Assembly (NCBI GenBank): GCA_010094025.1
Contig: ML991804.1
Location: 186,001 to 250,000 of the forward strand
From: Viridothelium virens
Taxonomy: Eukaryota; Ascomycota; Dothideomycetes; Trypetheliales; Trypetheliaceae
DNA: 64,000 nt
Direction of reading: 5' to 3'
This document shows, piece after piece, positions 1-64,000 of this stretch. The notes under the pieces were generated by a model that searched no databases, was not told where the DNA came from, and worked only from the letters and a program-made list of their open reading frames with translations. The stretch's first letter is position 1, and every line of letters starts with the position of its first letter. The translations under genes were made by a program, and so were the position numbers.

Positions 1-580
1 ACTGTGACTCTTTGAGCGTGGGATTGGGTCTCCTGCTTGAAAAGGACCGAAAAGAGGCGCAAAGCAGGGGTAATGAAGCACGTTCCTGAATTGGACAGTC
101 TAATAAAACTCCTTTGTCCAGAATACGCTAGCCAAACCATATGCACGAGCAGGTCCTAATGCTTCCAGACGCCCATCAAACTCTCCAAGATCTGTATCTC
201 AACCCCTTTACGCCAAAATTCGCTCACTAGCAGCACGCCATCATGGGCTCAGATCGTCCCATAGCTCTCTGAAAGCCTGTCCAAAGACGAATCGGTCTTC
301 AATTCGCCAGCTTCGATTGCCGAAGCTTTTCTTCTTCTCCTTTTCCTTCTCCACTTATATCAAGCCATACCTCACGGCCTGATGATTCTTTTGCCACTTT
401 CGTGAAATGTGCGTCAGTTGACACGACGATATCTTCGCGTGAGGCAGTCATCTTTCCTCTTTCCAGGATTCTCTTCTGACAGGAGTTTAATAGGTCCCAC
501 CCACGCATGTGTTGGCTCGTTCCGTCCGATAGGGGCTGTGAGGGTCCTCATCATGACATCGGTAGCGAGATAGGGAGTCC
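1..580. other. Non-genic stretch downstream of the Zn2Cys6 gene
   Basis: I see no supported gene. A 69-codon open frame on the minus strand (299-508) has no recognisable motif and no splice partner. This is probably the 3' flank of the Zn2Cys6 gene that ends at 581. Confidence 0.5.
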
Positions 581-1666
581 TTACGATACCGGTTGCGACA
601 GATAATTGTTGAGTTCCAGTTCAGCTGGATCATCAATAAACTCATTCATGATTATCGATCCTGCCCCGCCGTATCCGATTGCCCCTGGAGTGGAAGACGT
701 CATAGAGGGATCGAAGTTCATACCGGTGAAATCATAGGGGGAGAATTGATCGATTTCCATGTTGTTGATGTTATCTTCGAAGGCCGTGTTCGGGTTCATC
801 GAGGACGCAGCCCAGGGATCTCGTAATGTAGATGGATGAAGTACTGCTGGCTGAACGCTTGATATTTGCCGCGTTGAGCTATTCTTGAAGGACGTATTGA
901 GCTGTGGCACGCATGGGACAGGGCTCTGGCTCGATGGCGGTGTCATTGGTGCCGAGCGGCGAACGAATGGATGATTAAACGTCGGTTGATGAGCTGGTGC
1001 ACTTATTGGTGTGGCCGAATGCGATGTGCCATTCGATAATGGAGACAATTGGCGATGGTCGTGGTCATGCTCGGAATCTGAGGAGAAGGAGCCTCGTCGT
1101 TTGATGTATGGTGCACCACCGTCAAGCAGACGGCGTTGCATCTGTCCGCAATCCTCTTCAAATCCTTCATACTGATGACCTCTATCCTCTTTGGGATGAA
1201 GCAGGTCCAAACGAGCCAAGATATCGTGGGTAAGAGGGTGTCCGCCCTGTCCATCCGACAGCGGGGATCCAGGCCATTTTTCACCGTTCTGGAGACGCCG
1301 ATACATTTCTTGTAGGCCAGCTACAAGCTGGTTTTGTTGTTGTTCTAGCATTTCCACATATCTGGAACCACGCATTAGCCTAAGTTCTTGGCAGCTCTAG
1401 ATACGAATGAGCTCACCCTTTTGGGTACACTTTGTCGTGGCTCTTCTTTCGTTCGCCGAATACGCAAATAGCGTTGTCTGCTTTACACCGACTGCAAGGG
1501 CTCGCACCATCACACTAATAACTATCAGTCTTTGTATTGTGCAGTATGACGTCTGGTTGGGTACCTTGGACTTTTTTAATCTACAACGATCGCATGCTTT
1601 GCATACGCGTTTGCGGATATTTGCATCAGTTGACTCAAGCGAGCCGGAGCGAGGAGAAGCAGCCAT
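581..1666 (-). CDS. Zn(II)2Cys6 fungal transcription factor
   Basis: Predicted sequence-specific DNA-binding nuclear regulator of about 326 residues. Exons on the minus strand are 1666-1565, 1514-1417 and 1361-581. Both introns are short GT-AG introns, and the exon lengths sum to a whole number of codons. The first splice joins VCKACDRCRLKKSK to CDGASPCSRCKADNAIC, restoring the six-cysteine binuclear zinc cluster (residues about 22-50). It is followed by a basic linker and KVYPKGYVEMLEQQQ, a coiled-coil-like dimerisation segment. The rest is a Ser/Pro/Asn-rich, apparently disordered tail ending in an acidic stretch (EFIDDPAELE) that could activate transcription. No fungal-specific middle homology region is present, so this is a short member of the class. 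The target genes cannot be read from the sequence. The ATG at 1666 is the first in frame before the zinc cluster. Confidence 0.9.
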
Positions 1667-4239
1667 CTTGATGTTCCGCCTAGGCTTATGCAGCCTTATC
1701 AGATCTTGATGATCAGGAATTTGATGGCGTTAGGTGTTGCTTATTAAATGTTGAGGCGTAGAATGGTAACGAATCCTCGATCTCTTGAGTAAAACAACAA
1801 CCTCTTAGTTGGGTGGTTCGATGTAGAGTTTATTGATGTTTTGTTACGCAAGTAGAAGGAAAGACCAGTGTAACAGAAGCTAGCTATGTGTTGACGTGAA
1901 CAAGAGGGAAGTAGATCATGTACTCAATGTACCACCCGAGGTTTAAGATAGAGAGACATGAAATGAACACGGAACAAATGGAAAGATGGTAAAGAAGTCC
2001 AAACAAACCAGGGCTTAGTGGGATATGTATATTGAATACGGACTAAACGGCACAGCAGCTGTAGCAGATGCACAAGCTCGTTCACATCATCCATGCAGCA
2101 TCATGACTTCCCACGCGGAGCTATTGCGGCGGCATGGAAGCCGTTGGCCAGAGCGGCCCCTGCTACGATACAACGGGATGCAGACGCGCGATTTGACATG
2201 GTTGGCATGGTGGGCATGGTAGGGGCGATAGGCCTGCTCGAGGTTCGATGTGGCTTTGATGAATAAACGGCTGGGGTTAGACTATCGCCGAGTGCTGGGC
2301 GAAGAATGTGCATGCTGATCGACAGGGTGGGCAGGGTGGACAGGATGGACAGGATGGACAGGACAGGGACAGGCTCCGAGCCCGGCTGAGACAGGCCGAG
2401 AAAGTGGGCCCACCAGAAGGGTAACGGATCAGGGCAAAGAAGAGGAGGCAGGTGGCAGGGCTGTCCCATAGTAAGGAATACCCGAGAGTCGTGCGGGCGT
2501 GGGAGCGAGGGCGAGGAAGAGAGAGAGAGAGCATGAGAGAGCATGTGTGTTGGTCGGCGATCGGAACGTCTTGCTTTCCGCCCGAAGTCGCGCTTCGCCG
2601 TACAGCTGTCGCCGGCCACTACCTCATCACCTACATGAGCATCACATCACCCACACATCACCCACATCACCGCCTATGTAATCAGCAATGCTCTCACCAA
2701 ATCAGGTCTCGGCCGTATCCTCAGTTACCTCTCCTTTTCCCCCTAAACATCTCGACTTTTCTCCCCGCTAGAAACTCGGGTCTTGCGTATCTCTTCGCAT
2801 GGTACTCGTCTCCTGGGCTGCCTTGCCTTGTGGGCTTTAGAGGCGCGACCGGCGGCTTTGACCGCACTTACCTGAGTTTTGGGAACAGGGTGCCGTTGCT
2901 GACAGTGCAGCCCGAGTCTACCAATCGCATTGATCTACACGGTTGACTGTCGTGTTTATGGCCTTGGCTTGTGTCTAGACTCGCGACTGGGTGGCCGCCT
3001 TGAAACTTGTGCGGCAGAATATCGCCCTAAACGAAGCATAAAAATTCCAAGCGTTTCCCCAGTCTTTCTCTGCCCAATTCAATCTTCGCGTCTTGGAACC
3101 ACCGCTTTAGGTACTTAGGTTGCGTCATCCCTCTGGGCTTAGCGCCAAGGTTGGCTCTGCGAGCCTCTCACGAACCTCGTGTCTGTACTCCGTACTAACA
3201 AAGCATCTCACTGCATTCCCGAGAAAAGATCAAGCAAACATATGCGTCGTCTACCTGTCTTAGACTAAGAGTCCATAGGATGGCCTACTAAGTCAGAAAT
3301 CTAGGAGACTGACTCTCAGCCTTTGACGCCTGTGTAATATTCGGTCTTCAAATTATCGGGTCGCCGTCTGACGACTCAAAGGATCTCGCCTTATCGGTAA
3401 CAGGATTGACTCATGTGCTCATCCAAAGCGGCAACCATCACTTTGCTGCCAATGACTATTCCTAGCTTTTGGATGTTAGCTGGTACTTGGCGAGTGCCAT
3501 CAGCCGCAAATCTTCTGAAAATCATCCTTGAAGCTGTGCAGATGCTTTAACACAGAAGGTGCAGAAGGTCCTGCTCTGCGCCATGAAAACTTAATATCTC
3601 GGCGAAAGATGCCAAATTAAATCTAGGCGAATTCGATCCGTCCTGATCTTCGCATGGATCGAGGTGGATTTTTTGTTTTGTTGTTCTTCGAATTGCTTTG
3701 AGTCTGCCTGTGACGAACCGTCCTCGTAAGCTTTGCTGTTTAGGGGAAATCCTTTTCTACGGCATACTGCGCCTCATTCTATGTTGGTCTGCAACATTTT
3801 ACGCTGCACATCATAATTAAACAACGATGGAGCTATTGGAACTCACTCGCATCTTGGCTCTAGATTACGCAAAGACCACGCGGCGCCTGAGTGTTCGTAG
3901 CATCTCCAGAGTCGCCCAGAGATGCTGTTCCGACGGCGCAACAATTACAGGCACTGCAACAAGGATTGGTTGAGGCGCAAGGAGGAATCATCTAAACGCC
4001 TCATTACCAGCTAGGAAAGGTTTCCGTCTCCAAGCTAAGCATTTCAAATGCTTTGAAATAATCAGCATGCGTTCCACAGTGCCAAATTGGTATCGGACTT
4101 TCTTTAAGCCGTGTCGTCATTTTGCATCGACCTGGGCATGGAGTATGTAGTACAGTATTTCTAAGGCTCTAGCCGATAGATCATTATGAGGGAAGATGAG
4201 CGGTCAACCTTAATCGGAAAGCTCCAGAGTTCAGACCGA
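1667..4239. other. Long non-genic stretch
   Basis: About 2.6 kb. It holds many short open frames on both strands, none with a domain, a convincing splice partner or coding-like composition. It contains a 9-bp GA/GT-rich minisatellite (listed separately). The part near 1667-2000 is the upstream region of the Zn2Cys6 gene. I see nothing else supportable. Confidence 0.5.
2321..2373. repeat. 9-bp minisatellite
   Basis: Imperfect tandem units of the form GACAGG(A/G)TG repeat about five times, ending in a run of GGACAGG variants. A weaker related array, TTGGCATGG/TGGGCATGG, lies just before it at about 2198-2222. The repeats create spurious low-complexity open frames on both strands. Replication slippage is the simplest origin. 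Confidence 0.75.
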
Positions 4240-4923
4240 GAATGGAGGAATATTCCGTAGCGTGGACCCAGCGTGGACCCAATTGTCCGGGTCAGCACAC
4301 CGGCACCGGAATGATTCCAAGTGGACGAAAGACCGTATCTTTGGGACCAACGACAATTCGCTCGGTGACATAAGCCAATCCCCCAAAATTGCAGTGCACA
4401 GTCAGCGGGAGCGGCAGGGATTATCATGCAGGTGGCGATCCGTCAAGTGGAATGCATCCTTTCCTACCCCAACCTCATACATGGTACAGCTCACCAGCGT
4501 TGTCAGTCCGTGGAACATAGCTCCATACGTCGCATGTGCTGCGATTTGTAAGGCGTCTGGAATTACAAAGGCTGCAAGTTACTTTAAAACATCCAGCTCT
4601 AGAACTAGCCCGCGCTCTCGGAAGGATGCTAAGATCGAGCGGCTCCACGGACGTATGTCACATTTCTCAAGAACTTGCTCAATAGTGTGATCTATCATGA
4701 TGTCTTTTCTCTGTTTCTCAACCCACAGGCTTCGATAATGCTTACCTTCTTCTTCAGTACCGAACGAACGCCTTTCCGTCTTGGCAGTTGTTTCCAACTT
4801 AGATGGATCGGCATGCAAGACACGCGCACCGTATCTTTCTCCCTGTAGGGATAGACTAAAGATTGCATGCGTTAGCGGGATAGATACAATAGGCAATGCT
4901 GAAGCCAGGCTTTGGGCTCTCAT
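4240..4923 (-). pseudogene. Interrupted unassigned coding-like stretch
   Basis: On the minus strand a single reading frame stays coding-like across about 680 bp: a 114-codon block (4923-4579) containing GERYGARVLHADPSKLE and EEGKHYRSLWVEKQRK, then a block containing AFVIPDALQIAAHATYGAMF, then a weaker third block. At least two in-frame stops separate the blocks, and no intron of credible length removes them. I do not recognise the family. It may be a decayed host gene or a multi-exon gene whose splicing I cannot resolve. Nothing supportive lies on the opposite strand. Confidence 0.35.
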
Positions 4924-5164
4924 TCCACAACTTCTGGTAAAGCGTCTTTCTCAAACACAGACAATGGATACCATCAGTGTCTCTCTGGTAATAGTCGCGA
5001 CAATTTTAGACAGTCGGGCTCGAAAGTACAGCAGAGTTCCACATAATTTGAAAACAATCGTGAGACGCTTGACTAGTAGGCTGTACTGTGGAAAGTTGTG
5101 CAATCAGACGAGATGACAGACGAGTGGAAGGGTAGATCACGAGGACCTTCGAATCGTTGACATG

Positions 5165-5346
5165 CCTTACCGCGGCTGGGGGGTTCCTCAACTGGTAATT
5201 AACACAATGTTACCTCAGTTTGACTGTTATGACCTTGTTGGTCCATGTTAACACCGCCTTAACATGGGCCAACATGGTTATAACAGTAAAGTCGAAATAA
5301 CATTGTATTAATTACCAGTTGAGGAACCCCCCCAGCCGCGGTACGG
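5165..5346. mobile_element. Foldback MITE-like element, copy 1
   Basis: A 182-bp near-palindrome. The left end begins CCTTACCGCGGCTGGGGGG and the right end is its reverse complement with one mismatch (GGTACGG). The arms match through CCTCAACTGGTAATTAA to a small central loop near GTTAACACCGCC. It is flanked by TG on both sides, a possible 2-bp target duplication. It has no coding capacity. It is one of five copies in the window, and the family resembles non-autonomous TA-targeting DNA transposons. No transposase is visible in the window. Confidence 0.88.
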
Positions 5347-5567
5347 TGCCTTTCAAAGGATGAATCCCTGCGACACCATCACAGATCGACATATCAGCGG
5401 TCTGAACAAATGGGACTAAGCAGCACATTGCGAAGGTGTTAATTTCTTGATAATCAAGGTCCCCTGGAGAGCGGTATGATCTACACGACATGTGTCCGAG
5501 CCGATTTGTCGCTTCCTAATACTCTGTGAATGTATGCTCTCTAATTGCAAAGAAAGGCGAGTGGGGG

Positions 5568-7836
5568 TCACGATTCTTCGGCCGGAATGACCGACTCTTC
5601 TCTCCTAGGCCGCCGCCAACGAACGTCGCCTGCGCTGGATCCTGCATTGGATACCTGACGAGATTTGCCAAAGATGCCGATCCCGTTGCTGAAGATGCTT
5701 GTGTCAAGTAGCTCATCGAGCTCCTCTAATTCATCGACCACAGTTTGGGGCGTGTCGATGTCGAAAACAGCCTGGAGGTCCCCATGCACCGAAAAGCCTG
5801 AAAAATCCCACATGTCACGCCAGGATCGTTTTGTTGCGCCGCTCGGATCCCTAGTCTTCTTTTTCCAAAGGTACCGCCGCTCGTAAAGACTGACGAAGAG
5901 TAAGATCGGAGCATTGAGAAAGCGCACGGCTCCAACGTTGATCTTGTGAAACCACCTAGCTGACAGCACAAACTTCAACGGCAGCATAAGTAAAAGAGCT
6001 AAGATGTTGAAAGGTGGCCGATACGCAAATATAGCGTCACTTTTGACGCCTTCAAAAGTAAGTACCGCTCGACGGAATTGCACCTCTGCAGTTGCATTCG
6101 CGGAGAGCTTGGAAAATGTATTGCTCAGCATCGACACGAGTATAGTCAAGAAGAGTGTGTTGCCCAGGAATGCGAATGTGACAAATAGAACGGGGCCAAG
6201 TAGCCAATGCATTTCTACTGACTTCTGGATACCAGTCCCATCCAGTCCAAACCAGATCCAAAGCATCCATTTACTGATAGTGATCGATGCGTGCTGTCCG
6301 TTACTCAGCCATCGGAGAGAGAGAAGAAATCCCGCAAAGCACCAACCAGCGAGCAACGTCAGGAAGGTAAAATCCGCCATCATTGCCCGAAGAGAAATGA
6401 GCAACATATTTTCGGGCATCAAGTTAAAAGCCAACCGAGGGAGCAGGACAGGCGCACCCATGCAAAGAATATCCAAGGCCTGCTTTCCAATGTCATCACT
6501 TCCCATAGAGAGACCATGCATACGAATGATGAAGTAGCCCGAATAGATAGCAACGAAAGCAATGTCCAAGAAGGACCAGAGATTTTCGGTATGAACTTTC
6601 CAGCCGTGCTCCAGTATGGATGCGAACTCGTCCAGGACCCAGCCTGCGGCATAAATGCAGAAGGCGAGCTCAATGCCCGAAAATGTTAGATGGTCCTGGC
6701 GTCTCTGTCGTGCCTTAGTATTCGATACTTTGCACCATTCTCCATTTGTGGAATGGGACGAGATGGAAGAAAAAATGACTTACTCCCGTCCGATACTCGA
6801 ACACCATGGTAAATAGATAGAGGACTAATAAGATTATAAATTGACAAACTTCGATAATATTACGCGTTCGCGGTACAACAAGGCGATACTGATTGAGTAG
6901 AGGCGCTTTCCTAGGATCGTACAGGGATATTGGCCGAAACTTATAGTGATCAGGTAAAATGTCGATAAAACTCGTTGGTGTGTAGATGATTCGGCCTCGA
7001 TATACACCGTCGACTATCTTCTGGCAAGCAGCTGTGCTCAGGAACGATTTAGACTCTGAGATGATGGCGACCTCCAACGCAGTAAGCATTCGCTCGTAGC
7101 CCGCTCTCCAGAAATGGCCTTTAACACCCCAGGGCAGAACGCGCTTAATCTCTCGGAGAACCTCGGGAGGAGCTTTTTGGAAAGGCTCAAAGCCAGCGAC
7201 GAGAATGTTGGCGAGTAACAACAGCCCTTGACGTCCCTCGTTTTCATCATCAAATCGCCGCAAAACCCTGCTGGCGACAATCTCGCACAGCTGAGCCCGA
7301 GTGAGGTTGACGGTCTGATGATGTGCCTGATAATTCTGCTCGCGAAGGAATTGCACACGATTGACGAGGAGGCAATACACTATCAGGTTTGAGTCAATCG
7401 ATTTCAAGAACAGATTTTTCTTCTCAGTGCGTACCCACCGACAGACACATCATCTGGATCGTACAGATGATCGACCAGAGGTCTTACCACCGCTCCAACC
7501 ATCCTCGGAGATCTCAACTGCTCGGGACTGTACGGGTCATCAATACTTGCAATGACGAGCCTCCGAATGCTGCATTATGTGTTAGTAGAATATGGCAAGC
7601 AGGCCAGTCATCCTTAAGCATCTTTCGCACCGTTGGATTGTCATGTAAACAGGCAACCCAGCATGCGGGTTCTCTACATATGGCCGGTCATCTCGACGGG
7701 GCGGATAGCAGCCGTCGTCATCAGCCTGCTCTTCATCGCCAAGCAAAGTCTCTTGTTCTTCTCTTGAACGGGCTTGTCTCAGAGCTTCAGTGATGCTGCG
7801 AGTACTCTCCAGGCGCTCCATTGCCTGGCGTGCCAT
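5568..7836 (-). CDS. yvc1: TRP-family vacuolar cation channel (Yvc1-like)
   Basis: Predicted calcium-permeable TRP channel of the vacuolar membrane, which releases vacuolar Ca2+ after osmotic or mechanical stimulation. Minus-strand exons are 7836-7631, 7569-7439, 7379-6784 and 6704-5568 (689 codons plus stop). All joins restore family sequence, for example LPVYMTIQRIRRLVIASID and SVVYCLLVNRVQFLREQ. The cytosolic N-terminus (about residues 1-285) is followed by hydrophobic segments IIEVCQFIILLVLYLFTMVF, IELAFCIYAAGWVL, FLDIAFVAIYSGYFII, FTFLTLLAGWCFAGFLLSL and VLFVTFAFLGNTLFLTILV. The C-terminus is acidic (DELEELDELLDTS), as in yeast Yvc1, where acidic residues take part in Ca2+ gating. The length is normal for the family. 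The first in-frame ATG is 7836, and an upstream start cannot be excluded. It is transcribed divergently from the PLAC8 gene. Confidence 0.92.
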
Positions 7837-8704
7837 AACGAGCAAGCTCCCTTACCCACTAGGAAGCGACGATCCTGTTCCAGAGCATTACTGCACGAAA
7901 AACAGAACAGGACTTTGCTGGCGCTTAGGCAATATTGAACGCATCGTCTATCGCGCTGTAAGTGGCTTTCCACAAAAGCAATGTTTACGACGAGTTCCGG
8001 GCCGCACACGATCCTGGCACGGAGCCGAGGTCATGCGATCACGGCCCGATGTTCGCCCCGAAGTGCCTCATCTTGCCGGACTGCTCATCCGCCGCATTTG
8101 GTTTCTTCCAAGGCCTGGCGCTTTCCCCCTTACTCAGGACCTGTTGAGTGCCTTCCGGGATACACGGGGCAATAATGGCAGAATGAGTCCAAAGGTGTTT
8201 CTTCTTTTGGTCTATATTCGAACTTACACCTGGCTCTTCCATGCGACTGTCCCAGCATCACAGCACGGCTGCTAAACTCAAGGCCAATATCGAAGACGGG
8301 GTACGAGTATTTCGTGAATTGTATTCCACAGGCTGGAGGACATACGTTTTCCAATTCTCAATTGAATGTTGGAAAAGCGACAGTATCATTGACGTGCACC
8401 ACTATCTATCTCACACTTGGGTAGCAAGCACGTAGGGAGGGCAAAACTCACAGGAAGTGGCCTGTGACTCCTCGCGACTACGACTACTATGTCGAGGCGA
8501 GCGCAAGCGCCATGGCTCTTTCTTCTTTGGAGTTTCTTGGGATCCTTTCCTCATGCGTTCCGAATACTTCTGCTGTCTTGTCTTTATCACTCCAAATCAC
8601 ATAAGACTTGGTCTGAGATCATTCATTTACTACTGCTATTATTCTCAGCTTTCGACATCTTTACTCCTGCGACACCACGCCAAAGCTTCGCTCTGTAGGC
8701 CGCC
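7837..8704. other. Divergent intergenic region between yvc1 (-) and the PLAC8 gene (+)
   Basis: About 870 bp that must hold both promoters. Several open frames of 60-160 codons exist but none shows a domain or partner exon. No distinct regulatory motif stands out. Confidence 0.5.
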
Positions 8705-9378
8705 ATGCACGAGAAGAAATGGCAGCACAGCTTGATTTTCGGGTGTTACATATGTCGTACGACTACATGTAAGCTGCAACTTCAGCGAGCCTGTTTGTTG
8801 GTGGTTGTTTTCGTGTGTTCTAAGATATTCCATAATGTTCAGGTTGCCTTTCCTGTGTTGGGATGCCCAAGGCATCCGTGCTATTCGGTCAGACCAATTA
8901 TCGTCTTGGTCACCCCGAGGATTCCACAGCTAGGGGTTACCATTGTCCCAATAAGCTTGCAAGTCCTGTCTCTTTGACAAATTTTGTATCTGGCTAACTT
9001 CATATTGTGCAGTGTGCTCTACACTGCCTTGCCACCTACATCTTCTGTCCGCTAGTCTGCTTGATACAATGTACTCAGCGAGGAAACATCCGCCACAGGC
9101 TTGATATAGAGGGATCCGCGTGCAACGACTGCTGCATCTCAATCTTCTGCCCGTGTTGCGAATTGGTTCAGATGGAACACGAGGTCCGAGATTGGCAGAT
9201 ACGCTCTGAAGGATACCATAAGCAACAACAAATGACATATGCCGCATCAGAAACGATCGAACCATCACTCGGACCACCATCATCGCTACACTCACCCGGA
9301 GAACAAACGGGACAAGACCGTTCGCCGGTGACGAGGCAACAATCGATATCGACGGAGAGAAGGCGGACTGGCTCTTGA
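8705..9378 (+). CDS. PLAC8-family cysteine-rich protein
   Basis: Small (about 184 residues) predicted membrane-associated protein. In fungi and plants this family is linked to metal handling and cell-size control; the role here is unknown. Exons are 8705-8768, 8843-about 8967 and 9013-9378. The first splice (GTAAGC donor, TTCAG acceptor) joins WQHSLIFGCYICRTTTC to CLSCVGMPKASVLFGQTN, rebuilding the first cysteine cluster. The last exon gives CALHCLATYIFCPLVCLIQ, a hydrophobic segment, then CNDCCISIFCPCCELVQMEHEV, the second cysteine cluster typical of PLAC8. The C-terminal 55 residues are Ser/Gln-rich and disordered. The donor of intron 2 is the weak point: the in-frame choice (GTCTCT at 8968) gives a 45-bp intron with a good GCTAAC branch site. 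Confidence 0.85.
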
Positions 9379-9645
9379 AGCATGGCAATGAGCTGGCGTA
9401 ATGGCGTTGATATGCAACATGGAGATTGTTCCGTATATTCCCAACCTTGCTCTTCGTTCTTCGAGTCCCTAGTCTCTTCAGGGCTTCCCCATACTATCCT
9501 GCATCCTCACTGCCTCCTCCTCTGTTGGTCCATCATAATCCGGGTCTCGGTAGAAGCAGGTCTCTACCACTAATTTATCCATCAGGACATCTCTGCTGTC
9601 GTAATCGGCACTGGTTGCGCAACATTAGCGCCGACTAAGCTTAAA

Positions 9646-11570
9646 TCATGCATGAAGTTCCTTCCAGCCACTGTGACTTCATCTCAGCAGTACCAACTCT
9701 CATTCGATCATAATGATGCCCACGACACACAAGAGATGCAGGTTCGAGTTACTTACCAAGCCGACCTTGCTTTGCGACCCTGTAGTCGGCCGTAATACAT
9801 GCCTGCCCAATGTTCACGGATGTTGTCATATCTGTTGATTTAGTCAGCCACTGGCCGCACTACTGGGACGAAGAACACGCTGTCTCATTCCTCCTTGCTT
9901 TTTGCATCAGCCACGGCAGGTCAGACATACCTAAGATACGCAATGAGTACTCGTCCATCGTGTGGTGAATGTTGATCGATGAAAATAGTTAACCCTACTC
10001 TGCTTCGTCCCCCGCGAAAGTCGTGTCTCTTCTTCAGTGCTGTCCACATATCCTCCGCACTACCATCTACGTCTCTCTCCCATGGAACGAAGCAGTAGAT
10101 CTTGTCTCGGATTCTATGGTCCAGAGACCCATCGTCCAGATCGCGACGACAATGGAGCTCGTCCAGTACTGCTTGATTTTGTTCCTCATTCAAGTTCCTT
10201 GTCAAGTAGAACACTGCTGGAACGGATGTCAGGTAGTGCACTATCGGACCGGGATCACGAGGGTTCGTCGCAATCGCCGGTAGCCATGGAGGCAAGTCAG
10301 GAGGAATCGGGGCTAGAGGGTCAAGTAGCTGTTCCTCGAATTTGCCGTCGGGCAACCCCCCGTCCACAATTAGATCAACGAACATCGTCCAATCATCCTC
10401 ATCCTCGAAGCGATCACCCCAGCTCTGCAGACACTCGGTAAGTGAGCCACGCCGTAATAAAATCGGATTGTCAAAGTACCACTGCGCCCAGACAAGGTTA
10501 TGCTCTTCTGATGTTGGCAAATCGATGAGGAATGTGCACATGGCATAGATATAACGATTTGCACCTGTATGGTTGCTGCCGAGATATCGTTTAACTAGTC
10601 TCATGATATCTCTGCGATTCGCTGGTGAATGGATCTTCCACTGATGAATGAATATCTTCCCTTCCCACTCAATTGACTTGGTATTATTGGCCTGTTGAGC
10701 AGCATTCTCAAGTATCTTGTGGGCTTCACTGAGTCGGTCTGGCGTGAGATGGACAAGACTTATCACATCAAGTCGTCCAGGCTTTGGATCGAGCTTAGCT
10801 GGAACCGTTGTCAAGTCTTCAAGGGGTCTATCTTGCTCGACCAAAGTTTCAATATGCTGTTTGATCTCTAGTGGTAATAGTGGCTTCGTTCCGAGCGCCT
10901 GAACCGAAGTTTTGGCCAAGTCTTGAAAGAATTCATCGTCCGTAAATATCCGTCCAAGCGGATTGGAGAGGTATAATCCCTTTTCGTATAGATCGCCCGT
11001 GTATGGTATCCCTCCTTGTTCTATTCCACTAGTTCTGAAGTCTCGCGATTGCCCTCCTCTACCCAACTCCTTCCAATCCTTGAGACCAGTATCGAGAATC
11101 TCTTCAATAGCGGCGCGAAGCAGCAGTCGCCTAACGAAGAATGTGGAGGGATTAGGCCTCTGGTCCTCGGAAGCAGGCTTCAGATGGACAACAATGGCAG
11201 TAACCCCATCGACTTCGCCTACCCTTGCCTCTCCTCTTAATTGTCGGTCGGTCAGGTCATCAAGGACAAGGATGCTAGGCCATTCCCTATCGCGAGCTTT
11301 TTGTGCTGCTTTGTAAATATCTGTGAGCGTCCCTTCTGCTCCGAACTCGCTTTTCTCAACGTGAAGTATGGGGACGAAAGTAGGTCTTGCCTTAGATGCA
11401 AGCTCTTGTAATACCTCATACACTTTGCTCCTGACTACTGACTGCTTTGCTGAATCGACCAACGAACGTCCAAGAAGTGCTACAAGCAAAGACGGTGGAG
11501 TTTCGTGATCCACGGCTTTTTTGCGAGATTTCGGAATCGCACTCGAAATGAAAGCGCTCGATGAAACCAT
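9646..11570 (-). CDS. Conserved-looking protein of unknown function
   Basis: About 579 residues. Exons are 11570-9931, 9831-9757 and 9670-9646. The two 3' introns have GTATGT and GTAAGT donors, and the frame closes exactly. The longer open frame begins at a TTG; the first ATG is 11570 (MVSSSAFISS). I do not recognise the family. Visible parts are an N-terminal block with alternating hydrophobic strands (LLVALLGRSLVDSAKQ, WPSILVLDDLTDRQ, VTAIVVHLKP), a central helical acidic region, and a C-terminal block (KIYCFVPWERDVDG, RVGLTIFIDQHSPHDG, VLIAYLRYDNIREHW) that repeats the same strand-turn-strand character. There are no membrane segments and no signal peptide. It diverges from the FAD monooxygenase across a 304-bp gap. 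Confidence 0.82.
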
Positions 11571-11874
11571 GATCACCAAATTAAAGCACAACTCGAGACA
11601 AGGTTTTCCTTTCAAACAAGATGAAAAAAGGTAAAGAAAACAAGAAGCAACTGAAACCTTGGATTTTACCCACAGCTCCTGGAGAGCAGGCTTTGTTTAC
11701 TGCCTTAGGCAGCTGTCCGCTGGCATTCATGGTAGCCATACGGCAGGCGCCGGGACCACATCGCCAAGGAAACCTGCAGAAACCTTGCGAGAACTACCTG
11801 AGTCGTTCCGGTGAACGTTGTCTCTGCAATTTCCTACAAGACCGGTGTCTATACGGGCAAAGCGATTGTCGGTC
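11571..11874. promoter_or_regulatory. Shared divergent promoter region
   Basis: The 304 bp between the starts of the unknown protein (-) and the TetX-like monooxygenase (+) must serve both. No clear TATA box or binding site is visible. An open frame running through it on the plus strand begins at non-ATG codons and is not needed. Confidence 0.4.
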
Positions 11875-13171
11875 ATGGTACAGCACAAGATTGCTATCAT
11901 CGGGGCGGGACCTGCAGGGTGCATGCTTGCCCGCCTCCTCCATCAACGCGACATCCCTGTCACCATTTTCGAGGGCGAGTCGTCCCCAGACCTCCGTTCC
12001 CAAGGCGGCACGCTCGACCTCCACCAAACCACCGGTCTGGCAGCTGTCAAGCAGGCCGGGCTCTATGACGAGTTCATCAAGCGCGCCCGCTATGATGGCG
12101 AAGCGATGGATTTCTGCGATAAAAAGCTCCTAAGTTACGTGAAAAAATCCGGCGGCAAAGAAGGAGACCGCTATGGACGTCCAGAGATCGACCGCCCCGT
12201 TTTGCGACGTATGTTGTTCGAAAGTCTTCCGAAGGGAATGATCAAATGGGGCCATCGCCTTCGACGAATCGATGAGGACCTCCGTCTCCATTTCGACCAA
12301 GGTGTTGAGAGTGGTTATGACCTCATCGTCGGCGCTGATGGCGCTTGGAGCAAGGTTCGTTCGCTGTTGACAGATGAGACTCCTTTCTATTCTGGCATCT
12401 CTGGCTTGTCCTTGACCATCTCCGATGCTGAAAGACGCGAGCCCGAACTTTACAGACTGGTGAACAGAGGAAGCCTATTCTCTTCATCCGATGGAAAGTC
12501 TATCATGGCTCAGTACATGGGCAGTGGAGAGATCTCCGTCTCTAGCTGGGCTGTGCAATCTGAGCATTGGCTTGAAGAGAATAAACTTGATGCTCAGAAT
12601 GCTCGTGCTTGCAAAGCTGTCCTGAGGGAGCACCATGCCGACTGGGACCCTCGACTGGTTGATCTAACGCAGAAAGCTGACGATCTCATCGTGCCGCGGA
12701 ATTTCTACATGCTTCCCGTGGGCAACCGCTGGAAGAATCGACCAGGAGTTACCCTTGTAGGCGATGCGGCCCATCTCATGACCCCCTTCGCGGGCGAAGG
12801 AGTCAATCTCGCTTTCGAGGATACGATGAAACTCGCTCACGCAATTATTCGCGCCTCCCAGAAGGGCCCCGAAGCTCACAAGGATGCCCTGCATGCTGAA
12901 GTGAGACAATTTGAAGAGGACATGTTCAAACGTGCCAAAAAGACACAGCAGCATACATGGAACAACTTGGAGCTCCTGTTCTTAACACCTGGTGCACCAC
13001 GATCTACAATCGAGCGCTTCATAATTTGTATGTTCGATGCCTTTCGCTCGCAGTGTGGACATTGCTGACCCAAGAACAGCGGCAGCGAGCGATGAGATTG
13101 GAACGTTGCTGACTCCCGTGCTGGCAGTCGCCGTTTACATTTATTTCTTTTTCTTCAAACTTATTTACTAA
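11875..13171 (+). CDS. FAD-dependent monooxygenase, TetX-like
   Basis: Predicted class A flavoprotein hydroxylase of about 414 residues that uses FAD and NAD(P)H to hydroxylate an aromatic or polyketide-like substrate; the substrate cannot be read from sequence. Exons are 11875-13027 and 13080-13171. The N-terminus has the dinucleotide-binding motif KIAIIGAGPAGCMLARLL. YDLIVGADGAWSKVRSLL carries the DG motif that contacts FAD and NADPH. GVTLVGDAAHLMTPFAGEGVN is the GD flavin motif; the run AHLMTPFAGEGVN is characteristic of the TetX subgroup. The C-terminus ends in a hydrophobic segment (LAVAVYIYFFFFKLIY) that appears only after splicing, a possible membrane anchor. The start is the first ATG before the FAD fold. 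It diverges from the unknown protein, and the thioesterase follows on the same strand. Confidence 0.9.
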
Positions 13172-14313
13172 TTGTGTCATTCCGATGCACGTACAGCCAA
13201 TCGGCTCCGGTTGGAGAGCTTGTACATACCTTTGCTCCGGCATACTCACATATCTAGTTTCTAGTCGAAGACGCTTGCTTGTGGGAAAACGCTGGCTTAC
13301 CCTATATACCTGAGCTCCCGGGCTTTACTCATATTAATCATCCTTCTATCATTCTGGTTCAGGATGCTGCTTAGAAGTTGCCGCCTCGCCTCGCCGCACG
13401 GTCCCTTTGGCGAAGACTTCGTATTGCCAACAAATATAGCCTTTCAGGACTCATGGCTAATTTCAGCTGTCGCACTGACTCGATCGAGATATCATTAGAA
13501 TGAAGTCCAGGCCAAGTGGCTGACCCCCAAAAGTAAGAGCCAATTCTGGTAACACTACGGATAGGAGATGGGTTCGAGGACATTGTGGTAGTGCGGTGTG
13601 GTGTAAGCACGATAGCGCCTGGCCCAGGCTCAACGCTCAATGCTATAGCGCTGGCTATTAGAAGAAGCTAGGTGGTTGTTGGTACTGCCGCATTTCGCAG
13701 CTGAGGGTCCCCCAAATCTTGGTTTAAATCTACCAACCATAGTGCAGCACCCTTTCCAATCCTTCCTGGGGTCTTGAGTGCTTTCTTTAACCATTAGTTT
13801 CAATGACTGCCCAGTGTTTTGTGCCTCATGTCGGTCAACCTTACAGATATCTCTGGGAAAGACAGAAAAGCATTCTATCTGGCGTCTGTCAGAATAGGGG
13901 TTGTATGAAGGAAAGTATTGCCAAAAGAGACGCTGACGTATCGAGGGCAGCTTGTGGCAGTTTTGGTGTCACCCGAGGGATGTTCCAAGAGAGTAGAGAA
14001 GAAGAAATGAGAATATCCCAGGAAGGTACGAAGCCAGCTCTCGCGAGTCGCTGTGAGACTCCGGGAGGAATAACACTCCCGCCCTAACGCATGTACTTCA
14101 ATCTCAACATTCGAAATCAGCGACGTCGATTTGAGCGCTTATCGATCACTTGGCCCCCAATAGGATGTGAGGCAAAGAGACTGTTACCGCGTACATCTAA
14201 TTACCTAGGTATACTAGAAACGAGCGCAGTAGCCCCGCTTTTCGTTACAGCTCGCGGACCGATATAAAGCAACACCACGTGGCCTTGGTCCTTTCTGAAT
14301 CCCAAAATGCTAG
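13172..14313. other. Intergenic stretch before the thioesterase
   Basis: About 1.1 kb without a supportable gene. A TATAAA at 14263-14268 lies about 46 bp before the thioesterase ATG and is a plausible core promoter element. Otherwise I see nothing. Confidence 0.45.
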
Positions 14314-15136
14314 ATGGAAGATCTTCCGCTCCGACTAAAACCTCAAATGTCGTCATCGCCTCCAATCGTCAAAGAGCCCCTCGCGCCACCTGCGATTCCC
14401 GAGCACGCCGCCGCCTTCATATTTCTCCATGGCCTCGGTGATGATGCGCATGGATGGGAGAGTAAGAGAAGCATCTTGACAGCTGGACTGATTTAATGTT
14501 AACGATCAAAAAGACATCGCAGAACAGTTCCAAAATGCCAAAAAGCTTCCGTACTTGCGATGGATCTTCCCCAACGCCCCGGAGAACCGCGATGCCCTGC
14601 AACAGGCATGGTACGCGCCTACACCATTAAGTCCATTTCCAAGTCAACGACCGGAGCTTGATGATGAGGAAGACGAGGAAGGCCTCAAGAGGGGCGTGGC
14701 CTACGTGGATTCCCTCATCGACGAATTGAAAGATCGAGGCATCCCATTGAACCGCGTCGTCCTGGGCGGGTTTTCCCAAGGCTGCGCGGTGACGCTGCTC
14801 TCTGGCCTGATGTCGAAGCACTCCGGAAAGCTGGCTGGGCTTGTCTGTCTCTCGGGCTACATGCCTCTGATTGATAAGATTCAGCATCTGCGCAGTGCGG
14901 CTGACCATCCGGCGACGATGGGAGAGACCCCCATTTTTGTGGCTCGAGGAACGAGAGATGTGCTGGTGCCGAGGAGATACCTGACCCTGTGCGTAGACAA
15001 ACTGCGAGAGCTTGGCGTAAACGACAGCGCGCTGGAGGTTCACGAATATGAAGGGTTGGCTCATGCGGCTTCTAGAGAGGAGTTAAGAGACTTGTGCCAT
15101 TGGCTGGAGAAAGTTATTCCCGCTCTCGAAAACTGA
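14314..15136 (+). CDS. Acyl-protein thioesterase / carboxylesterase (APT1-type)
   Basis: Predicted serine hydrolase of about 256 residues that removes palmitoyl groups from cysteine-linked proteins in the cytosol; related enzymes also act as lysophospholipases. Exons are 14314-14461 and 14514-15136, joined as HGWENIAEQF. The alpha/beta-hydrolase signature is complete: oxyanion-hole strand FIFLHGLGDDAHGW, nucleophile elbow GGFSQGCAV (Ser), catalytic Asp in RGTRDVLVP and His in YEGLAHAAS. An acidic insertion, ELDDEEDEEG, follows the APTPLSPFPSQR loop. Two in-frame starts are possible (14314 and 14347), and an out-of-frame ATG at 14307 overlaps the region. A TATAAA lies about 50 bp upstream. A foldback element begins 13 bp after the stop codon and is therefore probably in the 3' UTR. 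Confidence 0.92.
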
Positions 15137-15149
15137 AGTTTACCGCGTA

Positions 15150-15330
15150 CCTTACGGCGGCTGGGGGGTTCCTCAACTGGTAATTAATACAATGTTACCT
15201 CGGTTTAACTGTTATGACCATGTTGGCCTATGTTAGGGCGGTGTTAACATAGACCAACAAGGTCATAACAGCAAAATCAAAATAACATTATATTAGTTAC
15301 CAGTCGAGGAACCCCCCAGCCGCCGTAAGG
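15150..15330. mobile_element. Foldback MITE-like element, copy 2
   Basis: 181 bp, flanked by TA on both sides (15148-15149 and 15331-15332). Ends are CCTTACGGCGGC and GCCGCCGTAAGG, a perfect inverted match. The C-to-G difference from copy 3 at position 7 is mirrored in the other arm. Transcribed with the thioesterase 3' UTR, it would fold into one long hairpin. Confidence 0.92.
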
Positions 15331-16210
15331 TATATTGTGAAATTCTTCTAACGCTAACGTACTTGACAAGATCCTCAAGAAACATAATGATATTACCTTA
15401 TCTAATTAACCTCTAGTTACCTCTACTAGGTAGATTTGGGACCCTCTGCTACTGGGTATAGACCACGTGTCCCGGATTGTTCTGGCATAATACCACATCA
15501 CTTGTTCTCCCCTAACAGCAATCCGCCACAATGCCGTAATATAGTGTAAAGAATGTTGGTGCATATACTCATTGGGCGTCGCGCCCGATCTCAAATTGGA
15601 TTGATCAACTACAATGACGTTACAATCAGAGTTTCCAGGTAACGTGTGATTTCTTTTACATCAGATATGGTCACGGAGAAAGTCCCGCAACAACGGAACT
15701 TGAACACTGCCGACAATTGGCGAGCAATCCAACATGTATCTTCCATCCCTGTCCTCTGCGCCATCATTCATGGCTCTCATTCATATTTATGTGCACTTTG
15801 CAATGATGGTCTCCGATGTAGAAGCCGTCCCAAGTCACAGAATCTACCATAGACAAGCGATGCCAATGCCATCTGTGACGTTTCCCTATTCGTTTAACTA
15901 ATCGATCGGTTCATTAGTGCATGTTGAAAGTCATAGGCCACGGCGGGCTACCGGCAATCTGCGAATACTGCCAGTTAGGTCCAGGCATTGACTATGTCAA
16001 GCCGGACCTAGTGAATCGATATACTCGTCGAACTATCATCTCAGACAACTTATCGTCCTGATAGCCACCTTTCGCTTTGGCTCTGAACACTCCGCCTGCT
16101 GTCTTTCGGGTCCATCTCAACATCCGGCGGACTACGATCAAACGTTCTCGACTGCGAACGGAACGCCGGCGTTTCACAGTTGGAAACGGATTGGTAGTCA
16201 TCGTAGCTTG
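15331..16210. other. Convergent intergenic region
   Basis: About 880 bp between the thioesterase (+) and the NLR (-). A 69-codon Arg-rich frame on the minus strand (16201-15992) starts 10 bp after the NLR stop and has no recognisable feature. I see nothing else. Confidence 0.45.
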
Positions 16211-19200
16211 TTACTCTTGAGACCCGTTTCTTAAGTCCATGTGATACATCGCCAATACTTCTTCTAAAATCAATCGATTGGGGTGATCTTGCGCGAGCTT
16301 CACCCGTTGTACGTTAACAACGTGCTCTAGCAGCCGGACCGCCTCTAATTTCTGCCCATTCGTATGATATGCTCGGGCTAGCTCATGCCGCGACGCCAGG
16401 CGGCCTGGGTGGTCCTCTGCTAGTGTCTCTCTTACTGCAGTAACGTGCTCCAGTAACTGAATTGCCTCTGCTACCTGTCCATTTGCATGATATGCTCTGG
16501 CTAGCTCGTGCTGCGACATTAGCCGATTTGGGTGGTCCTCTGCTAGTGTCTGATTTATTGTAGTAACATGCTCCAGTAGCTGAATTGCCTCTGCTATCTG
16601 TCCATTTGCATGATATGCTGAAGCTAGCTCATGCTGCGACGTTAGCCGCCATGCGTTGTCCTCTGCTAGAGCACTCCGTACTTTAACAACATACTCCAAT
16701 AGCTGAATCGCCTCTGCTATCTGTCCATTTACATGATATGCTGAAGCCAGCTCATGCTGCGCCGATAGCCGATTTGGGTGGTCCTCTGCTAGTGTCTGAT
16801 TTATTGTAGTAACATGCTCCAGTAGCTGAATCGCCTCTGCTATCTGTCCATTGGTATGATATACTCTGGCTAGCTCATACTGCGCCGATAGCCGCGCTGG
16901 GTGGTCCTCTGCCAGCGAACTCCGTATTTCAACAACATGCTCTAATAGCTGAATCGCCTCTGCCAGCTGTCCATTGGTATGATATACACTGGCTAGCTCA
17001 TGCTGTGATACTAGCTGTTCTGGGTGGTCCTCTGCTAGCGAACTCCGTATTTCAACAACATGCTCTAATAGCTGAACTGCCTCTGATACCTGTCCGTTTT
17101 GGGCATATGCTACAGCTAGATCGTGTCGTGAGGATAGCAGTTCTGGGTGATTTTCTGACATTATTTTTCCGTATGTTGCAACAACATACTTAAGCAGTTG
17201 AATCGCTTCTGGTACCTGTGCACTCTTGAGATATGTTCTAGACAATTGACGCTTCCGTAATAGCAGGCTTGGATGATCCTCTGACAGTGTTCTTCCGCTT
17301 GTTGCAACAACATGCTCTAGCAGTGGAACCGCTTCTGGTATTTGTCCATTTCGATCATATGTGTAAGCTAGTGCAAATTGTGATTCTAATCGGACTGGGT
17401 GATCTTCTTTTAAACTTTTCTCCGTCCAGCCGCAGGCTTCTTCCGCCCATGCAACAGCCTCCTTATACCTTCCGTCGTGCATGAGGCAATGCACAACACT
17501 AAGACACAGCCGACTCCATGTCTCTGTCTCAATTTCTCGCCCTTGCTGGCAAATTCGTACAACGTGTGGAAGATATAGCCTCCACACTGGCTGCGTTTCG
17601 AAACTGACGTAAGGAAATGCGTCGGCAAGGTCATCTATCGCCTCCGCGGTAATCTTTCTAGCAAGACCATTGTCCTTAACCCATAGCTTCTTTGCTGTGT
17701 GCACTAAACTGTGTATATCGTACACGTCGTTGTCGTCACGTCGGACTATAAATGAATATGCGCAAAGCGTCCCGATAGCGCTCTCTAGTCGCTCTTCCGG
17801 TTGAAGCGCTGGTAACATTGACCGTGGTATTGCTTTTGGCTCTATGCATGACATGAATGAGAAGAGCTCCATTGCTGCTGCATCGTGTCTACGAATTTGC
17901 TCAAACGACACCGCCCACGTCCTGGCGATCGCATTCACTGACTTTGCGTATCGCGTATCATCGCGGAACTCCTTAGTGATGAGATTCGCGAGATCCTGCT
18001 CCGTGTTCCTTAGTAGCTTCAGATACCGTGAGAGAGTTATCTTGTTTGTGTTGATATATGAAGCTGCCTGCGTCATCGCCAGTGGGATTGAGTTAAGCTC
18101 ATCGAGAAGTTCAGTCAAGATGGGCTCATCGTGGGCTAAGTCTTTTCGAATTAGTAATTTCTCAAACATTTGTTGACGTTCATCTTGGTCCATTTTTACC
18201 AACTCAAGGACGTTGCTACGTGCTAACGATAGGGCGATTTCTTGGTGACGGGTGGTGATCAGGATTAGCCCGTCCTCGCTTTGCGGCAAGTAATTCGCCA
18301 TTCCTCGAGACTGTTCTGCGTGATTGTTGAATAGTAGCTCCTCATCATCGGCATTGTCGAGTACCAAAAGCCACTTCCCGGCCTGCTTAGAGCTTAGATA
18401 GGACTGCATTATTTCCTTCACATTCGCATCCGAACCCCCCCCAATTCTTCGGCTTTTCCGTAGCTCTCTCAGTATCTCGTCACATGCCTGCTGGAAACTT
18501 TCGGAGCTCAAGGCTGACACCCAGAAAATTGAATATTCCGGCCTGTTTTCTTTGAGAGCGTAGACAAACTCGAGAGCCACTTGGGTCTTCCCAATACCGC
18601 CCAGGCCAGCGAGGGATACTTTCTGGCAATCGCCATCTATAAGGAGTCTCTGCCTGAGCTCCTGAAGCGTGGTACCGCGGCCTGTGAACTGTCGATTTCG
18701 GAGGAATGGGATATAGTGTACAGGGGGACGTGTGTCTGCAATAGCATCAGTACATTCTCAGATAAGCTATAACCATGATCCAAAACTTGGTAACATTGCA
18801 GGTGGCCGATGATTTTGTGCGGTAGGGTACCTTACCGCGGCTGGGGGGTTCCTCAACTGGCAATCAATACAATGTTACATCAGTTTAATTGTTATGACCA
18901 TGTTGGCCCATGTTAAGGCGGCGTTAACATGCACCAACAAGGTCATAACAGTAAAGTCGAAATAACATTGTATTGATTGCCAGTTGAGAAACCCCCTAGC
19001 CGCGGTAAGGTAGCTATTAGTAAAGGATGATCGCGATGTGGACCATCGTGTGACAGAATGCAAAATTGGCAGAGACGTTAAATTTTCGCTATGTTCTGTT
19101 GAATCCCTACAAGGGTCCTTCCCGAACATCTGGATCGAGTATTGGCTGCATCCAATGTTACCAAACTTTGGTCCATATATACTAACCATTTGATGTTTCA

Positions 19201-20147
19201 CTCAATGTGCGTATCTTTGTAACGTCCGGCGGCGGTATAACGCAGAGCACCTCCTTTGCGTACCCGGCTGCTGTCCCCGCGGCATACGACTGCCACCTCT
19301 TGTTTTTATGCGAGTCTGCATAATCGCAGATTCCACGAATTACAAGACAGGGAAAGGTGTTCATGAGGCCAGCCGCCTCCATTTCGAAGCAGAGTACGCC
19401 GCCGAGGTCAGCGCTGACATTATCCCTCTGTACTCCATACTTCATAACCTGATTGCCCGACGCGATTGTGCCGTAGTGTACAGCCAGCTCGCTGGGGCGT
19501 GCCTTCCGGTCTTTAGCATTGGCTAGGTTATAAGGCTTTGTCGGATCATCCTCGTGATTATATGTAGCTTCGAACAAGACGTCTTCACCAGCATTCTCCC
19601 GCAAAAATTGGGAGTTGGTGGCGCTTAGATTCGATACATGCTCTGAAAGCCTACTCTTTCTTCGAAATTCTCTCGCTCGTACTCTAGCGATCGCACTTAG
19701 GAGGATGGAAGGAGGGGAGTTCAGGTGTCCGGTTCGTTCGAAGCCGCTCGGGTTGGTTTTGCCGAAGTCGTACTGCACCACGCCGCCGAAAGTGCTGTTA
19801 GGTTGTCCAACTACTACGTCTCCCAGTCGAATGTCCACCTCTGCGCTTGGGACGCCGCCGCCGATTCCAACCATAAGGCCGAACCGGAGCCCTCGGAATG
19901 TCGCCTTCATCTGAGTAGCGACCGCTGCCGCTGAATTGTTACCTGTCCGCCCAGCAGGTAGGCATCCAATCACGACATTGTGGCCGCAAATCGACCCTAC
20001 ACTATATATGTTATCGTCATTCTCATCCTGCAGGTCTTCCAGAGCCTTGTGTTCCTCATCCAGCATCTCTTCCGCCGCTGCCAACTCAATAGGTAGGACA
20101 CACACCCATCCCACGGTATACTCATTGCGTGCAAGTTGACGTGCCAT
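16211..20147 (-). CDS. NLR/STAND receptor: PNP-NB-ARC-TPR
   Basis: Predicted intracellular sensor of the fungal NLR class, about 1161 residues. Exons are 20147-19187 and 18735-16211. The 451-bp intron has a GTTAGT donor and TTGCAG acceptor, and joins SETSN-D-TRPPVHYIPFLRNRQ in frame. Residues about 8-315 form a purine-nucleoside-phosphorylase/MTAN-like domain (VGWVCVLPIELAAAE, MVGIGGGVPS, CFEMEAAGLMN). NB-ARC follows, with P-loop GLGGIGKT (about 364-371), Walker B WLLVLDNADD, ITTRHQ and SIPLAMTQAASYI. From about residue 743 come ten TPR-like units of 41-42 residues. PNP domains in this class may hydrolyse nucleotides or act as the effector; NB-ARC is the ATP switch and TPRs the sensor. The intron is unusually long and contains foldback copy 3. 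The open frame extends upstream but starts at TTG, so ATG 20147 is used. Confidence 0.9.
16355..17092 (-). repeat. Six near-identical 123-bp TPR-coding repeats
   Basis: Units 4-9 of the NLR sensor each code for 41 residues of the pattern Q(I/V)AEAIQLLEHV...LAEDHP.RL..QHELA.AYH.NG. Units 6 and 8 share the interior TTINQTLAEDHPNRL. The DNA identity is high enough to suggest recent duplication or gene conversion, and the array may vary in copy number between strains. Confidence 0.88.
18830..19010. mobile_element. Foldback MITE-like element, copy 3 (inside NLR intron)
   Basis: 181 bp with TA on both sides (18828-18829 and 19011-19012). Ends are CCTTACCGCGGC and GCCGCGGTAAGG, perfectly complementary. 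Private changes TGGCAATCAATAC in the left arm are mirrored as GTATTGATTGCCA in the right arm. It lies within the 451-bp intron between the PNP and NB-ARC exons of the NLR, so removing it with one TA would leave a 268-bp intron. Confidence 0.93.
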
Positions 20148-22637
20148 TTGAGGATTTTCCAGATTGTGTGGAGTCAATCAATAGAGCCTTGCTTCAGTGC
20201 TTGTAGTCCAAGCGAAAAGCGGCCGGACTACTGAGGGGCGAAGAGGCAGGTTCCCGACAGTCTTGAAAGATGTTAATGTAGAAGTCTGTAGGTAGCTGCG
20301 GATCGCCATTGTCAAGGCATTGACAGTTCTCAGTGTTCAGCCTTGTCGTCGGTTCGCGGCTTCGCGCTTTCGTTTGGCGCCTAGTGGCCCGCACCATTGG
20401 CCAGCCTTACAGCGGTTCTGGGCAAATATTGCTTCTTCTGTAGGATTAGTCATGTCAGAGCGCTAACATATCGTGCACAGAGATCTAATTTGTAGGGGGG
20501 CGCCTTCAGCTCTTTATGGAGTTGAGTTGGCTTACTTGTATCTAGGAAATGCCCAACCCGCTGATGACGGGAGAAGCAGGACACAAACCTGTTCTCGATA
20601 TCATGAAGCTATCGCTTCAACTTCTCAGTTCTGTGTATCTTCAGTTTTGAATACTAGAGCATGGGTGCATGGATGTGCTGCTATTAGAGATCAGTGCTGT
20701 AGCTGATACGGGCGTCTTGGGGTCTTTCTCCTGACCAATTGTCACGATGTCATATCTATTATCTGAAGCAGCACAATGGCAAGGTATAACGGGTACTCGA
20801 ACAGTGTGGTCGATCCTCCATATCACCGTTGCATTGCGAGACAGAGCTCTGGTACCTACAGATTTTGCTCCAGTGTGGGTGAGTCTGTTCTCTCGGGCGA
20901 TAGAACGCAATGATCGGTGATCGGCTCTCAAGCGGTGTGGCGCGGACTCTACGCACCCGTGCCACCTTCATGCTGTGCCACACTGTGGCTAGTAGCCTCT
21001 CAGCCACGATCACAGCAAGATCGGAGAAGGACAGGAAAGATCAGCATCGGATCAGGGATCAGAATTAGCTCACATTGCTGTGGCGAACCATGAGCCAAAC
21101 GTGGCGCTCGAGGACCTTCAGATCCCATTCTAATGCAGGTTCCAAAATGCTTATACGAAACACTGCAGCGCCGTGGCAAAGCTAGTCGGAAATCTCCAGC
21201 ATGCCTGCCTTTGCCTTGCTACCAGGTAGGTACCCAAAAGCAACCTCTCGCCGGTCAGTCTCTTGATGCCTAGTCCAAATATAGAGATCTTGTTCTATGG
21301 GGCGAGCCGTGCTCATTCGGCCTCCACCGTCCCGCGTTGTCTCCGTGATAGGCAATGATAGGAAGGGGGAAGGGCGGGACCGGGCTGGTGTCCCGCTGGC
21401 AAAGCCCGCGGATCGGCAGCACAGCCACGATGCAAGCTGCAGTCAAGCCTAGCCCCCGCCGATCACCCTCCTCTCCGCCAACAAGGTGAGACCTCCATTG
21501 AGGCGACGCCCGAGGAGCCAGGGCACCCAGTGGGACTTGGGAGTTTCGTTGACTCAGCTTTCACAACTAAACCGACTGAGAGGGGTGCGGTGAGTCATCT
21601 GATGATGGGGTAGGGAGATGCCCGACGTCCCCGAAATGAATCCGCGAATGGAGCTGGTGCGATCTTGTCGGTCCTGGTTGCAATATGGCTGCACACCGGA
21701 ACATGAAGGAAATGCTTCCGTCAGTGTCAGAGAGATGCGGGGCTGCAATCTTTCTGCGAAAGCTGAATCGTTGTCACGCTATTCTTTCGGGCTCGGCGGC
21801 GGAGGCTGCTACGACATCTCGCAGAGCCAGCTGTCTTATCGCTGACTCTTTCGCTCGACGCGTGTTCTCTCCCCGGTCACGCGGTGGCAAACATTGTGGG
21901 GAATGGTGCACTCTGTCTGAACTCTGGACCTGCAGGAGAACGCGTATTGCTTTGCAGAGGCAAAACACTCCGCTGGGTCCTAAGGCAAACCTACATGGCA
22001 GTGAAAGCTGAACCGGCAGGAGATGCCGTGTAAGCATGACCGCGGGTCTGCAGGGCTGAGATAAGCTCCTTATTGCAGTGAATACTCGCAGAACAAGCTC
22101 GTCAAATTGGGAAAATAAGATATTACTAGCATGTACATCTGCAGGATACTATTGGGCTTGTGTAACATGTATGAAAGGGCCGGGTATATTGTACTGAAAC
22201 CAAAATTAGACCTCGTAATCTTCATCGCCAATGAACAAGGAAAAGTCGACTTTGACAGCCAGTGTCAAGCCGAGGTACACGGGTACATGATTATCTTGCC
22301 GTCTTGAAGGCGACGAAGCACAGGCATTGAGGTATGGGGCAAAGGCAAGGTGGCTTGGACAGAACTGGTCTTAAAGACGATCACCTCATCCATCAACGTT
22401 TCACGAATGGTATGACGAAAGAAACATGTATGAAATCGAACATTTGTTCAAGCTTTGCTAAGACTCAGATAACAATTTCTGCCATATGCCCGTAGCCTCT
22501 GGGCAGGTGTTGGGGGTATCTTAGAACGAGAAATCTAGACAAAGGAAAAAGCCAAACATTGTAACAGTCGTTAATTGGTCGTAACTCTTGATGTGAAAAG
22601 GTCCTGGAAAGCCGGATTCGAAAAGTAACACCGCTAG
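20148..22637. other. Intergenic region upstream of the NLR
   Basis: About 2.5 kb between the CP2-factor 3' end and the NLR start, both on the minus strand. Open frames of 60-110 codons occur on both strands without domains or convincing splice partners. I see no gene, repeat or RNA. Confidence 0.5.
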
Positions 22638-25365
22638 CTAGAACAGCAGTTTGAGTTCATAGCCAGATGATATCGAGGTCTCTGAGGCTTCGACATCACC
22701 GTCAATTTGCGCATCAGTTGGACCGGCGTCCCATTCGCGCTTGAAGTGTGATGGGGGCTTGATTTCAGCCAACTCCGCTGTCATATCTTGACCCTCTGGA
22801 AGTTCAACAATACACTGGTCGTCAAATAGTATATTGAGACCCTGTCGATTGATTCGTAACGTCCGGACAACAGCGGCAGGGTCGATGTCACATTTTGAGG
22901 CGACCGCTCGGACGAAGTCATCCAAGGTGCGCTTCATAAGGTAGATGGCTCTGTAGTAACGATCGGGAACTGGTTTGCCAGCGATCCGGGGTTGAATGTA
23001 GAAACATGCAACTATTAAGATATTAGATTTTATGCTGAAATTGACTTCTCCCGCACGAACTTACCTGGCTTGATGGCCCTCTCTGGGGGGGGCTGATATG
23101 AGAAGTCTACTCCGACGGCTTCGATCCATCCAGAAACTACGCCAGGGGTTGGGGAGTGTGGCTGAACCTTGACTGGTTGATCTGGGGGGCTCGCCAAATG
23201 CTGTGGGTTTGATGATTGGAGATCCGACGTTGCTAACTGAGGCATGTTTTGCCATTCGTTCGAAGGATGTCGAGACGTAGGAGGGAAGGGAGTAGCTTGC
23301 TGAAATGAGGGCTCCCGCTGACCTCCAGAGTTCATCGAATGTACACTTGGCGTAGGAGAGACAAATGAAGAATCTGCGGTCTGGACACTTTGTTTCTCCC
23401 ACGCGCCTCCATCAATGGCCTCGATCTTTGTGAGATCGATTGGTTCGCCATTTAGTCGGACCGGGTACAAATCAGGATCGTCCTCCTCGGTGCCCCTCAG
23501 GAAAAGGACGCTTACAGGCCGAGTAGAGGAGAACATGTCCTGCAGAGTAGCTAGCTTGTACTGGAGATCATCCTCTGTGGATGGCCGGCCTCCAGTCGAG
23601 CTTGCTGATGACATTGACCAAGTTCGTTTATGCTTAGGGACTTTGCCAGGGCGGGAGCTTGCGCTTGCTCTTGAAGTGGACCCACTCCTCTTTCTCTTGC
23701 CAAACTCCTTCATACCGCTTCCTGCTTTTTCAATTTGGTCTTTGAGCTTCTCAATGGTCTTCCTGACGTGCGCTGCATCATTTGAGAGCTTGCGTTCTGC
23801 TCCGTGATCGCGGAAGAGCTTGACCTTGCAATAGCAGATTTCGGGTGCAGTCCTCCCAGGAGAGGCTGCGGTAGGACCGTCGATTAATTCTGTTTTGGCG
23901 CAAAGTCTTACAGGAATGCCCTTGACACCCTTCGAATGACTGAAGTCAGTAGAGAGAAAATTGAACCGCACCCCGATCGAGCAATCAGCGGAAGCGTTCG
24001 GAGCCAGTGTCCAGGTAACACAGAAACAGTCGAACGAGGCAGACTCAAGCTCCATTCTTGGTCTTCCCGGATCTTCTGGTCCACCAAGCTGAGCTTGATC
24101 AACGTATTCGACGGCCTGGAGACGTCCGCCACGCTGATGGGCTTCATTGGTACCTCGACCTTCTTTCCAAAGGTGCCAGCAAGTGGCGGGACGTTGCCTC
24201 TGGCTTTCATCTTCGAATGAAATGCGAACAAACGTGCGATACTTCAAAGGAGTTCCCATGACCTGATCCGGAAGGGTATCGACCATGTTGATAACATATG
24301 TTTGCCCCTTGTTGAGGTATGTCACCGGAATCTCATCAGCATGTTTGACCATTGCCGTGGGCGCATTGAGCGTAGCGTTGTACCGAAATCTATGACGATT
24401 AGTGAATGACACCACAAATGGCCTAATGACCTAAGAATTTGGCACCCCAAAAGTTCGAGTTGGCGGGAATGAACAACTTACTTTTCCGCTGATTGATGGG
24501 AGGAGGATGCCTGCATGCCCTGCTCAAGATTCTGTGGATTGAACGTCAAAATCGGAGAGTCCTCTTGAACGTCCAGGTTGATGCCTAGGTCCTCTATGCG
24601 CGATTCGTCTGACGTCGTTTCTAATGGCTCAAAGGACGCGTGGGCATGGGAAAAGTGGTGTGGAGCAAAGGACTGCGGCATCGAAAATTGAGCTGGGTGA
24701 TGGAAGGTCTGACCGTGAATTCCGGAAAAGTCATGCATGGACGGCACAGCAGGCGGTGGGTGCAACGATGCCTCTGAAGTTGGATTGGATAAAGGAGTTC
24801 CTAGTCCCATGTTGAATGCAGGAGTATGTAGATCTCCGGCTTGACTGTGATAAAGTGTGTTCTGGCCGCCAGGAGTGGGTGTATAGTAGCCAGGAGGTTG
24901 ATTGGCGAAATTCGTGAAGGCAAAGCTGTTCGGATCCATAAGAGAAGGTGTAAAGCGCCAGGGTTCAGCAGATCCTCTGGGAGTGTGGTCGGCATCTTTG
25001 ATATCATCCGACTCCTCAAAGCGTCTGCAAGTGTGAAAGACGTGTCAGCCATCAGACCAAGACCGTCCATCCAACCACATGCATGTTTCATAATAAGGAA
25101 CGAGGGTGCTACTGGGGAGCTCATAGTAAACGCATCTTTTAGGCTATTGCACGAATCGGCGAGCTTTCGAGCAATTGAAATGACGTGGATTTATGAAAAA
25201 TTTAGGGACATACTGTGGATTCAGTGTGTTATTCAGAGCATCCGTGAGGGAGCTTGCACTGTGAGGCTGGGACGTCGGCGCATTCTGGGACGCGGCGGTA
25301 TGGACGTGTGGAAAAGATGATTTGAAATTCGCGTAGAACTCCTCTGTCGGTTTTTGCGAGCTCAT
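22638..25365 (-). CDS. CP2 / grainyhead-type transcription factor
   Basis: Predicted nuclear transcription factor of about 797 residues. Exons are 25365-25214, 25024-24482, 24389-23065 and 23011-22638; the frame closes exactly. Joins read NTLNPQ-RFEESDDIKDAD, SAEK-FRYNATLNAPTAM and KPGV-ACFYIQPRIAG. The CP2 DNA-binding domain starts near residue 230 (FRYNATLNAPTA, YLNKGQTYVINMVDT) and runs through FDCFCVTWTLAPNASADCSI and GVRFNFLSTDFSHSKGVKGIPVRLC. It is followed by a basic Lys/Arg/Ser region (KRKRSGSTSRAS) that may hold the nuclear signal. The last exon codes for the C-terminal ubiquitin-like/dimerisation segment (TLDDFVRAVASKCDIDPAAV). Grainyhead-like proteins in filamentous fungi affect cell-wall remodelling and conidial separation. 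The N-terminal 230 residues are disordered. Intron 1 is fairly long (190 bp). Confidence 0.93.
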
Positions 25366-27753
25366 ACTATTGAGTTAAAGTTAGTCGAGTGATCGATGGT
25401 AGTCCAGGTATTCGTGCAGGTCCAAAGTAGGAATGGCGTTAACATCCTTCGAGAAGTTTACGCCACAATTTTTTTTATCAAGACAATGACACTTACCGGT
25501 TCCGAAACATTGCTGGTGAAAGAGTGCTTCAACGCGCCCTCAGCATCGAGTGAGAGGAGGATAGAAGTGTGACGGCCCTATGTAGATTGGAAATGGGGCT
25601 CAATTTTGGAAGAATGGGTGTCAAGCCACAGGGAGAAGCGCAGGCCAGGTTCTTTCTTAATGAACTAGGTCAACGCGGTAGGGCACAGTATCTATACATG
25701 CACGATGCCGAGGGTGCGAGGACGTGAGTGCGGGTCTAGTGGATGGTACCCTGCAGCGACGTCAAGCGTGATATACCGGGCGCCATGTGGGACTTAGCAG
25801 ACAGATTCATCGGCCACGGAAGGCGTATGCTTCGGCTGCATGGCATAATTCGGCACGAACGTGTCGCAGGAGAGCAGGAAGGTTGCGCACGAGAACGGAT
25901 TGAGCATGTCGGGTCTCCTCGACTCGGGGTAGGGGAATCTTAACGAAACAGTCTCGATGATCGTAGAGCACACTGCGCCACAAACGGCTGCAGCAGCGCG
26001 GATCCTAGCGCCGGCGGGAACGAGCTTCTGGGAACGCTGTGGCGAGGGCTTGCGTGGATTGAGCGCCCGGCATCCTTGTGACAGCGCGACTTAGCCCGGC
26101 TGCTGCAGCATCGTGTGGCTGACCCCGGGAGAATTGCGTGGTGCGATCATCTTCTCCCCTTGTGTCTGACCCTAGTCGCCTGAGGCGTCGCCCCGCCGCA
26201 TTCCAGCAGAGAGAGATGATGAAGCTGTGAGCTGCCTGCCCACGCCAAACCCCCAGGCGTCGCCTGCATCTATGGACAATGACTCCAAACGATCGGCTCT
26301 GCCTGACCCAGAAATCCGATTTCATCGATCCAAGCATGAAGTGAATCAATTGGCACTGGCTTGTCTTGAGACCGTCGTAGACGTGTTTCATTTGATGGAG
26401 CTTGTCGCGCGCTCGTTGGCACCCGCGAAGCTCAACCCGCCTAGCGCCCAACACGTCAGGCCTGCTGCAGAAATGAGAGGGCTCTTGTGGGCTGCCGATT
26501 TCATGACGGCATTCTCCAGTCACAGGCAAATAAGCGGCGGTGGGAAAATTCCAGTGGTGATGGGATGCGTTGGAGAAAGACAGGGATAGCTAACGTGGCG
26601 ACGTGTTTCTTGAAACCACGTATTGGCCAATCACAATGCCTGTTTTGCGAACTTGCCCTCAGGTCTCGCGGTCAGGGATTGACGCGGCGCAACCCGTTGG
26701 CGGTACCTTTTAGGGGGGGAGATAGGATCATGGTGTGGCTTGTGATTTCCAGACTCGGTCACCTCGGATCATTCTACCGTCTAATGTCGGATGGAAATTT
26801 GCTAGAATCATTCTGCCGCCACCAATATCCCACCGGAAATGATGAGATATGCCGTAGATACGCGCTTGCAAGGGGCTTCTTTCGAACCGTCTTCCAGAAG
26901 AGAGCTGTGTCCGGTAATTATGCACATGAGGCTTATGCATTTTCCACCAGTAGCTCGGGAAGTTTTACTTGTCACGGGCAGCAAATATCCATCCAACAAA
27001 GGAAACCCTTTGGAAATCGATTGCGTACGAAGCACTCCCAGCTTACGTACGGCAGTCGAAGAAGACTTTCTCGAGAAACGGCACGGAAGATCGACCTAGT
27101 CTTCCTACCTGTGGCGGCAGTTCAAGGAATGTAAGCTTTCAAAGGCCGCTCGGCCGAAAGAGGTTCCATGATTGGGATCGCTGGAGATGAGAGGAGCAAA
27201 GGCAAAACAAAAAGGACCACGGTGGACCGGGTACGCCACATCAGCCCATGCATCCGCGGACGATCGACAGGCAAAAGCCACAGCAGTGGCGGTGCAGTCC
27301 GATGGCGATCACCTCGCTCCACTTACAGTACTTTAAGTTGACAACTGAGACGACGATCGCTTCTGGAACATTTGCGGGGAAGAAGGTTGACGCGTCCAAC
27401 GATGGGTTCACGGCTGAACAATCTTAACTTGGTGACTTGATCGTCCACGACGATTAGGGTTGAGCTCGCACTGCGCCTCTCAACTCCCCAATTTCCAAAC
27501 ATCTTCACCGAATTTTGCTTTGCCATGAGTCCGAGCACCTTCGAGAAGAATTGTGATGCCCGATCAGGCGCAGATTGTCACAGGAAGTTCCCTATTGCAT
27601 ATCGGCCTAGTGCTCTCTGCATTGATGAGACTTATTCGACTTCACGATTACAACATTTCCCCTGCTAATGGTGCCACCGTGTACTGACATTGCTTCATAA
27701 CAACACGAAAAATCTGTTCCCCCGCAAAGCTGCAGTCTCAAGAATGACAGGAT
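25366..27753. other. Intergenic region upstream of the CP2 factor
   Basis: About 2.4 kb holding the CP2-factor promoter/5' leader and the 3' flank of the coiled-coil gene. Several open frames (for example + 26487-27134) lack domains and start codons in good context. No repeat or RNA gene is visible. Confidence 0.45.
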
Positions 27754-29461
27754 CTACCTCGTGGGGCTTCTGGAGCTGTTACCAATATTCTTCATCTTTC
27801 GTGCAAGATTCGATGTTGTCAGCCTCGTCTCTCCCATCTTCTTCAGTGACTCGGCGCTCTTCATTTGCAATAGCTTTTTCGGTGCGCTCTTTTCACCATG
27901 AGGTGCCCTTACATCTGAAAATTCTGGCACCTGAATACGTTTTGTACGAACAGCAGGATCCTTGTCATCTTGCAAGTATTCAACCAGCGTGAGGGCAACT
28001 CTGGGCACAGTGGGGAGAGCTGGTCTTGAATCTTCGTAGCGAGTGTTGATCTCCGTGAGCATGCTGGAAACAGAACTCTCTCTCCTCGGACGTGCCAGAA
28101 ATGAACAATCTTGAACTGGACTGGGAATCCTTGACCGTTTCCAGCAGCCCCACGATCGTCTCTCAGATTCCGGTGTCGTTGAACTTCGCACAGAGCTTCG
28201 AAGACTATTGCCAGAATGAAGCAAGTCATCTCTTAGCGTTGAAGCATCTCCTCCCCGTAGATATCCAGTCGGTGACGGCTTCTGAGGCAGCGTCAGGTTC
28301 GCATTTTCCACTATGCTATCGTCTCCGAGATTAAATGAAAATTCTCGGCGATGCTCACGTATATCCGGGAATTTAGTCAGCGATGGGTGCCGGCCTGATC
28401 GTGCAATGTCAATCCTGATCGGATCGTCATTTGTATCATAGACTCTGTACCTACCTAGAGCTGGCTTATTTTCGGTAATATGCCTCTCCACACCCAGACG
28501 TCCCATCTCTTGACTCTTGGCTTTGAAACGGTCGTAGTATAGGTATGCAACATCATTCCATACGTCTGCAGTTGGAATTCCCTGGCGTTGGGAAATGATA
28601 CGGGCAATAGTTTGCAAGTTCTTCGCATCCTGCGCGTTCGGAGCTGGAGTGACATTTTCGCCCCAGTCAGAGGCGTTCGTGAGAAATGTTCCGCGTAAGT
28701 CGACCTCAGAGCGAGCACTACGAAGGTTGGTTGTTCTAGACGCAAGAAAGGAGGTACCTAGAACATTGAAATCTGCGTTCAGCTTGTAAACATAGAGAAA
28801 TTCGTCTCAAACTGTTACCAGAGGGCATTGGGCTCTGAGTTGGGTATTGAGAGCCCTCAGTTTTGTTTGGATCCATGAACCCTTGTGAGTTTTTCTTTAA
28901 CTCGTTTTCTACCCTCGGTCTTAAATCTACCAAGTTCTGCAGCCTTTCAATTTGGTGCTTAAATTCCTGTCTTTCCGCCATCCAAGCATGCTCGTCGGCT
29001 TGTCGGCCTGCGCTTTCTTCGCGAAGAACATTTTTGACGTCGGCAAGGTCATCTCGCAGCTTTTGAAAAGCTTCAGCAATGTATGAAAGGGCACTGGTGA
29101 AACGAGGTGGCAAAGGCTCAAAGGGATATGCAAGCACGTGCTTGAGGATAGACTCTAACAATCGATCTGTTTCCGGGGGTGCTGCTGGGGATGAAAAATC
29201 ATGGCTCGGAGGGTAGGACTGCCACGGGTCGAATGAGGTTGCCGTAGAGTAATCTTGCCTCCTATCGCTTGAGGTTCCTTGATTTGATTTTGAGCGTTGG
29301 CCGGTTATGTACGACGCGAATTTAGGTCGCGGACGGCGGCGAATATCAATGGAAGATGAAGCATCCGGATTTGCGTTGAGCCTCTCGATCTGACTGGGTG
29401 GGACGGCCGGATTGATAGCTGGGTCACGGATGTCATGACCAGACTGTTCAGGTTCAGCCAT
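27754..29461 (-). CDS. Coiled-coil protein of unknown function
   Basis: About 553 residues in two exons, 29461-28819 and 28772-27754. They are separated by a 46-bp intron whose removal joins SPMPS-DFNVLGTSFLASRTTN. I do not recognise the family. Residues about 1-85 are disordered (Pro/Ser/Arg-rich). Residues about 95-190 are helical with heptad character (RFTSALSYIAEAFQKLRDDLADVKNVL, EFKHQIERLQNLVDL), a likely coiled coil. The second exon holds a helical block (NLQTIARIISQRQGIPTADVWNDVAYLYYDRF) and then a long Ser/Arg-rich, probably phosphorylated tail. There is no signal peptide or membrane segment. The architecture suits a scaffold, but that is inference. Start ATG 29461 is the first in frame. 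Confidence 0.85.
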
Positions 29462-30885
29462 GATGCTGCAATTGATTGTGGGATCATAACAAGCACGGAG
29501 TTCATATGTATTAGTGGGGCAAGCAAGTGACCGTGCATCTCAATCTGTGGTGAGGAGAGTGAGTGTTGAATACAGAAAGGGTAGCTACGAATGTCCTCCT
29601 GTCTCCGCCGTCTGTACGTCATAACATCACATCACACGATGAACATTGCTCGAGAACACGCGAGCATCTAAGGTAGGTAGTGAATGAGCAGAGACGAACA
29701 CTCGTGTCCTTCCTTCTTTTGTCTGTAGCCCTTTCTCCATGCACCCGAACCTTAGGAATGGGAAGGAGAGGTGTTTGGTAATGAAAGGGTATATCATTTT
29801 CGGCACGTTCAAAATTTCCTTCAGCGAGCGCGCATTGAGATAGCACGAGGCTGTACACACATATGCCTTCGTGGAGGTCAGATCGTATGTCGACGTACAA
29901 CTCGTCACATTGTTAAGAACAGTCATAGTTTTGCCAGCGCGCTGACACTTAGATTGCAAGAGGGGATCGTTTGCTCAGATATACAAGCAGAAGTGCAAGG
30001 CCACAAGCGCCCAACACGATATCATCGTGCCGCCATCACCGAACCGATTGTCGACGCCATGCAAGTATGAATTCCTTAAGCCGAATCTCGCTTGCCCTCT
30101 TTCACCTCTTTCTGGAAAGATATCAATGTCAGCTATTGCCATCTTCAAAAGTAGCTTCCGTCTTCGAGATTACTGCCGTGGGAAAAAAACGTACTAGCGC
30201 CCTCATCGTGCCATGCAATGCATGCCTGTGATTCCGTCGAAACTTGGGATCCGTGCCTTTGAGAGATGGATATCGATGTGTCTTAGGTTTCTTGATACTG
30301 TGTGGACGATACAAGATCAGAAACAAACGCTATGCACGAATCGGGCTGAAGTCGAAGTGGTAAATTGGGGAGGAGCGTGCTCACCCATTCTTGTGGTTCT
30401 TCTTGGCTTGATTATGCTGAGACGAGTTCTTGGATTCTGAAGTCAAAGTCAGAAATTAGAGGCGACCTCCAGTTTCCAATGCCGAGTAGCTCACTAGCCA
30501 TGGCTGCTGCTAAGTCGAGACTGCAGCTGCGCTTGAATTGGGCGTATTCGCGGTGGTAAAATCGATGTTCAGTCAGAGCGCATTCGAATTTCCCCGTCGT
30601 TTGTGCGCGCTGCGCTGAACCGAAAAACATCCGAGGGGCCTGCCGCTACCTACCTTACAGTACTCTAGGTACAATATCTACACCACAGCACTATGAAGCA
30701 CAATCCTTGCGTTTCCAATGGTATCTAAGAAGTAATTAATCACCGAAACAATTCATTTTCTGGGAGTATATCATTCATCGTGTCGATGGTATTCTAGATC
30801 TAAAAGCTACAAGAAACAGGAGCTATTCAGCATTCCAGTCACGAAAAAACCGCATTCGATACGTATCACGTGCAAACATATGCCG
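29462..30885. other. Intergenic stretch
   Basis: About 1.4 kb between two minus-strand genes. Short open frames only; I see no gene, RNA or repeat. Confidence 0.5.
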
Positions 30886-32469
30886 CTATTGATGCCCATG
30901 CTTCCCATAGCCAGCATCCAGAAGCTGTTGTTGGATTCTCGCATCTGCGGATAATGGATGGTGAGATGTGCTGCTGGAACCCTCATCGGGTGCGTGATGC
31001 TCAAGATTTGAAGCATAGAGTAGGTCCGGCCTTGAACTTGCTCCGTTATCGAAGGATAAGCTATGTGAAGCCTGCTGTTCCTTTTCCTGCGGTTGATATT
31101 GCGTGGTAGACGGAGAAGACTGATGATAGTCGTAGTGCTCAATCCCTTCCATAATTCGGGGATCGACAGGCATCTCATAATTCTGAGCACGAGACATATT
31201 CGCCATTGGCGCTCGATATTGCTGATTTTCGTTTGCCTGGATAATAGGTGATAACTGGTCGGCATGATCTTGGAGGACGGTAGTGTCGTCTGCTCCTTGC
31301 TTGGGTCCCAAGGTATTTGGCGTTTCGAGTTGTGTTTCACCACGCATTGCAGCTGCTCGAGCAACCTGAGTTTTACAATCGTGACAATTTCGAATGACTT
31401 GATTGGCAGTCTCCTTGATTCGAACCCAATGATATTTCTCGGCGATGACAGCAGTAGTCTTATTGATACCGGCATGGTGTTCGCAATGGATCTTGCGAGC
31501 AATTTCATACTGCTTTTGAGGTTCTGAGATGACCTCCTTTCCCTTAAGCATTAGTCGCTCTGGCTCTTCGTTTGTCTCTGGTATGAGCTTGTAATGTGTA
31601 GCAGCGCTCCGAAGCCGACTTTTCTCTGCGCGATCTGCTCCGTCCGGGTATTTGCCATGTTTTAGATAATACCGAATTTTATCGAATCGCTCCTCAGACA
31701 CGTATTCTTCACTGTCGGGACCAAGATCACGACCGTAGACTATCGCGTCGACGAGTTCGTCTGGGTACGACCGGAGGGCACCGGCGCCTTTGACCCGGCC
31801 AATGCGTTTGAATCCCAGCGCATCCCATATTCGGAGCGAGGCGACATTTGTCTCATAGACAAGATTGAAGACAGAATATGCATACCCCTAGGAAGTTAGT
31901 ACAAAGCAGAGTGTATTTCCAAGGCAACGTTTGGGCCATACCAGCCTGGGAGCCCAATCCAGATAAATCTCCCCCATCAATCTACCAACACCTCGATTTC
32001 GGGCTGCATCTGTGACCAAGAACCCACCATTGCAGACATGACTTGACCTCCCAGGATAGTTGGGTTTGATGTAGAAGCTACCTAGACATTGCTTTTCCCA
32101 ATCAGAGCCATTCAACTCCATCTGTCGAACTTCTTCCCTATCTTTGATCTCGCCTAACAGCATCACGGCACCAAAATTGGCGAACCAATAAGGACCGAAG
32201 GTTTCCAACGGCAATGGATCCAGCATTGGGTAGGTATCTCCCTTTTCGATTTCACGATTCAATAGGGCGCCAAGATAGGACAGAAGTGCAGGAGGCACCT
32301 GATCGGGAGAGGAGAAGGGCATCAGGGTAGCAGCTGTGACACGGTCTCTTAATGTGACCTGACGAGGCGTAATTTCTGGAGGCAGCTCCCCGTACAGCGC
32401 TGGGAACGGCGGAACTCCAGAGCGGCGAGAAACCAGCCTCGCAGTCGGATCATCTAGCATTGCAGGCAT
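30886..32469 (-). CDS. spt10: Spt10-like GNAT protein with integrase-type HHCC zinc finger
   Basis: About 509 residues. Exons are 32469-31942 and 31887-30886, joined as LDWAPRL-GYAYSVFNLVYETN. The N-terminal half is a GNAT acetyltransferase fold: GSFYIKPNYPGRSSHVCNGG, then the acetyl-CoA loop RNRGVGRLMGEIYLDWAP, and NVASLRIWDALGFKRIGRV. The C-terminal half carries H-E-H-H-AG-INKT-TAVIAEKYHW followed by C-H-D-C, the HHCC zinc-binding fold of retro-element integrases. This domain pair is diagnostic of Spt10, which in yeast activates histone genes by binding their upstream elements through that finger. The C-terminal 130 residues are Gln/Ser-rich. The open frame extends upstream from a GTG; ATG 32469 is the first in frame, directly after a possible acceptor (TGGCAG), so a 5' UTR intron is possible. 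Confidence 0.85.
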
Positions 32470-32967
32470 GACTGCCAGTAAGATTCGGCTCGGCACGCCG
32501 AAGAAACCTGAACGATTTCATGTCAGTCGTGAAAAACGGCATCATCCACGTTGCATCAATGGGATATTGAAATCTGCTCTTCAAGCTGGCTTGGATGAGA
32601 CTTTTTCAACGCAGGGCGCCTCCCTTGCCATCATATTCAGCCCGACATGGAGCGCATCCACATGAGTGCTATCATGTGGAAGAAGGGGGAGTGGGTAATG
32701 AGAGGGGTTTACTTACGGATGGGAAAGGAGGACTGCAGTCTGGAAGTTGCGGGCCGTTCTGGAGAATTCCATTGACCTTGATGAGCTCGTCCCCGGTAGG
32801 CCTTGGCTGGCACGTGACTGAGATTTTAATAGCCGAACACATTTTCTTGTTTTGGTCAAGTCTCTCGTGAAAAGGGCGCAGAGCTTTACGGTTTGTACAT
32901 TTAGATCTTCCATTCCTCAATCCAGTCCATGTTGGGTACCTTGGATCTACTAGTTGAGATAGATAAA
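32470..32967. other. Intergenic stretch between tsr3 and the Spt10-like gene
   Basis: About 500 bp between two minus-strand genes. It should contain the tsr3 terminator and the Spt10-like promoter. No distinct site is visible. Confidence 0.45.
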
Positions 32968-34234
32968 CTATGACGGCCATCTGCTCGGTGCGTTCACAAT
33001 GGCTCTGGAAAATGAAGCTGAGACGTTGTCTTGCGTCTTCAGCCTCTGCTTTGCTGCAATCCCCGTCCTATCAGTGACAGGGGTAGCTATCATAATATTG
33101 TCGAACTCGTCGTCCTGACCGACATCACTACCTGACTCCGCGTCAGAATCGACGGGCTCCGAGACTTTATTGGGCGCAGGCTCTGTTCGAGCAAGTCTCG
33201 GAGGTGGAGGCTTTTGTTCTGTGTGGTTGGGGTTCGTGAAGGGCTTCGATTGTAGCACCTTCCTACGCAACTCTGCCATTTCTTCCTCGTCATCAGACTC
33301 CTCTGGTAAATCGAGTGGGTGTCGATCCTCTTCCGAAGGGTTGCTCCCTTCTCCACTTGAGTGGCTATCTCCATCTCCCTCTTCTTCAGTACCTGACCCA
33401 TGAGACTTGCGTCTATTGTGGTTCCCTCTGCTCCAAGCCTCGCCTTCCGTTGTAGCACTCCTGTCCGCGCGACTTTCGGAATACTCTCGTTCAATCTTTG
33501 CTAGCCAGGTTTCTTCAGCCTTTTTGATTTCTTCTTCGTTGGAACAAGCCGCGTAGAGTTTGAACAGTGAAGAGTTTATCTCAAGAAACGCATCACCGTA
33601 TGAGAATGTCGAGAGGATGTCTTCTGCCCAGGTCCGATGGCCACAAATGTAGAAGCAAGCTGCAAGCGCCTCGACGCAGTTCAAACGCCACGGTCGTCCA
33701 TAGTTTGTGGGATTGGCGGCAACTAGATATGGCACTTGGATATCGTTAATGGAGCAATCCAATGGTAAAATATGAGTTGGTGGAGGACTTACGAAGACGC
33801 TCACATTTGCCACCAATTCTCGAGAATGGGACTTCGTCAACACGTTTCCAAGAACATTCCACCACAGCTGCTCCAAATTTCTCAAGTAATTCCTTGTCTG
33901 CTAAGGATAAAACTGTTTTTGCCTTCGGCCTAAGTAGAGCGAAATTAGTACACAGTATTGGGAGTCGGCTGTACAGGATTACTCACGAAATCACAACGCC
34001 AGCGAATTTTTGGCCTACGTGAAGCTCGCGCATCATACCCAACCTCATGAGTCGCTTTCCAGAGCACCTTTTCATGTCACAATGACCCAAATCCCAGCAT
34101 GCAGCCTTGTATTGGGGTCTGGATCTCGGCTCGCCATCATCAAGCGCTTCACCCTGATCGAGCCTCTGCGCTTGAGATGCAGTTTGAAATTGCCTTCCTC
34201 CTTTCGAGAGTCTGTCTTTCTTGTGGCGCACCAT
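32968..34234 (-). CDS. tsr3: 18S rRNA aminocarboxypropyltransferase Tsr3
   Basis: Predicted enzyme of about 383 residues that transfers the aminocarboxypropyl group of S-adenosylmethionine onto the hypermodified pseudouridine of 18S rRNA, late in cytoplasmic 40S maturation. Exons are 34234-33987, 33929-33793 and 33734-32968. The core family sequence is complete after splicing: WDLGHCDMKRCSGKRLMRLG, FAGVVISPKAKTVLSLADKE, VVECSWKRVDEVPFSRIGGK, LPYLVAANPTNYGRPWRLNC and VEALAACFYICGHRTWAEDI. The C-terminal 180 residues are acidic, Ser-rich and poorly conserved, as in other fungal Tsr3 proteins. It diverges from the GGA gene across 308 bp, so both may share promoter elements. Confidence 0.95.
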
Positions 34235-34542
34235 CGTGTGCTCGAACTTGTGGGCGGTAGGGCGAAATTTTCGGAAAGAAAGTCAAGGTGGGATAGCAGT
34301 GACGAGTAGCTAATTGCTCGAGGACGACGTCAAGTCGTGCTAAGCCACCCCACTCCTCTACATACTCCGTACCACGAACACCGGACTACCTAGGTATAGG
34401 TCAGGTACTTGGAGCCCAGCTAAACCGTGTACACGTGCTATTTTCTATGATTTTCTGATCAAAAGCATGCGGGCTATATTTTCCTAAATTACTGATCCGA
34501 ATCTCAATCTCCATTCATTCCCTCCCCTGATTCATTGGCCAA
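34235..34542. promoter_or_regulatory. Bidirectional promoter region, tsr3 / GGA
   Basis: 308 bp separate the tsr3 start (-) and the GGA start (+). Both products are housekeeping. No strong TATA element stands out in either direction. Confidence 0.45.
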
Positions 34543-36941
34543 ATGGAGGCCGCATCAGCACGTATGGCTGCAAGAGACCGGTTCAGCGGTTTCAACGAGC
34601 CTTCACTTACTCCTTTACAACGATATATCCGTAGGTATCACTAGATGCACAAACGTAGTTCCCATCTGAATTGAGAGGTGGCTCATTGAAGCGTTATAGA
34701 AAATGCCTGCGATCCGACCAACTTCGAACCTAATCTTGCGCTGAACCTGGAGATTACGGATCTTATCAATTCGAAAAAGGGTAATGCGTAAGGACTAAGG
34801 ATCGTTGAATTGTGAATGTGACTACAGCTAATGAATCTGTAGGCCTCGAGAAGCAGCTGTTGCCATCGTCAATCTGATCAACAGCCGCAATCCAAATGTC
34901 TCTATGCTAGCTTTAACTGTAGGACGCAACCTCTCTTCCCCTCTACTATACAAAGTTGACATGTATTCAGCTTCTAGACATCTGTGTCAAAAACTGTGGT
35001 TACCCTTTTCATCTTCAGATCAGCACGAAAGAATTCCTAAACGAGCTTGTGCGACGATTTCCAGAGAGACCACCAATCCGCGCAACAAGAGCACAAACCA
35101 AGATCCTCGAATTGATAGAAGAATGGCGGCAAACCATATGTCAGACCTCAAAATACAAGGAAGATCTGGGTTTCATTAGGGACATGCATCGCTTGCTGAG
35201 CTACAAAGGATATATGTTTCCAGAAGTTCGGGCTGATGATGCAGCGGTCTTGAATCCCAGCGATGTATGTTGGATATGTCACCAGTGGGTCAAATATCTA
35301 ACGTCCCGCAGAACCTCCGATCCGCCGAAGAGATGGAGGAGGAGGAGCGAGCCGCGCAGTCTGCGAAGCTACAGGAACTGATACGGCGAGGCTCTCCGCA
35401 TGACCTGCAAGAGGCCAATAAACTGATGAAAGTAATGGCTGGCTACGATAATAGACACAAGACAGACTACAGAGCAAAAGCTGCCGAAGAAGTTCTCAAG
35501 ATCCAGGAAAAGGCCAGATTGCTCGAGGACATGCTACAAGGACATAACGCAGGAGAAGAGATAAAGGAAGGAGACGTCTATGAAGAGCTCGTAAATGCGC
35601 TAGCAAGTGCCCATCCGAAGATTCAAAAGATGTGCGAAGAGGAATCGGACGACACAGAGGCAGTCGCTAAGTTATTTGAGATAAACGACAGTATTCACCG
35701 GACGATAGAACGATACAAGCTTGTCAAGAAGGGTGACCTCGAAGCCGCATCAAAGATACCAAAAGGTACGCTGGGTACGAGTGGTGCTGGTGTGACCAAG
35801 GGACCCGACAACGAACTATCTTTGATCGATCTCGGTGGCCCTGAAGATGCAGAACTTCCGACAGGCCAAGCTTCGTCTTCGCAGGCATCAGGGGCGCCTC
35901 AATCTAAGGGTAATGCATTAGAAGATGACCTTCTTGGCCTATCGCTCCAGGATAATACCTTTGGACAGGGTGGAGGTATTTCATTGGGATCCAGCGACGG
36001 ACTTGGTCAGTACACGCTCCTGCTCGTCCGTCCATCGAGACTGACATGAATTGCAGGAAACTCAGGCTTGCCACAGCCAGCTCAATCTACGCAACCTACC
36101 ATCTCGTCGATGAATCAAAGCAATCTATCTCAGCAAGTCGCTCCATCACAACCTTCTACGCAGACCAAGCCCAACTATGACCCTTTCGGACCGATAAGCA
36201 ATGCCCAAACGACATCTAAACCGGCAACCCCTACTCCCTCTCTTGGCTCTCCGCCCCCCCAACATCAAGCACAACAGACTCGAATCGACCCATTTGCTTC
36301 ACTGAACGCGCCTGCTCCACGGCAAGCGTCGCCGTTTCAGTTCCAGCAATCAATCCAACAACCCTCATCACAGCCTTCCTCATTGCTCGATCTCACCACC
36401 TCCAACGCTTCTCAGACACTGCCAGTGGTATCTACACCTGATCAACAGAGTAACGGCGCTGCTACGTCAGCCGACGACGAGTGGACTTTCTCCTCTGCCC
36501 TACCTGACTCATCACACGATCTAACAGTAGTGCACTCAAGCATCCACGTCTTGTTCCACATCTCTCGTCAGCCTGGGCCCGACAACGTCATTTTAATACA
36601 ATCTCGGATCTCCAACAATACGGCGCAGCCAATTTCCCAGCTCGCCTTTCAGCTTGCCGTTACAAAGGTACGTCAATTGAACAGGGAATTTGTCGTGTCC
36701 TTGTGCTGCTTTGCCTGCTTGCTCATCCTCTTACTTCCAGGGCTACCAACTTAAGCTCGAACCTCAGTCTGGGCGTGCTCTGGGTCCGCATCAACAACAT
36801 GGAATTACGCAGACCATCCGGTTGCACGGCGTCGGGCCGGGTCAAGGCAGCTCAGTTAAGATGCGGTGGAAAGCATCGTATGATGTAGGGACGGAGCACA
36901 AGGAAGAAATGGGTGATATTTCGGCGTTGGGCGTATCGTGA
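34543..36941 (+). CDS. GGA adaptor (VHS-GAT-GAE), ARF-binding
   Basis: Predicted monomeric clathrin adaptor of about 683 residues that sorts cargo at the trans-Golgi and binds ARF GTPases. Seven exons: 34543-34630, 34700-34787, 34843-34918, 34971-35264, 35312-36005, 36057-36667 and 36741-36941. All junctions keep frame. The VHS domain (about residues 15-155) reads RYIQNACDPTNFEPNLALNL, APREAAVAIVNLINSRNPNV and LLDICVKNCGYPFHLQISTK. GAT follows (NLRSAEEMEEEERAAQSAKL, RAKAAEEVLKIQEKARLLED, KLFEINDSIHRTIERYKLV). A Gln/Ser/Pro-rich hinge contains a clathrin-box-like DLLGLSL. The C-terminal GAE ear starts at HDLTVVHSSIHVLFHISRQP. The order and length match yeast Gga1/Gga2. Confidence 0.95.
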
Positions 36942-37609
36942 CTTCTCATGGTGATATTAGGAGTCCATATTGGATTGCTTACGAATAGAAGATACCTCTT
37001 TCTGCGTCAGCAATGTTCGAAGATTGAATGAAAACAAAAAGGTTCACATCATGCGAACGAAGGCACAGGTACTGCGTCGAGCGTTTTGTCAAAAAATATA
37101 TTATGATATTACTTATGTGCACACACCCACTTCTATTGTGGTGCGGCCTGGTATTCCCAATGATGCCCGGATAAAGTAGCCCTCCCTCACCAATGAAGTG
37201 CCTATTACTACCCTATCCGCCAAACATGTAAGTTGTTCCGAGGAGATAGGCGTACCAAGGCGACGTGGAGTACATGCACGCACGATTACATGTGATTATG
37301 GGGGCCCAACACCCGCTATTTATGCTATGCAAAGAACTATCATTGATCCCAACGTTGAAGTCACCCTGCCAAACGTGCAGGGGCAGACCGAATTTCTGCT
37401 CGAGATAGTCTATAAGATGATTGGATTAGGTGGTGGTCGGACTCTAAGGAGGAACGGGTGTTGCCGTGAGGTGGAGTCCGAATGCTTGTAAGAGGGGGCT
37501 GTCGAGTTGATGCGGAGACGCCTGAGAACCGATGCTCAGGCCCGCAGATCAGTCTATTGAGCTTGGCCAAATGTTGGGTTAAGGAGTGGGAAGCCGACAG
37601 TGGAAATCT
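36942..37609. other. Convergent intergenic region
   Basis: About 670 bp between the GGA gene (+) and the YIL108W-like gene (-). Short open frames without support. I see nothing else. Confidence 0.5.
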
Positions 37610-40097
37610 CTAGCGTGTAATGATCATTCCGAATCCATCGACCCATTGGCCACAGGTGCCGTAGACCCCGGCAATACTATAGCCTCGTGGTGGTATCAGA
37701 GTATGGCTAGGACAAATTCAGTCAGCATTAAGGTCTTACGAGGGGTTGAGGAAACGGTTTGGAGGACGTACCCAGATCCACCAGTAGCATTTCCATAGAT
37801 TTCGCTCTTCCTTCCCAGGCTTGTCAGAATTTGTAGACCATCAATCCATACGCCAGCCCTTAGGTAGAACCCCATTAGAATTTCGCCTCTCCGTGTATCT
37901 AAGGCGAATTCACTTCCACCAGGTTTGCCGCCGCGCTTCCCAAATAGTTGCGTAGTAGAGTCCTCATAGATGAACTCGACTCCATCAAGACAAAAGCCAC
38001 TATAGACTCGGACTGCTCTGAGAAGTTTCGTTTGCTGAAAGGCAGATTGAAGAAGGATCTCTTGCGCTTGTGTGCCGTCCTGCTGGGAGAAGCCGAGCTT
38101 GCCACCTCGGAATCCTGCTCGGCCGTCAGGAAGCTTGACACGAGAAGCCTTTGAGGCGAGTTGATTGAAGTCTTCTACGGTGTGTTTGCCTCCGCCGGCA
38201 GAAAAGATGTCAATCTTCAATTTCTTATTCCGGCTCTTTTCAGGGAGTCGTGAACGGAGTTCGCCTTCAATAAGACTGACTTGGCGGGGAGGTCCATTCG
38301 ACGAGCCGGGCTCCATGTACTCGATCCACGCATGACAGACATCGTCCCCTTCAGCGAATAGCTCAATGAAGGGAATGCCACTAGAAGCAGTCGCAAGCAC
38401 ATTTCCGACATCCACCGTCCAGACTTGAACACTTCCATCTTGGTTTGGAGATGGATCGGTCGGTAATCGGAAACATGGGTGAAAACGGAAGCGGAGAGTA
38501 TCGAGTCTGTGCCAGGTACATTCATCTTTCGGTAGGCACAAACGCTGGCCAGGGGATTTGGTGCGAGTGGCAAACGCTTCCCTCGCTACAAATGTTCGGT
38601 TAAGTTTTATATAATCTCGGAGCATGACTCCAGACTCTTGATGAGGACAACCGAGAAGATGGCCAGTTTCATGTAAGTGTGCTCCGATACCGATATTGGC
38701 GGCTTCCCAATTACTTCCCGACTCATTCAGGTCATTGGCAACGAAGTTCGTATCAGTTCGCGTACAATCCATGAAGGCCGGCACCACTTCTTCAATACTA
38801 GCTGGATAGCTTTGGAGGGCATGGGATCCGAAGACTGCAAGCTGCAGATCATCGCTTCCACCACCCAGCGCAGCGTGCCCGCGCACAGTCTTGTACTGTG
38901 AATCCCAATGAGTATCGAGATACATGCACGAAACGTACTGTTTTTGACCCGGCCTTGGCGCAAAGTAAGCCCGAACAGCGTCCATTGCCCAGCTGTAGAG
39001 ATCACCTTTTCTCTTCGCCGGCTCGTACTGTTGTGCCACCTCCAAGTCACGAATTTCTTGCAGGGTCTTTTCCATCCTAATGATGTGAATCTTAGCCTCG
39101 TTGCGCATTTGGTTGGTTTCCGTATCGCGGTAAGTAAGTGTGCCTTGTTGCCATTCCTCTTCGAACCGGAAGCAACGCCTCCCAAAGTTATTGCGATTCA
39201 TTTGCTCGCCAGTGAAAGCCTGCCAGAGGTAGGCAGACATACGATACTTGCGGATTGCAGTCGCCAGCCCGTTCCCTTCCCGCTGTACCCTCTCTGGGAC
39301 TGCATCGTAGGTTTCTGGTGAATTTCTTGCAAGAAGAATGACAAGGTGGAGCGGTGGGGAGGCATTGAGAGGAAGGTAATTGATGTTGATCCATGACGAG
39401 TGTGCGGGCGAGGAGGTAGGCGGTGCTGCTTTGGCAGGAAGGAAGTCGAGTCGTAATCGATTGGGTCCCGGCTGTAGATGAACGAGTGTTTTGAAGTGGG
39501 AATCGAACACCGGCCAACTGGTCTGCGGGAAACTATCCTGGTGGTGGCAGACAATTACGTGACCGTCCTGCGGCTGCGTAACGTCGCCAATTTGACCATA
39601 GATCAGGAATACTTTTTGATGCACCTATGACACATCAATGCAAATATCAAGCTATACAGATTCAAGCCACGTACCCAGGAATTGTCTGAAATGGAAACCA
39701 CGCGAGGGGCCAATGGAGATGTAGCTGCCATGTTTCGTGGCTGACCGTTGGACACAGGAGATCCCTGGAGAGCAGATTAACCAAGTGCTATTATGTCCTC
39801 GTCATGATCTGGACTCACTACGATCGAGTAGCGATTGCTCTTGGAACTGACGACGGAAGGTCTTGTTGGGACAGGCGGTGGAGAACCGTTGGTAGCGACT
39901 AGATTTGTGGCAGACTTTGAACGCTCGGAGAGGAGGGTGCTGGGCGGGGTAGAGGAGCCAAGGAAAGAGTTCAGGGTGGAGGAGGATTTATTGGTGCCAT
40001 TGGAAGATGTGTTTGAAGCGGACCACTTCTCACTGTCGGCTGAAGGTGGCTTGCGCGTGATAGATTTGCGGCGCAGGTCTTTGAGAAACGAGGGCAT
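37610..40097 (-). CDS. Zinc metalloprotease with C-terminal jacalin-like lectin domain (YIL108W-like)
   Basis: About 772 residues in four exons: 40097-39819, 39764-39675, 39624-37772 and 37706-37610. The large third exon has an open frame that starts at GTG and is not the true start; MPSFLKDLRRKSITRK at 40097 is. The N-terminal 130 residues are basic and disordered. The catalytic centre is HETGHLLGCPH, the metzincin-type zinc motif HExxHxxGxxH (about residue 450). The C-terminus is a jacalin-related beta-prism: GRKSEIYGNATGGSGHTLIP and YSIAGVYGTCGQWVDGFGMI. The last short exon supplies its final strands, and without it the domain would be truncated. No signal peptide is visible, so cytosolic. 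Yeast YIL108W has the same layout and no firm function. Confidence 0.92.
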
Positions 40098-42958
40098 GCT
40101 CACGGCCTGAGCGAGGTGGGACAGAGGCCGTCAGCGATCGACCAAACACGTCGGCGAGTGAAGAAAGAGTGGGAGGTGACGACGTGTGGGCGTGAGGGAG
40201 TTCAACGGGTACGACCAGCAAGTACGCTATGTAATAGTTACCTATCGTGCAATCCTGGACGTCGACCAAGCAGCCAACAGGGGCTTCGCACCTTCACTTC
40301 TTTCGTACCTCTCCTCTCTTTACCAACGTCTTTTTAATCTCGGCCCGCACCGATGAAACGCGACCGTTTGGTGCAACGTTAGATGCGGCTCCTGCTCTGC
40401 ATTCAGCTCAGTGAACGATCTAACTTTGTCGTCGAGTTGTTGGGGCCAACTTGGATGCGGAGTCTCCACGACCACGCAGTGCCAGGCACCTTCCACAGCC
40501 GGGAATCTCTTGCTCCTTCCCCCGGGAGCTTTATGGATCCGTGCTATCGGCCGCGCCACCTCTCGCGCTCGTTCCTATCTTCTGACCCTTACCCACTGCT
40601 GAACTATCCCAGCCTTTCATCTATTAAACTTATCGTGCCCTACGCGGGTCGGCCTGGGAGCTCCGCCAAATCCACACTAGCGGCCAGGTTCCCACTCTGA
40701 GGAATGGACAAACAAGTGGCGACCTTCTCATCAACATGTATCCGCATATGGCTAGCAACTGGTAACACGAGGCCGACACCGTTGGATGACGTTTTGCTCC
40801 GTAGTCTGCAGATCAAAAGCTTTGAACCTGCTAGCTCTTGTTCCAAGGCTGCGCCTTCAAACCTTCTCTTCGTAGCCCATATTCTCTTGCTCCAAATTTC
40901 AGGCTTCGCTGCTACTATCCAGAGATCTCTTTTCTTTCCTCATAAAGATCAAGTCTATCTCTTCTGGCGATTTTCCTGCCGTCTGTTTCAGATTCTAGTC
41001 GCCTGGTCCCTCAGCTCTTTCCTTTCTATTTTGCTTACCTCCAGGCATCAGAAAAATCACGTCGTTGTTGCATCAGAATTCTGTCGCTGTTCAATATGCA
41101 AAAAGTTACAAACACAAGGTAAAATGCAGGAGACAAGTTGCCTGGACCGTATCCTGTAATTGACCCACTGGAGCGCAATACCACCACCAAAGGCCGTAGC
41201 AAATGTCATGGGTCATTCGCCACTTTCCCTACTACCCCATCAAGTTGCCCATATCTCAATGGGGCATTTCTAGGATCTACCTTCAGTCTTCTGAATCGTC
41301 GTTCCGCTCATGGAGGTGGGAACTGTTACCGGGATAAAATCAATGCCCAATCTACAGACAACTCGAGCAATTATGGTCTGTGCCACAGCTTCCGAATGGT
41401 CAGAATTAGATCACCAAAGGAGAGTGAAAAGTACTAGGAATACTAACACCAAGATGACGCTTGGAGAGCGCCCCCGACCATTACGCAAGCATCACCAACT
41501 AAGATGCTCATGCGCCGACTAGATGGTCAGCCAAAGTCAGAAAGTCTGAGGGAGACTGCCATGGCAAGGCATCCAAGCTTATGGGATGATACTATCAGTG
41601 GAATTCTGAGGGGTCCTCCGGGGTGCTAGTCAGTGTTAGAGGTGAATATTGGCATGAAATAAGAGCGATTTCCCACGCCCAACGCCCGGAGAAACGGTTC
41701 TGTGGTCTGCACTTCTCCGAGGCACTCCGGTATCATAACTGCTCTAGGTTGAGACACGACCGACTTAAATTTTGGAGGTAGGAACTCTCTCACCAATCCA
41801 AAGACTTTGAACGCCTTTGGCCTCAGTCAGCAGAGGGATTGATGTGTCTTCTATATCGAAGTGATTAGAGCGCAACTGATTGATATGGTTCTGCAGAACG
41901 CACGATCCTGAAGACTGAGCAACGTTCTGTCTCATCTATTAAACTCCGACCGAAGACGTCTCGAAAAAGTAGGCGAATGAGAAGACAACTTCGCATGGAG
42001 GTCTTTGTTCAGGCCTACTTCCAGACCAGACTCTTTGCAATTGCGCGTGGGCAGATCTTCGCAATGGAGCATCGCACTATCGTGTGCGCTCGTCAAGTAC
42101 AAAAACAGAACCCTGTTCGTAATCTTTGCGCGTCACAGCAAATAGGATTTCGGTGAGAAAGTCACCAACCAAAGTATCAATATCCCGACCTGGAGTTCAC
42201 ACCGTTCCCCTTCTATACCGGTTTAATCATCCTCTATCCAGATGGAGCAAGTCTAACGATCTTCAATTTATCTTCCTAATTGATAACAAGAGGCAATCGC
42301 CAGCGGCTACTGAACCGACCAAACAAGCAAATTGAGAATTGAGAATCCTCCGAGCGCCGGTGGCCAAAGAAGCCGAGAAGGCTGCGGGGCAGAGTGTGGG
42401 GAAGATGGGGAAGGGCTCCAACAATCCCTTGGATAGGAATTTGCGGGAATAATAATGCACGCACGGTGCCATCCGTCTCCACCCCTAAGGTACGGCGACA
42501 TTAGAAGCGGTTGTTCCTCTGACATGCATGTGCTTGAGTTCTCTAGTGACCATGCATCAAGTACACAAGCATGTTGAATGCGCTGTCTTCATGGAATTGG
42601 AAGAGCTATTGAAGTTTCCTAATTCTACTGGCGCCAGTCTTGCAACCCCGCTGATAAGCCTTGGACCTATTGGAAGCGCTTGTCATTTTTTGCAAGCTTT
42701 GAAGGATCGTGAGCTAAGGATACGGAAAGAAGCCTAGATGTGGCACGGTCGTACGGATTACTCCGTACCAGCTGAATGTTGACCGCGTCGTTTGCCCTTG
42801 GCTCTACGCCGTTTGCCCCCCACAAGTTGCATGACGGGCAAGGATTAAGTTGCATGTATGTTGGCGGCGTTGTTAAGAGTTTAAAGAAAAGAGCAAGAGT
42901 GAAAGCCTTCCTTTCCGCACAAGCTCTAGAAAAGAGAACAAAAGAGAACCTCCTCGAG
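40098..42958. other. Long divergent intergenic region
   Basis: About 2.9 kb between the metalloprotease (-) and the short-chain dehydrogenase (+). The longest plus-strand open frame (40704-41159, 151 codons) has hydrophobic patches but no domain, and its composition matches the surroundings. I see no repeat, RNA or coding relic I could defend. Confidence 0.45.
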
Positions 42959-44092
42959 ATGGCGTTTCGCACATTCCCCAGGCTTGCTTTTACCTTACGA
43001 ACAGCTACGATCCAGCGAACTCGTGCTTTCGATCAAACATCACGGAACCGACTCTTAGCCTCGCAACCCAGACATGCAGAAGCAGGCGCTCCGTCAGTTG
43101 CTGATTTGCTCAGTATGCGTGGGAAAAACGTACTAATTACAGGTGAGTCTGCGAGTGCGAGCCTCCAGAGATTATAAAACACATCGAGCACTGAGAAGGA
43201 TTCCAGGGGGTGCTCGTGGAATTGGCTTCGGCATAGCTAAAGCTGTTGCACAAATGGGAGGCAATATTGTTTGCCTCGATTCGCTCCCCGAACCAGTGGA
43301 GGAATTCAAGGAGTTACCACAGAGATTCGGTGTAAAGACACACTATTTCCGGACCGATGTCACGAAAGAATCAAGCCTTTACAAGTCATTTAAGGATGCT
43401 GTTGATACAGTTGGGGATTTGCATGGCTGTTTGACGGCTGCTGGAGTTGCGCTGGACAAACCCTTTCAAGAACATACATGGGAAGAATCTCGAAGAATTC
43501 TTGAAGTGAATTGCATTGGTACCTTTTTTAGTGTGCAGTTGGCAGCAAAACAAATGGAAAAGCAGGGCACCGGTGGGTCGATTGTCACCATTGCCTCAAT
43601 CGCCGCGCAGGGCAATACCTGGTTTGTAAATTTCTTGGAAAGTTTCCACTGGAATTTTACACTGACTTGTTGGCTGAAGCCCTGGTCAGAGATTAAGCAT
43701 ATACAACATGTCGAAAGGAGCTGTGAAAGCCTTCGTAGGCCCGCTGGCTGTTGAATTGGCTCCCCAGAAAATTCGTGTCAATTCCATCTCACCAGGCATT
43801 ACAAGAACGCCAATGACTGCGGCTTTAGCGATTCAATATCCAAACCTGGTTAAGATGTTCGATCGAGTGCCACCTCTGGGTCGAATGGTAAGAACTTTCT
43901 TCTTCTCGATACTCATCTCCGTAGCCATGCTGAGCCCATTCGGACGCGCAGGGATCTCCTGAAGATATTGCCAACGCAGCTGTCTTCCTTCTCTCCGATG
44001 CATCCCCTTATGTCACTGGCGCAGATTGGCTCGTTGACGGAGGTTTACATGCTGGTACGTCGAGGAGCTTGAAGGACCCAAGCGAACAGTAG
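42959..44092 (+). CDS. Short-chain dehydrogenase/reductase (classical SDR)
   Basis: Predicted NAD(P)-dependent oxidoreductase of about 309 residues. Exons are 42959-43142, 43207-43621, 43698-43887 and 43952-44092. The first 55 residues ([20 protein letters not shown]) are Arg/Ser/Thr-rich without acids, which suggests a mitochondrial presequence. The cofactor loop is [15 protein letters not shown] (TGxxxGxG), split by intron 1. The catalytic YxxxK is [11 protein letters not shown], with the catalytic Ser in [10 protein letters not shown]. The usual NNAG motif is replaced by [20 protein letters not shown] and the C-terminal [20 protein letters not shown] are typical of the arabinitol/sorbose/xylulose-reductase type SDRs. 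The substrate is unknown. Intron 2 uses a weak GTTTGT donor. It is first of three genes in the same direction, followed after 400 bp by the flavin monooxygenase. Confidence 0.9.
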
Positions 44093-44495
44093 GGAGAATT
44101 GAAGTGCGGCGTGGACGTTTGTAGCGGAATGGGAAACATGAAATAATTACACAAAGACATAGACTGAGGTCACCCAGCCAGCTCCCAGACAGGAACTCCT
44201 AGCCGCTCCTGGACTTTTGGTGGGGTAATGAGGGGGAGATTAACGTTGAGCTTATCGGATGACTTGGCGCACGGCAGTACGCAAACCCCGCATGCGGAAA
44301 AAAGTTTGTACATCCGTGATGGTGGAGCACTTCCTGGAGAACGCGACCTAGCCAATTCGTCATCTAGTAAATGAAACATCTTACTCTTTGAGAGCTCCAG
44401 CGGCTTAAGCCAGGAGACTTCAAGTAAGCTCAGTAACTTCTACTAGGGACAACTTGCAACCGGACAAATAACTCTGCGGGAGTTCAATTGTCATC
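44093..44495. other. Spacer between SDR and flavin monooxygenase
   Basis: About 400 bp with no supportable gene; it should hold the SDR terminator and the monooxygenase promoter. Confidence 0.45.
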
Positions 44496-46514
44496 ATGCA
44501 AAGGGCTCCAAGTGTTATTATTATCGGGGCTGGTAACGATACGCCAAACAATGTCCACGAGTTGACTCCTGTTAGCTAATGATGAAAACTCTTTAGGCCC
44601 CAGTGCAATAGCCATGGCATATAAACTAAAGCATGAGCTCTTTTTCGACAACTGGATACTCTACGAGAAGAGCGAGGGACCTGGGGGTACATGGCGGACG
44701 AATACTTATCGTATGGTCTCATCTATCACATTTCTTCGATTGCTAGCTGACGCAGAGAGATAGCTGGAGTGGGATGTGATGTACCGACCCAGTATTTTCG
44801 CGTGCCATAATACTTTCGACTCCTTCCTGATTCTTATTCACTAGTCTTTATTCCTTCAGCTTCGATCTCAATCCCGATTGGTCCAAGGAGCTATGTGACG
44901 GACCGGAAATCCTCTCGTATATGGAAAGGACGTGCGATAGATGGAACCTGTCACAGCACATGCTGTTCAGCATCGAATGTTTGGGTGCACGTTGGCTGAA
45001 GGACGAGCAGGAGTGGGAAATCCAGTTCCGAGACTTGAAGACGTCCGTCGAATTTGTGCGGAGGGCCACAGTATTAATCAGCGCGGTGGGAGGAATCAAT
45101 AAGCCACGGGAAGTAAAATTTGAGGGTATGAGTAATTTCCGGGGACACATGTTCCATACGGCCAGATGGGACCACAGTGTTGACTACACTGGAAAGAGGA
45201 TGGCTGTCATTGGTAACGGATGTAGCGCTGGTATGTGGTAAATGGATCGATTCACAAAGTCCTGAAGACTGACGAGGGTTATGCTATCAGCTCAAGTTGT
45301 GCCAACTGTTTCTAAAACAGCTGCAACCCTTAAGCAGTACGCAAGGTCTCCTCAATGGTACCATGAGCGACCAAATCGCCCATTCACGGCGTTCGAAAAG
45401 TGGTGCTTCAGATGGATTCCACTTTGGGCACGTTGGGAGCGATTGAAGTTGTTCTTGGAAAACGATGCCTTGGTAGAGACGTACATGCCAGGACCTTTGG
45501 CAGCGAAGAAGCGAACAGTAAACAGACTCCCACCTTTTCATTGGCCACATTTACTGATTGGAGTGTCTTAGATGGTAGAGGAAAACGCTAAGAAATACAT
45601 TCACAGCATGGTCCCAGAGAAGTATCGTGACTTTATCGTGCCTGATTTTCCACTCGGCTGTAAGCGTCGCATCTTTGATCCTGGGTATTTAGAATCTCTT
45701 AACGCGCCGAACGTGGAATTGATACCAGAAGGGATTAAGGAGATCACTGAAGATGGTGTCATTAGCGAGAACGGGTCGAAAGATGAATTCGACATAATCA
45801 TTCTTGCCACTGGATTTCAAGTGCAGAATTTCCTGACCCCGATGGACATTGTCGGAGAGCATGGTGTGTCATTACGGCAACGTTGGAAAGAGAACAGAGC
45901 TGCACAAGCGTATCTCGGGACCACGGTCTCTGGTTTCCCAAATTTTGGTATCCTGTAAGTTTCGAATGGAACAAATATGAAATGATCAGGTGCTGACAAG
46001 ATCAAGATTTGGGCCGAACACATTTCCCGCACACAATTCGGCGTTGTACAGTTGCGAAGTGCAAGTCGAATATTTTGCGCGTACCATCCTAGCTCCCATC
46101 ATTGACCGCCAAGTCAAGGCCTTGGTTGTCCACGAAGCGGCCGAGACCTTCTGGGTCAATTCAGTGCAGAAGGAGTTGGTAGGATCAGTGTTCGAAGCAG
46201 GCTGCTCCAATTGGTATATCACCGAGGGAACGGGCCGCAATGCTGCCTCATTTCCGGGTTATGCTCGTGATCTGTGGAAGCAGACATGGTTGGCCAAGAG
46301 TAGCGACTATGACATTGTGCCTGGTGATAGGCTGTGGCCTGTTCGGAGACTGTACAGATGGCTCAAACTGTTGATGTGGAGGAAAAGCAATACTGCGCTT
46401 TGGATTGTATTTTTCGCTCTTTTGTTACGGAGGAGTCAAATCCGTCGACGGTTAGGAGTCGTCTACCGCGTTGCTTTGCAAGAATTAAGTCGGCGAAGAC
46501 CGCGCATCGGATGA
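44496..46514 (+). CDS. Baeyer-Villiger-type flavin monooxygenase
   Basis: Predicted FAD/NADPH monooxygenase of about 560 residues that inserts oxygen next to a ketone or oxidises a related substrate. Seven exons: 44496-44532, 44597-44710, 44764-44791, 44845-45230, 45291-45517, 45572-45954 and 46007-46514. The FAD motif IIIGAGPSAIAM is restored by removing intron 1. The micro-exon 3 (28 bp) rebuilds NTYPGVGCDVPTHLYSFSF. The Baeyer-Villiger fingerprint FxGxxxHxxxW is present as FRGHMFHTARW, and the NADPH-binding motif as MAVIGNGCSAAQVVP. FGPNTFPAHNS is the conserved C-terminal block. A hydrophobic segment near the end (NTALWIVFFALLL) could anchor it to a membrane. Intron 5 is 54 bp, a multiple of three, and contains an in-frame stop, so it must be spliced for a full-length product. 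Confidence 0.92.
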
Positions 46515-46879
46515 TATGTATTTCGATTCTAGAACATAGAATTTACCATGGTTGAAGCTAATGTGGAGAGACCAGGTTCAAGAATTCGCCGAGAGAGCTA
46601 GACTATGCCAGCACTAGTTTCCACAGTCAGCACGCTTACCACATAGGCTAATGTTTCAAGGAAAAGCCGAACCCGAAGCCATGGTAATAACCCATGCAGA
46701 TTAACAACCTAAGGTAGGCACTAATTCCACGAACTCCTACAAAACCTCTAAGGCGCTGCAAAAGTCTTTTGGCTACAAGGCCTGTCCTCAGTCTCTAAGT
46801 TGTGCATTTCATTGTCATCTCATTGAAAGAGCAATTCTAGGTCTCTCCCCGAGATCAAACTTCTCGACCCATCCAGCAA
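46515..46879. other. Spacer before the aquaporin
   Basis: About 365 bp; no gene is visible. It should hold the aquaporin promoter. Confidence 0.45.
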
Positions 46880-48055
46880 ATGGACGTAAAGGCATCTGCC
46901 GTTACCGAACAACAACATGAAGCGGCACATGACAAGTCGCAAAGCTTGCTACACAGTTCCTCGATTGAACCCGAAGTAGCGTTTCCTGGTTCTTTCGGGG
47001 CAAAAGCGACTGGCCAAGCACGAATTACTGGCCGGTCGAAGCTCCGCCGAGACTACCTCCGACGCGATTGGCTTGACATCTCGATCTGGAAGTCTGCCTT
47101 CATTGAGCTCGCTGGCACTGCAGCTTTGTGCTATACCTCGGGGCTTATCGATGTCACGCTTGCCAATCTACAGAACCCAGATGCCATACCGGCGTATGTG
47201 GGTATCAGTAATATTGTGTTGTTGGCGCTGTTCATCTATGCCACAGCACCAGGAAGTGGTGGCCATATCAACCCTGCAATCTCATTCTCAACTTTCTTGA
47301 CGGGCTTGACGACTTTGCCGCGAGCTGTCTGCTACATGATGGGCCAATTAGTTGGAGCAGGACTTGCAGGAGGTCTGCTTCGAGGTAGTCTTGGGCATGC
47401 TGGGGTGATCAAGTGAGATGGAGATGTGCGCAAACGAAGCCGTGCTAACAGGATCAAGATATCACGGCGGTGGGTGTTTCCGCGTCACTGATCAGATCTC
47501 CGCAGGGCAAGCTTTCATTATTGAGTGTAAGGCTCTCCGCAATATTGGTGAGACTGGTGATTGATCCTCAGACATAGGTATATCAACATTTGTTCTACTG
47601 TGAGTGCGTCATACACGAAAGATATGGGAGACAACTCAAAGCAAATCAGATATCTTGCCTACGGTTGCGCACTCGATCCACGTCAAGCGAAGCTTTTTGG
47701 TCAAAACTCCCCCCTACTGGTCGGCTTGTCTTTAGGACTTGTCAGTTTCGCCGGAACCAACCTTGGTACGTCAATCGGAGACTCCACAATGCCTGCGTTG
47801 CGAATTCATAAACTAAAGTGACATCTCAACAGCTCCAGGCTACACTGGTGCAAGCATGAATCCTGCTAGATGCTTTGCCTTTGCGATAGCCGAAGCCAAT
47901 TTTAAAGGTGAGCCTTCCAATTGTCTGAACTGTTGACTACAGTACTTATGTTCCACTACGTAGATCAGTGGATATGGTGGTTCGCACCAGCGGGCGGTGC
48001 CATACTCTTGGCGGCGGTCTACCACGCTGTACCGCCCTATCATGAAGTGAAATAG
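46880..48055 (+). CDS. Aquaporin (MIP family)
   Basis: Predicted water or small-solute channel of about 301 residues. Six exons: 46880-47412, 47459-47526, 47578-47599, 47650-47765, 47833-47907 and 47964-48055; exon 3 is only 22 bp. Both pore asparagine boxes are present: SGGHINPAIS in loop B and GASMNPARC in loop E. Hydrophobic segments include FIELAGTAALCYTSGLIDV, YVGISNIVLLALFIYAT, YMMGQLVGAGLAGGLL, FIIECISTFVLL, LLVGLSLGLVSFAGTNL and IWWFAPAGGAILLAAVYHAV. The short loop before the second box argues for an orthodox aquaporin rather than a long aquaglyceroporin; substrate preference is inference. The N-terminal 65 residues are cytosolic. It lies downstream of and co-oriented with the SDR and flavin monooxygenase. 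Confidence 0.93.
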
Positions 48056-48273
48056 GTACGACTGCACTCTCCTAATACTTAACGAATGAGGTAATAGAGC
48101 TTATGGCCAATCAAAGTGTGATGGTTGGAAGTGCTCGAGATTTCTGCTAAGGGGCTCCTAGCTCCTCTTTCAATCTATATCCCTTGTATCTCTCCCTTCT
48201 CGACGTCCTTAGTGATCCAAAGTCCACACTCCCGCAATCTTCATTTGGAGCTTCCAACCCCTATCTCAAACTA

Positions 48274-48456
48274 TCTTACGGCGGCTAGGGCGTATCTCAA
48301 CTGGTAAATCATACAATGTTACCTTCGTTTGACTGTTATGACCATGTTGGCCCATGTTAAGGCGGTGTTAATATGGACAAACAAGGTTATAACAGTAAAG
48401 TCGAAATAATATTGTATCAATTACCAGTTGAGGAACCCCCCCCAGCCGCTGTAAGG
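48274..48456. mobile_element. Foldback MITE-like element, copy 4
   Basis: 183 bp flanked by TA (48272-48273 and 48457-48458). Its ends are more diverged (TCTTACGGCGGC and GCCGCTGTAAGG) and the left arm has several changes near TAGGGCGTATCTC, so this looks like the oldest full-length copy. It lies between the aquaporin and NLR 3' ends. Confidence 0.9.
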
Positions 48457-48869
48457 TACCTATTCTATGGACACTTTGGCTTGATCGAGGTGGCCCATGA
48501 GTTCAGGCAGCCCCTGGTGTTTGGCCTCAGGTGTCATGTCATGGTATCTGTGAGCATCTTTGCGGGATCTTCTCGTGGGCAAAGAGTTGAAAAGGTAGGT
48601 ACTGTTGGATTATCTGCAGCCCTTTGAGGCGCATCGGCGACACAATCAATTTTGTGCCAGCAGCGCTCTGTCTCCAACAAACCCATCTGCCCTTACATCG
48701 GCCTAGTCTTTTATGGAAGGGTCGAAACAATTCCATGCGTGATTGTTCTGTAGGTGACTGAAGAAAGGCCTACACATAAAACAATAATCAAAGTCTGAAC
48801 ACGTGCGACAGTGGAAACGCGGTCCGCAGATATCCTACGTAATATGAGTTGCGTTCAGGTTTTGCCAAG
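48457..48869. other. Convergent spacer
   Basis: About 410 bp between foldback copy 4 and the NLR 3' end. No gene is visible. Confidence 0.45.
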
Positions 48870-51800
48870 CTATGCACTCACATGAAAGCAGCAATTGCAC
48901 CAATAACCTTCGTGGCGTTTACCATGGACTCGCATAGTATCTTCGCCAGTGTCTAGTAGAGACATAGAATGTTCGGAAAGCTCTTTGAGCATCTCCCCCT
49001 TTCCATGGAAGATAGCGACAGAAATAGAGCTCCAGTGGCCTGCTGGCCTGGAAACGGCAACATTGGTACTGTGGACGCCTTTCTCAATCAGTTTCTCTAC
49101 GAGATGGGGATTTCCCTTTCTACAGGCCCAGTGAATAGGGGTCCAATATTCGCTCTGCGTGCGGGAGACACGATCCATATCTAGTACCGCGTTGAGAATC
49201 TCCAATGAACCTCCAGACGAAGCATAATGTAAAAGGTTTTCTCCCTTTAAGTCGGTCATTGCAGGATCAATGCCTAGACGGAGGAGATACTGGAAGGCGT
49301 TGAAATGCCCGCCTCTGGCAGCAAGATGAAGAGGCGTTCGACCGTGCCGTTCAATTAGAAGTGGGGCTTCATAGTTATGATCGTAGATTAAGCGCAATAG
49401 ATCCGTATGACCCTTGAAGGCAATGAGGTGCAGGGAGGAACCATAGCGACAGTCAAGAGATCTTAGATGAGAACCAGCGTCCAGAAGGAGCTTCACGACT
49501 CCGATAGAGCCGCTGGCACAGGCCGCCCCAAGTGCGTTCGTAAAGGGTCCGCCCTGCGCATCTATGTTGATGCCCTTGTCAAGCAGCAGCCTCACAATTG
49601 GCTCGTAGCCTTTCTCGGAAGCTGCTATCAGCGCATTATCAGAGAATTCATCCCGTGCATTAACGTCAGCGCCCTTATCAAGCAGCAACCTTACAATCTG
49701 CCCATGGCCTTTCAAGGAAGCTGCTATAAGCGCATTACCAGAGAATTTATCCTGTGCATTAACATCGGCGCCCTTGTCAAGCAGCAACCTCACAATCTGC
49801 TCGTGTCCCTCTAATGCAGCTTCCTCAAGGGCGTTACCATAGTCCCCACCCTGTGAATTAACGTCGGCGCCCTTATTGAGTAGTAGCTTCACCATCTCGT
49901 AATACCCATGCTTTGCCGCAAGGTATAGTGGAGTCTGACCGTGGCTATCCTTACTGGCAAGTGCGGTCGCTCCCTCGTGAATTTGTCGTGCCAGTATCTT
50001 CTCTGATGTGAGACATAACCCAAATCTGGCAATTAGATGCAGACCTGTCGTGTTCTTGGCATAATCCTGGCTGTAGCCCTTGTATTTGTAAGCTGAAGGC
50101 CGCAATGCCTGTGTAGCACATGAAACTAATCCTTCATGGAGGAGAAATGAACAAATCTGCTCACACACCCCATCTTCAACTGTTATTGCATGCTCTCCCC
50201 AGTGCTTGGCAGCATAGTCTAGGAATTGGTTTTGCCGAAGCCTTTCTTCAAACTCTTCGTCAGTGGCACTACTACCAGATTTGAAAGCATCAAAGCATAG
50301 GTAGGTAAGCCACGTTGACGTGATTTCAAGCAGAGCACTAGGGTTCCATTGTTCCATAATGCGTTCAAAGTATTCCTGTGTCGTGCAGTGCACAAGACGG
50401 ACTATAGCACTCTCCGGGTCGATCACAACAAGGCCGGCGCATACTGATACCAAGTCTTCAATGTCAGGTACATTGTCTGGGTCAAGTTCCACATCTTCTG
50501 GCTCTACTGCTAAAGCACAGCATAGCTCAGCCGTAGTTGGGGGCCTCTTCGCGTAAGTAATCCAAGAGAGGACCTTCTTTGCTTGTTCCAGGTCGCCACT
50601 CAGCTGACCTTCTATCCTTTGAATAGCCTCTCTATATGCATCATCGAGTGTGACCGAGCCTTTGGAGAGCCTTGTTACAGTTGACTTCACATCTTTTGGT
50701 GTTCTCTTATCCAGGAGCGAGTCTGTATATAGGCGGGCGAGAAGGAACCTAAGAACCAGTAAGCCTATTCCAACTTCCAGCAAGCAGAGATCAAAGCTTA
50801 CATGCCGTTTACTGCCTCTGTTATCTCTTCTTGCACCATCTTTTGTAAAGCAGCGTCACGCCGAATGCATCTTGGCAGCCTGTAAACCTGACCAGCTATA
50901 AACCTCTTCACGTCCTCGTCCCTTGCCCGTATCTCTAGGGTTAGCACTAATTCAAAGTCATTGCTAATGTCCGGAATGATACGCGAGGTGATCATTAGGC
51001 GTATATCTGTCTCAGCTTGCAGGTCCATAACTTTGGCTAGAAAGAAGCGACGAGTGCCATCATTGTCGCGACACTCATCTACAGCATCGATTACGACGTA
51101 CACAGAACAGAACGTTGCAAGTACGTATCTTAGAGCCGCAAAGATCTCGTCAAATGATGGCCTCGTCCCCCGATGGGCATGCTGCACGTACAACCGTTCC
51201 ACAGGCTCCTTAAGCGAAGACCGGCTCTGTATCAGCTGCTTGGGAATAGCCGCAAGCAGATCAATAGCACTGTGCTCTTCCTGAGTCTTGTAGTTGCAGT
51301 ATATATAAGCGATTCCGACGGAGTTGCTTTGTACTGTCTTCAATAAGTGCTCGATTGCGGTGGCTGCTATTATAGTCTTGCCGGCCCCAGGAATACCCGG
51401 GCAGAAAAGCGTTCCTTTCGGCTGTCTAAGCCACTGTGCTACCTTGGAAGTGCTAAGAAACCACTCGCCAGTCCCTTGCTGCCTACGGCTAATGACATCG
51501 GATTGTTGCGCGGGATAGTCCGTCGGTCAGATCCATGCCATGAGCTTGTTATGTTGTGCAAGGTCGGCTTCACGCCGTGTATAGCTAGTGACGTCCTTTA
51601 TAGCTTCCGTATTACTGCGGGTTACATCTCCGCTCTCTTTTATGGCTTGAGATAGTTTACTACATACGTTAGCGACCTTATTAGAATGTAGTCAAACACT
51701 GATATCGGAACTAACAAGTGATCCATTTGCAATGCGACCTCTATCAATGTCTTCAGGCGCTCCATACGGCTTACTATACTGGCAATCTCCTCTTTCTTGA

Positions 51801-52125
51801 ACCTCCACACTAATGCGTTGCCCGTCTGCCCTATGTTGCCTCTGCCGGTCATCTTACTTTGCAGCTGCTCTAGCGCTTCCTTGAACTGATCAAGTGGGCC
51901 ATTCTCAGTTGCAAGGTTCCGGGCTGCAGTATACCACGGAGTACTAGAGTCCCCTTCCTCGAGGCGGAATCTGAGGGTTGTGAGAAGACTGTAGAGGTTG
52001 GCGGCCTCAACCGCACAGATTGCGCGGTCTTTCGAGGTATCTTTGACTTCGTTAAGGTACCCGAGAACTCTACTCGAAAGCTGGAGGGTAGCAATAACGC
52101 TTGCTGTTATACTGAAAGGGTCCAT
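48870..52125 (-). CDS. NLR/STAND protein: HeLo-like, NACHT, ankyrin; interrupted by one in-frame TGA
   Basis: Exons 52125-51716, 51659-50802 and 50748-48870 join in one frame of 1048 codons. The N-terminal 140 residues (MDPFSITASVIATLQLSSRV ... QMDHFKLSQAI) match the HeLo-like domain found at the front of fungal STAND proteins. NACHT follows: DVISRRQQGTGEWFLSTSKV, P-loop LFCPGIPGAGKTIIAA, Walker B VYVVIDAVDEC and sensor RLMITSRIIP. The C-terminal half has about ten ankyrin repeats. HeLo-like domains can trigger membrane-directed cell death when the NACHT switch oligomerises. One codon is odd: TGA at 51529-51527, between MAWI and PTDYPAQQSD, where relatives usually have Ser or Thr. All else is open. 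So this is either a recent null allele, an assembly error, or two products: a 180-residue HeLo-like protein and a silent NACHT part. Confidence 0.85.
49494..49889 (-). repeat. Four 99-bp ankyrin-coding repeats
   Basis: Units spaced exactly 99 bp (marker GCCCTT.TCAAGCAGCA.CC at 49572, 49671, 49770 and a variant at 49869) code for LL.KGADVN.......NAL..A...GH..IVRL. The two middle units are the closest. As with the TPR array, unit similarity suggests ongoing duplication or conversion in the sensor. Confidence 0.8.
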
Positions 52126-52700
52126 ATGGAAGGTGGGCGAAGTTTGTAAAGATGCAAGAGAACATGTCAGAGGAGCTCAACACACAACGAAACATAGGAT
52201 ACGAAAGGCCAATGGGCTGCAAAGAACGGATTGGGGTAACTGCAGCAGGGCTGAAGAGTTTTGTACACGCGGTTTACTCCGTGCTGTGCCGTGCACCATA
52301 GCTATATCAACGACACAGTCGACAGAAGTAGAAGAAACTGAATACGCAATGATAAAAGCTCGGAGATATTTTAGCCATTAGAGTAAGTTGTAAATACATT
52401 GTAAATTGCTCAAAGCACTTCTCCCACAAATTTCAAGGTCTTCTGGCGAACGTCTCAGGATGTGAAAATTGGAACAGATGCAGAAAAATACAAGCAATGG
52501 CACTGGGTCGAAAGAAAATTAAAGAAAAACGGGAGAGCTGACAATTTATTACTGGGTGACAGTTTCACTCCGCACAAGCTAAGGAGCGACCAGTGAAAGT
52601 CCTTCACGTCTTCAATCCCACTAATATAGGTGGGGATACGTCGCTCGATAGTTCCTTCCATATAATTGGTCTGAAAGTAAAAAAGAAAACAAAAAATTAT
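52126..52700. other. Upstream region of the HeLo-like NLR
   Basis: About 575 bp between the NLR start and the tRNA-like gene. No gene is visible. Confidence 0.45.
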
Positions 52701-52860
52701 TGCCCCGTGCAAGGATCGAACTTGCGACCTTCAGATAACTTGAACTCTTCGAGTCCATCATATGTTCAAATATGAGACTAAACGATAGAAAGTCAGCGGC
52801 TGATTGCATGCAGATGCAACGATGCGTACCTGACGTGATAGCCAACTACACCAACGAGGC
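52701..52860 (-). tRNA. Intron-containing tRNA-like gene (anticodon uncertain)
   Basis: On the minus strand, GCCTCGT at the 5' end pairs with ACGGGGC before the discriminator A. The D arm is GTGT...TCAC with AGTTGG in the loop (box A TGGTGTAGTTGG). The T arm GCAAG-TTCGATC-CTTGC carries box B (GTTCGATCC). An anticodon stem TCAGG/TCTGA can form only if an 86-nt intron (52822-52737) is removed after position 37. The resulting loop would start TACGCA and lacks the near-universal U33, and the intron is long for fungi. It is therefore either a real gene with an odd loop, which would read CGC (Ala), or a decayed tRNA. No CCA is encoded, as expected for eukaryotes. Confidence 0.6.
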
Positions 52861-53781
52861 GATGCAATGATTTAAGATTTTGGTACATAATTATATATTG
52901 GTCAATTTAAATAACACCAACATAAGCCTGTTCTCCCTTTAGGTAATTAGATTACCTATTACCTACCTTGGTAGGTAGGTGAGTACTAAACTAGGACCGA
53001 GCAGGAATAACCCCTTTTCTTAGTACTTCAAGGTTCTTATTAAGGTGAAGTAGGTCTTGGGGCGAACTGGAACTCTTCTTCGGACTTCCCATGAATTTAG
53101 TATGGTCGTGGAAACGCCCATCGCACAAGTTACGCCCGCCTAAATTACTTCGCCCCAATTCTTCCAAGGGTTTCTGGATGAAGGAGGGTGGAGAGGTGGC
53201 GGCGGTACGATATGAGGTCTCCGATAAGTGACCAGGTTAACGATAAGCGAATATGGCTTTCAAAGACAGATCAGTCTGAGCTAACTACTCTACTTGGATA
53301 GCAGACTTGCGGATCGAGAGCCGGAGCATGGAAAAACTTCTTGGCGTTTTCGGAAAGGTGTATATTCAAAACTATAAAAGTAAAGACTGTCATTCACGGC
53401 GGATCCAAGAAGCCCCCAACGTCGCTCGTTGCCACTTCGTAACGTCTTATTGTCCGGAGACTCCAAAGTGAAGATGCTCTCACGTTAGATCAGCTCTGGG
53501 AACCAGCTCATGGTGCAATATTATGATTGAAATGGGTAACTGAGTTCGGAATAATCGCCTCCAGCCATTCTACTTTCCAGCAATGGGACTTACCTTTCCT
53601 GATCATCGATCGCTTCCAATCCTGACGTCGTAGTTAATTGAAGTAATGTCACTCATGGATTTTTGGCACCACCTGCTCGGATTGTATTCACTAGTGCGCC
53701 CCCGAGGCCCTGTTGGGTTCTTCCTGAGCGCTGTAAGAGGAGGTTCGAGGGAGAAGATGCATTAGCACTCTCAAGCACTAT
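52861..53781. other. Intergenic stretch
   Basis: About 920 bp between the tRNA-like gene and the membrane protein, AT-rich near 52900-52960. No gene is visible. Confidence 0.45.
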
Positions 53782-55273
53782 TCAAAGCCCACTCAACTTG
53801 ATACGGTCCGCGCTCTCACATTGAAGAAAACCATCTCTATCGCATTCCGGAGGCCACTTCTCCTTAGTAACCCCGTAACTCCCATTCTTCGATTTACCAA
53901 AGTAGAAGCGAGCCACATCACTTGTTGCCACCTTCGTCGCACTAGCGACATTACTTTCTCGAACCGCTTGGGCCATCCACTCAAAGGTCTCACCAGGAAT
54001 GAAGCGCATGATCCATTCGACATCGTTCTGATCCACATCCTTACTCAAAATCCTGAGTCTGATCGTCATACCCACCCAGTATAAGAACAAAGACTTCACA
54101 AGCAGTACCACAATTCCGGCGAGCAACAGGAGCTCCCAAAGGATCCACGTTCGTGTCGTGATACAGCCCTGTGACTGCGTTGACATGCTGGAGTTCAACA
54201 AATAGTTGTTTCCGCTTGCCACCATGATCATGGAATTTAATATTTGCTCTAGCACACTTCCGGCGTCTGGAGAAGCGGGCGAGCCCGTTCCGCTGTAGAG
54301 TGAGCCTTGGAATGTCTGCTTCCAATCTTGAAGGGTCGCGAAGGAGTCGATCCCCTTTTGAATGTCCGTGAGCATATCGTAGGTGTCATGTAGAGCGCAC
54401 TCATAGCTCTGCATTCGTTTCGTGTCATTGCCTTGGGCGGATAAATCCACAGAAGCTCGAACATTAAACGTTGTGTCGATAGTCTGACCAGCCGAAGTCT
54501 CCAGAATAACAAGGTGGCTAAATGTACCGTCTTGGTTCGCATTGGCAACAGAGACAGGAGTACTATAAAGCATATTGTGTTGCACAATGTCGGAGACAAC
54601 ATCATCCGAAGATGTAGAGAATGGATACTCCAGTACCTGCGGCTTTGCTGTACAAGTCCACTCCCCGAGAACACCAGCTACATCTGCACTGAATCTTGGA
54701 TCCCTGTTTACTTTAGCATAGATACCTTGCTTTCCACCATTTTGTATGCTCTTGAGCTGTGCTTGTGTCACGACCATGTATGGTGCGCCGTTGGATGTTG
54801 GGAGCCCCATGCGATAATCTGAGACGACAAGACCGACTCCAAATGGGCATCGATCGCGAACGGGAACTGATTGGATAAGGGTAGACACAAAGTCTGCCCC
54901 CACACTCAATGCGTAAGTTAGGATCATAATAAGGCCTAACCATCCCCCGGGAAGGACCTTGAGCGTCTTTAGTGCAATGACTGAATCAAGTCCGGATAAC
55001 CAGTTCGACATTAGGGGCAATGGGGCATGTTGCCTTCGCATGAGCTTCAGCTTAGCTTGTGTAGCCAACCACTTTCTGCCAAGAAAGCTAATAGCGATGA
55101 ACAGGACGACAAAGAGAATACGGAACAATAGTCGGACATGAGTACTGGGGTAATTAACAAGGAGCTTGGCCGTTGTGATTTCAGTAAGCTGTGAGTACTA
55201 CCGAGGAAGCATTAAGAAATGGATCCAATAAATCTGAGATGAAACAAAAGAGTACTGAGTAGAAAACAATACC
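53782..55273 (-). CDS. Multi-pass membrane protein of unknown function (5' end unresolved)
   Basis: The main exon, 55188-53782, codes for 468 residues with no in-frame ATG at its start. It begins after a good acceptor (CTCACAG) with LTEITTAKLLVNYPSTHVRL. A likely preceding exon ends at a GTATTG donor after 55273 (FNVDIENSAGFHPIAYFNK), and joining them is in frame; where translation starts was not resolved. Hydrophobic segments are FRILFVVLFIAISFLG, WLGLIMILTYALSVGADFV and WELLLLAGIVVLLVKSLFLYW. A long segment between the second and third holds several N-glycosylation sites (NDTK, NSSM) and cysteines, so it is probably extracellular or lumenal. The family is not recognised; many fungal plasma-membrane proteins of unknown role look like this. 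Confidence 0.75.
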
Positions 55274-55740
55274 TTATTAAAGTACGCTATCGGATGGAAG
55301 CCAGCCGAATTCTCTATATCTACATTGAAAGCTGACCTTTACTTCTTAAAGTCAAACCAAGCGAGTCCACATGGCTCCGTTTGGTTTCTGTGGGCAATGC
55401 GCAGGGCATATCACATCAACCATCCGAAGATGTGACAAATCATCCCAGAATAATACACGATCTGACGACGGATTTGGTATGTGAAAGCGAAAAGATTCGA
55501 GCCAAAACGACGAGGTGGGATGATTACAGTGGAGGGTGGTGTGGTGGGCTGGACCGTTAACCAAAGTAGGAACGCGCCATATTAATGAGGCTTCATATTA
55601 GATAAGGCCTAGAACTTCAGCCTGGTCGCTACCTAACTTCGGAAACAGGCGCTCGTGAGGTGCCCGAGTGGATAAATACTTCAACATTGCGGTTCAGAAG
55701 TCGAATGTTCAACATTAGCCCTCTTACCAAAGTCCTCAGG
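55274..55740. other. Divergent region between the membrane protein and the secreted protein
   Basis: About 470 bp. It probably holds the missing 5' exon(s) of the membrane protein (for example around 55310-55370) and the promoter of the plus-strand gene. I could not fix the splice sites. Confidence 0.4.
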
Positions 55741-56650
55741 ATGCAGAACAAAATGCAATTACCTCTTCGGCAACTAGTGACTGCGATTTTCTTCAATATT
55801 TTTGTAAATGCGAGCCTCCAAATTCGTCAACAAGAAAGCTCAGCCTCATCATTGTTTGATGCTTGCACCGATTATGTTGCAACATGCCCACTGAGCATAA
55901 ACTGTAGGCCCGCATGTTGAAGATCGTAAGTTTAGATTCAGAGACTGAATTGAAAATCAGCTTGTGCAACTTAATTCTGCGATTTCTGTGCATCTTTGGC
56001 GGGTCCACCTTTCATTTCGTGCTGTGGTGAAGGTTCAGCAACCGCGTGTTTCGAATCTCTTGCGGGAATTGCTGCACCGCAGACAGATACTGCCATGACG
56101 ACAGGTATAATCACTGGGAGTTCACCTTCGGTCCCTATCACGCTCGACCGGAATTCGATAAGCTGCGATAGTGCGTTCGACATGCTTCGTTCGTGCGCCT
56201 CTGAGACGCCAGACTTCACCAAAGGGGATGATGGCTATCAAGCGAGCTGTCTATGTTACTCTCACTCGACATTTGACCCATGGTCTTTTGACAACCTACA
56301 GAGTGCCTGTGTTTCGTATGCGACAACAGCAGATCAAACTGATCTTTCTGTCTGCACAGCTGCTGCTGGTCTTTGTACTCTGGCTGGTAACGTAAGGTCT
56401 GCGACAGCGATTGTTAATAGCCCCGGACAGGCGACACCAGCCCCTACCTCGTCAATTCCTGTTTCCACGAGCATGTTGCAACCACCGAGTACCCAGCTAC
56501 CGTCAAAGACAGCAGCAACTAGCGTAGCTCCCAGAGAGCAGGTGAGGGTTTCAAGGATCAGACGCTGCCACAAACTAATCTCGAGTATAGGTCTCAGTAG
56601 GCTGGGTCTTTTTAATACTGGGCTGCGTTCTTGAATCGTTGCGATCGTAA
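55741..56650 (+). CDS. Secreted cysteine-rich, probably GPI-anchored or membrane-tethered protein
   Basis: About 241 residues with exons 55741-55903, about 56039-56541 and 56591-56650. The N-terminus MQLPLRQLVTAIFFNIFVNA (starting at 55753) is a signal peptide. The mature part has regularly spaced cysteines (FDACTDYVATC, SISCDSAFDMLRSCASETPD, YQASCLCYSHS, SVCTAAAGLC) and then a Thr/Pro/Ser-rich stalk. The last intron (GTGAGG donor, CTAATC branch) reveals a hydrophobic tail, VSVGWVFLILGCVLESL, typical of GPI-anchor signals or a single membrane span. The acceptor of intron 1 is uncertain: 56033 and 56039 both keep the frame. The pattern suits a cell-wall or surface protein; no known family is claimed. 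Confidence 0.75.
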
Positions 56651-57458
56651 GAACCGGGAGGAATCAACAGAAACATGGGAGAAAGGGAGACGAGGATCGA
56701 AATTGATTAGTTACTAGGCGTTAGTTAAAGGTCTGCGTTTTCCTCAAAGCTTATTATGGCTCAATGAAGGTACCGTACCCAGTATTTGTCCACAGTGAGA
56801 ACTCATAGCGCTACCACTCTTGGACACTACTACAGTCACAATGTATCCAAATTCTTTGGGCACCACAATCATAAAGTATCCAAATTCCATCCGATGGGTC
56901 AGAATCGATAAGTGGAGAAAGCTTTAGAACCCGAAAAAAACGTCTGACACAAAACGAATGTATCCGGTGGTACTAGTAGCCATTTGAGCCGATTATTCAT
57001 GGGACTGCAGGACTCTTCTGTAAAGATGAAGCAAGCCTTTTGACATATCGCAGGATAGAAGGAGCATAAAAGGCACAATACCTAGTCTGTATTTTTTGAG
57101 ATGATTTCGCTTCGCGCACAGCCATTCTCATGTTCTGGGAAGTCTCCGCTGCGTTGTGGGAGCGTAAGGATAGTGGACAATGCGTTAAGCTGAAGAAAAA
57201 CAGGGAAAAGCTGCGCATTGGCCAATGGATCGGCTCTCCACCACTTTCCAACAAAGCTGGGGTCACGAAAAGCAGTTCGGCAACTTCAGCAGCTTCGGCA
57301 ACAGCGCCACCAGGAGGCAGTTCGACAAGCGCAAAATTGACAGCTTCTACAAGTGTCAAGTATAGTATGGCAGGTCATGTTCAATGCGCAACGGTGTGAC
57401 ATATGCATCGTATTTGATAGTCGTTGGGCCAGCCGTCCCAAGGTACCCAAACGGGTGT
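56651..57458. other. Intergenic stretch
   Basis: About 800 bp. An Ala/Ser-rich open frame exists on each strand near 57130-57400, driven by a GCAACTTCAGCAGCTTCGG-like repeat. Neither is supported as a gene. Confidence 0.45.
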
Positions 57459-57980
57459 CTATCTTGTCATGAAGGCTGGATCGGCCCTAACGGATTGACC
57501 TGAGTTCCATTCCTCTGTGCGCGCTAGATACTCGGCGCTCGATGGGTCTTTGAGGAGGTCTGGCCCGTCGACTGCATCCAATAAGAAGGTTTTCAGGTTG
57601 TTCGACTTGGTCGAGTTATCCCCCGCGACTGTGTCTCAAATGATGTGATTAATTCCCATCTGTCGGTCTCGGCGCTAACTTGTTTGGCAATTTAGATCAA
57701 CTGGAGGAACTTCAGATCCCAATTCCATAATTATGTGATCGGAGCTCTTCCAAGCTGCACTCGGATGTGCTCTCATCCCCTTCCTGGCTTGGAGGATGAG
57801 AGTTTAGAATGGCTAACTCGACATCGTCTGTGAGATTTTTCTCCGTTAGGAAGCAGAGACCCTGCGATTTGAATTTCTTCTGGACAGCGGGATTTTCAAC
57901 TACAAATCCGATATCATCGATTGGGCAAATTTCCAGGACAGACGTGGGTAGCCCCAGATTGCGACGATAATGGCTGAGTT
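57459..57980 (-). pseudogene. Remnant of a highly reducing polyketide synthase (KR end and linker)
   Basis: Two coding-like blocks without start codons (57980-57712 and 57630-57459). The first reads HYRRNLGLPTSVLEICPIDD, GFVVENPAVQKKFKSQGLCF and LTEKNLTDDVELAILNS. This is the pattern of the C-terminal end of the ketoreductase domain in fungal reducing polyketide synthases, just before the acyl carrier domain. The second reads NLKTFLLDAVDGPDLLKDPS and SAEYLAR, resembling the KR-to-ACP linker. No ketosynthase, acyltransferase or ACP is visible nearby, so this is a fragment of about 150 codons, broken and not functional by itself. The family assignment is from memory of the motif, not from a search. 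Confidence 0.55.
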
Positions 57981-58818
57981 TCCTCTCTTCTCATCCTACT
58001 TCGGCTAGGCTCTCAGATCACATTCCGTAGGCTTCGCAGCAAGTCATAGACCGATCATGAAGGAATATCACATGGTGGGAATTCGATACAAGTTCTACAG
58101 ATCTGTGTAGAAATGACAGACCTGCGTAGAGGTCAAAGAGACCTGCATAAAAGCGAGAGACCTGCGTAGAAGATAGGGACCTACGCAGAGATGAGGGACC
58201 CGCGTAGACGCGAGGGACCCGCGTAGAGATGGGAGTCGACCCGAGCAGGGATGAAAAGGCCATACAGAGGACGTATAGAACCAACAAAAAAAAGGACTTC
58301 TCATGTATTGTAGAGTTAGTGGCAGCCTCTCACCAATCCAGACACGACACACGCGGCCGCACCGAGAACTTGTGGAGAACAACGGGCTGAACTTGTTCTG
58401 TCCATTTAATCAAGCAACCAAAAATTCCTGGAAGAAGGGAAATAAAAAAAGACTCGCCCGGCAGGATACGGTCGCTTTACGCTCAGCAAAATCCATGCGG
58501 GCAATACTCAATTGGTTGATTCGGAACGCTGGTTTCTTCATTGATACATGGATCTGAGGGTTTGGTAAGGGTGCTGCGTCAGCGCCTCCGCCCGAGCCCG
58601 AGGGGCGACATTTTACATTTGCTCCGCATTCATCACAGCGAGACCTCAGTATTCCTTGGGAATAAATAGAAAGGATAGAGCCCGTAAGTAATTCCATTGT
58701 GATCGCAGCTATCAATCCATCTTCATCCACCATAAGGAATTTCTGACCTCACTCGCAATTCATACCTTATCTGGAGACAATTTGCTCCTCTACTCCATAC
58801 TCTACTCAACACCCCACC
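57981..58818. other. Upstream region of the MDR gene
   Basis: About 840 bp containing the 19-bp minisatellite at 58108-58242 (listed separately) and presumably the MDR promoter. No gene is supported. Confidence 0.5.
58108..58242. repeat. 19-bp tandem repeat (about 6.5 units)
   Basis: Units of the form TAGAgatgaGGGACCCGCG start at 58108, 58127, 58148, 58167, 58186, 58205 and 58224. All are 19 bp except one of 21 bp. Divergence is about 10-30 % between units, with the 3' units most alike. It lies directly upstream of the MDR gene and next to the polyketide-synthase remnant. Confidence 0.85.
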
Positions 58819-59817
58819 ATGCGCGCCCTCCAACTCACCAGACCCTCCCCCACCCAACCCCCGAACCTCTTTCTCGTCACCCTCCCCACCCCCACCCCCA
58901 GCACGACGCACCTCCTCATCCGCATCACCGCCTCCTACATCAACCCCTCCGACCTCCTCAACCGCAAAGGCGGCTTCCCATACACCACCTTCCCACGCGT
59001 CCCCGGCCGCGACTTCGCCGGCACCATCGAAGCCGCGCCCCCCTCTTCCTCCTCTACCTCCTCCCCCGCCTTCAAACCCGGCGACCGCGTCTTCGGCACC
59101 TCGGGCTCCGTCCTCTCCTTCACCGCCGACGGCGCCCACGCCGAGTACCTCCTCGCGCCCGCCTCGGGGCTCGTCGCGACCCCCGCGGCGCTGACCGACG
59201 CCCAGGCCGCCATGGTCGGGACGCCGTATGCGACGGCGGCGCAGGCGGTAGGGGCGGCGCGTGTAAGGGAGGGCGAGACGGTACTGGTGCTCGGGGCGAG
59301 TGGGGCGGTGGGGAGCGCCGCGGTGCAGATTGCGGAGGCGGCGGGGGCGCGGGTGCTGCGCGGGGCGAGGGGGGCGGAGGGGCGGGATGCGGTGGATTTG
59401 GCGAGGGATGCTGGGTTGAGTGGGGTAGTGGGGGAGTTGACGGCGGGGAAGGGGGTGGATGTGGTGGTGAATACGGTGGGGGATGTGGCGTTGCAGGAGG
59501 CGGCGTTGGGGGTGTTGGCGTTGCGTGGCAGGTTGAGCTTTATTTCGGCGCCGAGAGGGGAGAGTGATGAGTTTAGCTTTCATTTGACGTCATTTTATCG
59601 GAAGGGGTTGAGTATTATTGGGATTAATTCGTTGATGATGACGCTGGAGGAGGGAGCGCAGAGTTTGAAGGAGTTGGTGCCATTATTTGAGCAGGGCAAG
59701 CTACGAGTACTTGGTGAAGAGAAGTTGACGAAGGTCTCGCTAGAGCAAGCCGTTGATGCGTATGAAGATATGGGAAAGGGTTCGCGAAAAAAATACCTGA
59801 TTCTCAATCAAGAGTAA
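58819..59817 (+). CDS. MDR-type quinone oxidoreductase / zinc-independent alcohol dehydrogenase
   Basis: Single exon, 332 residues. Predicted NADPH-dependent oxidoreductase reducing quinones or enones. The GroES-like N-terminal domain has SYINPSDLLNRKGGFPYTTF, PRVPGRDFAGTIE and FKPGDRVFGTSG. The cofactor domain has VLVLGASGAVGSAAVQIAEA (the AxGxxG-type loop), and the C-terminus is YEDMGKGSRKKYLILNQE. Catalytic and structural zinc cysteines are absent, as in quinone oxidoreductases. The composition is extreme: codons 1-130 use C in third position almost everywhere, codons about 135-235 use G, and the last 85 codons are mixed and AT-richer. Long mirror open frames on both strands arise from this and are not genes. 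It sits next to the MFS transporter and a polyketide-synthase remnant, so a secondary-metabolism role is possible. Confidence 0.92.
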   Translation: MRALQLTRPSPTQPPNLFLVTLPTPTPSTTHLLIRITASYINPSDLLNRKGGFPYTTFPRVPGRDFAGTIEAAPPSSSSTSSPAFKPGDRVFGTSGSVLSFTADGAHAEYLLAPASGLVATPAALTDAQAAMVGTPYATAAQAVGAARVREGETVLVLGASGAVGSAAVQIAEAAGARVLRGARGAEGRDAVDLARDAGLSGVVGELTAGKGVDVVVNTVGDVALQEAALGVLALRGRLSFISAPRGESDEFSFHLTSFYRKGLSIIGINSLMMTLEEGAQSLKELVPLFEQGKLRVLGEEKLTKVSLEQAVDAYEDMGKGSRKKYLILNQE

Positions 59818-60218
59818 ATTTGGGTAACGAATGGTGAATAAAGCGACAGTAATCGAATAATGGCACGTTCTTTGATCAACTGTGTAATACATATGGAATC
59901 GAAAGCGATTATGCTTCATGTACGGCTTCCTGTTCATACCTTTGTTTTGTGGGATAATTCCCATTTGTGTGTCTTTCCATGCCTTAACTCCCTGCTATCT
60001 GGTACCCAAGCGAAAGTAGCGCAGAAACTATCACACTAATCTATTTGCTGACTGCATTAGTGGTCTGGAAGTCTGTCCCTCATGAGTTTCCTGATGCGGG
60101 GCATTTCGTTGAATTTTGTGACTCATTTCGGTACTGCTCATAAGGCTTTGTACCGACCTGTAGGCAATCTGCTTCTTTGACGACCGTCCAAGCAGAGCAA
60201 CTAAAACGAGTTCACACA
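59818..60218. other. Spacer between MDR and MFS genes
   Basis: About 400 bp; AT-rich 3' flank of the MDR gene and promoter of the transporter. No gene is visible. Confidence 0.45.
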
Positions 60219-61843
60219 ATGGGAGAGCGCCACGATTTGGACTTCGAGCTAAACTCCCTTGCCGGCGAGAGGTTTCCTGATGACAATCCTGACGCGAGAC
60301 CGGAGTTTTCTCTTCCAAGAGCAGACGGAGGAAGACGGGCATGGGCATTTCTGCTGGCCGCTTTCGTTGCGGAAGCAATAGTGTATATGAGCATCCACAA
60401 CAATTCTCTGCTGCGCAAACTTAATGTCTTCCTAGGTGGGGTTTCCCGTATTCATTCGGTGTTTTTGAGAGGTATTATTCCACACATAAACCCTTCTCAG
60501 AAGATCCGTCTGGTATTGCTGCAATTGCAACAACCGCGACTGGAATCATGTATTTGGTGTCTCCCCTCCTTTTATCTATTCTCCAAAGATGGCCTCGGTA
60601 TCGTCGCACTTCCTCTGTGGCTGGTCTTGCAATCATGGTCCTGTCTCTCGTTGCCGCTTCGTTCGCCAAGTCGACTTTGCAGCTCCTCCTGACGCAAGGT
60701 GTACTGTAAGTTATCGCCTCCCATTTTGGTACCCTGCGAGTGAATTTTCAATAAATGCGCTAAATACAGTTCAGGTTCGCTATAGGAGGAGCAGTCTTCT
60801 ACTGTATGTTTAACCCCAACCTGGACTTACCACGGATGCAACTAATCTCGGTCATGGCACTTAGATCCAGCCGTCCTCTTTCTCGATGAGTGGTTTGTTC
60901 GACGTAAGGGTCTAGCTTTCGGGACGATGTGGGCCGGCACAGGAGCTTCTGGAGTAGCAATCCCATTTATCACTGGATGGCTCCTCGACAACTATGGTCA
61001 TCGAACTGCGCTGCAAGTATGGGGAGTTGTCACGGTGAGCTGTTTTCGAGGGCTCGCAAAGAACGAGCATGCTAATCCTCATCGTGTGCTCGACTAGGCC
61101 GTGGCGTCCATTCCGTGTCTGTTTTTCATCAAGGGAAGGCTTCCAATCGCAGGTAGCAGTGGTCCACGACGCAATGACTTTAGCTTTGTGGCCAGTCCGG
61201 CCTTCTGGTTTCTGCAAGCGGGTAATTTCTCCCTCAATTTGGGTTACTCGTTGCCGGGCATCTATATGTCATCATATGCAGCTGCAGAAGGATTTTCGGG
61301 CTTAAGCGGAACCCTTGCCATCTCATTTTTTAACGCCGCAGCAGCGATTGGAGGTATTCTGGCTGGCTTGCTTATTGACAGATTCCACGTAACAACGGTG
61401 ACCGCCATATGTGGCATAGGTGGCGCCTTGGCCGTCCTGCTCGTTTGGGGATTTGCAGTCTCAGAGCCTATCCTCTACGTCTTCGCTATCCTTTATGGTA
61501 CTTTTGCGGGGAGTTTCAGCACAACCGTAAGTTCGACGATTCCTCACCATTTTCTGAAGAGAAAGCTTAAACCTCGAGACAGTGGTCTGGTTGTGCCAAC
61601 GCTCTCAGAAGTCGTGGAAGGACCGTAGAGACAGGCAGCGTCATGTCTTTGCTGATAGCTGCGAAGGGAATTGGAGCTGTCGTCAGTGGTCCTCTTAGTT
61701 CCGCGTTGATTCGAGCAGCGCCGTGGAAAGGGACGGCGATTGGAGCGTACGGCAGTTCATATGGAGGTCTCGTAGTTTTCACAGGCATCACGAGCTTCCT
61801 TGGGGCCGCGAGCTTTGGAGGTCGATTGCTTGGATTTGTCTGA
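60219..61843 (+). CDS. MFS transporter, monocarboxylate-transporter-like
   Basis: Predicted plasma-membrane transporter of about 440 residues with twelve membrane spans. Exons are 60219-60382, 60436-60705, 60775-60803, 60865-61034, 61098-61526 and 61583-61843. All joins keep frame, for example AEAIV-WGFPYSFGVFERYY and GSFSTT-WSGCANALRSRG. The MCT-type first-helix motif is present as RAWAFLLAAFVAEAIVWGFP, and the loop between helices 4 and 5 reads DEWFVRRKGLAFGTMWAGTG, typical of fungal MCT-like (Mch) proteins. Substrates in this group include monocarboxylates, riboflavin and secondary metabolites; which applies here is unknown. Exon 3 is only 29 bp. It follows the MDR oxidoreductase on the same strand. 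Confidence 0.92.
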
Positions 61844-62145
61844 TCTGCGTAGAGCTGCAGGTTCAGCGTAGAACCCACCAATGGGGAAGTTTGGGATGAG
61901 ATAGGAGTCGCCGCTGCAAGCGACGATGTTCGGTTCATGGTGGAAGGAATACGGTCTCGATAGGAGTCCTAGCCTCAACAGAGAAATCGTGGCACATAGA
62001 GAAGAACTCCGTGGAATGTTCCGATGGGTGATAAGCTGCGAGGCATAATTGCACGCCAATAGGGCAACGAGGCGTGGTCGACGCACATCCCCCGGATTGC
62101 CGGTCATACATATAGATGCATATCTCGGGGTAGTACTGGTGGTCA
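61844..62145. other. Spacer after the MFS gene
   Basis: About 300 bp of 3' flank ending at foldback copy 5. No gene is visible. Confidence 0.4.
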
Positions 62146-62250
62146 CCTTACCGCGGCTGGGGGGTTCCTCAACTGGTAGTTAACACAATGTTATCTCAGT
62201 TTAACTGTTATGACCATGTTGGCCCATGTCAAGGCGGTGCCGCGGTAAGG
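62146..62250. mobile_element. Foldback MITE-like element, copy 5 (internally deleted)
   Basis: 105 bp. The left arm is intact from CCTTACCGCGGC through the central AAGGCGGTG. The right arm is missing except for its last 11 bp (CCGCGGTAAGG). Flanks are CA on the left and TA on the right. Retention of both termini with loss of most of one arm points to an internal deletion after or during transposition. Confidence 0.88.
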
Positions 62251-62654
62251 TATGCAACGAGATGGAATTGTGCGGGTGGTGTGAACAACGGCTGTGAGGG
62301 TTCGCCATGGCAGTGATCGGCCGAGAAAAGGACGTATTTGGCCTCTATTGCTTCAGGGTTCGACGCTTGCCGGTGCGTGGTAGGTTGTGAGCAGATGGTG
62401 GATGCACGTCTAGGATGCAGGAAAACCAGGGCAGACTTTGCCTTGAGCCAATCAACCGTGCCAAAGTGGTTTTCACGGCAGCATTAGCGGGAATGCCGTG
62501 CCACCGTTCAGACACCAAGCTCTAAGCCAGATGGCGGAGACGGACGAGGGTAAACATGCACCTGGACCAAAGATTCTGGCCGATAAAGTGGTCGCAGGCC
62601 CCTCATGGGCTGCTTGCGAGGAGCGAGCCACCGCGTCCTGGATAGAGAGAGAAG
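62251..62654. other. Promoter region of the terminal gene
   Basis: About 400 bp between foldback copy 5 and the last gene. No other feature is visible. Confidence 0.4.
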
Positions 62655-64000
62655 ATGGCACCGTACGTCTCGACCGGTCCGGCGCGTCAACAGCCAGTCA
62701 CTCAGGGCACTCAATCAACCGTCTTCGGTATCATCGCAGCGTTCGCCTCTGGACTCGATGTACTGAAGAAATTCCGCGCCCAGGACCGAGGGCGGCGGCG
62801 TCGACCGGACTCATCCGACGAGCTCCAGTTGAGTAAAACGTTAAGAAAGTCGCCGGCAGAAATTCACAACCACTATGAGCGAGGCTACAACACATTTTCA
62901 AATCGCTTCGCGGATGGCGATGGTAGTTCTTACACCGATATCACCTCTAGACGTGTAGGGACTTGGCTAATTTGCTTCCAATAGTTGTTGCACAGGCAGC
63001 TCTTGCGGGAACCCTATTGAAGCTCAATAGCGGCTTAGTTGAGATCGTCTCTACTTTTCTGGCCAACCCAAAGAGCAAATCGCGATGTGATTTCAGCCCG
63101 CTGATCAAATTATCCGACGAGTCCCGTAGAGAAGCAGTTGATGCGCTGAATCAACTGTATCAACGTCTATCTTCTTCACAGGCGATCCGACCTATTCCAG
63201 TGCGAGGGTCATCCAACGAGGGCAATTCAAGAAAGACAAAACCTAGCAATAAACCTTCTTCACCGCCTGGCAAGAACAATGATAAGGCACGGAAACCTGC
63301 GTCCTCTCCTCGGCCCGGCGCTAAGGCACCCCCCAGCAGCACGACGGTTAGCAAAGTTGCCGTCCGTGGGTTGAAAGTGCCACAGTACGCCTTTGTCAGG
63401 CAACGCCCTGCGAAACGGAGTATTTCAGGTTCTTCTGGAGGTTCCGGAAGCTCCGCTGTCTCTGCAAGCTCCAAGTCAAGTCAGTCCACTGCACTGACGA
63501 CACCTTCCTCCTCTCCGGTTTCCACTCCATACCTCGGATCAAGACAAAGCACCCCTCCTCCACGATACGTCTCCGATCCCATCGCAGACCAGAATGCCAA
63601 ACAACAGCCCACTAGGCCTCGACGGAAGCCGCTTCCATCCCAAGCAAGACAGACTCCTAACGTCCGCGATCAGCGCAGTAGCCAGCCTGAAATGGCCATC
63701 CGCGCCCCAACTACCTCTCCCCTCCTCCCTCAAGGCTCTGCTTGCTTCAGCGATCTGCCTTCTCGTCATCCTGCCTCTAACCCGCAGGCAAACTTTTCCG
63801 TACAAGAAATCCCCATGCGAAGACCACGGGCACCCCCACCACACCACTCCCTTCCTCGCCTTGACCCCAGCCGTACCTCTGTCGCCTACTCCATCGCCAC
63901 CGACAGCACAAAACTTGGAGAGATCCCTATGCACAAGTGGTCGGAGCCGTACGACTTTGAGGCCATGGATCGCATGAACAAGGAGGCTGCGCTATGGGGA
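62655..64000 (+). CDS. Ser/Pro-rich protein of unknown function (3' end beyond window)
   Basis: Exons are 62655-62922 and 62985 to the window edge, at least 427 residues and still open. The intron has a GTAGTT donor and GGCTAAT branch site. The N-terminal 150 residues look folded and helical: TVFGIIAAFASGLDVLKKFR with a basic patch, ELQLSKTLRKSPAEIHNHYE, VVAQAALAGTLLKLNSGLVE and REAVDALNQLYQRLSSS. From about residue 155 the protein is Ser/Pro/Arg-rich and disordered. I associate this N-terminal pattern with uncharacterised fungal proteins but can name no function. The start is the ATG directly before the helical block. Confidence 0.8.

Follow-up and report, generated by a model that had tools for sequence, protein, structure and literature searches.

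The palindromic elements of the 64-kb window—the whole stretch of DNA analysed—are likely to represent a family of MITEs that target TA, are mobilised by a transposase acting in trans, and have undergone copying of one arm over the other or exchange between the two. Hairpin-shaped mobile elements without genes are a known kind; the new part here is the evolution of the arms. Each member would be a non-autonomous DNA transposon some 181 bp long that moves by cut-and-paste into TA and, rarely, into other dinucleotides.

Copies in the window and in the genome

The copies found in the window, together with the gene that surrounds one of them, are as follows:

5165..5346, no strand, full copy 1, 182 bp (C34_191165 in the genome set)
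15150..15330, no strand, full copy 2, 181 bp, TA at both flanks
18830..19010, no strand, full copy 3, 181 bp, TA at both flanks
48274..48456, no strand, full copy 4, more diverged, 183 bp, beginning with TCTTAC, TA at both flanks
62146..62250, no strand, deleted copy 5, 105 bp, flanks CA and TA
16211..20147, minus strand, NLR-like gene (Pfam PNP_UDP_1 and TPR) enclosing the copy at 18830
19182..20147, minus strand, open reading frame with the PNP_UDP_1 domain (Pfam)
16211..18409, minus strand, open reading frame with TPR repeats (Pfam)
18736..19186, minus strand, putative 451-bp intron (GTTAGT...TTGCAG, phase 1) holding the copy at 18830, delimited by eye from the reading frames

All five related stretches named in the initial annotation are present, and, as to its statement that most are TA-flanked, TA stands on both sides of three of them (15150, 18830 and 48274), the exceptions being the copy at 5165, with TG to the left and to the right, and that at 62146. 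The long palindromic body ascribed to all five applies to the four of near-full length (about 181 bp) and not to 62146-62250, which lacks a long inverted repeat and retains one entire arm and the outermost 11 bp of its partner, leaving an 11-bp inverted end. The CCTTAC termini, likewise, are found at eight of the ten ends, the copy at 48274 departing from them at its start and that at 5165 at its right end (GTACGG). The observation of a palindromic foldback family is thus partly confirmed. The centre of the copy at 5165, TTAACACCGCCTTAA, is inverted with respect to those of the copies at 15150 (TTAGGGCGGTGTTAA) and 18830 (TTAAGGCGGCGTTAA); the inverted centre and the co-variation of the arms, both absent from that annotation, are readable within the window from the copies at 5165 and 15150. 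Within the NLR-like gene, the copy at 18830 separates the part resembling a nucleoside phosphorylase from the part with the P-loop and the TPR repeats, the assignment of the P-loop region as NB-ARC/P-loop being our own reading.

Genome-wide, a 31-base end pattern (up to three mismatches) gave 277 matches, as against none for the reversed-pattern control. The matches listed fall in at least 136 distinct places on at least 53 contigs—the variant element C75:41812 lying outside these—so that the search for further copies was successful, and the end counts suggest some 150–230 copies in the genome; of the hundreds to thousands foreseen, hundreds is about right, thousands is not. A 24-base end pattern had no exact match in viral and prokaryote contigs, and a literature search for the end sequences gave only papers unrelated by title.

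The retrieved loci contain 95 copies, 84 of which were used, 11 being excluded as truncated, rearranged, longer than 192 bp or at the edge of a locus (loci L134 and L135 are outside the set); the sample is biased to intact copies because it was drawn from the best-preserved ends. These 84 full copies lie at a mean distance of 7% from their consensus, in which two 48-bp terminal inverted repeats surround an imperfectly palindromic 85-bp middle, the outer 48 bp of the arms being perfectly paired and the inner 42 pairs containing ten mismatches. The features of a MITE—short and uniform length, terminal inverted repeats and no room for a transposase—are all found. The 85-bp middle is too short for the element to encode its own enzyme, and mobility would depend on a transposase supplied elsewhere.

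Target site and candidate transposases

Consistent ends, uniform length and paired flanks support a foldback MITE with a TA target. As anticipated in the initial annotation, the ends are consistent and 2-bp flanking duplications occur, the length being exactly 181 bp in 63 of the 84 copies and the 2-bp flanks identical in 71, with TA on both sides in 65. The remaining six identical pairs (CA, CA, CA, AA, AA and GA) argue for a genuine 2-bp target duplication. The flank preference extends beyond the target itself: TA is also found at positions -6/-5 in 45 of 168 flanks, whereas three other offsets gave 9, 14 and 8. Empty sites were sought for 28 copies (12 + 16), 27 of them belonging to the 84; for only one is there a two-flank empty site, at C136, colinear and with a single TA, which fits such a duplication but is weak taken alone (76% identity, partly minisatellite or repetitive), and C3:308363 gave a one-sided match. 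Insertion points lie inside a frame of at least 100 codons in 25 of 80 cases, the control, drawn from this window only, giving 72% for points chosen at random and 68% for TA points. With A, G, T or C as the next base, the C-to-T rate is 6.6%, 6.1%, 4.4% or 3.8%, respectively, a RIP-like mutation bias being at most mild.

The mobilising transposase most likely belongs to the Tc1/mariner superfamily, the TA target duplication of which is present here. A profile search of the genome (175 contigs) yielded 15 DDE_1 and 7 DDE_3 matches and none for Transposase_1, whose controls likewise matched nowhere. The ends of the family (up to three mismatches) were found at none of these 22 DDE_1/DDE_3 matches within flanks of up to 1.5 kb; an 18-base end pattern with up to five mismatches gave scattered matches at 10 of the 22 loci, all with four or five mismatches, which, without a control, we take to be due to chance. 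These results are consistent with the reported absence of the mobilising transposase and do not prove it, the search having covered few families on 175 contigs. The proposed longer element with the same termini and a transposase was found neither at the 22 loci nor among the end matches listed, where wide end pairs were sought by eye; of 277, 303 and 129 matches the lists give 100 each, and a parent element could be among the others. The wide end pair C30:203559+ / C30:206462- belongs to two distinct elements of 181 bp each.

Elements of the PIF/Harbinger superfamily (Tourist-like) make a 3-bp duplication and use a DDE_Tnp_4 transposase; they were rejected since identical 3-bp flanks occur in none of the 84 copies and the DDE_Tnp_4 profile had no match in the genome. 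The Tc1-mariner elements of Sclerotinia sclerotiorum, as described in PMC4188875, have TA duplications and terminal inverted repeats of 36–70 bp, a range within which the 48 bp seen here fall, whereas the six MITEs given there measure 481–813 bp, compared with about 181 bp. According to the same paper, all families except TcMar-Pogo begin with ACGT, and fungal Tc1-mariner families beginning in this way were rejected on account of the CCTTAC ends. That disagreement with all but one of the Sclerotinia families (PMC4188875), together with the six non-TA pairs among the 71, would fit a transposase from outside Tc1/mariner that makes a 2-bp target duplication, which would be compatible with the rest of the preferred explanation; it is, however, rather unlikely, given that the other 65 of these pairs are TA and that the genome harbours DDE_1 elements whose long terminal inverted repeats are bordered on the outside by TA at either end (L040, L045, L048, L049 and L050).

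Co-variation of the two arms

Across the 84 copies, derived bases present in both arms of the outer 48 bp number 62, compared with 23.2 ± 3.7 expected (reached in none of 2000 arm shuffles), and 33 compared with 12.0 if site 7 is dropped and the shuffling is done within site-7 classes (again 0/2000); as the copies share ancestry, the cells in these statistics are non-independent events. The inner symmetric sites exhibit little excess (17 vs 11.3, with 98 of 2000 shuffles reaching 17). By mutual information, the pair 7/175 is the first of 3240, the second place of 88/94 being due to the inverted centres. For the pairs 29/153, 32/150 and 36/146 the partner ranks first or second of 80 in either direction, and for the inner pair 73/109 the ranks are 1 and 2, with no copy derived in both arms there. 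Three of the eight polymorphic outer pairs (37, 39 and 41) are without partner linkage. The shuffle test for the block 49–58 (4 observed vs 3.5) is uninformative because the block is the same in almost every right arm; in the copies where it is symmetric, this could also be the ancestral condition.

Within sites 1–75, three copies have 0, 2 and 3 arm mismatches, the median being 13 and the next lowest value 8, and the centre is inverted in six of the 84, the window copy at 5165 included. G45C is confined to a single copy of the 84, where both arms carry it. A variant arm, distinguished by seven marker changes in its outer part, makes up both sides of two elements, C30:203561 and C75:41812, and the left side alone of a third, C30:206298. 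The arms of C30:203561 have nine changes in common besides site 7. Against arm copying, those of C75:41812 mismatch 17 times, its left end is ruined and its flanks do not match. The copying or exchange of arms might proceed by gene conversion or template switching while the palindrome folds back or, alternatively, by arm copying during repair of a break at the end of the element; a change in one arm would thereby reach the other, and the centre would sometimes be inverted. In most copies the two arms would afterwards have diverged again.

The main rival is an assembly artefact, in which reads of one arm placed on the other would create false symmetry and flipped centres. Although palindromes of this size are in general difficult to assemble, the variant arm recurs at three loci, at one of them facing a standard arm, the arms of the otherwise symmetric C30:203561 still differ at sites 5 and 88, and 15 of the 84 copies are discordant between arms at site 7, all of which makes such an artefact unlikely. 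An ordinary foldback MITE with arms that never exchange, the shared states being those of a few old subfamilies plus parallel mutation, would agree with the relatedness of the copies, with the many copies holding the shared states at sites 7 (G or C), 29 and 36, and with the three unlinked outer pairs. Even an inherited shared state, however, requires a change in both arms once, and the private shared changes (G45C and the nine of C30:203561) as well as the single-sided variant arm of C30:206298 speak against it, so that we find it quite improbable. The copy at 15150 is predicted to fold into one hairpin as DNA (-70.7 kcal/mol, z -15.7) and as RNA (-123.2 kcal/mol, z -17.2), none of 200 shuffles folding as well in either case; a predicted RNA hairpin of this kind might be a Dicer substrate, as suggested in the initial annotation. 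Selection on the hairpin as a small-RNA precursor or other structured RNA would suit such stability (mean predicted RNA energy of the 84 copies -115.8 kcal/mol), but is highly improbable as the source of the co-variation, since overall arm pairing (0.814) is near that of shuffled arms (0.811, sd 0.002, maximum 0.816 of 300; before re-orientation), an Rfam search of the window gave no family at its gathering score, and disagreement between the arms affects 13.2% of cells in the inner stem against 8.0% in the outer one.

Related systems and significance

With regard to the proposed TA-targeting MITE with copied or exchanged arms, the mimp MITEs of Fusarium and the Stowaway MITEs of plants are likewise TA-flanked and present in many copies, but their ends differ from CCTTAC and, to our knowledge, mimps are not full-length palindromes. 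Made1 (Hsmar1), a human mariner MITE and the source of hsa-mir-548, resembles the present family as a short, near-perfect, non-coding palindrome derived from a mariner-type element; as described in PMC1784062, it has 80 bp (two 37-bp terminal inverted repeats and a 6-bp middle), a known autonomous relative and miRNAs, whereas the elements here measure 181 bp and show signs of arm exchange, and the search yielded no parent for them. Galileo of the P superfamily in Drosophila willistoni shares dynamic inverted repeats and a palindromic target motif, but differs, according to PMC4168063, in its 7–8 bp target duplication, transposase-bearing copies and other ends. In the human Y palindrome P6, too, conversion keeps the arms alike and inversions are rare (PMC3723533), although this is a large chromosomal palindrome that is not mobile.

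Standard/standard, variant/standard and variant/variant arms exist in one genome, which makes the order of events readable and offers a very small element in which copying between arms can be tested. Near-perfect foldback MITEs are usually regarded as symmetric by origin. We give about an even chance to the palindrome being renewed instead of a relic, its arms repeatedly overwritten from the ends and new symmetric subfamilies arising via one-armed intermediates. A variant arisen in one arm would then end up in both, the symmetric subfamilies being represented by the elements on C30 and C75 that carry the variant arm twice, and the one-armed intermediate by an element such as C30:206298. If this is true, a renewed MITE palindrome would parallel, on a very small scale and in mobile form, the conversion of sex-chromosome palindromes.

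Abundance, structure and insertion sites

The window corresponds to C34:186001-250000 in a genome of 30.7 Mb and 175 contigs (designated here by C-numbers); its gene content suggests that the organism is probably a filamentous ascomycete. In the search of this genome, a pattern of 31 bases from the element end, allowing up to 3 mismatches, matched 139 times in forward and 138 times in reverse orientation; for a second one, covering positions 18-48, the counts were 148 and 155. The controls (reversed pattern in the first case) yielded 0 both times. Among the matches listed, at least 136 distinct places on 53 contigs are covered, truncated copies counted in; C75:41812 was found later, outside these 136. 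At 1.2 passing ends to a copy, as seen in the window (6/10 ends), or at 1.8, as in the sample (151/168 ends), the 277 ends correspond to ~150-230 copies, so that of the "hundreds to thousands" proposed in the initial annotation the hundreds hold and the thousands do not. The estimated density is 5-7.5 copies per Mb, compared with 78 per Mb in the window. In the partial copy list, copies are clustered within contigs, the nearest-neighbour median being 18.8 kb against 39.1 kb simulated (as low in 2/1000 simulations). Some pairs are only ~80-220 bp apart (C7:328162-328622, C68:97311-97753, C16:225698-226277), suggesting local hopping or preferred regions.

A repeat search of the window recovered all five related stretches at the coordinates initially given, i.e. 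four full copies (starting at 5165, 15150, 18830 and 48274) and a shorter one, 62146-62250, which had been taken for a long inverted repeat and is instead a deleted copy consisting of one arm plus 11 bp. The CCTTAC termini ascribed to all five are present at 8 of the 10 ends and absent from the other 2. Short internally deleted copies that kept TA on both sides are found also at C13:287335-287413 (79 bp) and C3:585142 (~106 bp).

From the fetched loci (L-numbers), 95 copies were recovered and the 84 full ones aligned, 63 of them being exactly 181 bp long (range 179-191). In the 181-bp consensus, along which sites are numbered, the outer 48-bp arms are perfect and the inner 42 pairs contain 10 mismatches; copy 15150 is predicted to fold into a single hairpin. 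Since the copies diverge from the consensus by 7% on average, the main burst of the family was probably not very recent.

TA stands on both sides of 65/84 full copies. The 2-bp flanking duplications are supported, with two identical flanking bases in 71/84 copies and three in 0/84. Six of these 71 pairs are not TA (CA, CA, CA, AA, AA, GA), which favours a genuine duplication of 2 bp over TA belonging to the element; copy 5165 of the window (TG/TG on the + strand) is one of the six. Further outward, A is preferred at -5 (56%), T is depleted at -3 (10%), and TA occupies -6/-5 in 45/168 flanks. The joined flanks of C30:60684 match a colinear paralogous site on C136 with a single TA, the match being 76% over 160 bp and in part minisatellite. 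At that contig's end (L133, C136:28100-28665), 12-bp minisatellites (CTCTGCGTAGGT and its complement) flank a short spacer. The MITE flanks at L108 (C16, ~223378-223448) and L089 (C85, ~3168-3236) have in common a 71-bp stretch (76% identity), perhaps another small repeat.

As for the TA-targeting transposase assumed initially, the genome contains 15 matches to the transposase domain DDE_1 and 7 to DDE_3. Stop codons, mostly TAG/TAA, interrupt 12/15 DDE_1 matches (L039-L053), as RIP-like decay would give; the match at L043 lies within an open frame of 533 aa. Seven transposase loci show inverted ends of their own (37-54 bp), and at five of these TA is found at each outer edge; none of the 22 DDE_1/DDE_3 loci carries CCTTAC ends at up to 3 mismatches. 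Based on the TA duplication and the 48-bp TIR length, Tc1/mariner is the best guess for the mobiliser superfamily.

Genes and other repeats in the window

In an NLR-like gene, copy 18830-19010 separates the PNP_UDP_1 part (19182-20147) from the P-loop/TPR part, and reads as lying within a putative 451-bp intron with phase-compatible borders. Elsewhere, frames of at least 100 codons hold 25/80 insertion points versus 72% of random points, a rough contrast, the control points being from this window only.

The NLR-like gene has TPR repeats encoded at 16319-17179 by a 246-nt stretch present six times, the copies overlapping at a spacing of 123 nt and being 68-80% identical to the first, which suggests that the repeats expanded fairly recently. 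An ankyrin-repeat ORF includes, at 49553-49849, a 99-bp unit occurring three times in tandem, the other two being 66% and 78% identical to the first. The 221-aa ORF at 30886-31551 (- strand), with an H2C2 zinc finger/integrase zinc-binding domain and no further Pfam match, is possibly a domesticated retroelement fragment.

Shared variation of the two arms

With the copies oriented via their asymmetric inner sites, the same derived base occurs in both arms 62 times in the outer 48 pairs of the 84 copies, compared with 23.2 on average (maximum 37 in 2000) when whole right arms are shuffled among copies. With site 7 excluded and shuffling confined to site-7 classes, the values are 33 and 12.0 (maximum 24 in 2000). 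At the inner symmetric sites, 17 shared derived states stand against 11.3 expected, 98/2000 shuffles reaching 17. The pair 7/175 ranks first of 3240 site pairs by mutual information; in five of eight polymorphic outer pairs, each site is one of the five to which the other is most strongly linked, which does not hold for pairs 37, 39 and 41. Disagreement between arms is lower in the outer part (8.0% of cells) than at the inner symmetric sites (13.2%). The outer excess fits copying that begins terminally; selection acting jointly on the two TIRs would fit as well.

Arm mismatches over sites 1-75 number 13 in the median copy, 0 in C85:31626, 2 in C14:391979 and 3 in C1:874910, the next value being 8. 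These three are symmetric at each of the six asymmetric pairs within sites 49-58. Because nearly all right arms carry one form of this block, the right-arm shuffle is uninformative for it, and taken alone it cannot say whether the symmetric or the asymmetric state came first. Within the 84 copies, the change G45C is confined to C14:391979, which carries it in both arms. The symmetry reaching site 75 in the three copies suggests that copying is able to extend further inward. In 6/84 copies, the centre (88-94) lies in inverted orientation with respect to sites 49-58, with differing switch points; copy 5165 is among them, its inversion being readable directly against 15150.

A variant arm, searched with up to 3 mismatches, has five occurrences in the genome:

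Elements carrying the variant arm
C30:203561-203741, both arms, pattern match
C75:41812-41992, both arms, pattern match
C30:206298-206478, left arm alone, right arm an exact match to the standard pattern

Seven outer changes are common to all five arms. The arms of C30:203561-203741 differ at only 2/90 pairs and share ten changes foreign to both consensus arms, one being the common site-7 variant. The element at C75:41812-41992 is decayed (17 arm mismatches, left end ruined, flanks unmatched), and the flanks of C30:203561 have no meaningful similarity to those of C75:41812 and C30:206298. That both arms acquired the same seven changes by independent mutation is hardly plausible; they can be explained by whole arms being copied or exchanged.

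Proposed copying between arms

In the literature, Made1 is the closest structural analogue of the 181-bp family (PMC1784062), defective Galileo copies have been attributed to template switching (PMC4168063), and in the human Y palindrome P6 arm conversion is known and inversions are rare (PMC3723533). Arm conversion in MITEs is described in none of the open PMC texts among the matches listed, as judged by title and opening of the abstract.

Shared derived states, near-symmetric copies, inverted centres, and variant elements of both one-armed and two-armed type all occur in this family. Exchange within an element is indistinguishable from exchange between elements, since the arms of all copies are interchangeable. 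We infer that arm-to-arm conversion or template switching operates in this family, and either the foldback structure or breaks at the element ends would favour it.
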